From the NCBI RefSeq assembly GCF_026151205.1, contig NC_087080.1, forward strand, positions 12,757,837 through 12,821,836: 64,000 nucleotides of DNA, written 5' to 3'. Made by a program: the position numbers and the translations under genes. The notes under the pieces were generated by a model. It made no database searches. It saw only the letters and a program-made list of their open reading frames with translations, and was not told the origin of the DNA. Below, piece by piece: positions 1 through 64,000 of the stretch; the stretch's first letter is position 1; every line of letters starts with the position of its first letter. The stretch comes from Bolinopsis microptera. Taxonomy: Eukaryota > Ctenophora > Tentaculata > Lobata > Bolinopsidae.

Positions 1-1710
1 CATCTCTTTGACGATCTAGTATTAGCTTTTATGATAAGATCCAATAATCAGAAGGTAATCTGATTTTTAAATTTTATAAGATCCAAAGTTTTTCTTCTGT
101 GAACTTTATAGAATTGTGATAAAAAGAGCAGCTATATCAGTGCATGACACTGCCACTAACTGACCTCTTCACCTCTACAGGTAATAATGAGCGGATCAGC
201 CTCAATCCAGCCCCACGTGATACAGTGGTTCAGAGCAGTTGTGGGAGCTAACATCATTGAGGGCTACGGACAAACTGAGTCTACGGCTGCTACTTCCATG
301 TACTTGTTCGGAGATACTGTACCAGGTTCGACCATTTGTGACTGGGGATGCGTCTGAAGTGTCAAGAGTCACGAACATATTCACATATTCACATATTCGC
401 ATATTCATATATTCGCATATTCACATACTCACATATTCCCATCTCCCAGGACATGTTGGTGTTCCACTTCCTGACTGGGAGATAAAGCTAGTAGATGTCC
501 CTGACATGGGCTACTTTGTGCGGGACAACAGGGGCGAGGTGTGCGTTAGAGGCCCTGGCGTTTTCAAGGTGAGTCCGAGGAGTCGTAACTCTCCTCGCGT
601 CCTAAGATGGCGTTTTTAAGGTGATCTATGGAGAATAAAATAACGTTTTTTGACAATACAAACTTAAATGGACAAACATGCTTAAAGTAGCAAATGTTCG
701 GTCTTTACCATTAAAAATCAACTTTTATGAATTCATGCAATTATATTTGTGCATCTTTGAGAACAGAAATTTGTATACAGGGTTATTTTAAACAAGAAGC
801 CAAGACAAAGCAGGTTTTGATCGATGGTTGGCTGCATAGCGGAGACATTGGAACTTGGACTCCAGAAGGCAGGCTTCAACTTATAGATCGGTATAATTTG
901 AACGTTTTTGAAGTTTTTAAGTCTTGAAAGCTCCTTCAATAATATCGAAGCTCCTTCAATATTAATGAGTATTCATTCGGGGATTTTTTCAGAAAGAAGA
1001 ACATATTTAAACTATCACAAGGGGAATACGTTGCTCCAGAGAAAATAGAAATGATATATGAGAGATGTCCGTATGTTTCCCAGGTTAACTCCTATAAATT
1101 AATTTTTGGCACCTAACCATTAGCCAAGTTGGCACCTAACCAAGTTGACACTAAGGAAATAGTCTTGGTATCATTCAAACTAGAAAGTAACAAATTAAAT
1201 GTTTCAGGTTTATGTGTACGGGGAAAGCTTGAAATCTCATCTAATCGGTATTGTTATACTAGATGAAATATCACTGAAGACGGAATGTCCTGAAAAGTTT
1301 AATCACATTGAAGTGGCTGACCTTCACCGGTCACAGGAATTTGAGAAGTTTCTCTTAGACTCACTGCGAACTTTAGGCAAGGAAGACCTCGTCGGATTTG
1401 AGCAGGTGAGTTGGGATTGTTCAACGTGATACATCCCCATCATATCTACAAATCTAGAAGATTGTCAATTGTAATGAAGAGTAGCACTTAATTTAATTAA
1501 CTTGATAATATGAAATAAGATTCTTTGCAGTTTTAGATTTCAGCTTCTTAATTTTCATTTTCACAGGTTAAAAAGATAAAGCTATGTCCAGAAACACAAG
1601 CCTTCTCAGTGGATAATGATATGCTTACTCCCACTTTCAAGAAAAGGAGGCATAACATAAGTCAGAAATACAAGGACGTTTTAGCTTCGTTATATAATGA
1701 AGCAGTGTGA
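1..1710 (+). CDS. Long-chain acyl-CoA synthetase (ACSL type), 3' part of gene
   Basis: Activates long-chain fatty acids to acyl-CoA via an acyl-AMP intermediate, usually on ER or mitochondrial membranes. Exons with GT-AG borders and matching phase: 1-54 (tentative), 181-325, 450-568, 781-890, 993-1083, 1208-1405 and 1567-1710 (TGA stop). Seen in order: the adenylation motif EGYGQTE, then [11 protein letters not shown], then the fatty-acyl signature [11 protein letters not shown] leading to [20 protein letters not shown], then a C-terminal lid ending SLYNEAV. These match the C-terminal half of ACSL1/5/6-type enzymes; the N-terminal half lies left of the window. The first exon, with FDDLVLAF, fits the expected place before VIMSGSAS but is about two residues short of typical family spacing. 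No catalytic residue looks broken, so the gene appears functional. Confidence 0.93.
375..440. repeat. 10-bp tandem repeat in ACSL intron
   Basis: About six imperfect copies of a cacatattcg-like decamer fill the intron just before the acceptor at 448-449. It is non-coding low-complexity sequence. Confidence 0.7.
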
Positions 1711-1727
1711 GCTACTGTTGTTATCTT

Positions 1728-2135
1728 CAACAGCTAGTCTTCATCAGGTCCCAAGAGATCAGCCGAAATTGACATTCACCGAAGTTATCCCATGCAATGC
1801 CCCACGCCAATGCATTGCCCCCACGCCCAACTCATCAACTTGACTGTTTATCATAATGAATCAGAATGTGACCTCTTATGATGCATATCAGATTGTGAAC
1901 AACCTCAAATCTATAACGGATAACAGCTAGTTTTCATAACCTCAAATCCATAACGGATAACAGCTAGTTTTCATAACCTCAAAAAACTGCTGAAATTGAC
2001 ATTCACGAATTAGACCCCATACAATGCCCCCACAACCCCCCATGGACTCGACTGTTTATTATGGTGCAATAATGAATGTGACCCATTAGAATGTACAGCA
2101 GATTGTGGACAACCTCAAATCTATAATGATAACTG
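1728..2135. repeat. Diverged tandem duplication downstream of ACSL
   Basis: A block of roughly 200 bp starting near 1728 (gaaattgacattcac, then a CCCCCAC-rich stretch, then gactgtttat, then gattgtg and acaacctcaaatc) recurs in the same order from about 1989 to 2130. Between the copies a 37-bp subunit (aacctcaaatcyataacggataacagc) is itself repeated at about 1902-1977. It probably covers the ACSL 3' UTR or flank. I see no coding capacity. Confidence 0.65.
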
Positions 2136-3642
2136 CAGTTCGAGCATGGTTCATTCAGAATATACACTTGAAGAGAGGCATCGCCTTTAAACTCCAGTTG
2201 TAATTTATTTTGATAGCGTTTATTTTTTATTGTGATGATTTTGCAAGGATTAAAAACGTTATTCGTGGAAAAAAAAGTGTCTCATTTTTTTAGACAATAA
2301 TACTCACTACTCAGTTTGTCATTTTCTACGAATTCAAATAACACAATCGGCAATCACAGGGTTTAATCTAAAGAAGAGGTTAAATAACAATAAAATAAAC
2401 ACCCAGAAGTAATTAATCAATTGATAATCACATAAGTGCATTGAATATAAATCTATGATCAATTATGTAGTTATTTATGAGAAATCGAAGTCTGTTATCT
2501 TTTAGGCACGATTATCTCTATATTTTGCTTAATAAAATTTAGCGTTGTGTCGGTCGCACTTCCAAGTACAAGACCAGAATTATAATTTAAGTGGATTTGT
2601 GCCAGTTGCATCTAGTTTGAGAACTAGAAGCACAAATGAGTAGAGATTGCTATTTGCTACACTTTTCAATGTTACAGTGTTCGCCAAGCCAAGAACATGC
2701 GTCAGTTACTCCTCATAGAATCTTGTGAAAGTTCTCAAGTTGCTGAAACTCAGATGACGTCAGATTAAGTCATCAGTACAGCCTACCCCAAAAATGTAGG
2801 AACCGCCTCCTATTACGACACCAGTGCAACACCCTCATGTTACCATGGTTACGAAATCTGCACAAATGTAGGCACTCCCTACGTTGCGTAATCAGTGTTG
2901 AGAGTTGTGTGGGTCATTCATTTCTATAATTCTTAAAGGATTTAAATTAAGGCCAAGGACATCGGAAAAGATTTATAATGAAATGAAAAAACACGATTAT
3001 GAAATATAATGTAATGTATATTATGTGCAGCTTAAGAAAAGTAAAAGACAATATAATGTACATATTATCATGCAAAGTTAAGAAAATATCTACACGCAGC
3101 GATACATAAATTCATCATTCTTGGGAATAAATCTTTCTGAAACATCAGATTTCTTCATAGCTTTTCCTTAATGCCGGGTGTTCAGAGGTGTCCACAGCAG
3201 TTGTGTTCACTACAATAATTGTGTTCACTGAATGTCATACGAAAAGGTTCAAAGTGCAGTATGGGTCACAGTTTCTGTCGTCTCCATTAAAGCAATTGTA
3301 CTTAAACCATTTTAAATGGCGCGTAAATGGAGATAGGAGATTGATTGTATCTAATTACATATCATCTTTATCATATGCACATTAGTCTTGGGCACTTTAT
3401 CACGGTTAGATCTGAGAAAAGCAAAATTCGATGGCACTTCTTCTCGAGTAGCCAAATTATTATGACTTTTCAACTGTAAAGTTAGAACAGGAAGATGTGC
3501 ATGATGTTCTCCTAGATCATTGGATCAGTCCTTAGGATATGCAATAATATCCGTTTGTCTCGCCAGCATGTGTGAAACCTTCTTTTGGCTTATGTATCGG
3601 CTAAAATACCGCATTGTCACTACATTATATCCTATGAAGAAC
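2136..3642. other. Intergenic, no gene seen
   Basis: AT-rich sequence between the ACSL stop and the end of family gene A. Short ORFs here (for example 3188-3385) lack family features, splice signals or biased composition. It may carry the 3' UTRs of both converging genes. Confidence 0.6.
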
Positions 3643-4515
3643 TCAGTCCTTACATATATTGTCGTCACTAAGATCGTCCAAAGAAGCGAGCATCAGAGCG
3701 GAACTGTATTTACGCTGGGAGTTTGAAGACAAGCTAGTAGCTATGGAGTTAGATCGACTTCGAGCTAAGGAGTGAGTCGACATAGCGAAAAGGCTGTATC
3801 TTCGCTTTGGTTCCAACTTGCCGGGAGCGGGGCTTGATTTATCTTTCTTCTTCTTCCTAAAGCTCATGTGAAAAGTCTTGAGTATTTTTTGCTTCTTTTT
3901 CTTCTTTTTCTTGAGTAAAGTGCCCGTGCCTTCTAGACTTGCTACTCCACTGTCGTCCGATTTCTTTGATCGAACAGATTGCCGTGTCTGTGGTGACACT
4001 TCAGTTATAGTAATTGCAGGTTGCTCTGTTTCTAAAATATTATCAAGATCTGAAACCTCGGCAGTAATGTTTGGGTCTGAACCATCTGGATCAGGGACTA
4101 TAGACTGTTCAGTCTTGTCATCACCAGTGTTCTCAGTGATGTCTTCCTGAGGAAGAGTGCTATAAGCGTTTTCATAGAATCCTTCGTGACTAGCCAAACT
4201 ATTGACGGACATCCGATCCAATGGAACAGGTGACAAAAACAAAGGTATTTTAGGCAAGCCGTGTTGGCTGTAACGTACTGAGCTATCTATTGCTATGTAA
4301 ACCTTTCTTAGACTGGGATCCGAGGAGAGAGAGATCCCATCGATCTCATCCACCGCGTACAATTCAACCGGCTGGGGTTCAGTGGCTCCGTATCCTGCCT
4401 GATCATCGACTATCGCTCCGTTCTCATCAAACTGATCTTCTCCGGAGCAGTTGGAGCCGCCACTTCTACGGCGCTTTCTGGGACAGCAAAGGAAGAAGCC
4501 GAGGTTTACCATCAT
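3643..4515 (-). CDS. Family gene A: MARCKS-like architecture, Cys-anchored, Lys-rich (290 aa)
   Basis: Not a family I recognise; paralogue of B (7785-9266), C (20133-20879) and D (22446-24077). The coding exon opens just after an acceptor at 4531-4532, so the ATG at 4515 follows a probable 5' UTR intron. N-terminus MMVNLGFFLCCPRKRRR (hydrophobic, two Cys, then basic) looks like an S-palmitoylated membrane anchor. The middle is Ser/Asp/Glu-rich and low in complexity. Near residue 205 SDDSGVASLEG leads to a block KKKKKKKQKILKTFHMSF and then RKKKKDK, that is, Lys clusters with interspersed Phe. The protein ends LMLASLDDLSDDNICKD, almost identical to gene B. The order of acyl-type N-terminus, acidic disordered region and basic-aromatic block recalls MARCKS, but the similarity is architectural only. 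Real coding sequence is very likely; function is inferred. Confidence 0.85.
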   Translation of the reverse strand: MMVNLGFFLCCPRKRRRSGGSNCSGEDQFDENGAIVDDQAGYGATEPQPVELYAVDEIDGISLSSDPSLRKVYIAIDSSVRYSQHGLPKIPLFLSPVPLDRMSVNSLASHEGFYENAYSTLPQEDITENTGDDKTEQSIVPDPDGSDPNITAEVSDLDNILETEQPAITITEVSPQTRQSVRSKKSDDSGVASLEGTGTLLKKKKKKKQKILKTFHMSFRKKKKDKSSPAPGKLEPKRRYSLFAMSTHSLARSRSNSIATSLSSNSQRKYSSALMLASLDDLSDDNICKD

Positions 4516-4530
4516 GACACTTGCCAGTCG

Positions 4531-7500
4531 CTGTAACAATTGAATAAATTATGTTAAAAAGGGTTAAAACTGGATTAGAACGTGATCAAACTAGCGATTT
4601 CAAGTTTCGACTACTCAAACAAAAATCAAGATAAATCAAAGAGCTCTGCAAGGATCATACTGGAGCTGACATAAAAACGAAGTGACTTAATGAGCAAGTG
4701 GTTAAAAACAGATGATACGTGGACAGAACACAAGTAAACTATTTACACAAGTAGGCAATAGGCATTCCACTCGAGGAGTACTGAACGAGTAACGACTTTG
4801 TTTTCAGCAAGGACCCCCACCATCTCATGTTTCCTCTACATTAGTCCTATAAGCAGCTTATTTTGAGAAGAACACTCTGAGAGTTAATCTTGGCGTCTGG
4901 CACTCAACATTGCTGCTTCAAGTACAATGAGGCTTCAGAACAGTAGACGTGCGTCTGCTTTCATGGAAAATGATTTCACAGCCAAATAATTCTATGTGGT
5001 ATTTCACAACAGCAGAGGAAAGCAGAAAATAGATGTGTTATAATGGCAGTCACATTCATTGTGGTAGAGGTCAGTGTATCACGGGAGGGGCTTTGATACT
5101 TGCTAATGTATTTGAAGGGATGTTCTTGTACAGGTAAAGAATCCCTCGGTAGAGGGAAGAGAGTGAAAGTAATGGTAAACATTGTAAGTGCTTGATAATT
5201 TATTAACAATGTACTGTTATCATGGTGCAAGATCAGGCGCAGGTAACGTCATCAGTGAGTGGGATAGTCTCCCCCAAAGATTAAGTTTTAGAATTTAATG
5301 TTTAATTATTACCGCTTGCAACTGTGATTAGTGAAATACAATAGCAAAAGGTAGGTTCGGGGACAAAGAAAAAGGCACATTTAAATACAATAGACATTTA
5401 TACAAATGTTGGGAGGTTAATCAGATTCCACGAACACCTGCTGTTAGAATCCCACTAGGCAAGCAAAAACACATTCGACAGAAAAGGGAAAATTTCAAAC
5501 AATTAGCTGAGACTCCCATTAAGGCTAACACCGATGGATGTCTGCTTAGCGGTTGTGGCACAACGGCCGAAATTCGCACACTGTACATAGTGTCCAGTCC
5601 ACACCGAAATACATAACTTTAAGTTACTGTTAAGCAAAAGACAATGGTGCTTTGCAGACTTGCCAAGTTGCTACATCAAAATGGACCACACCGGTATAAG
5701 GTATTAAAAGGTACAATTAGCTCATTGATTGTATACTGACAATCAATCCCCATTACCCTAGGACGAAATATGAACCCAGTAACTCGTCGTTATATCATAT
5801 GTAGAGAGTAACTCTACGAAAGAGCGAAGGTTAGTTGCTATAAAGCTATAAGTTAATGAGGTATATTGATCGCTCCAAGAATATAATATTATATAATAAT
5901 AGTGTTAATCAACAAAGAAGTTATGAATATGATCGAACTCTATGTTGATAGTTTTCTTAACAAGTACTCATATTGTCGTCAAGCGTGGATATTATAGCCT
6001 GAACCACGTACCCCGCAGAGCTTCCCAATTATTCGGCTAAGTCTACCGGAGGAGGGAGTCAGGGAGTCTGACCAGAACGATGGTGGTCCCTTTTATATAT
6101 GTCGAATTAACAGAATAGCATTAACTCCTGTTAATAGCATTAACAGGAGTTTAATCTGAAGCCCCAAAAAGTAAAAAAAGTATCACTGTATTAGAATTTG
6201 GTGTGGAGTCGGTTTTGCAGCCAGTATATTCAGCGTAATGCTAATATTAGATGCAGTTCCTTGATCCTGGAGTCAGGACACAATCCCCAGTCCCCACTGG
6301 GATCGTGTCACCCTATAACCTGTCCCCCGTCCTTCGTCCGACTTTGTTATTCTCATTAAAATACGCTCACTCTGAACAAAGCTTCTAAAATATTAAAGTA
6401 CAATATAAAGATGTATGTGCGAAACAACGCAGCTTATTTCTAGAATAATGCAAATTCTGGAATAGAGCATGTCTAGAACGAACTCTCGTGTAAAACAACT
6501 ATGAGTAGTAAATAAGTCACCGTACAAAGTTGTTTAGACTTAGTGGATTGACAGACAATGCCAATAACTCTGTTATTGTCATCAAACAGAAACCATTTTC
6601 TTGTTAGTTAATTGAATTAGAGTAAAATCAAAATGTCCACCTTGGTGTTATGAAGTGTTCTTGCAATTTAACCGAAGGAAATTTAGTTTAATGGCTGACG
6701 CACGAAAAATATTTCATTACATATTACATAATGGATGATCAGATGATGCAGACTCTCGTTTTATGATTAGCAGCTTAGTCTTTAAGTCCTCTCCTCAAAT
6801 AGTGACTAGTGTGTACCAGATTTACTTAAATTTTATTATTTTTTCAATCATCCATTTTTTATTACTGGGCATATCCATTCAATTTGAGTTTTGTCGGCGA
6901 TGAGTAGTATTATTGAGGATTTAAAAATAACAACTCAATTTTTATGTAGAAAAACAAAATAACTTTCATACCCTGCATATAAGTTCTTCTACCAAACTAT
7001 TTCAAACCAATCAATAATTTTCATCATAATTTGTCCGAATGGTGTCTGGATCTATAAAGAAATTATTTGTTGTCAAAACGAATAGAAGTAACAAAATTTC
7101 CAGTCAAAAATATCATCTGAAGAAAGATATCATTTTGTTTTTTATTATTTATCTTGCTTACTGTTGCTTACATGATGTAAGCAACATCTATGGAATCAGA
7201 TGTATATATTTAAAACCACATTCCATGCAATGTCGCTCGACCGACATTAACTTTCTATATTTGACGAATAATAAAACGTTAGCAAAACTTGGAAGACCGC
7301 AGAGTAAAAGGTATAATACATATATCAACAACCCTTGTCTAATGTCTAGGATTAGCCATATTTAAATCATGACCAAGAAACGTCGAATTCTGAACCTCAG
7401 AACTCCGGACCAAATAAATCGCGGACCCGACCATCAAGGTTTAGGATTCTTGCGAAAAGTGCGGAAAATTTGATGGTTAAATCCCTGGGTGCCGGAATCA

Positions 7501-7784
7501 AATTCAACGTCTTAAAATCTGTCGCCGGACATATTTAGATGCATGGCTTGCATGGCTTGCATGCATAGCTATTAAATGTTATTTGAACTTATATGCTGAG
7601 CAAGCAAAAGTATGAGTACTCCATTCACAAATAATGATGCTTTCCTCTACCAGAGATAAAGCGAAACATTTATATAAACGTGACACAAAACAGATGTTGT
7701 TAATTGCTTTTAATTGCTTTTTACAATTGTATTATTTTACAGACGCTTTTTAAAAGATTTTGCAAATTGCAGATAATTAATTAA
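4531..7784. other. Intergenic / 5' region of gene A, no gene seen
   Basis: A 5' non-coding exon of gene A should lie here. A candidate is near 4831-4885, where CCTATAAGCAG is shared with the region upstream of gene B (9963-9973). ORFs at 4976-5230 and 7039-7365 have no supporting features. A short inverted repeat (taactcctgttaa / ttaacaggagttta) lies at about 6123-6152. Confidence 0.5.
5995..6075 (-). repeat. Fragment related to the SINE tail at 30.1-30.2 kb
   Basis: attcggctaagtctaccgga followed by ggag resembles attcggctgagtcgaccga followed by ggag at about 30157-30180, which is the body of the tRNA-derived SINE. The tRNA-like head is absent, so this is a partial copy. The similarity is short and could be a different member of the same repeat family. 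Confidence 0.4.
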
Positions 7785-9266
7785 TTAATCCTTACAAATA
7801 TCATCATCACTCAGATCGTCTAACGATGCGAGAAGTAAACTAGCACTGTATCTACTCTTTGAGTTTACTGACATGGTGCTAGAAGCAGCATCAGCGTCTG
7901 CTCCGAGTGTAGGAGTAGAAGCGCTGTAACCTGCCTGCTGCTGCACTAGCAACTTGTTCTTCTTCTTCTTCTTAAATTTGAACTTTTTAAATAATTTGAG
8001 TTTCTTCTTCTTTTTTGGTAGTCCAGCAGCATCAAGACTTACCATGCTGGTTGCGCTTTGAAGACTGACGGCGTCGTCAGAGAACACGGCTGATTGGCTT
8101 TTGTATCGAGGAGTAGTTGAAATATACTTATCAACCACAACCCCACTGTCGTCAGAAGTTTTCGATTTGATAGACTCTTTTTGCTGCAGATCAGGTGCAC
8201 TGTCAACTTCGATTGATGGGACAGGTTGCACAGGAACAGGCTCGGCTGCTTTCTTATGCTCGACCTGAGGAACACTGTACATCGGGTCTTCAAGATAAGT
8301 TTTGGGGCGTTTGTCCGGGCTTTTCCGGACTTCCTGACTTGCTGCAGAAGGGTCAGCGGGTTGTTCAGCAGCTGGTACCTCTTCTTCTACTTCTGCTGCT
8401 GAAGGCGCTTCCGTTATATCTTCTAGGGAAGCTGTACCGGACGTGCTCAGCATTTCTGTGGCGCTGATCCTCTTTATAGGCTGCCTATCAAGACTGGCTG
8501 TTTCTTCTTTTGACCAGCTCTTGACTGAAGATGATTCTGCTTGCAAGCTTTTAGCAGAGGGCGTTGCACTTGTTCTACTTACCCAGCTGTTTACTGAAGC
8601 TGTATCCTCACGAAGAGACATCCTGTCAGCTTGATTCGCTATAGGATCAAGTCTTCGGTCATTACAAGACCAACTGTCCAATGAAGAGGTATCACCAACC
8701 TTCTGCATCAGCTGTTCTCTAGAGGCAGAGACGTTAGTCAAACTGTAAGTCTCAGGATCCCCGAGAACATGGATCTCGCCTAAACTCGAACTAGATGATA
8801 TTACGGAGTTTTGGTATTGCTCCATTCTCTCTTCCTCGTCATAATTCTGTTCGGATAAAATTGATAAAGACTGAAGAGGCCTGGTGAGGGCTTCACCTTC
8901 CTCGTCAGAAGAGTCGCCATCAGGAACAGGAGAATAGCCTGCTGAATTTGTATTAATGTTCGGTTCATTTACACCATCCTGTTCAGTTGCCAATTCAACG
9001 TCCTTGGTTGCACCGTACTTCGCTCCGTCGCCGGTGATTTTATCATTTTCCTTCGCTCCGTTATACCCGGTCTGATCTTTAACTATTTTATTGTTGTGGT
9101 AATCATCGTCATCACTGCTGCTGGATTCGGAGTAGCTGAATGATCGGCTCCTGGTAGAACTGGCCCTGCTTCTGCTGTCGTCATCAATTGGCCGGCCTCT
9201 TCTCCGTATGCAGCAGAACCAGAAACAGGGAGCAAGACTGAGGAATCCCCCTGGGTCTTTTGCCAT
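7785..9266 (-). CDS. Family gene B: MARCKS-like architecture, longest intact member (493 aa)
   Basis: Unrecognised family; fullest member of the A-D group. Start chosen at the ATG at 9266, right after a strong acceptor (ctattttcag in gene sense); genes C and D have the same acceptor-TGGTTCATG layout. The N-terminus MAKDPGGFLSLAPCFWFCC then IRRRGR suggests a palmitoylated anchor. It continues with an Arg/Ser-rich then acidic disordered region, the modules ASREQLMQKVGDTSSLDSWS and SLREDTASVNSWVS, then SDDSGV, YKSQSAVFSDDAVSLQSATS, DAAGLP and KKKKKLKLFKKFKFKKKK, and ends YSASLLLASLDDLSDDDICKD. The Lys/Phe block is strikingly like the MARCKS effector domain, which binds acidic lipid and calmodulin and is regulated by phosphorylation. 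Ser before aromatic/Lys runs offers phosphorylation sites. Function is inferred only. Confidence 0.88.
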   Translation of the reverse strand: MAKDPGGFLSLAPCFWFCCIRRRGRPIDDDSRSRASSTRSRSFSYSESSSSDDDDYHNNKIVKDQTGYNGAKENDKITGDGAKYGATKDVELATEQDGVNEPNINTNSAGYSPVPDGDSSDEEGEALTRPLQSLSILSEQNYDEEERMEQYQNSVISSSSSLGEIHVLGDPETYSLTNVSASREQLMQKVGDTSSLDSWSCNDRRLDPIANQADRMSLREDTASVNSWVSRTSATPSAKSLQAESSSVKSWSKEETASLDRQPIKRISATEMLSTSGTASLEDITEAPSAAEVEEEVPAAEQPADPSAASQEVRKSPDKRPKTYLEDPMYSVPQVEHKKAAEPVPVQPVPSIEVDSAPDLQQKESIKSKTSDDSGVVVDKYISTTPRYKSQSAVFSDDAVSLQSATSMVSLDAAGLPKKKKKLKLFKKFKFKKKKKNKLLVQQQAGYSASTPTLGADADAASSTMSVNSKSRYSASLLLASLDDLSDDDICKD

Positions 9267-11831
9267 GAACCATGTACTGAAAATAGAACAGCGAGTTAGA
9301 ATGATAAATCTAAAGAATAACAATCAACATTACATATCAACATTTAACATATGCATTAAGACTGAACGGATAAAAATTTAAGGGGCATCTTTACGATTTG
9401 ATAACAGACAACTTCAGATTATTCACAAATTATTTTGGGTCGGAGAGAGGGTGTTACTCAAACTATTGGGTGATACGGGAGATTGACAATTACATTCATT
9501 AAGAATGATGGTGTTGGTCCCGACATGAACAATGAAGTGAATATTTCTACAAATATAATAGACAAAAGCAAATGTGACACGTATTATTGACGGACATTTA
9601 CACAATGAGTCACTAATACACGAAAAACTATAGAAAAATAGTGTTAGCAGAACATTGAAAAGATTCTATGGAACAACTGTAAGCAGTGAATGATACGTCA
9701 AGTAATTTTTGCGTTATATTTGAATTAAGATTTAATGATCAAATTGGTACTGATGACTGTGAAAAACAATGCAAATGTCAATAAATTGACTTTTCTCTTA
9801 AGGTTATACATAAAACGTGTGTTTTAATACTTTCTATACTAATACAAAACAATTACTTTGAAAAGCTGGATAAAATGTATTGAGTAATACTAATAATATA
9901 ACATCAAAACGTCGAATAATCCACATTAAAAACCTACCCATTAGTACGAAACCTATTGAGAAGCCTATAAGCAGGAACCTTCTCAACGCTCATCACGCAA
10001 TCTGCGGACCACCTCCTTAACTGCGCCAGTCGGATATCAAGTTCAAACCAAACAGATGAAATTGTCTACTTAGTTAATTAAAGTACCAAACAAACTGAGG
10101 GTTGTGCATATATTTCGAGATGATTCATCAATCAAGTCAAGTAGACGATTCTCTAAAGTCATAATTAACTAAATTCGTTAAAAATCGTCCTTAGTCCCGG
10201 ATTTCTTATTTTAATGTGGAGCACTGTCTCATCACCCTCATGAGAGAATGTATGATTAATAGTCCCACAGAATGAATTGCGAGAATGAAAGGACGATCGC
10301 GATTTATAGCTATAACATTGCTTAAGACTAAGAGCTACAACATTGTACAAGAGCCGGGAGAGAGCCGCCTAAGAGCTTTTTATGTGCCATATATAGGAAA
10401 CTAAGAGTTTATGCATTTGTAGCTACAACATTGTACAAGAGCCGGGGGAGCCAATCAAAAGCTTTAAGCTAACCAGAAGCTTTACACTCGAAATCTAAGG
10501 AGCAAACCACACTAGAAGGATCCTGTGCATCCCACATCTAACACAAGCCGCCTTAATAGGAACGTAGGGGAGTAACAAAGTAAGAAAAGGGGAACAACTA
10601 CAGTAAGCTGTACATAGGGCAACACGAACTTTAAAGGGTATGATCCGGTACAATAGAGCTTGATAATGAGTGTACCGCATGGTAAACGGCCGACTATAAC
10701 CGCGATTTCGTACACAAAACATTCGGGCGGGGAGTAGAGAAGGGAGGGTTGAAATTTTGACGTGAGTTGAATCATCTCGTGTTACACTTTGTAGGGAGGA
10801 GAAGAAAGGGCTAGAGTTTCTGAATGGTTGTAATTTTGAAAGTAAGAAAAGGCGAAAACAGCCACAGCAGGCTAAGGTAGCGCTGGGGTACTACAGCGTG
10901 GTGCGTCACCGGATATATAATTGCGATTAAGATTTAAGACTGAGTCTGAGAGTCTCACTAATTTAACGCGAACAGTGTGAAATAAGTACACCTTTAACCA
11001 AAAAGTAAATGCAAAACTTAAACTTCAGACTACAGATTGGTCATAGAAAATAAAGATTTGAGTATACGACCCACAGTATGATCGTATGAGCTTTCCGGGC
11101 TGCGCACACATAAGTAAATAAAATTTAAGTTGAGACACTTAGTGTAAAAGTAAAAATAAGAAAATATGAGTATTGAGTAACTTTTAAATTAATACATTGT
11201 TGTAATACGATGTTTAATTTTTCATGAGTGTACACTCTACAGTCCACAGCACTGCAAAACAATGAGTTGGGGCACAACAATGAGTAGGGGGAATTACTTA
11301 ATCAATTATAATTTTGACCAGCTGAATTAAACTCTTATTTATTCATAGTTTATAAGTTTATAAACTTTTAATAAATCACCGAATCAGAAATAGAGCATTC
11401 AAATTCTATGGAATTAAATGTTTAAGCATTGTTCATTACTTCACGAAAAAGGTATTCAAGACAGTTAAACAGATGCGCGCCCTGTAACTTGCTTTTGGTA
11501 TAATCTCGCTGTAACCTTCAACCATGTATCATAATATAATAAATAATAGTAAATTATAAATAGAACAATGAACATGTAACTCTTAGTTGTAGTGAACGGT
11601 GGATTTTGACGTATTGACCGCACGTTCCAGTCATTTTGTAGTGAACGTTATTGAACGTTTTTAGTGAACGTCAGTGATTATCAAAAACAAAAAATTATGA
11701 AAATAAACTTTTTGAAATCTTAATTTCCCCAACTGATAATTATCAATTTTCCCAAAATGAAGCAATCCTATTTCTGTGCACAAAAGATTAAGATTAAAAG
11801 GGTAATATTATTATCAATAAGTTATAAGGTA
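9267..11831. other. Intergenic upstream of gene B, no coding gene seen
   Basis: Holds the presumed promoter and 5' UTR exon of gene B; a candidate is near 9940-10020. A 26-bp direct repeat (agctacaacattgtacaaga then gccggg) occurs at 10331-10356 and 10420-10445. ORFs at 10495-10775 are low-complexity reading frames without support. From about 11580 the motif agtgaacgt recurs several times and continues after the element at 11832-12650. Confidence 0.5.
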
Positions 11832-12650
11832 CACGTACTCAAATTCGACACGCACTCTAGTTCGACACGTACTGTAGTTCGACAAACCCTAAGGTTCGAC
11901 TCTGTCGAACCAAAGCGCGCTACATGGACTCAAGTTCGACACGTACTAAAGTTCGACAAGAGAACTTCGACTGTCGAACTAGAGTTTTGAAATCTCCGGT
12001 CTCAAGCAACGATCCTTTACGATCGCTTGTAATCTATTCGTTTGCTTTCCACTTGTCTCATGCTGTTCAATTATGTGTGAATGTAATCTCTATAATGCAT
12101 ATTCCATATCTATGAACATTTAATTGTCCTCTACTCATAAGTTAATTGTTAGTTAGCAGAATTGTAGACTTAGCGGAGAGATAAAAGACTAACGTAGTTA
12201 CTCGTACTCCGTTTTATAGATCTTGATTGTAGAGTGCGCTATATAAATATCAACCACGTACCATACTTTTTATTATCACAAACGACTAGTAACCGAGTAC
12301 CGGTCTAGAGATTTGGCTGCTGAATCGAAAATAGTCGGATATCAATATATTTTCCTGTTAGCTAGACCAGAACTGAGTGGCAAACAGGAGAATTAAAACT
12401 ATACTGAAAGGTTCTGGAATTTCTAACCGCTCATGGTTGCTAGATGTCAGAAAATTTGTTTATCTGCCATTGAACCCTGTGATCCTATTATGAGGACCCG
12501 GCAATAGCCATTGGATCACAAGCAGAAACTATTTGTAGAACTAGAGTACGCTACCTGGACTCTAGTTCGACAAGTACCGAAGTACGACAGGGGCGATATC
12601 TGGCGAATTTAATTTGTCGAACTATAGTGCGTGTCGAATTAGAGTACGTG
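11832..12650. mobile_element. Non-autonomous DNA element with 35-bp terminal inverted repeats
   Basis: The left end (cacgtactcaaattcgacac onward to 11866) and right end (12616-12650) are inverted copies with about two mismatches in 35 bp. Internal copies of gttcgacacgtact and its complement occur near 11868, 11935 and 12565. The roughly 820 bp interior has no transposase ORF. Flanking DNA carries repeated agtgaacgt motifs on both sides (11590-11680 and 12690-12750), possibly an older host repeat split by the insertion. No clear target-site duplication. It could be a MITE. Confidence 0.7.
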
Positions 12651-15600
12651 AATCCTACTGAACACCACTAGTAATTTATCCATAACGTTCAGAACGTGCG
12701 ATGAGTTTTAGTGAACGTATGTACAGAATATTTTTAGTGAACGTTCCGTACGTGCATTACAACTAATTACATTGTAACTGCTAACGTCGCTGTTAAGTGT
12801 TAAACAGGTGCCACTGATTTACACGTTTAAATAGTTACAATAAATAGCTACAATAGTTATAAAGACTGCAGCTGTAGCTAATAAAGATCCATTAAATAGG
12901 TATCTAGGGGGTCGAGAACTCAGAACACACCTCATTATTTTATTTTTTTCGTATTTCCCGAACTCGTGAGAGCCAATCAAATATCTGAAGACTTCCTAAA
13001 AGTTAAAGGCAAGCGAGAGGATTGGGTTGGGCTGGGCCTGGCCTGACACACCCTCCTGGACATGGTTGAGCAAACTTGCTGCCTAGATCCGGGACTGCCA
13101 GACGTATATGCTACTCCGCACAGCTACTGCCCTCATACCAGAGTACCAAGATAAATAACCCAAAAAGCTACCTAAAAACTCTAGGAGGTACAACAAACGA
13201 GAGTGATTTAATGATTAAAAGTCTTTGTTAAAGTTGAAGTGAAACTATAAGATGATTTAAGATAACTAGATACGCTAACAACTGTACCAGCACAACAAAG
13301 GAATGTAATGATCACGTGACAGGATCAGTTTTACAACAGCAGGTGGGTCGAATAGCTAAGTGTTCAGTTACACATGGGGCTTCTAGATCCCTGGATATCG
13401 TGCCAGATGTTTAACCAGATCAATTTCACAGCAATTGCGCAATTAATTCTTTCCTGAAAATTATAATTGGACTTGAATGATCGTCGCCACGAGCTGTAAA
13501 GCATCATGGAAATAATACGTAGTCGTGCAAATGGCTGCTATGTTGTACGGTTCAGATCTATACAGTGACAGTAAATACAGAGTAACTGATCAGAGTCATG
13601 ACCGTTCTACTTACACTATTACTAAGAGGTTGACATTGCGTAACCTATAGGTCAGTGAACACGCAGAACGTAACAACACACCTTCGAAGCAGGAGAGTGT
13701 CATGTCCTGGAACTTAGAGATCTTCAAAGCACCTCAATTTTTATGAGATACCATAATCACAGTTTTCTGTAGCCAGATTGAGTCCCAGAATGTGTTATTA
13801 TGCCTTATATGTGTTCCAAACGGAATCTGTACTGTTGTCCAGGTTCACGTTGTCATTTTGTCAGGAAGCGAACTAATTTCTACAGTATCTATTGGACACG
13901 CCTTTAACCTGCTTTGCTATTAACACGGCTATATGACTCAAGTAGTACGTGGGGGATAACGGATATCTAACTCAAAGTTTCAACAATCTCGTCAGGAAGA
14001 AGAGAAAGGAATCAATCAAAGAGACCTTTACATTTATGGGTGTTTACATCTTGGTTATAAAAATGTTACCGAGTATTGGTGAAAACTAATAACTATAACA
14101 GAATTATGTTACAATTTGAGAAAAACTTTATGTGGGCTTTTGTACAGAAACTGTGGCTGAAAACTGAGAGTATGAATGACAACTTTTAGCAAACTTAACT
14201 TAAATTACCTTTTTGACAAGCGACCGTACATTCCTCTCCAAATGAATAGTGTCATAGCAACCAGCAAAATTTCGCAGATTTGTTGGCAACAAAAGTAATG
14301 CTGAGTGCCGTCTAGACGTCCTATCATGGCTTTTAAGTGTCCGTGACCAGCCTCAAGCAATTGTGATGGCAAAACAAAAGCACCCGAGCATGCTATAAAC
14401 TACAATTTTAATATTACTCGCAACTGAAAAGATGAAATTTACAATCTAAGGAGATATCAGAACAAAGGTTATCGGCTTCTCAGTGCAGTCTCGATCAAAT
14501 CAGCGGATATCTCAAAACAAATAAAACAAATAAAACAAATACCATTACTAGAACAAAACAGCTGATAAAACCGTAATTGGAACACAATAACCACAGATTA
14601 TGTACCAGAATACAGCACTGAGTACATTAGTATTATATACATTTGGGAGGTGGTGGCCCCTGCAATGTGTTGTCTATCACACTGAACAAAACACATTAAA
14701 CCACATTAAACCACTGAAAGTCTGCACTGTAAACAAGATGAAATATGTCTAAGGTTATGTCATTGTGTATAAACAACCTGTACTAGGGTGTGTGGACTGC
14801 TGAAACAGAGAGTTCGCTCTTTAAATTTAGCTCTTATTGTTCTTGAGAGTTACTTTTGTTGTGGAGCTTGGTATAAACAGATCGTTTGTGTGCAAACCTG
14901 TGAATTAGCACATGGAGAGCTGGACACAGGCTCACAGGCTGGGTGAGAGTGGAAAGTGTGTGCACGTTTTGCAACACAGCTCATGAGTGCTCAATCTCAA
15001 ACAATACCACCCACTGGATCTACTCGGTTTATCCACCCTAACTGTATCCACCGGAATGTAGAGGCGAAAATCAAAAGTAGAAATTGAGTGTGATAATTGG
15101 TTTGCATTTAAAGAATATTAGGAAAAGAAAGAAATAAGCAGGTAACGGAATTAGGCAGAACATTATCAGTTTCCAACAATTTCACTAACCCCACCAGAAC
15201 AATACCAGGACCCAGGTGAGTGTAGAATGTAGTTAAATAGCTCCCACGTCTCCTAATCTGCTCTCATGAGGGGGTTACATGGGGTTCTGGGTTCACATTC
15301 TAAAGCAGCTTTTGTGTCCACTTGACTTCACACTTCACATCACCCACATACAGTATACACTGTGTCTGTAAGTACCATGTTCTATCAACTTAACATGTAC
15401 TCAACACTCAAGTCTCTATGATGGAAAATGATAAAATAGACAAGACCATAGCTTATGATTACCAAAACTTGCTAGTTTCACTCTAAGATCACCTGATGAG
15501 TGGACACTGAAAGTGATATTGGACTCGGTCCAACGCCTTACATCCGCTCTAAGGAATTCTGTCAAGAGCTCAGAGCTGGATAAGCTCGCTGCTGCTCTGA

Positions 15601-16127
15601 ACATATTTTGACGCTCATTTAGAGCGTTATTTACCTCTTACTGAGCCATTAGAAACGTTAGGATCGTAGTAAACTCCAACATGGCACAATAATCACGAGG
15701 ACTCTGACAAACCCAAGCCTGACAGCATATCATGTAATCACAAAACAATTCCTCTTGGAATTTTGAGAAAGACACGGCACTATTACGATTATAGGAGACA
15801 GTTAACTAGTAAAGCATTAGTAACTATAGTAACGCATTACTCATGACAAAGTGTTTGTAGGCATGCTCCACCTGATGGAGACAGAAAACTTTGATTAACT
15901 GGAGAGCTGTTTTATATAGTTTGGAAAGGGGTCATTACTCGATACTTGCCAGTGCAGCAGACGATAATGAGTATTATAGACCGCTGATAACAGCTGGATC
16001 TAAAAGTAATATTTTAATGCAGCAGAATGTGACAACGACCACCATCATTTTAATTAATATAAAACATAATTTAATCAAGTATAATAAACCCATATACAGT
16101 CTTTAAAGTTAAAGCTTTAACTTCACA
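12651..16127. other. Long intergenic stretch, no gene seen
   Basis: Between the divergent gene pairs A/B and C/D. No ORF with splice logic or compositional bias was found; the frame at 15416-15604 (-) is open but isolated. Possible regulatory sequence for the A-D cluster. Confidence 0.45.
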
Positions 16128-16182
16128 TGAAAACGTCATCACAATGAAAAACGTCATCACAATGAAAAACGTCATCACAATG
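16128..16182. promoter_or_regulatory. Three tandem CRE-like half-site units
   Basis: Three near-perfect 18-bp units (aaaaacgtcatcacaatg) run head to tail, and a fourth half-unit (cgtcat) follows. Each unit contains TGACG (as CGTCA), the core of ATF/CREB half-sites. It lies about 4 kb upstream of gene C. A regulatory role is inferred; it may be only a short minisatellite. Confidence 0.4.
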
Positions 16183-16540
16183 CGTCATAAAACAGATAAA
16201 CCTAATTCACTGAGCTCTTTATTCAAACAAATTAGCTCATCACGCTACATCATCAGACCAGTATAATAAAGTAACAAAGTAATAAAGTGATACTAATAAC
16301 ACCACAGCTCTTTACCCTACAGCCACGAAACACCATACCTTACCAGAAACAACAGTAAGAGAGGTGACGAGCAGGCTCCTCGAAATGTGAACTGGGAAAT
16401 TGGGGGACAGAGCGAGCTACTTTAGCTGGGAGAGGAGCAGGTGCACAAACCCCACTGGAGGAGCAGATTATATGCACAGTGCACAGTGCACAAAGTCCGC
16501 TCTTTTCTCTGATCCAGGTCACGATCTCAGGGCTCATTGT

Positions 16541-16630
16541 CCCACAACACTCTCTAGTCTCTCTAGTCTCTCTAGTCTCTCCCTCATGTGCTGGTGTGTG
16601 TGTGTGTGTGTACGTTCGTGTGTGTGTGAT
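16541..16630. repeat. Microsatellite patch (TCTCTAG and TG)n
   Basis: A run of ctctctagt units is followed by (gt)n broken by acgttc. The open frames crossing it in both directions are composition artefacts. Confidence 0.85.
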
Positions 16631-18112
16631 CATGATCTGATGTTAACATGTGTTCACGAAAATAAATTAGTCATGATATTAATTCGTGGTGTCAGGTCTC
16701 TTACATTTATACGGCTCATAATAACAATTACATTTAGAGTCTTTAATAAGGTGTATATTAATGTTTAAAAGTGTCCTAAGTGATTAAGTTTAACTTTGAG
16801 GACTCTGGAATGTGTGATAACAAAGGGAACAGCTGCAAACAAAACTAGGAGGAGTTAACATCGAGTACCGACTGAAAGAACTCAACACTGAACGAAACCA
16901 AGATAGACTTGAAGCAACAGAAAAAAACTCAAGCTCCGTAACCAAAATTCCTTAGAAAACTAAAAACCTTAAAAAACTAAAAACCGTCCTTGGGACTTAA
17001 ATAAAGTAAATGTATCAAGCAACAACATCTTGCTAACGATCAGCTGAGGCCGAACATACCAGAAAAAATACGGCCCTGTTGACGTGTCAGATTTGACGGA
17101 GCAGCACCAACGAGTTAGTGTGGACTTTGTCGACATATGCTAAAATATTCGGGCTGCATTTGTTGAGTTGCTACACTAGTTTACTACATATTTGGGATAT
17201 TTAATGTAGCACATGACTTGTATTTTATCACTTACTGGTTGGTACATTAACTTTAATTTGGTACTGATATATCTTAGATAAAACTCTGTCAACATCTTTA
17301 AATCAGAAATCGTGACTTTTAAGAGATTAAGGATCCGATATTATAGGATACAGTATCAAGGATGAAAAGCGTATTCTGTTTCCCCCCTTTCTCCTATCTC
17401 ACGTCCCATAAAATACAGTCAAATTTGCGAACAGCCAATAGGCTTTGTTCATCTATTATCGTCTGTCAGTTCTTCAGTAACCTTTAATAAGTTATAGTCT
17501 GACAGGTACTCATATTAAATGTTATCAACAACCTTTTATCACCCACAAACTATCCCCTGTTTCAGGTATTTACTTGCGAGACATTGGAATGTGTTGCATG
17601 GGAAACTTCAGCAGTGGGGTAGATATTATACCTTCTGGTTTTTAAAGTCGGTATGCATCAGGAAACAAGTATCAGGGGTCGTTACGGAGGCTCTGAAGTC
17701 TGTTTTTGTGTTTCAATGTCAGTCCCCACCTTCATATCAGATCTAATACAAGGTAACCGAACCTGGACGGTTGTAAAGGACCGCTATTGACGTTTCGGCG
17801 CCCGAATTCTGAAATATTGTGTACATCTGAACTGAAATTAACATGGAACTATTCTCGAAACTAATCAAAAATGGTGCCTTAATTCAGTAAATACACGATG
17901 GAGCTGAAGCTATTGAATAAAGATAACTTCATCATACTCATCTGTATCAATACAGCATTAAATCATGGGAAAATTATATATCATTAAGAATGTATTATGA
18001 ATGGGTTCTAGACCCCATAGAACACAGCTTCGTTATTGTAGAATATTTCTTTCCCACACAATAAACACTGTGTTATAGTCTTTGCTTAAAAGTATGATAA
18101 TTGACATTGCTT
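16631..18112. other. Intergenic upstream of gene C; upper part resembles a gene C/D flank
   Basis: No gene is supported. The stretch from about 17830 to 18110 (caaaaatggtgccttaattc, acacgatgga, then an aataaa-rich segment and ttgctttctttgtat) is a diverged copy of the DNA between genes C and D (about 20890-21045 and 21855-22060). It therefore looks like the 3' flank of a lost or unrecognised extra family copy. Confidence 0.5.
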
Positions 18113-18226
18113 TCTTTGTATGTCTATATATTATGTCTATATATTGAAGTTTCACTCGATTTCAGTCCCTGCCCTTCTTGATTTGCCGGTGTATAAATTA
18201 TTAAACGTTTAGTTGTTCTGATTTAG
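18113..18226 (+). repeat. About 115-bp direct repeat flanking a transposon insertion
   Basis: tctttgtatgtctatatatt continuing to tgttctgatttag is repeated almost exactly at 19946-20061, just upstream of gene C. The two copies bracket the transposons at 18278-19931. It is either an older tandem duplication in the gene C 5' region, split by insertion, or a duplication made with the insertion. Confidence 0.8.
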
Positions 18227-18277
18227 TGAAGATATAACAAATATACATATATATATATATTGCTTTCTTTGTATGTA

Positions 18278-19612
18278 CTCTAGTAGCAGGGAGAGGTTGA
18301 GTGTGCACTTCACTGTACAGAGTTTTTTTGATACTGAATCGGGTTAAATATGTCATTGGTAACTCAAATCACCGAACGGCACATGTTGTGTCGCTAGTTT
18401 CAACCCTGTCTAGGTTGATGGATAGTGCTAGAATTTGCAGGTGCTGGTGATAGCTGAACAGAGTAGGGATAAGTCTGAGGTTGCTGGATAGGGCTAGAAC
18501 TTTCGGGTGCTTATAGTGGTAGCTGAACAACAATTATTGGGTGTTGGTGGAAGCTAGATAAAACAGGAAGTAGCATTCAGAGATTGCTAGAAAGAGCTAG
18601 AATGGAGTAGCAGAATTTAAGGAAACTAGAAGTGGATTCTACTACATGAGGTTGGATTGGAGTTGATTAGCCATAACAGCCAAACAGTGCTGGAGAGAGC
18701 CCAACTTGTGGTAACTGGTAAGACCGGGATCCCGGCTTAACCCCGATCCCTAATCCCGTTCCCGGTATTAATCCCGGTCCCGGCAATTTTTCTCAGTCCC
18801 AACACTTTTTCCCAGTCCCGGCACTTTTTCCCAGTCCTGGCCAAAAAAGCAGTCCCGGTCGAGTCTTGGCTTTAACCGTCTTTAGTCTTTGCCGTGCTGC
18901 AAGTAAAGTATCTGTAAGACTTTTTTAGCCCGGGATACCAAAATTAGGTATAATATGTTTGATGTTAATATTTTAGGATGCACGAAAGTTAAAACAGTTT
19001 TTAATGAATATCTCCAAAACTAAGCACTATAAACCCTATGTTGCTTTATAGCTTGTATATAAATATGACCTTTGCAGTTAGTTTGAGCTAAAATAAAGGC
19101 CCTACAACGTTCAGAAGCCGAGATACACAAGTCATATATTTGCGCCTGAGGATAATTTATAAATTTCCCCCCTAGGGTTGGAACTACTGATAGAAATTGC
19201 GTAACTTATCAATTCTGATCCAGAATGACCTTACAAAGGACCTGGTTTCTAGAAAAGCTGTAGACACCAAACTGCATACTCGATTTCAATTAGCTTCTAG
19301 AGAGTTTTTCTGGATTGTTTCGAAAAGTAAGCATTTTGGGCCTTTATAACCTTTATAGTGCCAAGATAAACATGTGCATTGCAGTCATTTTAAGCCAAAC
19401 TCTGAGTCTCTAAAACCTTCAGAAGCTGAGATACAGATTTCCCATATATGCGCCTAATGTGAAATATGGGTGTGGCCCCCACAGGGTTGGGACTAGCGAC
19501 ACAACATGTGCCGTTCGGTGATTTGAGTTACCAATGACATATTTAACCCGATTCAGTATCACAAAAACTCTGTACAGTGAAGTGCACACTCAACCTCTCC
19601 CTGCTACTAGAG
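18278..19612. mobile_element. DNA transposon, 121-bp terminal inverted repeats, TA target duplication
   Basis: The left terminus 18278-18398 (starting CTCTAGTAGCAGGGAGAGG) and right terminus 19492-19612 are inverted copies of one another. TA precedes the left end (18276-18277) and TA follows the right end once the nested insertion is removed (19941-19942). The interior holds tandem cccggtcccgg-like and cccagtcc motifs around 18725-18860 and degenerate direct repeats (agatac and gcgcct with agggttgg) at 19110-19180 and 19430-19490, but no transposase ORF. TA duplication fits Tc1/mariner-like or related superfamilies; it is non-autonomous. It lies about 0.5 kb upstream of the gene C start. Confidence 0.82.
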
Positions 19613-19931
19613 GGGGGGGCCAACCCCCCAAAAAGCCCCGATTTCTAGATTTTTCGGATTTTCGATATGTGTAGGGCCTTTTGGGGCCCTAGAATTAACT
19701 TCAATTTCATCAAGTTTGATATATGCTAAGTGCTTTAATGATATTATCTGACTACTTGCACAGTACTTTTATGTTTATTTGAGTGTATTTACATGGAAAT
19801 TATGGTCCATAAACACTATCAAATAGTGGTCAGGGTCAAAAGGCCCCAAAAGGCCCCGATTTCTAGGGCCCTTTTCGGATTTTCGATATGTGTGGGCCTT
19901 TTGGGGCGTTGGCCCCCCCCCCCCCCCCCCC
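19613..19931. mobile_element. Small G/C-ended MITE nested in the larger transposon
   Basis: Termini are inverted repeats of about 26 bp (GGGGGGGCCAACSCCCCAAA and onward). They are bracketed by a perfect 9-bp duplication ctactagag (19604-19612 and 19932-19940), which is also the end of the outer element's right repeat. This shows a later insertion into the outer element. Inside, a segment of about 50 bp (CCCCGATTTCTAG with CGGATTTTCGATATGTG) is present twice in direct orientation. A 9-bp duplication suggests Mutator-like elements, but long G and C runs make the exact ends uncertain. Confidence 0.78.
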
Positions 19932-20132
19932 CTACTAGAGTAATGTCTTTGTATGTCTATATATTATGTCTATATATATTGAAGTTTCGCTCGATTTCAG
20001 TCCCTGCCCTTCTCGATTTGCCGGTGTATAAATTATTAAACGTTTAGTTGTTCTGATTTAGATATAAATGATTACTTTTATTCTGTATTCCTGTATAACT
20101 TTACTTGCCGGTCCATTTTCAGAGCCTGGTTC

Positions 20133-20879
20133 ATGGAAAAAGACACTTATGGATTTCTTAATTTTTCACCCTGTAACTGTTATGCGTTTTTCTGCTGTAA
20201 AGAAGTTCAAGAAGTTGAAGAAATTACTGTCAGCATCTCCGAATCCAGCATCTCCGAATCCAGCATAGATGAATCTGTTATATCGTCTGTTTCGAGTATA
20301 GCCGAGATTGAGCCAGAGCCTGTTGAGCCTACTGAAGTGTACACTTTGACGCATGTCTACGCATCTAAAGAACAATTACAAGCGCTGGTTGGGAATACCG
20401 CTTTAGTGGATAGTTGGGATCGTCTAGCCCTCCGAAAGAATCCTTACACAAGAAATGAAGGTACGAGTTCTTCTGATCAAATTTACAGTGGAAGTGCAGT
20501 TGGAAGTTTAACTGATACCACCCTTGATCGATTCAAAAGCCGAGAAGATCCTCATACCAGAAATGAAGTTTCAAGGTCCTCTGATCAAATTTACAGTGGG
20601 ACTGTAGTTGGAAATTTAACTGATACCCCCTATGATCGACGCAAAAGCCAATCCGCCGTGTTTTATGACAATGAGGCCACCATTTTTCAAAATTCAACCA
20701 GTACATTAAGCGTTGATGCCGCAGGACTATCAAAAAAGAAGAAAAAATTTAAATTCCCCAAAACGTTCAAATTTAAGAAGAAGAAGAAGAAGAAGAACTA
20801 TTCGCTGATGCAGCAGGAGCAACAGAGCGACTACATGAGTGTTTCTCAAAATCCCGGTGCAAAACTCACTGATGACTGA
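20133..20879 (+). CDS. Family gene C: MARCKS-like architecture, short member lacking the tail (248 aa)
   Basis: Paralogue of A, B and D. The exon follows an acceptor (ttttcag, ends 20122), with TGGTTCATG as in B and D; start at that ATG. N-terminus MEKDTYGFLNFSPCNCYAFF then CCKEV keeps the Cys cluster. A Ser/Glu-rich region precedes ASKEQLQALVGNTALVDSWD, matching the B/D module. A roughly 36-residue unit (YTRNEGTSSSDQIYSG and HTRNEVSRSSDQIYSG) is duplicated in tandem. Then RRKSQSAVF, SVDAAGLS and the Lys/Phe block KKKKKFKFPKTFKFKKKKKKK. The C-terminus ends NPGAKLTDD, so the LASLDDLSDDxICKD tail of A and B is missing. It may be a diverged functional copy or a decaying one; the long uninterrupted frame argues for constraint. 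Confidence 0.82.
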   Translation: MEKDTYGFLNFSPCNCYAFFCCKEVQEVEEITVSISESSISESSIDESVISSVSSIAEIEPEPVEPTEVYTLTHVYASKEQLQALVGNTALVDSWDRLALRKNPYTRNEGTSSSDQIYSGSAVGSLTDTTLDRFKSREDPHTRNEVSRSSDQIYSGTVVGNLTDTPYDRRKSQSAVFYDNEATIFQNSTSTLSVDAAGLSKKKKKFKFPKTFKFKKKKKKKNYSLMQQEQQSDYMSVSQNPGAKLTDD

Positions 20880-21049
20880 ATCTATTCAGAAATAATCAAA
20901 AATGTTCTTGAAAAAAAACATTGCGTTAAAACCGTGAAATTAAATGAAAATAACTCTTTGGATAAGGCCACCAAATAATTCATCTGATTTAATTTTTCGA
21001 TGTCAAGAAGGGAATGGTGCTTTAATTCATTAACTACACGATGGATCAG

Positions 21050-21775
21050 GGGTGTAGGAATGATTTTCTTCACGAGGGGGCCAAAATGTTAGAGTTTCTA
21101 AAATTTAGCACATGCTTTGCGCCACAGCTTGAATTTCATATCATAGCGACAATTTCATAACAGCTAAACGTTCAGTGTCACCCATGCCTGTAAAAAGTTT
21201 TGAGTTTATGGCAGGATGGCCAAAGCGAAAGCTGCATCTTGTCCTAATTCTTTTGGGCAGGTGGATACTATACTAATACCGAATTTGTATAGTATCCACC
21301 TAACTGGGCAAAAGGCCTAACTGAGCAATTTGGCAATAGAGATCATTTTAAACACAGTTTCAAGAACGATTCAAATAATACAATTACAATAATATTAGGG
21401 CCTGCAAGCAGCTCTTTCGAAATAAGTGTAGCTCGAAAAAGGTATGCATTGTATTCAGAATTGAAATCTAGCAATGTGAAATGATAATTCGAGCAAATCT
21501 TTAAAAATATGCTTACAGTAATTATAGCTCTCACTCTCACAGAGGGTGCAAGGAGGGAGGATATGGAACAAATTTTGGAAAATTTGTTTTAAGGAATGAA
21601 TTCTAGCAATGAGGAATGTAGATTTGTACAAGGGGCGACTATCGTGCATTTAGACTATGCAGCTCAGACATAATAGGCCAAATTAGCCAATTAGGCCAAA
21701 AAAGTTGGCCCCATTTCGCCCCTTGCCCAGATTTTATGGGGGGGGGGGGGAGGTCGCCCCCCTCTTCCTACACCC
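21050..21775. mobile_element. MITE-like element with GGGTGTAGGAA ends
   Basis: GGGTGTAGGAA at about 21050 is mirrored by TTCCTACACCC ending at 21775, next to GGGGCC- and GGCCCC-rich subterminal sequence and a G14 run. The interior (ORFs at 21343-21649) has no recognisable transposase. It splits a stretch between genes C and D whose two sides match 17.83-18.11 kb. No convincing target-site duplication. Confidence 0.6.
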
Positions 21776-22445
21776 ATGCAATGGATTCTGTTTAAAAACT
21801 ACACGTGATATAACCGGTTTTATGTAGCAGTATGTCATATAATAGGGGGTATGAATAATGAATGTGTTTATAATCCCATTGAATGGCTCCTTTTATAAAT
21901 ATTCTTTTGTAGAAAAATTTTTCCTTATTACAATAAAGACAGTCCCACTTCAAGCTGTGTGTAGCTTTCAGCAGGGTGTTTTTATTGTGGTTATTGCTTA
22001 ATAGCATAATATTGTTTACTTTGTATATCGAAACTTCACTTTGTGACGTATTATCAACAGTCTGAAAGCTTATAAACGTAACTCTGTAAAAGAAGAGTCA
22101 ATATAACTCTAAGCTCCGTATCCAGAATTGTTTCGTTTTTACATTTGTTGTAGAGTTTATCAGTATCTTTGTACGTCTAATTCTTATTATATACGCTCGT
22201 AAATTATATTATTACATTTTCTTTATTATATAGCTAGTTTCTATTGTATTAGTATATCCCCGTAATATTGGGTTCACCGCCAGAATTGTGAGGAAACTAT
22301 AATCTAGTGTGGAATAAGAATCTTATAGGGCAGTATTTCGCAGTGTGAGCTGTCACCATAATTCCAGTAAATGAAACTAATTATTCTGTACGTTGTAGAC
22401 TAAGTTGTGAACCTTACCCATCAGTCTATGTTCAGTTCCTGGTTC

Positions 22446-24077
22446 ATGGCAAAAGATCCTGGTGGATTTCTCAGTCTTTCAACCTGTTTTCAGTTTCTGC
22501 GGATAGGAGTCCGACGAGCTGACGAACTCAGCGAAGATGACGATGAGCAATGCCAAAATTATGTTATATCGTCTAGTTCGACTATAGAGCATGTTGAGAA
22601 ATACAGTTTGACAAATGTGTGGGCATCCCGAGAGCAGCTGGAAGTGAAGGTTGGTGATACCTCTTCAGTTGACAGCTGGTCTTTCAATGAACAAAGACAG
22701 GGCCCTGCGACAAAACAAGCGAGGTCTTCTCTTCGAGTGGAGTCAGAAGTGATACCAACTTCTGCCAAGAGTGGAGCTAAGGTTGGAAAGTTAACTCCAA
22801 CTCCCCTTCCATTAAAAAGCCAATCTCTCGTGTTTTCTGAAAACGTTGACACAATCAGTCTTCAAAGAGCAACCAGCACGACCAGTGTTGATGCCGCTGT
22901 ACTACCAAAAAAGAAGAACAAACTCAAATTACCAAAAAAGTTTCAATTTAAGAAAAAGAACAGTTTGCTAATGCAACAGCAGGCGGGCTATAGTTCATCC
23001 ACGCCTACACTCAGAAACACAGACGTTCTGAGTACATCTGCATCAGCTTCTCTAAAAAATATAAACGAAGAACAATTGGCTGCACGAGTGGGAAACACGC
23101 CACCCAAGACACCACCCGAAACTTATCTTGAGGACCCGATATTCACATACAGAGTTCCTCAATACGTCAAGAATAAGCAAGCGGGCGAACCTGAACAAGT
23201 TCCTGTCCATGTGCATCATGTCCCATCAATCAAAATAGATAGCTCACCAACTGATTCGCAGCCTAAAGATTCGATCAAATTGGAAACTTCTAAAGACCGC
23301 GGGGTTGTGGTTAAAAATTTATTTTTGAAGTTCAAAAATCTATTTCAACAAACCTCAACCTCATTAGAAGATATAACGGAAGAACCATCAGTTGCAGAAA
23401 TGGAAGAAAGTTCATTCGTTGAGGATAAGCAAGCTGCCAAGACTCCGAAAGACGACATCGGAGTTGAGATTAAAAATTTATTTTCGACGTTCAAAAATCT
23501 ATTTCGACAGACTTCATTAGAAGATATAACAGAGGAACCTTTGGACGAACCAAAATACATTGTTTCTCACGTTGAGGATACATCAAAAAATTCAGACCAC
23601 AGAAGGGCTGTGGAAAAAAAGGTTCTTTCAAACCTTCCACGATTCAGTCTTCAAAGTTCAACCAGCACGATGAGCGTTGATTCTGTTGGACTACCAAAAA
23701 ATAACAAGAAACTTAGCTTATCCAAAAAGTTTCACACAGAATCAAAATATTCTGCTGACGAAAACGGGGATGTAGTTGGAAAGTTCATTTCAACTCCACC
23801 TCGATACAAAAGTCAATCAATCTTGTTTTCTGCTGACGATGACACATTCAGTCTCCGAAGTACTGTCAGTACCATGAGCCTTGATTCCACTGGGCTACCA
23901 AAAAAGAAACTCGAGTCATTCAAAAGGCTCTCATTCAAGAAGAACAAGTTGCTAGCGCAGCAACAGGCGTGCTACAGTGCGTCTACCCCCACACTCAGTA
24001 AAGATGTGAATACATTATCCAAGAGCAATTCGCTCAAACTTAGAAATAGTAGGTACAGCGTTATGCTGCAATTTTAA
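22446..24077 (+). CDS. Family gene D: MARCKS-like architecture with internally duplicated modules (543 aa)
   Basis: Paralogue of A-C. The exon follows an acceptor at 22434-22435 (atgttcag) and TGGTTCATG; ATG at 22446 chosen by agreement with B and C. N-terminus MAKDPGGFLSLSTCFQFLR keeps one Cys of the cluster. ASREQLEVKVGDTSSVDSWS matches B. The FS-rich module plus a Lys/Phe block occurs three times: KKKNKLKLPKKFQFKKK, then a weakened copy ending NNKKLSLSKKFHTES, then LPKKKLESFKRLSFKKNK. A second unit, KNLFxxFKNLFxQTS with SLEDITEEP, is present twice (about 23310-23400 and 23470-23545). The protein stops at NSRYSVMLQF, at the point where A and B continue LASLDDLSDDDICKD, so the tail is lost. 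Signs point to unequal crossing-over inside the gene. Confidence 0.85.
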   Translation: MAKDPGGFLSLSTCFQFLRIGVRRADELSEDDDEQCQNYVISSSSTIEHVEKYSLTNVWASREQLEVKVGDTSSVDSWSFNEQRQGPATKQARSSLRVESEVIPTSAKSGAKVGKLTPTPLPLKSQSLVFSENVDTISLQRATSTTSVDAAVLPKKKNKLKLPKKFQFKKKNSLLMQQQAGYSSSTPTLRNTDVLSTSASASLKNINEEQLAARVGNTPPKTPPETYLEDPIFTYRVPQYVKNKQAGEPEQVPVHVHHVPSIKIDSSPTDSQPKDSIKLETSKDRGVVVKNLFLKFKNLFQQTSTSLEDITEEPSVAEMEESSFVEDKQAAKTPKDDIGVEIKNLFSTFKNLFRQTSLEDITEEPLDEPKYIVSHVEDTSKNSDHRRAVEKKVLSNLPRFSLQSSTSTMSVDSVGLPKNNKKLSLSKKFHTESKYSADENGDVVGKFISTPPRYKSQSILFSADDDTFSLRSTVSTMSLDSTGLPKKKLESFKRLSFKKNKLLAQQQACYSASTPTLSKDVNTLSKSNSLKLRNSRYSVMLQF

Positions 24078-25075
24078 CCCGCTATAAATGTTAACCTGAC
24101 GGTTGTGTATATAATATGACATGAATTGAAAGTTTGGTCTTACTATGTTATATTCTAATATTGTGGAATATATATGATATGTTGTACAAATTTGTGAATT
24201 GTGGTTTTGTTGGAACTTGGAACTTGGGAATGAGTGGGGTTAGACAGCTTATTTGAGTTATTAAGTACATCGTCCGAACTGTCATCGAGAGGTCGCTCTC
24301 GGTACATCCAGACTTTTCACTGAATGCCACATGCTGCATGATTCATACTTTCGACTGATTATACTGCTACTTCATGGTACTGCTGTGTACAATAAGAAAA
24401 GATCGACATGCCCATAACTATGATTAGGGTCAACGTTTTTCATGACGTAACATCAAAAACATTGGAAAGAAAGCATTAATTTTTAAAATCAGGGGAAAAA
24501 ATAATTTGTCCTCCAAAAAAAATTAATTCACCTAAGTTATGTTTAGATAATATAATTTGCGGGCATTTCAGCTTATAATTATACAGTATACACACATAGT
24601 GTTATAATATACTGTTGTATTTTTATAATTACAATATTGAATACCCCGCCTGATTATGCTCATCATCAGTCATCTTGCCCATCGAATCGTAAAATCTTCT
24701 ATGAGGGCCGAGCTTAACTGTATTAATCACTATAACCCTAACTATGATTGACTAATTAATAACAGTTTTAATCCTCTTCTTTAACTAAAACAACAACATT
24801 TAGCTGTAATCAAAATGACCATTATTTCATATTTGAAATAATTTCGAATTCAATGTAATTTCGAATTGAAACTTTGTTTTGAATTAATAATGGATTTATT
24901 GTAAAACTTTTGGTATTTGACATGGTTTTTAATTCAAAATGGGTTAACGAATGCTAACCGTTCGGGCGAACATGAGGTACTGGTTCATGGTTGGTATGTA
25001 GGCACGTACCGTAAGCACCTAGCACCCTAGTCAGCGATTAGCATAGACTATAGAGTGATAGAATGAAGCACTGAC
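24078..25075. other. Downstream of gene D, no gene seen
   Basis: AT-rich sequence with runs of ttcgaatt-like motifs near 24830-24920. No supported ORF. Confidence 0.5.
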
Positions 25076-25651
25076 CTTGTTGAGCTGAGGTAGAGGGATA
25101 ACATCAGTCATACTGAAATAGCTCAAATCCTCCTGATAATACCCTAGCTTCTGGCAAATGTGAACTGTTCTCCGTAAAATTATCTCTTTACGCACGTTCT
25201 TCAAGAATTTTCTATTCTGATGAAGAAAACTGGTTCATATTATCATTACCAATTCGAATTACTTAAAAAGAAAATCGAAGAAGCTAATTTTATTCTGACC
25301 TTTGGTAGCGTGTTCCCAGAGCTCGCTACACCGCAATATTCAAATCTTCCATTTAAAACTTGTGATGCCAATTAGCAAAATATTAATCATAATTGTGAAT
25401 GAATCTTTACTTTTTGTGTTCTGAAGAATCGATAATCATAAACTTATTTTTTCCTCTACTCACCAAATAAAAGGATTGTTTTTAACGGGTGTGTCCTGAT
25501 CTGTGCCGCTATTGTTAAATTGACCGCGTATTTCATTGTGATTGTCCAATATTCTCACAGTATCATCCTGAGGTGGACCAATGGTAAAGTGAACCAAATA
25601 CTCCCACCCTTCCCAATCTCTCCTATTATTAGTATTATTCTTAGTAGTCAA
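25076..25651 (-). CDS. Possible exon pair of an unrecognised gene
   Basis: An open frame at 25464-25651 (-) contains WEGWEYLVHFTIGPPQDD and ends at a good donor (TTTG then gtgagt). A second exon 25076-25112, between a ttcag acceptor and a gtcagt donor, joins in phase to give MTDVIPLPQLNK. No ATG, no further exons and no family match were found. Amino-acid composition looks protein-like, but two short exons are weak evidence. The promoter-like patch at 27.2 kb lies upstream on the same strand. Confidence 0.3.
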
Positions 25652-25869
25652 TAATAAACCAAATGATAATTAAAAGCAGGAATGGTTGTTTGCCAAAACT
25701 ATATCCACTGAAAAACTAGTACGATAGAAGATTGAGTACTAGTTGTGACATTATCGAGTGTTAACCAAGGTTTCTAAAGTTCCAGAGGAGGAGCAACAAC
25801 GTGCCACTTCACTTAATCAGGTGAGTGAGCTTGCTAAAGAGGCACGTGGACTGAAGAGATCGCTTTATT

Positions 25870-25965
25870 TAAGAAGAGCTAGCAACTATACCAACAACTT
25901 CAGTTGAAGCGGAAGGGGCTTTCAGTGCTACTGAATCACATAATGAATTTAATTTTCAGATGTCA
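25870..25965 (+). pseudogene. Relic of a hAT transposase C-terminus
   Basis: One frame reads ATIPTTSVEAEGAFSATES, which matches the conserved dimerisation-domain pattern of hAT transposases (IPxTSVxxERxFSA). No full domain surrounds it, so it is a decayed remnant. The call rests on one motif. Confidence 0.45.
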
Positions 25966-27164
25966 TTTGTAGTTTGAAGAGTCATAACTCTCTTCACGTC
26001 CCAAAATGGCGTTTCTCTTGTCGCGAATATCATAAAGCTCACGAAAATGCGATTAATGAGGTGTTTGATATTAAATTGGAACTATGAAACGCATTTGCTA
26101 ATACCTGTATTTGGTGAACTAAAATAAAAACACAAAAAAGCTTTCTTGGACAGTTATAAACGTTCGTTTGAGCAGTGAAGAGGTAACGAATCGTTAGATC
26201 AGAGCAGTGAAAAGGGGCACCGTTAGTTGAAAATGCAGAAATTAAGTATTTTCCTCCTTTTGAGGACAGGAATAAACTTGCCCCATAACATAGCGATGTA
26301 GCGGACTGTCTTCACTGCCTGTTTATTTTCATCATCAAACTTTAAGGTGGAGTATTCCATAATAACTGAAGTCTGAAGCCCGTGCAATTAGTTTAAAAAT
26401 CAAGAGTCAAAATCTAAAACACCTAAACTAAAGTAGTTTATCAACATTAATCACATTGCGATTGCGATTTATTTCTAGTAATTGTGGCAATAGAGTACAG
26501 GCTACTGGTTTATAAAATAACAGATCTAGTTTTACAAAAACTATCGCCGATAATTAGAAACATTGGACCGACAATGGAAACTCAAACACTAGACATAGTG
26601 ACCTATTACTTTGTTAAGACACACAAATCTGAAAAACCTGCTCCAACCCAATTCCCTACTGCAAAAAGAGAAGGCTCAAGTCAAATTATAAAGTCGAGCA
26701 TATTTCAAGGAAACATATCGACAAACTCTCTGCGGCACACCGCTACCTGAGTTTTAATATTATCATTAACTCGTTAAGTTATCAACAGAGATGACAGCTA
26801 AAATCTTTCATCAGACTGATCGATCAATGATTTCAACCTCTCAATAGCTATACAATTTCAAGCTATGCGTGGCCCGTTTGATTTGTCGAATGAAAGAAAA
26901 GAGCTGTTGGTCGAGAATATTGCTATCGGTTGGGTTGGGAGGCTTGCGACTTAAGGGTAAATAATGTTTTGGAACAGAAATTGGTAATCATGGGTCACTA
27001 GCAGATGTCTGAGTGTCATTAACAAAGAGAGTCTGTGATGATGTGATCTCCTTCTTTACTTAGAAGTTTAAGTATGTAGATCAAATCAAAGACAGAAGAT
27101 AAGAAATGGTCTCATTTCCGAACTCAAGGGCTTGATCAGAATATAACGCTGCCCTCATTGGTTC
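25966..27164. other. Intergenic, no gene seen
   Basis: An ORF at 26484-26750 (88 aa) has no recognisable domain, no splice context and begins without an ATG; I do not call it. Confidence 0.45.
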
Positions 27165-27300
27165 TTTCGAGTAAAAGACGCGCTCTGATTGGCTAAGCTT
27201 ATTCGTCACGTGACCACAATGGCGCGCGCATCACGTGACATGCATCACGCTCTCTCAGTGGATCAGGTGTAGTGTGTGTGTTTTAGAGTGAGTCACCTCT
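27165..27300. promoter_or_regulatory. Promoter-like patch with CCAAT boxes, CACGTG boxes and a YY1-like site
   Basis: Within about 130 bp: cattggttc and gattggct (inverted CCAAT boxes), gtcacgtgac, atcacgtgac, and caatggcgcg (YY1-like ATGGCG). Local GC is higher than in the surroundings. The served gene is not identified; the possible minus-strand exons at 25 kb are one candidate. This is motif evidence only. Confidence 0.4.
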
Positions 27301-29452
27301 TCTGTTGTACATATAAAAAAGTCTAGTACGACGTACGGTAGCTGAAGTATCACTGAACACGTCATGTATTCACGCCCACTACATTCTACATCTGGTATGG
27401 ACAGTTATTTGAATTGGGCGACGCCGTACTGCAGTAGTGCAGGATTTTAGTATGTTCGTGAAGTTGTACTACTACAACAGTGAAACTTCTATTTCCGGAC
27501 CGATGGCGATTGATAATCTTGGATTTTATTCGGATAAAAAGTAAAAACACGTCCGATCAGAATCTAAGAACGAAGTAATATAGACAAGTCGGTCAAATTT
27601 GAATACAGGAAGCTTGTACATCAGTGACAGTAAACTAATAATTTTAAAATTTGGTAACACTGCGTAAACGGAGAGTTAGACGGTTACGAATTGAGACAAA
27701 CTTCACAAAGATCAAATGTAGGCTTTAAAATCAATTTAGGAAGAAGCTCATTCTCACACTAGCAGGTGCATAAATATGAACGCGAGGGAGAAAGAACACC
27801 AGTCCGTTTAGTTGCACTCATATAACAATGATCTTTCAGACAAATTGACCTAAAAAAGGGGAGAGCCGAAGGACAAAACCAATACCATGGACAAATGACA
27901 ACTGAGTTATAAACTAATTTCAAAACTAAATTACTGGGGACATATAAATTGAGTGAATATGTTATACTAGTGTTATAACTTATAACCCGTGCCTATAACG
28001 GCCGGGACTTTACTATCGCAGTTGAATCGCAAAAGTATAAACAGTGCGAAAGTTATAAACAGTACAAAAGTATAAACTCGCTCAGTTGAAACCGATCGCA
28101 TTAGAGGAAATATAATTCTGAGCGCCCATCACGTAATACGCATCCAATAGTAATACTTAATAGGCTCCACTGCCATATTGCCTAAATTTCCCACACACAC
28201 AGACAGACAGATATGCAGACACACAGACACACACACATTTTGTGATTATTAGTATTGATAATGGTACATTTTAACAGCTGGTTTAGCCAATCCAATCGAA
28301 TCTGCATACCATAAAAACTTTCATTATTTTTGAGAATTTCAAAATGGTTCAAGAAATTGATATAATTATAGTTTAAACATCAATCTAGAAAAATAAATTG
28401 ATTTAGAAAAAGAAATTAACTTAGAAAAGGAAATTAATTCAGCGCGATGCAGAAAATTTTGAAGACTGTCAAGATATCAAACCCTTCTAAACTAAACCAC
28501 GGCGCTCTGATTAGATGTAATTGAAATAAGATCCACTGGCAACCACCGTTTAAATATTACGTTAAAGATTAAACAGTTGGTTCACATGGTTGGGAATCTG
28601 AACAATCTAGAAAGTAGAACTTCGTGTAAATCAGCAGTCCGTTTATCGACTTTTATTCGTTATTTCATGGTTTCTGGATTATGGCAATCTTGTTTTCCTT
28701 TGTTTGCGTAATAGTTACGTAATATTTTTCAAATGACGACAGACGTGTCGGCCAGAAAATGTATTTATTAAAGTTGTACCTAAAATGATTCATCACTTAG
28801 TCGAAGTGAGATCAAAGAAGATCCGTCAAAAGTACTGTTTAATGCGTGTTGGTTAAATGTATAATTTAAAATGACTGAACTATGTATATTGTATAACTAT
28901 AGGTGTATCATATTATCGATGCGAGCAAAAGTGGTGAATTACAACTTTCTACAGATATTAATTTCGGCTTATCATAATTATGCAAATAAATTGTTTTATT
29001 AATGTATGTATTTTATTTTTGCGTTAGTGCCGATCCGGTTAGGAGCAACCAACATTAACAAGCATGACACTGGCTTGTTCACTTTTCCATTAAATCCTGC
29101 AGTGATCAACTTCACCAGTAAGAGCAACCCTTAAAAGACACAGAGCTTCATAAATCTTTTGTCACTCTGAAAGTGATAGAAATATATACATACGTTTCTT
29201 TCTGCATTGATGTCCCAACTAAGATGCGGTATTCACAGATACCCTGAATGGTACCACACAGAAGCAAAACCACCGACGATGGAAATTGAAGACGATTCTG
29301 ATGGAAATCATTAATCATTAAGATTAGAGAGAAGGAATAAATGGTTTAAGGTGAAGACGAGGGAGATATCAAATTTGTAATTTGTAAAGTTCGTAGATTC
29401 CTCTACAGGGTCATCGAATAGTTCGACCGCCCTCGTTTTACAGTACACTACA
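27301..29452. other. Intergenic, no gene seen
   Basis: AT-rich, with a short (ca)/(gaca) microsatellite at about 28195-28238. No coding or RNA gene can be supported. Confidence 0.5.
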
Positions 29453-30021
29453 TTGTGATGTATTCTGGGTAAAATTATCTTTATCCCGGTTGTTGCGACA
29501 AGTAAAAATGCTCTTATTAGGGAAAGGAGATTACTCGACGTTTCAATGTAACTACATCGTATTCATGATCTAAAAACAAGTGTTAAAAATTCAAAACGTA
29601 AAAAACATATATCTGAGGCAAAATTTGTGTACATTGATTTATTTTTAATCAATCAACTTTATCAAAAAATTCGATACAAAAAAAAGTCATAACAAAATTC
29701 ATAACAAAATTAGTTTATACGACGACAAACTTTGTTTGTCGTCGTCGTCGTCGTATAAACTAATTTTGTTATGAATTTTGTTATGACTTTTTTTGTATCG
29801 AATTTTTGGATAAAGTTGATTGATTAAAAATAAATTAATGTACACAAATTTTGCCTCAGATATATGTTTTTTACGTTTTGAATTTTTAACACTTGTTTTT
29901 AGATCATGAATACGATGTAGTTACATTGAAACGTCGAGTAATCTCCTTTCCCTAATAAGAGCATTTTTACTTGTCGCAACAACCGGGATAAAGATAATTT
30001 TACCCAGAATACATTACAACA
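29453..30021. repeat. Near-perfect inverted repeat, arms about 280 bp, 5-base loop
   Basis: The left arm 29453-29729 and right arm 29735-30021 are reverse complements with very few differences (the right arm has extra gtc triplets at the tip and minor indels). The only spacer is about 29730-29734. A transcript would fold into a roughly 280-bp duplex. It has no ORF. It could be a foldback transposon or an inverted duplication; near identity implies youth or gene conversion. Confidence 0.92.
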
Positions 30022-30109
30022 ATGCGACTCATAAATAATACTCCAATCCGGATTTTACATACACTACATTGTAGATGTTCTGAAGGAGTATCCTAAGATT
30101 CTTGATCTT

Positions 30110-30301
30110 TTGGCACAGGCACCCCTCCTCATTTAACCCTCAATCAAGTTTCCTATCATTCGGCTGAGTCGACCGAGGAGATCGCATAGAATATAGATCC
30201 AATGAATCCTTAGCTACTCCCTAGACTGAGTGACACTGGGATTCGAACCCTGAACCTTCTTTACAGAAGGCGGAAGCTCTAACCACTAGGCCACCCAGAT
30301 G
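30110..30301 (-). mobile_element. tRNA-derived SINE
   Basis: Reading minus from about 30301: box A TGGCCTAGTGG (30283-30293) and box B GGTTCGAATCC (30239-30249), spaced as in tRNA-type RNA polymerase III promoters. A non-tRNA body follows that contains the ATTCGGCTGAGTCGACCGA-type segment seen again at about 6030. The tRNA-like head does not form a full acceptor stem, so it is a SINE, not a tRNA gene. Confidence 0.75.
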
Positions 30302-30423
30302 AAGTGTAGACATCATAATTACCGATCCTTATTGATTCATTAAACTATTGGTGAGTTTGAAGCTCACTTTCGTTTAGTTATGTAAATTGTAGGAGTCTAA
30401 GTACTCCTACATAAGCCCTAAAC

Positions 30424-31607
30424 CTATCAATACCAACCATGATGCTGGGACGGTGCACTTCACCGTCACAACTCCTGGAGCTGACAACACTGAATATAGA
30501 GATTCACTACAAAACACCATTGACAATATCACCAGCGAAACGATCACCTGCTACACAGACGGGTCACGCACTGACTCAGGAAGCGGGGCTGGCTATATCA
30601 TCACAACTGACAACAATATAACACCACTCTAGAGGAAAGATCATTCAAGCTTCCTGATCACAGCACTGTTTATCAAACAGAGCTCACAGCCATCATCGAA
30701 GCTTGCAAATATCTCTCTAACTATACCAACACACATATCACCATATGGTCTGACAGTCTCTCCTCTATACAAGCTATCTCCTCGATTTCAACGAGGAGTA
30801 GAACTACTAAAGACTGTTATGACTCCTCGACCCTCAATGCACTCGGATCTATTAACATTCTTGAGATCCGATGGATTGCAGCGCACATCAGATTGTGGAG
30901 AAACGAAAAAGCATATGAACATGCCAAGCTTGGTACAACCAGTGAATCCACTTTGAAGTGTCCAATTCCACAATCTTACATCAAATGTCTGATCGACGAC
31001 AAAGTCACCAAACTGAATCAGGAAATCTGGTTAACTGATGGTCCCAGACACACCAAAATGACACTCGGCCACAAACACGCCAACATCATCAAAAATCTCA
31101 ACACTACACTCAGCAACAACATACAAAATTACGGAACTGCAGTGCACCTTATCACGGGACTGTGGCTTAATTAAACAAACACCTCCACACCATTCGCAAA
31201 TCAAGCACCAGTGCTTGTCCTATGTGCTTATGTGCGGCGACGAAGAGGAGACTGTCTCATACTTTTTTCCTCAAATAAGCTAAAATAAGAGGGCAGTATT
31301 TTCAGGACTTTTACCTCTCTGTCAATGACATATTCAACAACCAACACATCTCCGGTCTTCACAGTCCACTATTGAGCTGTACTGGACCAGAACGCCAGAA
31401 CGGTGTGACATAGAGACTACTCACAAGTTGTCTTAGCTCATCTTTATTTTCCACACCCAGCTGGCACGTAAGCGTTAATTTTTGATTCATCTCCCCTCAT
31501 AACACCATCCTCCACTTTACACTCTGATTTCTCCGGCAACCTCCCCCAAGGTTGCCATCCAGGCCCAGCCTCTCTTCAAAAATAAAAATGTTTAAAAAAT
31601 TAATAAA
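30424..31607 (+). mobile_element. 5'-truncated LINE copy: degraded RNase H and Cys-rich tail, 13-bp TSD
   Basis: One frame (about 30426-30632) reads CYTDGSRTDSGSGAGY, the first RNase H acidic motif. After a frameshift, TELTAIIEACKYL, WSDSLSSIQAI (second motif, with Asp) and IRWIAAH continue to about 31170. Near 31215 CPMC is followed, after another shift, by CGDEEETVSYF, the usual Cys-rich end of such ORF2 proteins. An A-rich tail ends at 31607. The perfect duplication ATAAGCCCTAAAC lies at 30411-30423 and 31608-31620, marking target-primed insertion. Frameshifts and stops make it a dead copy. RNase H-bearing non-LTR clades (I, R1, Jockey-like relatives) are candidates. Confidence 0.85.
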
Positions 31608-31620
31608 ATAAGCCCTAAAC

Positions 31621-32671
31621 AGTTTTTATCCTGGAAATCACTTTTGTTTACGTTTCATGTTACCCTCAGGCCTCATCATAATGGGCAAAATTATTGTTTG
31701 GTTTGTCTGGAAGGCCATAGCTATTTCTATAAAAATGCCACCATTGCATTTCTGATTTTGTATCCAAGTACAATAGTCTTCGACATCTCACTTGCCCCAA
31801 AATACCTTTAAAACAGGATCTACAGCTACAGGGTGAACCAGATAAAATTAGACTTTAAAAAAAAAGTATCATCCACCTCATTAGCAAATTTAACAATATT
31901 TAGCAAAATTTTACAAATTGTTCTGTCCACTTCCTGTCCGACAATGTCCGCCAATGTCCGCCTATGTCCTGTCCTTTTTGGATTCTATGAGACAAGCGGA
32001 CATAGACGGACGTGTCACTCCCCGCTGGCCAAATGGATTGCCTTCGATTGACTAAAATTCACGCAATGAACATTTTCGTAGTTTAGAACGCAGTATGTCA
32101 GGCTGTGTCTTACAAGCTCAGTATTCATTGGCCCCTAATGACAGCTTTTGTGACGAGATTGCCCATTTCATAGCTCCACTTAGCTGTGATCGTAGGTCTA
32201 GGGCACCAGGGAATTCTGCATTCCTGCATGACCGAGAAGGTTTAGTATTGAAGAAGTGCACATGGAATTTTATTTACTTGTTTTATCAAAGAAAACTGTC
32301 ATCTTAGATCTATCAAATTTCGATAAAGATATGATAAAAACTGATTCATACCGACTTACAAACCATGTATAAAACAAATATAATTATGATTTGAAATCAA
32401 TAAATTAAACCCGTCGCAAATACCAAATAAATGACATCACAATCACACATGCATCAAGCATGGTTATTAAAAAGTTTACAAACCGTTTTAAATAAAAATT
32501 CGGCTTGATCCGACAATTGTGAGAAGTCCAAACGTTTTTGTCTGAAAAATTTCAGTAGCCCTCTTTGCTACGTTCAAGGCTTTATCGTATTGAACTTTAT
32601 ACTTAATTCTTACAGAAAACAGTTCAGACCACGCAGGTATCAATAACTCTTGAGCAACATACTGAAACCCC
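31621..32671. other. Intergenic / 3' flank of zinc-finger gene, no gene seen
   Basis: Short frames at 31833-32307 lack support. A run of tgtccgcc-like motifs at about 31935-31970 is partly mirrored at 31990-32012. It may include the 3' UTR of the zinc-finger gene. Confidence 0.5.
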
Positions 32672-40841
<8,170 letters not shown>

Positions 40842-41103
40842 TATAACTTTGTATAAACCTAGCTCCCAAAAGGTCAGCAAATCGTCCAATATGCAAGCAA
40901 AGTTACAGAGTATAACTAAGCAGGATAACTAAGCAAATCTCGTGTAAAGACGGAGAACTCACAAGTGCTAACACAATTTCTCGAATCTTGGCACACTTAT
41001 TTTTAAGACCGGCGGATCATCTTGCGAAAAGTGCTGCTGGGCTGGCTAGGCACTTCCTTACGATTCCTGTCATGCGACCTCCATATATGGAATAAATGCG
41101 GGT

Positions 41104-41720
41104 CACGTGACCCAGGAATGAGGTTGAATTGCGGAATCACGTGGTCAGCTGATGCCCAAATATGGTGGAATTGTGAATCACGTGACTCCACCCACTCAGG
41201 TTTGGCAACAAGGCCGCAAGGGAACCCACTCACCTACACTGTCCTCTTCCATCCGGTGTTGAGTGTTGAGGTTACCACTCCTGAAATCTCAGACTCTGTA
41301 GTCGATCACTGACAACTGAATACAGCTGACAAATTCAACAAAGCAACATGAAAAACGGCCCCAAGATTAGAGTTAGGCCGGATCGTGTAAAATGTGGGGT
41401 CAAGAAGACGAACTGCTACGTTCTCAGTGCGATAGTGTGCCTGAATCACAAGTGCTGCGCATTCATTACTCTAGCTCTCTGAACGGCACCGTGCCGATCT
41501 CACGTGACCCAAACAAGCGGCCAATCAGCGCGCAGAACGACAAATATCGGGACCAATCACAGGAAGAGGTACGACCACGCGTGAGTCACGCCGCTTTTTA
41601 TACCATATTGGACGAGTGCAGTTGCTCAATTCTTTCCTTTGAGCCATCAAGAGTGGGAGGTCACGTGGGCCTCAGATGGCAACCCAAAGAGTCACGAGGC
41701 GCCCACGTGAGGGTCACGTG
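41104..41720. promoter_or_regulatory. Cluster of seven CACGTG boxes upstream of the zinc-finger gene
   Basis: CACGTG occurs at 41104, 41138, 41179, 41501, 41662, 41704 and 41715 (start positions); the first is the full palindrome GGTCACGTGACC. Three more occur at 39730, 39742 and 39752 in the first coding intron. bHLH-ZIP factors (MYC/MAX, USF, TFE/MITF) bind this core. The region starts about 260 bp beyond the start codon at 40841 and is locally GC-rich, fitting a promoter or enhancer. Regulation is inferred. Confidence 0.55.
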
Positions 41721-43283
41721 CCGCTCACAATGCAGACAACTGCTGTGTTAATACAGTCCCTTATTTAGGATAAATGGTAAAGTTAATAGCTCGCTGCTTA
41801 CTTGGCTAGCGTTGTAAGCCTGCTGCTCCAGTGTAAGCCCATTGCTGATTATGTGCGTTCCAAACAAGTTAATTGATCATATCTCTGGCTGAGATTCCGC
41901 TGCAAACCTGAAAATTTGATCGCTTCGGGTGAAATGAAACAATAGAGTGATAGATTTCGGAGTAGATAAGGTGGGGTTTTGTTAAAAAGTGGATGTTAAG
42001 TTTTGGAAGGATATTTCAAAATACCAATGACCAGTAATCCTGATCTTTGATCTTAGCGGTGCTTGTTAATAGCTTATAGTTATATTTGCATACATGGTAC
42101 ATATGCAAACGGTTCCACAAAATTTAGCTTTTTCCGATTAAACTTCAGTGACAGTATATAATATATTGAAAAAATTCAGTGGGAGATGCAATAGTGAATA
42201 AACTTCTACTCAAATCGGGATTGCGAAAATGTAGAAAAACAACCAAATTTTATAGATTTGTATTTTGTGGGTTTCCTTAAATAGGGTGGCTCGTTTTTAT
42301 TCAAAAGTATGTTTCACTTTCTATCGCAAAATCCGGGGGAAATTAACAAAAACCATTAATTGTTATCAGTTTCACCGTCGGGAAAACATTTGGTTAATAA
42401 TCCGACAGACTATAATATTAGCAAAGCTAGCTTCTTCTAAAAGATATTTTTACCGCATTTTAAACTGTACTTTTATTTCTACTATAATTCGAATCGGGAA
42501 GAATTATTGAGTCTAGAATATCAATGATACTTTGACATTCCACTCTTCTTCAATTGTCATCATGTAAGTAATAGTACACAGTACCGATTTTACGCGTTTC
42601 CACCCGCTACCTTACGTCTTTTGTCAGTCACAACTCACAAATCATGGTACGAAAATATATTTTCATTAGGCAAAAAAGTCACGCAATCTTTTACACGATA
42701 TACCTGACGGTTGAAGTAACGCATTTATCATATTGTGGTTCGTATATAATTATATAATTACCTGTACGTAACTGTAAGTCGTTCGACACGACATGATATT
42801 CGGCATTGGGTCGTAACTTAAGGTTCCCACAAATTACCTGTTTACTCGACTCCGAGATGAAACATTAACATGTTATTGGAGCCAAAGATCTGAATCTAAG
42901 GACCTAAATATGATTCCTGGGACCTGTCCCGACCATTTCCCGTTGAAATCGCTTTGTTGGGAATTACGTCCGACAAAAAGACGTATTTGACTGCAGTACT
43001 ACTAGTACTAGCCTATTTCTAAAGAAACCAACATCAGAGACATGTTATTCGGCCACGAGATGCGAACTTCAGTGTTCAGGCGCTCCCACTAAATCGCTCG
43101 ACCAAATTTTATTTTTAAGAAAATTCTTGTGAAAAGGCTCTGACGGTATGAAAGTAATCTAGATCGGTGTATTTTTGGACGCTGATTCCGAATCTGATTC
43201 CGAATCAAAATGCTTTCCTGGAGAGTTATGGGCAAACAACTGTTTTGGTCACGTGACAGGCTAGTAAAAGACGAATTCGATTG

Positions 43284-43337
43284 TTTAGGGCTCGGATTAG
43301 GGTTAGGATTACCGTTAGGGTTGGGATTAAGGTTTAT
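43284..43337. repeat. Interstitial TTAGGG-like patch
   Basis: Degenerate copies of ttaggg (ttagggctcggattagggtt and onward). They give the NPNPN-type frame on the minus strand. Confidence 0.8.
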
Positions 43338-43685
43338 GTAAAACCATAAAAACAATTTTTGGGCGAGCAAATTAGTAAAAGCCAACTTCAGGACATGTAC
43401 TGACCTGATTACCCAAGATTTGAATTAGACACCGAGATTATAATATAACTTTTTTTTTAAATCTTTCCGGTTGATATTCCACAAAATAGCTTTTAAGCCG
43501 GACCGGAACTGGAGCCGGATATTTAAGCCGGACAATTATCGATCGGTTCTACTGAAATATCAAAATCAAATATATGCTGACATTTCTTGATGGTGGAAAA
43601 ACGACAAAAATGTCCCTGCGATGAATTAGATCCAAGAGATGTGAGACTGAACTACTTACTGCCGATCAAATTGTGACATAGTTTT

Positions 43686-43738
43686 AGTGAAATACCGGAA
43701 AGCCAGTAAAACTTTTACTGGCTTTCCGGTATTTCACT
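43686..43738. repeat. Perfect 53-bp palindrome (26-bp arms, 1-base centre)
   Basis: agtgaaataccggaaagcca then gtaaaa, a single c, then the exact reverse complement. No mismatch. See the similar 29-bp-arm palindrome at 58283-58346. Confidence 0.95.
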
Positions 43739-44175
43739 GAAACATGCTTGTGAAAGGACCCCTTTGAATGGAAATCGCCGGACGGAATAGTAACCAGGAA
43801 GAAAAAAAATACCGTTCTGGGGTAATCGGGATGGACCGTGTAACTGTAATGAAAACGCTCTGGTTACGGGATCAGGGCAGGGGTGGAGTTGACCGCACTC
43901 CAGGATCATCAGCCGGGTAAGATCCGCGGCAGTGGGACCCCACAGTTCTGTTATATACCTTGCATTTTTACTAGGCGGCAGGGTTTAACAGAACTGTCAG
44001 GCTGGCACGAAGAGCAGGTAGTTCAAAACTTTCCTACTCCCCCCACTGAGACCGCAAGCACGACGTGTTGCTTGGGCCTTTAAAATCGTTAAAATGGTCG
44101 TTAAAATCCAAGAGATGGTTAATTAAATGCCTCTTTATGGTATTGGTGGTGGTTGAAGTTGTAGAAGTGTAAGTC

Positions 44176-44655
44176 CTATTCTTCGGGGATAGAGATGATC
44201 ACCTCAGCTGGGGCAGGTGTGACCATTACATGATGAGTTGGGGTAGTCTGACACCCAACAGTTCCATTTCCTTCTTCCATGTCAATGATAGTTGACGTGT
44301 CTTTGACCAGTAGCTGGGTTGGGAGACTTGCTGCTTCTTTCTGTAGTCCACTAGCCACGCTGTTAACAAGGAGGGCGAAGTCCATGTACCTTTCACTGGT
44401 TCTCCTGTCCAAATCTGCTAGTTCTTCGTATAACTCACGGACTGAGATGAAGGGGAGACCTCGCTCGAACCCGTGGCAGCAAAATACCATAGTTCCTCCT
44501 CCCATAATGGCAACGCCGAGGAGGACGATGGCGATCAGGATCAAGATTGCACTTGGTTCCATTAATGTAGTGTTGTTTATCTTAACAAAAGAGAGAAGAT
44601 TTGAATAGCACTGACCGATTGCGTGCAAACAAGGGCTCAAAATGCACGTTGTCAT
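44176..44655 (-). CDS. Small single-pass membrane protein of unknown family (about 128-159 aa)
   Basis: A single open exon ending NGTVGCQTTPTHHVMV then a short acidic end (SIPEE). One strong membrane segment, AILILIAIVLLGVAIMGGG, is followed by TMVFCCHGF (possible palmitoylation) and a cytosolic segment with ELYEELADLDRRTSERYMDF. Two starts are possible: ATG at 44655 (MTTCILSPCL) or ATG at 44562 (MEPSAIL), the latter just before the membrane span and after a possible acceptor. No homologue recognised. The strong hydrophobic segment plus an amphipathic region supports a real gene, but no introns or neighbours confirm it. Confidence 0.6.
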   Translation of the reverse strand: MTTCILSPCLHAIGQCYSNLLSFVKINNTTLMEPSAILILIAIVLLGVAIMGGGTMVFCCHGFERGLPFISVRELYEELADLDRRTSERYMDFALLVNSVASGLQKEAASLPTQLLVKDTSTIIDMEEGNGTVGCQTTPTHHVMVTPAPAEVIISIPEE

Positions 44656-45396
44656 GGTTGGAAGCAGCACGCACGTGCAATTTCGCCAAACTTTTGGATA
44701 GATGCCAAGTACCCGATAAAATATGTTTGAAATTTACCTTTGTGCTTTAACATTTTACAGATATAGATACGACAATCGATAAGGTCTGGTAGCCTTAACT
44801 CATGTGTTTTACTTGAATTGCTGGCGAGTGAATTATAGTAGCGCCGAGGTCAGAGCCGACTAGCTATTACTATAATAGCTATATTATAGCTAGCTAGCGC
44901 GCGTGCCGGTATATTTATTATCTATATATTTCTTTTTGGTATAGTGAATGGAGGCAATAAAACTTTATTCATAAAAAAGTCACTTCTTTTCGCGCGCTAC
45001 ATTAAAAACAACAACTTTTCGTGCTTTTCGTTGGAAATGCAGCTCGTTTCAAGTTCATCAAGCACAGTGCAAAAGCCGGACAACATATTTTTCGAAATGA
45101 AGCAACCACCATTTTGTTTGTAAATATTTTACTTCTCTGTCATTAAAACAAGCATATGTTAAACATTGCTCCCGAGAGATAATGCATAAGATGCATTTTT
45201 ATAGTAATTACAGAGTACAGAATAAACGGTACACTGCAACATGCGAGTTAAATTCAGAGTACTGAAAAGTGTTTTTTAAATTAATCAAATCATCAGTGAA
45301 TGGCTGTATTAATATGTAGCTGAAAATAATCCAATAAGCTGAAATAAGCCAATGTCAACTGGCATGTGTTCCATCACATAACTGTATATTATTCAA
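44656..45396. other. Intergenic, no gene seen
   Basis: Contains nested short palindromes (ctataatagctatattatag near 44870) and a minus-strand AATAAA near 44964-44969 that could serve the CFAP119-like gene. Confidence 0.4.
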
Positions 45397-48300
45397 TTAT
45401 TTCTTCCCGGGAGATTTCTTTCTGGTGGCAGATTTTTGAGCAGATTTTGGACTTTTTGGTTTCTTGGGAGGGGTTGTGGGATTGGTGGACCCTTCTTCTT
45501 TTTCTTTGTTCCGTGCTATTCCAGCCTGTACGATGATAAACGTTATTTTATATGCTCCAGAAAATATTGAAATATCAGATTTTTAAAATGTAAAAGGAAT
45601 GAATCTGTTTAGGATAAATTTCAAGTGGACTTACCTCGATAACAGCCAATTCTTTTTCCATAGCTATTTCAGTGATCTTGAGTGACCTCTTGACTTCAGT
45701 TTCAATGTTTTCAAAGTGATTTCTAATGTAACATGTCACCTGAAAAGACGGATTAAATTTAATATAATTATGATCGGTAATACTTAATTCAATGATACTA
45801 CCTCCAACATCCTCATGTTGGTAGACATGGAGCTGTGGAGCATGGTGAGTTGCTTAATAAACCCACAAGTGTGGAGGTGTTCTCTACCATTATTGTTAAG
45901 GACGGTTTAGACAGTCCGACTCCTATCAAGCGCAAGAACAGACGTTCCATTCATAGCTTGAGTGTGCAGTGAGTGCAAGTGGTCATTCAGGATTTCTAGA
46001 ATAGCTGTGGATTGTATTTGTAGAACATTTTAAAGATATGTATCTCATATAAATTTACAGTCCACATCTATTGTGTGACAAGATAGTAGTTTTACGACTA
46101 TGCATATCAAATAATGTTAAACGGAATGAAAGCAAACAAAGGTAAGATAGTCAAAATAATGGCCTTGATATGAAAATTTAGACGCTATAAAAAATGATGT
46201 TAAAATGATAGTTCGTATTATAATTGATCTACCAACAAGCTAACAGAGAGTAATGAGTCTTTTACTCGGTTGATTAACTCCCCATCCCCCCTGAATACTT
46301 ACCAAATCATTAACGTTGTCTTGGTGTATCCCCCCCCCCCCTGAATACTTACCAAATCATTAACGTTATCTTGGTGTACCCCCTCCCCCTGAATACTTAC
46401 CAAATCATCAACGTTATCTTGGTGTACCCACCATCCCCCTGAATACTTACCACCCTGAATACTTACCAAATCATTAACGTTAATCTTGGTGTACCCCCTC
46501 CCCCTGATACTTACCAAATCATCAACGTGATCTTGGATGTACCCTCCTCTCCCCCTGATACTTACCAAAGCTTTACGTTATCTTGGTGTACCCCCTCCCC
46601 CCTGACTACTTACCAATCATCACGTTATCTTGGTGTACCCCCTCCCCCTGAATACTTACCAAAAATCATCAACGTTATCTTAGTGGACCCCCTCTCCCTG
46701 AATACTTACCAATACTTAACGTTACCTTGGTGTATCCCCATCCCCTGAATACCTTACCAAATCATTAACGGTATCTTGGTGTACCCCTCCCCCTGACTAC
46801 TTACCGAATCATTAACGTTATCTTGGTGTACCCCCTCCCCCCTGAATACTTACCAAATCATTAACGTTATCTTGGTGTACCCCCTCCCCCTGAATACTTA
46901 CCAAATCATTAACGTTACCTTGGTGTATCCCCCATCCCCCTGAATACTTACCAAATCATTAACGTTATCTTGGTGTACCCCCTCCCCCTGACTACTTACC
47001 GAATCATTAACGTTATCTTGGTGTACCCCCTCCCCCCTGAATACTTACCAAATCATTAACGTTATCTTGGTGTACCCCCTCCCCCTGAATACTTACCAAA
47101 TCATTAACGTTATCTTGGTGTACCCCCTCCCCCTGAATACTTACCAAATCATTAACGTTATCTTGGTGTACCCTCCCTCCCCCTGAATACTTACCAAATC
47201 ATTAACGTTATCTTGGTGTACCCCCTCCCCCCTGAATACTTACCAAATCATTAATGTTATCTTGGTGTACCCGGCCCCGTTTGTCGAGTCTTTCAACGGG
47301 CCGAGACCGTGACTCTATCTCAGCTTCTGCCATGGCGGCTGCGTGTTGTTGTGATATTAACTTCATCTTCTCGTCGTATCTAGAGGTGTTGTTATCTTAA
47401 ATATAAGACTTCTTGTTTTAGAAGTGAGATTGTTCAAGTGTGCACTCACATGATTAGCGGGTATTTCAAACTAGAATAACATTAGAAAATGTGCGTATCA
47501 CTAATGTATTGTATCTCAGCTTATCGAATTCATGCACAGATAAATAATTATTTTAACGTTTTAATAGTTTCTACAATATCGGTTATATATTTCAATAACA
47601 AGAGAGCCCGACCTCCACTGATGCTCTTCAACACCCCCACTTAAAGAGTTGGGTTCCTCCAGAACGTAAACATCTTATCAAGCCGAGTGTAGTCCTGCTG
47701 TCGGGGAAGGGTCAGGATGTACTTGTACAAGTTGAAGTGTTGGAAATATGTCTTGTTTATAAACTCCAGGACACATTTCGTCTGAAATTGTTGAGTTTTA
47801 ATACTTATTTTAATCAGATAATTTTAATTTGAAATTAATGGATTTTATTACACAAGGATGTGATGAGGATGATATAGTAAGGGGAAAAGTGGTCGATTTA
47901 AGGGTTCCGTTGGATTTAAATGTTCACAAAGATTTAGCAACGGAATATGGTAGTTGGAACCCCTACGAACATAATTAGACTTGTCACCAATTTTGTATCT
48001 CGACAGAAACACCACTTTTTACCACTTTTTACCACCTTTGTACCACCTTTCTGGTTTGCCAAATATCTTTAGTTGTGAACGTCGTAGAAGGCTGAAAATT
48101 AACCTAGAATGTTTATCTTATCAAGGAGTAAAACTTTTGTACGAAAAATTTTTACATTGGACAATCAGCTAATTGGATAATTACCAATTAGTTAATTACC
48201 AAAAAAAGTGAAAATTTTTTATTGGCTCAAAATGATTAAAATCGTTTGAAACACGGAGAAATGTAGTTTTTAGAAAAACTTCAAAACTTTTACACTTAAA

Positions 48301-51300
48301 AATTTTTTTCGAGACTTGAAAAAATTTCGAAATTTTGAAAAAATTTTTCCGCCAAAAGTAATCGAATTGCATGAAACGTGGATAAAAGTGCTTTGCAGAA
48401 AAACTTCGAACATTTTTAGATTGGGGAATACTAAAATCATAAATATTTGAAGTTGGAGTTCAGTAAATCTCAGCATATTTTAGTAATTAGGAATAGCTTA
48501 GCGGAAAGGGCTGAACCTGAAAAAGGTTAACAACACAATATTAGAGTTTCATAACTAATTACAATACAGCTTTACCAAATTCCACATCAAGAAGAAACAG
48601 CACAAAAGGACCGTTTAAGATCGAACCGATTTTACCTGCTGTATACTATCATTTTATTGATTTCAATGATCAAAACCTCTCTGTGCCGTCAATCTTGCCA
48701 ATCTATACCGGGTATCTGAATGTACCGGACCTCTTCTTTGCCTCTATAATAATAGACCCAGTTGTGCAAGAAATGCGACTTCTCACAGGGGCTTCTTTTA
48801 ACTGTGCACTTTTTGTCACTCTCGCAAGAGGCCCGGTATTATAGGGGGGTATAGGAAGCAAGTGTAAATATACCTTCCATTATCCACTGTGGGTTTTTTG
48901 TGTTGTGAATGCGCATATCATGCCGCTTCGTTTGCTATGCAAGATACCTCGAATAACCCCCATATGTCATTGCCAGGGTCGGGATAGAGCTGGAGATAGC
49001 ATTGAGAGGTTGCTAGAAATAGCTAGACTTAGAATAAACTGGTGGTAGCTGGGTGGTGCTAAAAATAAATAAATAAATAAATATGGTTATTTTAATGGCC
49101 AAAGAGTGCCAGAACTAAAGTTACTTAAGATTGCAGTTTAGGGGCAGTGCAAACCACGGTGGAGTCAGGGACACAGAGCTACAGTGTAACAGTGCAGGAG
49201 TACTGCAAAAGAACAGTGCAAGTAAATTATACAGTCTGCAACAGTAAAACGCCGAAGAAGGAGCTAAGATTGTGGCTGCAGAGGAGGAGAGGAGCAGGAA
49301 CCTGATTGTGTTCCGGTTGAATGAAGAGGAGGAAGAAGAGTTTCCTGCTCTGGTAACCGCATTTTTGGAAGAGGTGGGGTGAGAACTTACTTCCAAGCGA
49401 CACGGTGGGCTGGAACCAATCAGGTACAGCTATCCGACCTATCAAGATCACCGTCCTGAGCTTTGTACCGCGACAATTGACCCCCTTACAATTGACCCCC
49501 CGACAATTGACCCCCTATGTAATTACACTGGCGTCAATTGTCGCAAAATCTAGGGCTTAGTACGACAATTGACCCCCCATGTAATTACACTGGAGTCAAT
49601 TGATCGGGTTAGGGTCAGAGTCCTGGGTCACGGTTAGGGTTAGGGTCAGGGTCAGGGTTAGGGTTAGGGTTAGGTTTAAGGTTAGGTTTAAGGTTAGGGT
49701 TAGGGTCCTGGGTCAGGGTCAGGGTCAGGGTCAGGGTCAGGGTCAGGGTCAGGGTCAGGGTCAGGGTCAGGGTCAGGGTCAGGGTCAGGGTCAGGGTCAG
49801 GGTCAGGGTCAGGGTCAGGGTCAGGATTAATTGTATTAAATTATATTGTCGGGGGTCAATTGTCGGGGGTCAATTGTCGGGGGGTCAATTGTCGCCCACC
49901 CCTAAGCTTAACAGCCTTTCATTATAATCTGATAGCTAGACTTTATTCTAAGTCTAGTTATTTCTAGCAACCTCTCAATGCTATCTCCAGCTCTATCCCG
50001 ACCCTGGCAATGACATATGGGGGTTATTCGAGGTATCTTGCATAGCAAACGAAGCGGCATGATATGCGCATTCACAACACAAAAAACCCACAGTGGATAA
50101 TGGAAGGTATATTTACACTTGCTTCCTATACCCCCCTATAATACCGGGCCTCTTGCGAGAGTGACAAAAAGTGCACAGTTAAAAGAAGCCCCTGTGAGAA
50201 GTCGCATTTCTTGCACAACTGGGTCTATTATTATAGAGGCAAAGAAGAGGTCCGGTACATTCAGATACCCGGTATAGATTGGCAAGATTGACGGTACAGA
50301 GAGGTTTTGATCACTGAAATCAATAAAATGATAGTATACAGCAGGTAAAATCGGTTCGATCTTAAACGGTCCTTTTGTGCTGTTTCTTTATGTGGAATTT
50401 GGTAAAGCTGTATTGTAATTAGTTATGAAACTCTAATATTGTGTGGTTAACCTTTTTCAGGTTCAGCCCTTTCCGCTAAGCTATTCCTAATTACTAAAAT
50501 ATGCTGAGATTTACTGAACTCCAACTTCAAATATTTATGATTTTAGTATTCCCCAATCTAAAAATGTTCGAAGTTTTTCTGCAAAGCACTTTTATCCACG
50601 TTTCATGCAATTCGATTACTTTTGGCGGAAAAATTTTTTCAAAATTTCGAAATTTTTTCAAGTCTCGAAAAAAATTTTTAAGTGAAAAAGTTTTGAAGTT
50701 TTTCTAAAAACTACATTTCTCCGTGTTTCAAACGATTTTAATCATTTTGAGCCAATAAAATTTTTTCACTATTTTTGGTAATTAACTAATTGGTAATGAT
50801 CCAATTAGCTGATTGTCCAATGTAAAAATTTTTCGTACAAAAGTTTTACTCCTTGATAACATAAACATTCTAGGTTAATTTTCAGCCTTCTACGACGTTC
50901 ACAACTAAAGATATTTGGCAAACCAGAAAGGTGGTACAAAGGTGGTAAAAAGTGGTAAAAAGTGGTGTTTCTGTCGAGATACAAAATTGGTGACAAGTCT
51001 AATTATGTTCGTAGGGGTTCTAACTACCATATTCCGTTGCTAAATCCTTGTGAACATTTAAATCCAACGGAATGCCACTTTTCCCCTTACTAATAGAGCA
51101 GTACGCAGTCTTGTTTTGACACGTGACAGCAATTAACCAATCAGCTCACAAATTCAGTTCGTATGATGATCTTATGATTAAACCGTTATCTACTGATTAA
51201 AGAAATACCTACAATCTATGTATAATAAGCTACAGTAACTTTACCTGATACTGATTAATAGAATTTAAGCCAGGCAAGGTTTGCTGCAGTGTCCGTAGAG

Positions 51301-54300
51301 CATTCACTAAGCTAGAATTGCAGGTGTTCTTCATAAACTGAAAAGTAGAAGATGTTATGGATACTGCACAAATATTAAGGTTTTACATAATATCATGGGT
51401 TGGAACATTATATATCTATTCAGACAAAGATACAACTTGTTTGTTTGGACTAGAAAATGATCTATTTCGTGCTAGAATCTCTTATATCTAGGACAATGGC
51501 AACTGCCCAAGAAAAGACGGTATGCACCTTTTTTTCTATGTTTTTGTGAAAACTTGTAACTTAAGTGATACTTAATGCAGTTTCGTCGACAGATTTAGAT
51601 GTAGTTGCTTTTCAAAAAGAGATTTCAAAATCCCAACTTATTAAATTTGATTGTAACTGGATGAAAGGAAAAAGTAAAAGTCTCAGTTCTAGTTGGTCAC
51701 TAAAGTTAAGATAATGATAATATTCATACAAAAAACAATCGATATACATTTTACATCGATGTTAATATTAGTCAAATGCATTGAAAGGTTATTCAACCGA
51801 GTAAACATTCCAATTGTATGTTACACAACTACCAAAAGTTATAAATAATAAGTAAATCCTGCTACGTTATTTAACGAGGTAACACAACAGAAGACATGCA
51901 GTTAGAACTACACCAAGTCCTGATATACCCGCTACAGTCGGTATCTCACTTTTACAAGTCAGCGACAAGGCTGAGATGATTGTTCCAAGCATAGAAGAAA
52001 GGCTGATAACGATGTTGTAGATCTTGGCGGCTTGTTGTCCGAGACAGTCCTTGTTCAGGTTCCACTTATCGTGGAGGTAAAACTTGCTAGGAATGCAGAG
52101 ATTAAGGTGGCAAGCCCCACCTAGCCCCATTAATATCAGCCCAATAATCAGTTGATGTGTCACACCCAGGAACCTGAAGTGGTACGTTGTTGCTCCGTAC
52201 GCCACAGCAGCACCACAGTAATAAGATACATTTCCCGCTGCCATTATGCCGAGAGTATTCAACTTTTTGAATTTTCCGGCAATGAAACTCAAAGTTAAGG
52301 CAGAGAGAAACGAAGCAATACCAAGGATACGTAGTAAAGACACAGCCGAAGTGATGGACATGGTAGTGGACTGTACAATTCTCGGGGGGAGCACGTAAAC
52401 TAGCAGCTCTACAACCATGTTATTCAGGAACAGGACTACGTCTGGAATGTAGTAAGCAAGCCTCCGTGACACAGTTTGAGGGCCCTTACTTTGTACTGCT
52501 GTATCGCTATTTTCAACTTTCTGTTGGACGCCTTCCTCCACCTTAATGTTTTTAAGAAACGGTAGAATCACAAGGGGAAGGATGTTGAAGGAAGCCACGC
52601 CAAATCCAACTAAGACCCATCCACCAGAAGCATATAACTCAGTGCCCATAATCGTTGAGACCATCGCTGCCAGTTGCATAAAACTGCTAATCAAGATCAT
52701 CGACTTCTGATCATCTTTAAGATACAGATCAATGATCTCACCCTGAAATGGTATTGAATTATTAACAAATATTTTATAAACATAGTTCAAACGGAACAGT
52801 AAAAACGATCTATGGATTGTCCTACAACAACCATTTATACTACATTCATTCAAGGAACTAGTAGTAGTAGTACTGGAATTAACATTAGCATCATAGCTCA
52901 ATATTTCTATATAATGTCAATGATAATTATATGTTCTCCAACCAATTCTCACCTGAACAAACACAAACATTATGCCTATTGCAAAACCTTGGGCTCCCCT
53001 CAACAATGCTATAGTTCCGAAGATGACAGCGGGTCCACAGTTTCTATCAGCTGCAACTTGTACCAAAGCCATCAAAGCAGTGAATATCAGGTTGATAAAG
53101 CTCAATCCTAGGCACCTTTTGAAAAGTGAGGTATTTCTGATGAATTGTGGTAGAAATCTGTAGACGTAGGGGCCCAAGGGTGAAGTGATTAGAGCAGCAG
53201 AAATCGACACGGTACCTGAGGAGAAGTTGTTATTGCTACTTATTACTTGGAAATTTACAGGTGTTATTGCAACTTCGCTATCAGCTGAGTTGATTACTAT
53301 TAAATGGTGATTGGTGTCCCAATATATCTAGCTTGGAAAACTATAAAATCTACCAACCTATGTTTAAACTTAGAAAAGTGATGATTATTTATGATAATAA
53401 AATAGGCGCACCCTTAATCTTACCTATGATGGTCCTGAAGCCTGATTTTTGAACGAAGTACAAGTAAAATCCAGACGGAAACAAGCGGGTAAGAAATATC
53501 AGGAAAATTCCAATGCAAGCGAAAATTAAAATCGTCAACCGATTCCGTGTTGTAAGTTGAACTGCAAGAATATCTGAGGTAGTCTTTTCTTCTTCAGCTG
53601 AGCACACTGGAGCTTCTGAACGGGCTCGTAAAGAAAGATTTATTACTATAAAATCAGGGTCCGAAATCTCGCTTGTCTTGATAATATGATGATCAACCTC
53701 TGGTTTTTGGAGTTTCACCATTGTTGAAAGTACTTTTGAGCTGATCACTTCCTTTGAAAGCCTATCAAGAACATGGATAAACGAGGAGCTGGAACTGAAG
53801 TGTACGCAGTGAATATTTTGAGTCAATTTTTCTGGAAGTATCATTATTAAGTTAAATTATATAGATTTATAATATTAACCGATTACTCAAGAGAATGCGG
53901 AGTTATCATTAGTAGTAGTAGTAAATCTTTCAAAGTACGAAATATCTCTTTAAAAGAGCATCCTAGGCACCTTATAGATATCAAAACGCAAAAAAAAGAA
54001 AACAAAAACATCAACCATCTTCTAACTTCTTCCATTCCTCCCTATCTAAAGCCAAAAATCTAAGGTTTTCGAAATCAGTCAAATTCTTAAGTCTAATATC
54101 AAGATTTCTACTAGTCAAGTCTTTTCTAATAACATCTAATAAGTTTAAACATGGTCTACCCCGTCTCCCTTCCATAAAAATATCAGAATTTATAGCAAAT
54201 AACATAGAGGTGTATGCTGGTGAGTCTTCCTGTCCTCTTAAGATATGTCCTAACATTCTCCATCGAAACTTAGAGACTCTCACAGACAAGGGAGTGACAT

Positions 54301-56539
54301 AACAACGAGCATAGAGTGCCTCATTAGAAATAACCCCAGTAGGCCATCTGATGTTGAGGATTCTTCGGAGGTGTTTGCGATGAGCAATATCAAGTTCATT
54401 CAACGAAGCTAGTGGTGCAGCCCAGGAGTTGCAGTTGTAGAGTAGAATAGAGACTACTTGTGCCTCGTAGATTTTGATCTTAGTAGCGGCCGAAATAATC
54501 ATTGTGCAACGAGCATGTAAAGGCTTATGGCAAGAACACGACGGAAGTGTGATGAGGGTAGTGGCTGAAAATACTGGTAGGGAATTAATGATAATCATAG
54601 ATAAAATTAGACGGCCTGTAGTTCGATGTTGGTTGAATAAGCAACAGAGAGCACGAGAAAATCAGGCCGACTTGTTGACAAGACAGTGCGTGCTATAGAT
54701 TAGAATGCAGTTAATAGAGAATAATGAGTTTTCGGAGCATACAGCATAGGCGGGCCGTATTTTGGTGCGGCACATACAGGGCTGGTAGAGGAATATATAA
54801 GGTCGGACGGACGGTCGAGAAGGAGATTGAGTTTTCCCGATTCGATAGAGCGTCATTGATGCCGGACTGTAAGGGAGCCTGAACTGGGAGAGAGAGAGTT
54901 GGTGGTTTGTCCTATCGAAGGATAGTTGGTGGTCGGAACCTGTAACTCTGGTTGAGTTCTGGTTGGCGTAGAGAGGGATTGATAGTAGACATAATGGCAT
55001 GGGTCATGGCGGATTTAAGCTAGGAGTTTCAGCGTGATTCACGCTGCGTGAATATAGACAAGTATTGACGGCCGACTTTATAATATATAATAGTATGTCT
55101 GGCTATAGTATGTGTATAGTGATAGTATTTCATGATGTGATATGTTATGGTAGGATAAGATCATTAGATCGGTGGGCGATTTTGGGCAATATACGTCTGG
55201 TGAACTAGGAGTTAAAGCAGGAGTTTGTCGAATTATTCATTGTGTTGTTTTATAGTTTAATATCTTGTAACCATCGTTATTACTCTTGTTTTCGTTGTTC
55301 GTACCTTAAATTGATACAAATAATCTACGAATCTGGAGCAGATGGTGACTGCTTACAGAAGCGATAAACAATAAAACTTAAAAGTGAAATGTCGTTTGAT
55401 TTCTATTAAATTATAATGTAGATTTTAATTTTATCAGAGACAATAAAGTTAATTGCGTTATATATTAACTGAAAGTACTTGCAAGACTAAAATTACTTGC
55501 AAGGCGGGTCTGGCTTAATTTGTAAGTAGGTGCAGGTCGTTTCATTTCCAGAGATAGCAACTTTATTTTGTTTAAAATAAATTGTGTATACTGCTCAAAA
55601 GCCCTATGGGTGCAGGTGGCCTTTGGGTCTTTCAACCAATTATATCTTAGACGTCTGATTTTATTCGAGGTTAATCATTGTGACTTCAAACAGACACTGT
55701 CCTCAGGAATTCTATATTTTCAATCCCGAGCTAATCTGCTGTTAAAATTTACAAGCTATATAGCACGACGAGTTATCATGACTACTGTAAATGATACAAG
55801 TTGAAATTGCCGGAAATATATCAAGAACATCTGCCACTCTTCTGAATATGTGGATATGAAATTTAAATACCTTCTCTAATTTCTAACACATGGACTGTTA
55901 CATTTACGCGCCCAACAAACTTTTTCAGTTAAACAAGCTGACATCGTCGGCATTGAATACAGATTCCGATGTAATCCTACATTCCCCGTCAAATCATGCA
56001 TATGATCAGTGACTGATTAGATGTCACTGATATATTCAATTAAATGATATAATTGAAACTAGATACTACCATACCTGCAAAGAGAAGTTAAGAGTTGAGG
56101 CCATATGAGGGAATGTTGTACCACATTCCAGCAGATGGTTCAGAAGAGAAATAACGTAGTCGCACATGATCCTGTCATCCTCCTCCTCACACTTTATTTC
56201 TTCTAGCAACTGAAATGTAACATTATTCAAATCTATATAAATTAATAATTAGTTGTAGCTTGGTTTCCCAAAGAAAGTACTCAACTGCAGATTTGAAGGA
56301 GCACTATATATTTCGTGTGTTTCACTTGTTTAAACTACACTTATACCTAGTATATATAATTACATTTAGTCCTACCGCACAACTGTAGGTTGTTAGATAA
56401 GCATAAAAGTTTACAGATACGACAGATAAAATAGACTCCTTAAACTTCTCACCTTCTTTATCTGGTCGTCATAGTCCCTCAACTGTAGGATCTTCTCAAT
56501 GAAACATGGTTCAAACTTGATGTGGAGAATCGCAGACAT
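45397..56539 (-). CDS. CFAP119/CCDC189-like (DUF4464) cilia-associated protein, about 281 aa
   Basis: Eight exons join in phase: 56539-56453 (ATG), 56209-56075, 51337-51245, 47781-47672, 47379-47244, 45852-45802, 45739-45635, 45525-45397 (TAA). It starts MSAILHIKFEPCFIEKILQL; the central NKTYFQHFNLYKYI resembles the conserved TYFxHxxLYKYVFT core of C16orf93/CCDC189 (Chlamydomonas FAP119), an axonemal family. The C-terminus is a coiled-coil-like region (VKRSLKITEIAMEKELAVIE) ending in a Lys/Pro/Ser-rich tail. The donor of exon 4 at 47671 is inferred (AT then gtttac), because the frame otherwise meets TAA at about 47649. The donor of exon 5 at 47243 lies at the edge of a minisatellite. Introns host a foldback element, a nested transporter gene and a LINE fragment. 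Family assignment is from memory of motifs, moderate confidence. Confidence 0.78.
46283..47243 (-). repeat. 20-copy minisatellite built from a 5' splice site
   Basis: Twenty imperfect 46-65 bp units run up to exon 5 of the CFAP119-like gene. In gene sense each carries an exon-like end (CACCAAGATAACGTTAATGA then TTTG), a consensus donor GTAAGT and a short intron-like attcagggggaggggg. The first unit is the real exon end (47244). So the array is an expansion of the exon 5/intron 5 boundary, giving about 19 extra potential donors. Going past the true donor meets an in-frame TAA within the first repeat. Confidence 0.93.
47874..51092. mobile_element. 3.2-kb foldback element, 1.15-kb inverted arms
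   Basis: Arms 47874-49038 and 49944-51092 are reverse complements at very high identity; each contains the same 68-codon frame (MLRFTELQLQIFMILVFPNL and on), in opposite directions. Outer ends are TAGTAAGGGG / CCCCTTACTA. The 905-bp loop contains telomere-like repeats and several gacaattgaccccc / gggggtcaattgtc motifs. No transposase is seen. The element sits in an intron of the CFAP119-like gene. Part of the arm near 49000 (attgagaggttgctagaaat) resembles the interior of the transposon at 18278-19612 (near 18570). Confidence 0.88.
49615..49826. repeat. Telomere-like array: TTAGGG grading into (TCAGGG)n
   Basis: TTAGGG units mixed with TTTAAGG and TCAGGG (49615-49710) pass into a nearly pure run of about 18-20 TCAGGG units (49711-49826). 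It is flanked by inverted cgacaattgaccccc motifs (49471-49590 and 49846-49905), so it looks like the core of a nested sub-element. Confidence 0.9.
51867..53844 (-). CDS. Nested MFS transporter (SLC18-like), 519 aa
   Basis: Membrane carrier of the major facilitator superfamily, substrate unknown. Three exons join in phase: 53844-53424, 53215-52953, 52742-51867 (stop). About 100 cytosolic residues precede the first span (LTILIFACIGIFLIFLTRLF), then LITSPLGPYVYRFLPQ (loop 2-3 region), ALLRGAQGFAIGIMFVFVQ (like the RxxQGxG pattern of TM4 in SLC18/DHA carriers), a hydrophilic loop of about 30 residues (EEGVQQKVENSDTAVQSKG), and six C-terminal spans ending CLLLCYLVK. Roughly 12 spans overall, normal length. 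The whole gene lies inside the second intron of the CFAP119-like gene on the same strand. MFS membership is well supported; the SLC18 link is tentative. Confidence 0.8.
53905..54598 (-). pseudogene. LINE ORF2 C-terminal fragment
   Basis: An open frame at 54011-54598 (-) reads KIYEAQVVSILLYNCNSWA, HRKHLRRILNIRWPTGV, RWRMLGHILRGQEDSPAY, GRRGRPCLNLLDVIRKDL and LDREEWKKLEDG. This is the classic order after the reverse-transcriptase core in RTE/CR1-type elements (KxxIYxxxVxSxLLYGxExW, RxLGHxxR, GRRGRP, AxDRxxW). The catalytic core is missing (5' truncation). The 3' end (low coordinates) finishes near 53905 with a tactactactaatgataa-like tail. It lies in the CFAP119-like intron, upstream of the nested transporter. 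Confidence 0.85.
54640..56074. other. Intron sequence, no gene seen
   Basis: Part of the long second intron of the CFAP119-like gene. ORFs at 54662-55000 and 55568-55804 have no recognisable features. The first 400 bases may still be LINE-derived. Confidence 0.4.
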
Positions 56540-57192
56540 TCCCGCCTTTTATCGCTAGTATCTTCATGAAACTAGCTCCATAACAGATTCATGGTCTCTC
56601 CTATGTAATCTTTAAGTTAAGTTACAAAGACATGATACATACATTTTCAACGGCTTATGACGCCGTAATTTGCTGAAAAGATCACCCACATTGTTTTGCA
56701 CCACAATAAATATCTCAATATCAACCAAAATAATTGAGTATGAAATAACTGTAGCTCCACCGGTACCTGCATAATATACACTAATACGCTAATACCTATT
56801 AATCCTATTTACAAAACATTACATGATTAGCTGACAGACCTGCTTCCTGCATTATGTATTTTCGCTGCAAATTACAAAGCTCTGACACTGATTTCCTAGA
56901 TTTGTCTTGCAATGTGTGCTCCAGACTGTTTCATTCTCATGCTATCTTTGTGTTGTGTAGCTATTTAAGCATCTAATTTTATCAGTATATTTTATCGTTT
57001 GTAGCGGGATTTTGTTCATCAAACGTAAACTGTTGTACACTGTTCAGTATTTATCTGTAATAATTTCTGCATAAGCTACTTAATTGCTCGGAATCGGCAA
57101 AGAAAGTACCTGTACCATTGAACACCTTATTTTGATAGCATAAAAATGGGAGTACAGAAAAGAATGAGACTTGAGATCAATCAGATCTGCAA
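56540..57192. promoter_or_regulatory. Short divergent intergenic region (CFAP119-like / BAG)
   Basis: About 650 bp separates the start codons of two genes transcribed away from each other, so their promoters must lie here or share it. I see no clear TATA box or known motif cluster. Confidence 0.45.
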
Positions 57193-57546
57193 ATGAGTGG
57201 TCTATCAGGGGGAAAAGGGAAAAGAACAACATCTCCATCATCATCATCATCAACATTATACTCCGAAGATGTACAACAGTTAGGAGAGAAAATAGAAGCC
57301 AGTTTCAAAGAACTAGCTACCATTCTAGAAGAATCAATGGAGTTGGACCATTACCTGCGAAGACACAGGGTGGAGAGGAATTCTAATGATTTCAAATATG
57401 TAGACGAGATGTTAACACAGTGTCTTTTAAAACTTGATGAAGTGGAGACACATGGAGTTCAAGAAGTTAGACAGTACCGGAGAGATGTTGTTGTGAAGGT
57501 TAATAGAATTGCAGCTGCGTTGGACCGTATAAGAGACACTTCATGA
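57193..57546 (+). CDS. Small BAG-domain co-chaperone, 117 aa
   Basis: Single exon: a Ser-rich start (MSGLSGGKGKRTTSPSSSSS) followed by one helical domain. The third helix, LLKLDEVETHGVQEVRQYRR then DVVVKVNRIAAALDRI, carries the BAG signature (LLxLDxVET, then VRxxRKxxVxxI), including the Glu/Arg positions used to contact the Hsp70 nucleotide-binding domain in known members. BAG proteins act as Hsp70 nucleotide-exchange factors. It lacks ubiquitin-like or WW domains, so it is a minimal BAG protein. A LINE tail begins at its stop codon, so its native 3' UTR has been displaced. A polyadenylation signal AATAAA lies at 58091. Confidence 0.82.
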   Translation: MSGLSGGKGKRTTSPSSSSSTLYSEDVQQLGEKIEASFKELATILEESMELDHYLRRHRVERNSNDFKYVDEMLTQCLLKLDEVETHGVQEVRQYRRDVVVKVNRIAAALDRIRDTS

Positions 57547-57870
57547 CAAGAGTATTGGAAATTTACCAACTCATAGCCCCTCAGTACTTGCAAGGACACG
57601 TCAATCTAAGGGAAGTACGAAGACGAAGTTCCAGACGAACGGATGCTGCATTTAGTCCAGATGATGACTTTTATTTGTTGAAAGTTCCTCCTGCTCCTCA
57701 TTTCAGACGAACGGATGCTGAATTTATGTTTTGTGGACCAAAAATTTGGAATGAACTACCCTACTCAGTGAGATCATTATCATCTGTAGAATGTTTTAAA
57801 AATGCCCTAAAGACGTTTTATTTCCACCTAGCTTTTGATAATATTTCTAATATTTGTCCATAATGTCTGA
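57547..57870 (+). pseudogene. LINE ORF2 tail fragment abutting the BAG gene
   Basis: The frame 57543-57863 reads EFMFCGPKIWNELPYSVRSL followed by SSVECFKNALKTFYFHLAF. This is the typical end of CR1/Jockey-type ORF2 (AFxxxGPxxWNxLPxxIRxxxSxxxFKxxLKxxLF). A short piece (SRRTDAAF / FRRTDAEF) is duplicated. It overlaps the BAG stop (cATGA), so it is likely transcribed as BAG 3' UTR. Confidence 0.75.
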
Positions 57871-58501
57871 ACTGATATGAAAGTGCATAATTTTGGTAAC
57901 TTCATACAAATATTTGTTCATAAAATCTGAACTGATAAAAAAGTCCATAATCTTGGTTTTTCAACACTAAGTCTCGCTTGAATGACTTAAATGTACATCT
58001 TTGTTGGGTATATTTTAATGTCGAAGCGTGTAATAAATGTTAGAATTTAATATTTATTATTTATTTAACTTATTGTGAAATTATTTGGTGAATAAAGCTA
58101 GAAATTGGGCAAGCCAACATTTTAATGTTTGAAGAGTTGAAGACAGACTAATCTCATTTAATTAACTGAGTGAACGATGAATTTTTTTACGAATCTTTAA
58201 ATAAAGTAAATTATGGTAATTAAGCATAATTGAAAGGGTTTGGTTATTTAATTGATTTATTATTTTTATCTTGCCCACGAGTGTTTTAAAACATTCCGGT
58301 CTACTTATTACATATAAGTAATAAGTAGACCGGAATGTTTTAAAACAAATATATTTGATAATAAAGTTCAATTTAGGACCTCCTCAACATAGATTTCTTC
58401 CAGATGTTGTTCATACAATATTGTCAAATAACAGACCATTATTTAAGCAGATATAATAAGGTATCAGATAATATGGCAAAAAGGGAATTTAGACAGTAGA
58501 A
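57871..58501. other. Intergenic, possible shared 3'/5' UTR sequence
   Basis: Contains a direct repeat of tgaactgatatgaaagt/cataa and tgaactgataaaaaagt/cataa (57868-57950), the AATAAA at 58091 and the palindrome at 58283. No coding exon found. Confidence 0.45.
58283..58346. repeat. Perfect palindrome, 29-bp arms, 6-base loop
   Basis: gttttaaaacattccggtct then acttattac, loop atataa, then the exact complement. It lies about 155 bp before the start codon of the next gene. Confidence 0.95.
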
Positions 58502-61013
58502 ATGAAAAGCAAAAAACATGTAGGTGTTACACATTTGTTTTCTTTTTATCTAATGAAACAGAGCCAAATATTTATAAATGCTAATACCTTAAACGTGTTA
58601 AAAGTTCTTAAAAGCCATACTTTTCAGGGGGAAAGTGTCGGTTTTGTGACTTATATGAAAAAGTTCGATAGAGAGAAAGACCACTTAAGTAAATTGGAAA
58701 AACAGGTACTCTTAAATACATTGGAAAAAATATCTCGATTGTGAGATTCAATATTTTAATGAGTGCAAACTGTGATAGCAGGTACATATACATTATACAT
58801 TATACATTATAACTGGTAATCAATTTTCAGCGATATCTAATTGAACAAGAAGCAGAGCGTGAAAAATTACTAGCTGAAGATGAGACTGTTGGTTACAGAT
58901 CTTATATGAAAAAATTGGAGGAGAAAAATAAGAAAAAGAGAAAAGATCAGGACAAGATTGATAAAATCTTAGCAGATGTAAGTAGAATACATCATGCAAT
59001 GAGATTTTTTCATTAACATGATTAAGTTTAGACTGACAGAAAGGGCCATGCCCCCTATCTACAATACAATTCAAATTATGTATTCAGATCAAAAATGGAT
59101 CTTTATACAGTTAACCTTTTTCGTGCAAGGCCCTGAAAGATGAGCAGGAACACAAGCGGAAGCATGCTATTTTCAATGATCCACATCATCAACATACACC
59201 ACGCAGGAATTATAAAGGTGCCCTTGAAGATGGAAAGGAAGAAAATGTGAGCATTTTTTCCATATCTTACAATTTTCCGTATATATAAGGATGACATATT
59301 ATCAAAGAATTTGAATTCCACACCAACTACAGCTACAGAATTGGTATGAAGTGTCAATGTATCTAAGCTATTCCAGTGTAGAATACTGAAAAGATTATGT
59401 AATTTTACTCCTTTTATTTCCAGAATGTTATATGTCCAAAAGAATACAGGAGGTTGGTGAAAGAAATTTCAGATATACTATCGCAAGCAATTGAAATGGT
59501 TGAGGTTGTCTTCAACAATGATCAGATGTCATTTGGGAACCGTCTTCACGTATGTACATCATAACAACTACTGTTATAGTCTTCAACACCATGAAATGAT
59601 TTGTTTTAAACTCCAATTCATAAGAATCTATGATCTGATAAATATCGATTATCATGGTCATGTAACTGACTAATAAATATTTCAGCGTTATGTGGATCAT
59701 ACACTGACAGCGTACCTCAACAGACTTACACACATAAAAACATTTAACAACAAGGACATACAAACTTACAAACAGTAAACACACATTTAACCTACCAATA
59801 TAATAATTTCAGACAGGCATCAATTATTCTACAATACTGATTCCAGTCGAAAATCAATAATTCTCCAAAGAACGAAACTGACAACTATCAACTTTCAAAC
59901 TTTAAAAATTCTACAGATTTGAAAATTTTAAATGATACAATCTTCTCACCAGACCATACTGAATTGGATTGAACTTCTTAATTGTTGACAAATTTGTGCA
60001 GGTCTAATATTGGAAGGGCTAACTTACTAAAAAGTGGCAGTAATTATCAAATGTTTATGCTTGTTGTATACTCAGTTTATTTTCAGGTATGCGATACATC
60101 AACTTCAGTATACAATAAATCAGATCAATACAATGTTTTGGAGATTGAAACAGAAAGAGGATCCGCCAAAAAAGTTCAAAATATCGAAGGTAAATTCAAC
60201 AAATTAAGCAATATAATAGAATTACATGTAACATGGCAAAACACAGTCCTTAGGGGGCCTTTTTCAAAATCATGGATCTTGTACTGGCATCCTTCAGTAC
60301 AAACTTAAAGTAAACATTTGTCAAACATTTATTTAATAAGTTACATTGGACTGTACTAAAAATCTATTGAATTATGAATTTGGAGTTGAATCTGGTTCTA
60401 TCACAATCTTGTTAGGATATCCTAATCGAATCATAGACTAATAATCATTTAACTAGATTCTTAGAATGCAAAATAATGAGTTAGAATATACGTGTATTGT
60501 AGTGTACTTTATTTGATAACATGGTTGACAAGGAAGGGAACTTGACAGATTAACTACCTGATATCCACATTAGACAGATTAGATAAAAAGTGACAATTCT
60601 CACAGGATTTACTCAACAAATGGGGTGACACCAAATATTCTAAAGATAAGCATAATGATAGGCCAGGACTACGTAAGTTGCTTGCATGATTTGATTTGAA
60701 AACCGTATACTTTGTGTACTGTTTACCATATATGTTATTATCAAAGCTTTCCTAATAATAAAATATGAAGTGATTACATACATGAACATTGCTTTTCCAT
60801 AATTGTTTCATGCATTTACGATCATATTCAGCTGTTCCAGCGCCAAAGCCTTTTGAGTACTTCATACCTGGAGAAGGATTCATTTCAACGTACAAAAAGA
60901 ATAGAAATAAGAAGCAGCACGAAAATTTTTATGAAGATGAACTCAAAAGGTTCAGACATCCAAATAAAAAAGAATTGCACATCAACAAATATGGCGGACT
61001 TCGACCACTGTAA
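58502..61013 (+). CDS. Nine-exon gene, coiled-coil Lys-rich protein of unknown function (308 aa)
   Basis: Not a family I recognise. Exons joining in phase: 58502-58519 (MKSKKH), 58628-58705, 58831-58977, 59130-59246, 59424-59549, 59686-59774, 60087-60189, 60606-60672, 60832-61013 (TAA). Visible features: two GxxTYMKK/GYRSYMKK-type repeats (VGFVTYMKKFDREKD and VGYRSYMKKLEEKNKKKR), a charged coiled-coil stretch, LVKEISDILSQAIEMVEVVF and HQLQYTINQINTMFWRL helices, and a C-terminal PKPFEYFIPGEGFISTYKK and HINKYGGLRPL. The stop overlaps a consensus donor (CACTgtaagt), so a further exon is possible. Exons 58628 to 60832 are supported by phase; exon 1 and the acceptor at 59130 (gtgcaag) are less sure. 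Structure suggests a cytoskeletal or ciliary protein, a guess. Confidence 0.75.
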
Positions 61014-61220
61014 GTAATTTAATTTATATATTATATTACATATTCAATATTATAGTGATAAGTCTCAAAACTTGTCCACGTTTTTACCTACAACCTAACC
61101 ATGAGCATTGTATTCATGGTGATTGCAACTTCGTGTACTATCTTATCTATCTAAGATAAGATACTACGTGAAAAAATGGTTTCACATAACTGTTGACTTG
61201 GGGAACACCAGGCTATAATG

Positions 61221-61846
61221 TACCTTACAAGACATATTTATGTGGATCATAATTCTGGGGATCGGAATTATGGGGGAACGAAAATATGGGGATTTTTTTC
61301 AGAAATCCCCAAATTTCGTACCCCAAATTAAATTGTCGCATTTTCACGCTAAATTATTTCAGAGAAATCAAAATCAGTTTTTGATGGAATTTTAAAAAAT
61401 CGTGAATAACTAAATTAATTAAAAATCATTCTCTTCGTTTAAATCGTCTTCGTCGTCGTCTCTTTCACCTTGAGTCTGCTCACCGGTGTACTTAATGTTT
61501 TTCTAGTGTGAAACTAGTCGTTGTTATAGAAGTCTATATAAAATTATATGTGAGATAATTTTGAATCTGACGCACGTTTTTCACGTAACACTGAAAAACC
61601 AGTATTTTCTATTCAGTCATTTTTATACTAAGTAACTTTCTATATACCTGAGAAATGCGTATCCTTGTCTCACAAAACACGTAAAACAACTTATTTGACA
61701 AATTCACCTCAAATTAGCCCTATTTAAGCCAATTACATAAAAATTAATGTTTGGGATTTTGAAATGGCGGCCACAATTTTGGTAGTACGAAAATTTTTTC
61801 CAAAAATCCCCAAATTTCGTACCATATAAATATGTCTCGTAAGATA
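61221..61846. mobile_element. MITE-like element with 25-bp terminal inverted repeats
   Basis: taccttacaagacatattta then tgtgg (61221-61245) matches the inverted 61822-61846 at 22 of 25 positions. Inside, aaatccccaaatttcgtacc occurs twice in direct orientation (about 61304 and 61804). No transposase frame. No clear target-site duplication. Confidence 0.7.
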
Positions 61847-61912
61847 ACATTATAATAATGTTCATAAACACATATTCACATAGCCATGTGTCTACGCGTA
61901 CTGCGTGACGCG

Positions 61913-63400
61913 CTTGTTTCAAGCGAGAGGGCTCTGGTTAGAGCAAAAACACATATATAAGAATAAATATTCGGCGGAATAACAGGCTGAGCACCGTCCG
62001 ATAAGTAATTTTAAAATGCATCAGAAAGTAATCGGAAATGAATTAAAACATTATACTTTATGGAGTTTGATAATAAGCTGTAAATAAAAAGCAGCGGCTT
62101 TTCTAATAACAAAGATAAAAGTTATACAACGTGTAGTTGTAGCGCAATGCACTACTGGGTCCGGTCGCGCGTTGTCATACGTTGTATGACCCGCCGCGCG
62201 CACGAAGTGCGCGGCTCCCCCTGTATCGTCGAAGACGATACAGGTGAAGCGACCGTGGGGGTCACCACGTGATACAAGGCTTCTCCTGGCTAGATCGGCG
62301 AAATGCGCTACTGTGCCGCGCCGAGCGGCCATGAATTGACATCGTCAATTAACACAATTGCAATTGTTTAATTTGACGAATGACGCCGCGCGCGCCGATT
62401 TGCTCTATCCAGAGCCCTTGCGCTTGCAATAGCGCGCGCCCGCCTCACGGCTTGTGAAACAAGCGCGCCCGCAGTGGCGCGAAAGCACATGGTTAGGTGA
62501 ACGCGCCGATCATTTGAACGTCCGTCGACGGTTTTTGGAACGCTACATGTACATATGTTACCTTGCTCTATCCAGAGCCCTTGCTCTATCCAGAGCCCTT
62601 GCGCTTGCAGTAGCGCGCGCCCGCCTCACAGCGGTAAAAAGACCTTGTCACTTGTCCTCCGTTTCCCGCTCATTGGACCAGGTGAGCTTGCATGCTTAGC
62701 TTGTGAATGTAGGTGTAAGTACAGCTGTACTGTAGTTTATACCTAATTAACCCCTATATACTGTCACTATGCACTATAGAAACCTGAAAAGTGGTTACTG
62801 CATACTGGAGGGAGAAGTGCCAAGACTACCTGCGCTACATAGACGCTAGGTTGTCAGGACTACGCGCGCGCGCACGAACCTTCCCATCGGGGTTCGTGGA
62901 TAGGTGCTTTTCTTGACTTGTGAAACAATGAACAAGCGCGCCCAAAGTTGCGCGAAAGCACATGGTTAGGTGCATATATATTACCCGTTATATTAGTATT
63001 AGTGTACATGACAGTGTACTACTGGGCCTCGCTTGTCATACGTTGTATGACCCGCCGCGCACGAAGTGCGCGGCTCCCCCTGTATCGTCAGGACGATAAA
63101 GGTGAAACGACCGTGGGGGTCGCAACGTGATACAAGGCCTCGCCACGTATCAAATAATGAATTCTGCAATTCCACTTCGATAGATCCAAGATCGCGTTCG
63201 CAGATTGGCGAGATGTGCATATGGTACCACTGGGCCACGTTTTTGCTCTATAGCCGGGCTATTCTTGTCATACGTTCTATGACCCGCCTGTATCGTCAGG
63301 GCCTACAGTGAAACGACCGTGGGGGTCGCAACAACGCAACGTGATACAAGGTTATTCTACTTGTGAAACAATTGCGCGTCATGCAGTACACGTAGAGTGT
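61913..63400. repeat. GC-rich dispersed repeat cluster
   Basis: Unit 1 (gtcatacgttgtatgacccg, gaagtgcgcggctccccctg, tatcgtc, then gaccgtgggggtc and gatacaaggc) occurs at about 62175-62280, 63035-63139 and 63268-63352. Unit 2 (ctatccagagcccttgc with gcgcgcgcccgcctcac) occurs at 62402-62450 and, doubled, at 62575-62629. Unit 3 (cttgtgaaacaa, gcgcgccc, gcgaaagcacatggttagg) occurs at 62452-62497 and 62917-62972. Unit 1 contains the palindromes gtcatacgttgtatgac and gtatcgtcgaagacgatac. CpG density is far above the rest of the window. ORFs here are repeat artefacts. Confidence 0.75.
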
Positions 63401-63673
63401 AGACTCATATCATGGCTATGTGAAGCATGACACCACGCGTTATATACTGATATCAGTTACTGCATTTACTGGGCGGTGCTCAGCAGCTGTCGTTCCGCCA
63501 AATCTCTAAATGTTTATAAACGTAATAGCCTGGGGTCCCGTAGTAATTTTGGATATGATTGGGCTGACCGATTGTAGTTATACAATATTATATAATTCGA
63601 ACAATTGTTGATTGACGATGTCAACCCATCGAGATCGACGCGTCGAAGCGGCGAAGTCCTCCAAGAACAATTG

Positions 63674-63970
63674 CAATTGAAACAAATCAAATTGGCGGGC
63701 AAACGATCCGTTTCATAATATGTATAAAACAATACCAATCATTAATACACTGTTGTATGTTGTTAATGTTATAGCGCGATGCACATCATGATCAAATAAT
63801 TCTTCTCGCAAGAGTAGATCGGCGACGCGAAATGCATCACTGTGCACTGGGCCTCACCGAGCTGCGAAGGATTGACATCGTGCTCGTGAACAAGTGCACT
63901 GATGATTGGTATTGTTTTATACATATTATGAAACGGATCGTTTGCCCGCCAATTTGATTTGTTTCAATTG
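63674..63970. repeat. Perfect 69-bp inverted repeat spaced by 159 bp
   Basis: 63674-63742 (caattgaaacaaatcaaatt and onward to caatcat) is exactly complementary to 63902-63970. The spacer holds acgcgaaatgcatcac-type sequence related to the GC-rich cluster. Likely terminal repeats of a small element of about 300 bp. Confidence 0.9.
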
Positions 63971-64000
63971 TTGGAATTATAATGCTCTTACTTAACTACA

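Follow-up and report, generated by a model that had tools for sequence, protein, structure and literature searches.

A 64,000-nt window of Bolinopsis microptera DNA (the window being the whole stretch that was analysed) contains an unnamed, locally duplicated family of four genes, A to D, which raises the question of what kind of protein these genes encode, a function that we infer. The best reading, reached by analogy and given slightly less than even confidence, is that they would be polybasic membrane proteins with a lipid anchor, candidate orphans that arose independently. An earlier note on this DNA had proposed four paralogous frames, and all four were found at the coordinates claimed, laid out as two divergent pairs:

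3643–4515, minus strand: coding exon of gene A (290 aa)
7785–9266, minus strand: coding exon of gene B (493 aa)
20133–20879, plus strand: coding exon of gene C (248 aa)
22446–24077, plus strand: coding exon of gene D (543 aa)

Chance is ruled out as the origin of these frames by the probability of such open runs, which, counted from a given point with a local rate of 0.066 stops per codon, is about 5e-8 to 9e-17. B, C and D are under coding constraint, with dN below dS in nine of nine blocks compared among them (no block of A was long enough).

The copies are tied to one another by blastp links between B and D, B and C, and C and D (best E 9.7e-33), and A is homologous to B both in its final 100 aa, matched by tblastn at E 1.4e-7, and over 78 nt by blastn (E 3e-10). 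Recognisable common parts include the N-termini of B, C and D, a 31-aa module, AS[RK]EQL...DSW, that occurs in the same three proteins, and a core module consisting of KSQSxxFS, an SxDxxGLP linker, the Lys/Phe block and a QQQ-Y tail, of which B and C carry one copy each and D carries three, the second of them degenerate. The recurring ASREQL and KSQS modules described earlier therefore hold for B, C and D, but A has neither; the parts that A shares with the family are the Cys/basic N-terminus, an SDDSGV stretch (E 0.003), the Lys block and the C-terminus ASLDDLSDDxICKD. The N-terminal match of A is weak, at E 1.8e-4 with a profile to which A itself contributes, and the next non-family frame stands at E 0.06. 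We know of no MARCKS counterpart to the ASREQL...DSW module. The shared parts lie as follows:

8661–8753, minus strand: ASREQL...DSW module of B, 31 aa
7905–8141, minus strand: core module of B (KSQS box, SxDxxGLP, Lys/Phe block, QQQA-Y)
7788–7853, minus strand: C-terminus of B, ending in ASLDDLSDDDICKD, common to A
20334–20426, plus strand: ASKEQL...DSW module of C
20601–20855, plus strand: core module of C
22596–22688, plus strand: ASREQL...DSW module of D
22776–23012, plus strand: core module of D, copy 1 (Lys/Phe block at 22908–22961)
23631–23753, plus strand: core module of D, copy 2, with a degenerate block
23769–23996, plus strand: core module of D, copy 3, with block KKKLESFKRLSFKKNK

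Searches support a local family that, within the reach of one-protein queries, is confined in its own genome to the A–D locus: none of the four proteins, each searched singly against the 264.65-Mb genome, found a locus besides the cluster, and profile scans of 3479 frames revealed no fifth copy in the window, the other matches (E 0.06–1) being taken as chance. The profile search proposed in the earlier note, run against Pfam and NCBIfam, assigned A–D to no named family (hmmscan, no Pfam family at E<=10; no NCBIfam match at E<=1). In the PDB, B had no match at E<=1, and matches for A (best E 1.1) and for the core profile (0.85), through which C and D were covered, were at chance level; against viral and prokaryote contigs, B gave 67 and 159 pattern matches, none of them confirmed. 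Across this scope, the claim that the family lacks homology elsewhere stands, no match being convincing. A search for MARCKS in the same genome also returned nothing, which says little given that control genomes likewise returned nothing, and the literature on MARCKS and ctenophores held nothing relevant by title.

Each coding exon had also been described as lying behind an acceptor, and a putative acceptor-like YAG, with 9–11 pyrimidines in the preceding 14 nt, is indeed present 10 or 15 nt upstream of every ATG:

4531–4532, minus strand: AG of A, a putative acceptor for trans- or cis-splicing, 15 nt before the start
9277–9278, minus strand: putative acceptor AG of B, 10 nt before the start
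20121–20122, plus strand: putative acceptor AG of C, 10 nt before the start
22434–22435, plus strand: putative acceptor AG of D, 10 nt before the start

An equally good acceptor-like site occurs within 20 nt upstream of 277 of the 2211 ATGs in the window, and the four family copies are not independent of one another. Genes for ctenophore-type spliced leaders are present in the genome (107 sites, compared to 0 in a reversed control); in two of them (L018 and L019) the leader ends in AATTTGAG, followed by GTAAG, and a leader with this ending is reported for Hormiphora and Mnemiopsis (PMC8527503). The 64-kb window yielded no copy of a spliced-leader gene. In an actin-family comparison, from which nine of 20 listed rows were left out (off-strand, internal or without Met), inspection by eye of the 11 readable starts showed one clear acceptor close before the ATG (L044) and one doubtful case (L050). 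Most simply, the acceptor-like site before the single coding exon would be a trans-splice site or belong to a 5'UTR intron; either of these, placed just before the start, would explain why a single coding exon sits behind an acceptor.

The same 5' regions could be read in another way, with the exons as cytoplasmic last exons of membrane receptors and the CC plus basic residues as a juxtamembrane segment. The frames stay open upstream through the acceptor, and TGGTTCATGG, which B, C and D have in identical form, could equally be coding and read WFM. The B start is preceded, 6 nt upstream, by an out-of-frame ATG that is awkward if the B exon is the first coding exon but would cease to matter on this reading. 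However, no clear upstream coding exon common to the copies was found among 319 sense-strand frames of at least 25 aa, a comparison with little power for short exons, and the 10 frames scanned, out of 13 upstream sense frames of at least 70 aa, had no Pfam match. Between-region tblastn of the upstream frames yielded 34 matches at E<=0.05, but these are essentially repeat DNA of the B–C spacer: the nine strong ones (E < 1e-5) pair B-upstream with C-upstream, which are the two strands of a single spacer, and lie in several frames of an inverted repeat (18278–18409/19481–19612), and most of the remainder fall in a repeat array near 11.7–12.7 kb. The regions upstream of A and D gave just 14- and 21-aa matches (E 0.005–0.007). 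Further, the C stop and the D exon are separated by about 1.56 kb, and the splice phase of A would have to differ from that of the others (15 nt rather than 10 nt before the ATG). We consider receptor tails unlikely.

Lipid-anchored membrane proteins, the reading we prefer, would be held by their N-termini, which are clearest in A and B:

4465–4515, minus strand: N-terminus of A, MMVNLGFFLCCPRKRRR, with a basic patch after twin Cys (sequence and weak profile match)
9195–9266, minus strand: N-terminus of B, MAKDPGGFLSLAPCFWFCCIRRRG, with Cys14, 18 and 19 and a basic patch

Twin Cys precede basic residues in A (LCCPRKRRR) and B (FCCIRRRGR), so that the Cys/aromatic and basic N-terminus noticed earlier is clear in these two, but C (FCCKEVQEVEE) has the Cys without a basic run, and D has one Cys, no twin Cys and an interrupted basic run. 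The likening of this N-terminus to the acylated one of MARCKS is weakened: if the named ATGs are the starts, the proteins begin MM (A), MA (B), ME (C) and MA (D), and since none of the four has Gly2, or the MGXXXS/T signal, MARCKS-type myristoylation is excluded. No 19-residue window exceeds a mean hydropathy of 0.97 in the family proteins, which therefore have no ordinary transmembrane helix by the customary hydropathy threshold.

The Lys/Phe block occurs in all four proteins, with three copies in D and one in each of the others; those outside D are:

3838–3912, minus strand: Lys/Phe block of A, KKKKKKKQKILKTFHMSFRKKKKDK, with one SFR site
7953–8015, minus strand: Lys/Phe block of B, KKKKKLKLFKKFKFKKKKKNK, without Ser/Thr
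20733–20798, plus strand: Lys/Phe block of C, KKKKKFKFPKTFKFKKKKKKKN

Compared with shuffles (six blocks, unadjusted, cut-off p<0.05), likeness to the MARCKS effector sequence went beyond composition in A (p 0.015), C (p 0.0028) and D3 (p 0.015), and B (0.080), D1 (0.48) and the degenerate D2 (0.22) did no better than the shuffles; a Lys/Phe block is family-wide, as had been claimed, but only half of its six copies resemble MARCKS beyond composition. An [ST]x[RK] site is found in four of the six blocks, and the B and D1 blocks lack any Ser/Thr, so a phosphorylation switch cannot be general to the family. The membrane-switch idea is narrowed accordingly, a MARCKS-type phosphorylation switch being impossible inside the D1 block and inside that of B, the one quoted in the earlier note. 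The blocks also resemble cationic antimicrobial peptides, a role that was set aside, as no signal peptide was visible by eye and the block is internal to a long protein.

Such blocks might instead serve nuclear or nucleolar proteins as localisation or nucleic-acid-binding signals, the Cys then not being acylated. Runs of 5–8 Lys are typical localisation signals, and D keeps the block though most of its Cys/basic N-terminus is missing; the interleaved Phe/Leu, however, are dispensable for such a signal, and the common N-termini of B, C and D would be left unexplained. The effector block of MARCKS itself is described as holding a localisation signal (PMC6478813). On balance, a nuclear role appears improbable to us.

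For the lipid-anchored proteins that we favour, the chain between anchor and block is probably disordered. A Ser content of 14–16% bears out one part of the Ser/acidic disordered body first described, but "acidic" suits B (net charge -18) and not D (+11), with A at -2 and C at -4, and by charge-hydropathy B alone lies on the disordered side, the other three falling just across the boundary to the folded one. An AlphaFold2 model of B, built from a four-row alignment, has a mean pLDDT of 44.1 and a pTM of 0.17, with 395 of 493 residues below 50; its sole helices (183–190 and 194–197) and its sole ten-residue block with a mean pLDDT above 70 (181–190) fall within the ASREQL...DSW module. The conservation of this module in B, C and D, its coincidence with these helices and the lack of a phosphorylatable residue in the B block would suit membrane-tethered docking scaffolds, in which function rests with the module and the Ser/Tyr motifs and the Lys block serves for membrane targeting alone, with no sequestration or release of lipid. 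Yet A lacks the module, and neither a partner nor a known motif was recognised; we judge pure scaffolds to be distinctly unlikely.

Returning to lipid-anchored polybasic proteins, each family mRNA would probably receive its 5' end by spliced-leader trans-splicing immediately upstream of the start codon, or else have a 5'UTR intron there. The N-terminal Cys would be palmitoylated and, together with aromatic residues and, in A and B, the basic patch, would tether the chain to the plasma membrane. Some 150–490 residues downstream, the Lys/Phe block would lie on the inner leaflet and sequester acidic lipids, for example PI(4,5)P2, and short docking motifs would be carried by the intervening Ser-rich region, which is probably disordered. 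Calmodulin may release the block, as may phosphorylation in A, C and D. The expression of the family, its true 5' ends, the acylation, the binding of lipid and the release of the block are all what we infer.

Ctenophores are argued to be the sister lineage to all other animals (PMC10232365). It is possible, if doubtful, that they evolved their own acyl-anchored, lipid-buffering electrostatic-switch proteins from unrelated sequence, with one or three blocks and with or without phosphorylatable residues, convergent with vertebrate GAP-43, MARCKS and BASP1. If the mechanism holds, the combination of acyl anchor, disordered chain and Lys/Phe block has been reached more than once in animals, and B, with no phosphorylatable block residue, and D, with three blocks, could separate charge sequestration from phosphorylation switching.

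Among known systems, adducin resembles the family in the Lys-rich region of its C-terminus, comparable to the Lys/Phe block, but its large folded head is class II aldolase-like and it lacks an acyl anchor; no such head was matched by Pfam in any of the four proteins. This MARCKS-related tail of adducin is thought to sequester PI(4,5)P2 (PMC4731495). The analogy with MARCKS and MARCKSL1 survives in the anchor-like N-terminus (A and B), the Ser-rich, probably disordered chain and a Lys/Phe block of similar length and pattern, but not in Gly2, the myristoylation signal or a uniformly acidic body; the block is tripled in D and Ser/Thr-free in B and D1, and the MARCKS family profile (PF02063) matched none of the four proteins at E<=10 (hmmscan). 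BASP1 (CAP-23) shares the acylated, polybasic plan by analogy, but has its effector block at the N-terminus. Unlike this family, it is myristoylated at Gly2 (PMC6478813). These three GMC proteins (GAP-43/MARCKS/BASP1) are described as having acylation, a basic effector block and lipid and calmodulin binding in common, with unrelated sequences (PMC6478813), and the protein family described here would act like them without detected homology to any. The GAP-43 effector is an IQ motif (PMC6478813), in contrast to the Lys/Phe block of this family, far from the N-terminus; IQxxxRGxxxR was not seen on reading the four sequences, and neither it nor the GAP-43 profile gave a Pfam match in any of them. 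Nevertheless, GAP-43, which is palmitoylated at Cys 3 or 4 (PMC6478813), has twin Cys beside basic residues near its N-terminus as well as a cationic block, and appears to be a closer N-terminal comparison than MARCKS for the twin-Cys/basic start of A and B.

The four long frames that the earlier note had read as paralogues with a single coding exon behind an acceptor (A to D) are present in the window:

3643–4515, minus strand: gene A, open frame of 290 aa, N-terminus MMVNLGFFLCCPRKRRR
7785–9266, minus strand: gene B, open frame of 493 aa, N-terminus MAKDPGGFLSLAPCFWFCCIRRRG
20133–20879, plus strand: gene C, open frame of 248 aa, N-terminus MEKDTYGFLNFSPCNCYAFFCCKEVQ
22446–24077, plus strand: gene D, open frame of 543 aa, N-terminus MAKDPGGFLSLSTCFQFLRIGVRR

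At a stop rate of 0.066 per codon, measured in two non-family stretches nearby, the chance probability of an open run this long from a given point is 2.6e-9 (A), 2.6e-15 (B), 4.6e-8 (C) and 8.5e-17 (D). dN was below dS in nine of nine blocks that blastp aligned over 25 codons or more (B–C, B–D and C–D pairs, none with A), with dN of 0.29–0.56 and dS of 0.57–2.3, one dS being saturated; these ratios are rough, since blocks were picked by similarity and some segments were counted against more than one partner. Differences at codon positions 1/2/3 showed a third-position excess for B–D (55/50/112), C–D (24/20/36) and A–B (7/2/11), and only a slight one for B–C (21/19/26). Outside the frames, comparing flanks by blastn (E ≤ 1e-3) returned, between different flanks, nothing beyond two short repeats, a 33-nt repeat common to the D upstream region and the B–C spacer and a 39-nt repeat common to the A and D downstream regions.

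Whole-protein alignment gave identities to B of 35% for A (aligned with an 8-residue leader), 43% for C and 59% for D. The recurring modules described in the earlier note were recovered in B, C and D, each of which carries the 31-aa module AS[RK]EQL...DSW together with an ~80-aa core module made up of KSQSxxFS box, SxDxxGLP-type linker, Lys/Phe block and QQQ-Y tail; in D the core module occurs three times (D1 to D3), the middle copy being degenerate. A and B have in common the C-terminus ASLDDLSDDxICKD and an SDDSGV stretch. Mean hydropathy over 19 residues stays at or under 0.97 throughout A–D, lower than is usual for a transmembrane helix.

Several further stretches were observed. DSGVAS in A (3937–3954; DSGxxS form), which we take to resemble the beta-TrCP degron consensus, has the counterpart DSGVVVD in B and is lost in D. 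Tyrosine stretches in A (YENAYSTLPQ, 4147–4176), B (YLEDPMYSVPQ, 8265–8297) and D (YLEDPIFTYRVPQY, 23124–23165) look like possible docking tyrosines. A doubled segment in D (23300–23520; KNLFxxFKNLF...SLEDITEEP), amphipathic-looking by eye and absent from C, is related to an SLEDITE stretch in B.

Searching the 264.65-Mb, 232-contig Bolinopsis microptera assembly (GCF_026151205.1) with each of the four proteins, every match listed fell within 12.761–12.782 Mb of contig C9. No protein matched Pfam (0/4, E ≤ 10) or NCBIfam (0/4, E ≤ 1); in PDB, B had no match at E ≤ 1, A had three chance-level matches (best E 1.1), and a profile of the core module in B, C and D had one (E 0.85). A search of viral and prokaryote contigs with B confirmed no relative. 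The proposed lack of homology elsewhere holds as far as these searches reach. The family is real and, within that range, unnamed and restricted to one cluster. Its neighbours in the window are:

221–616: AMP-binding enzyme gene
34543–36863: C2H2 zinc fingers
51870–52916: MFS transporter, weak match below cut-off
57175–57543: BAG domain gene

An RNase H-like frame at 30611–31171 (Pfam RNase_H, E 5e-6) is probably a retroelement remnant.

The four exons could alternatively be receptor tails whose upstream exons were missed. We compared 319 sense-strand frames of at least 25 aa from the four upstream regions by tblastn; 34 matches linked different regions at E ≤ 0.05. Those with the lowest E values (down to 5e-19) joined the B and C upstream regions, which are a single 10.9-kb spacer read on opposite strands, and coincided with its 132-nt inverted repeat in several frames; weaker matches lay mostly in a repeat array near 11.7–12.7 kb. 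From the D upstream region, 14 aa matched the spacer (E 0.005) and 21 aa matched the A upstream region in antisense (E 0.007). We read these matches as repeat DNA with no shared exon, in a comparison that is weak for short exons. Pfam gave no match (E ≤ 0.1) for ten of the 13 sense frames of at least 70 aa in these regions.

In the spacer upstream of C, an inverted pair (18278–18409/19481–19612, 98%) and a direct pair (18125–18226/19960–20061, 93%), one copy of which stops ~60 bases before the C exon, are possibly mobile-element or duplication remains. Units of the array at 11724–12668 match one another, the matches being spread over several frames and both strands.

An acceptor right before the start codon, with no upstream coding exon, would be the trace expected of trans-splicing; a cis-spliced 5′ UTR intron fits the A–D acceptors equally well. 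Querying the genome with the Hormiphora spliced leader (PMC8527503), extended by a tail of our own, gave two matches, in each of which the leader ends in AATTTGAG and GTAAG comes next. The pattern derived from them found 107 sites at ≤2 mismatches (47 forward, 60 reverse), and its reversed control none in the same genome. Among the matches listed, sites fell mostly in arrays on contigs C3, C5 and C13. These spliced-leader RNA-like gene arrays lie at C3:13.511–13.551 Mb (spacing ~591 bases), C5:21.342–21.352 Mb (~860 bases) and C13:12.78–12.95 and 15.24 Mb; within the window, no spliced leader was found. PMC8527503 places the leader on 56% of Hormiphora Iso-Seq reads, a lower bound according to its authors. 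Equally good acceptor-like sites stand before 277 of the 2211 ATGs in the window, and among actin-family starts (11 readable, 9 of 20 rows dropped, judged by eye) a close acceptor was clear at one locus (L044) only and doubtful at another (L050). An out-of-frame ATG 6 nt before the B start counts against both trans-splicing and a 5′ UTR intron. The 5′ ends of the genes are inferred.

AlphaFold2 modelling of B, weak evidence from a four-row alignment, gave a mean pLDDT of 44.1 and a pTM of 0.17, with 395 of 493 residues below 50; its sole helices (183–190 and 194–197) both lie within the ASREQL...DSW module. By the charge-hydropathy boundary, B alone falls on the disordered side, A, C and D lying just across it. 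The proteins may instead be docking scaffolds, with the ASREQL module mattering most.

The Lys/Phe blocks carry net charges of +14 (A), +15 (B), +15 (C), +10 (D1), +5 (D2) and +7 (D3), and such Lys blocks might alternatively play a nuclear role. [ST]x[RK] sites occur in the A, C, D2 and D3 blocks; B and D1 blocks lack Ser/Thr. Against the MARCKS effector sequence, 5000 composition-preserving shuffles per block gave unadjusted p values of 0.015 (A), 0.080 (B), 0.0028 (C), 0.48 (D1), 0.22 (D2) and 0.015 (D3), so that the likeness is part composition, part pattern. Of the proposed MARCKS plan, the likeness of the block goes beyond composition in A, C and D3 (unadjusted p < 0.05). No copy has Gly2, and the family is not a MARCKS member.

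Tentatively, and with slightly less than even confidence, we favour a membrane-associated role, in which palmitoylated N-terminal cysteines would anchor the proteins, the Lys/Phe block would rest on the inner leaflet and sequester acidic lipid, and the Ser-rich stretch would serve docking. Calmodulin release would be possible for all four, and phosphorylation within the block could bring release about in A, C and D only. The data establish the genes, their coding constraint, the modules and the genome context; we infer acylation, lipid binding, release and expression.

Twin cysteines beside basic residues liken A and B to GAP-43, for which the review PMC6478813 gives palmitoylation at Cys 3 or 4. 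The same review states that GAP43, MARCKS and BASP1 show no relation in primary structure, but attributes to all three acylation, a cationic effector domain binding PI(4,5)P2, and calmodulin binding, so multiple origins of this plan are already accepted. The family differs from this GAP-43/MARCKS/BASP1 group in ways that matter, namely no myristoylation, repeated blocks in D and a B block without phosphosites, but it may work like these proteins, and would add one more case to the multiple origins of their plan.
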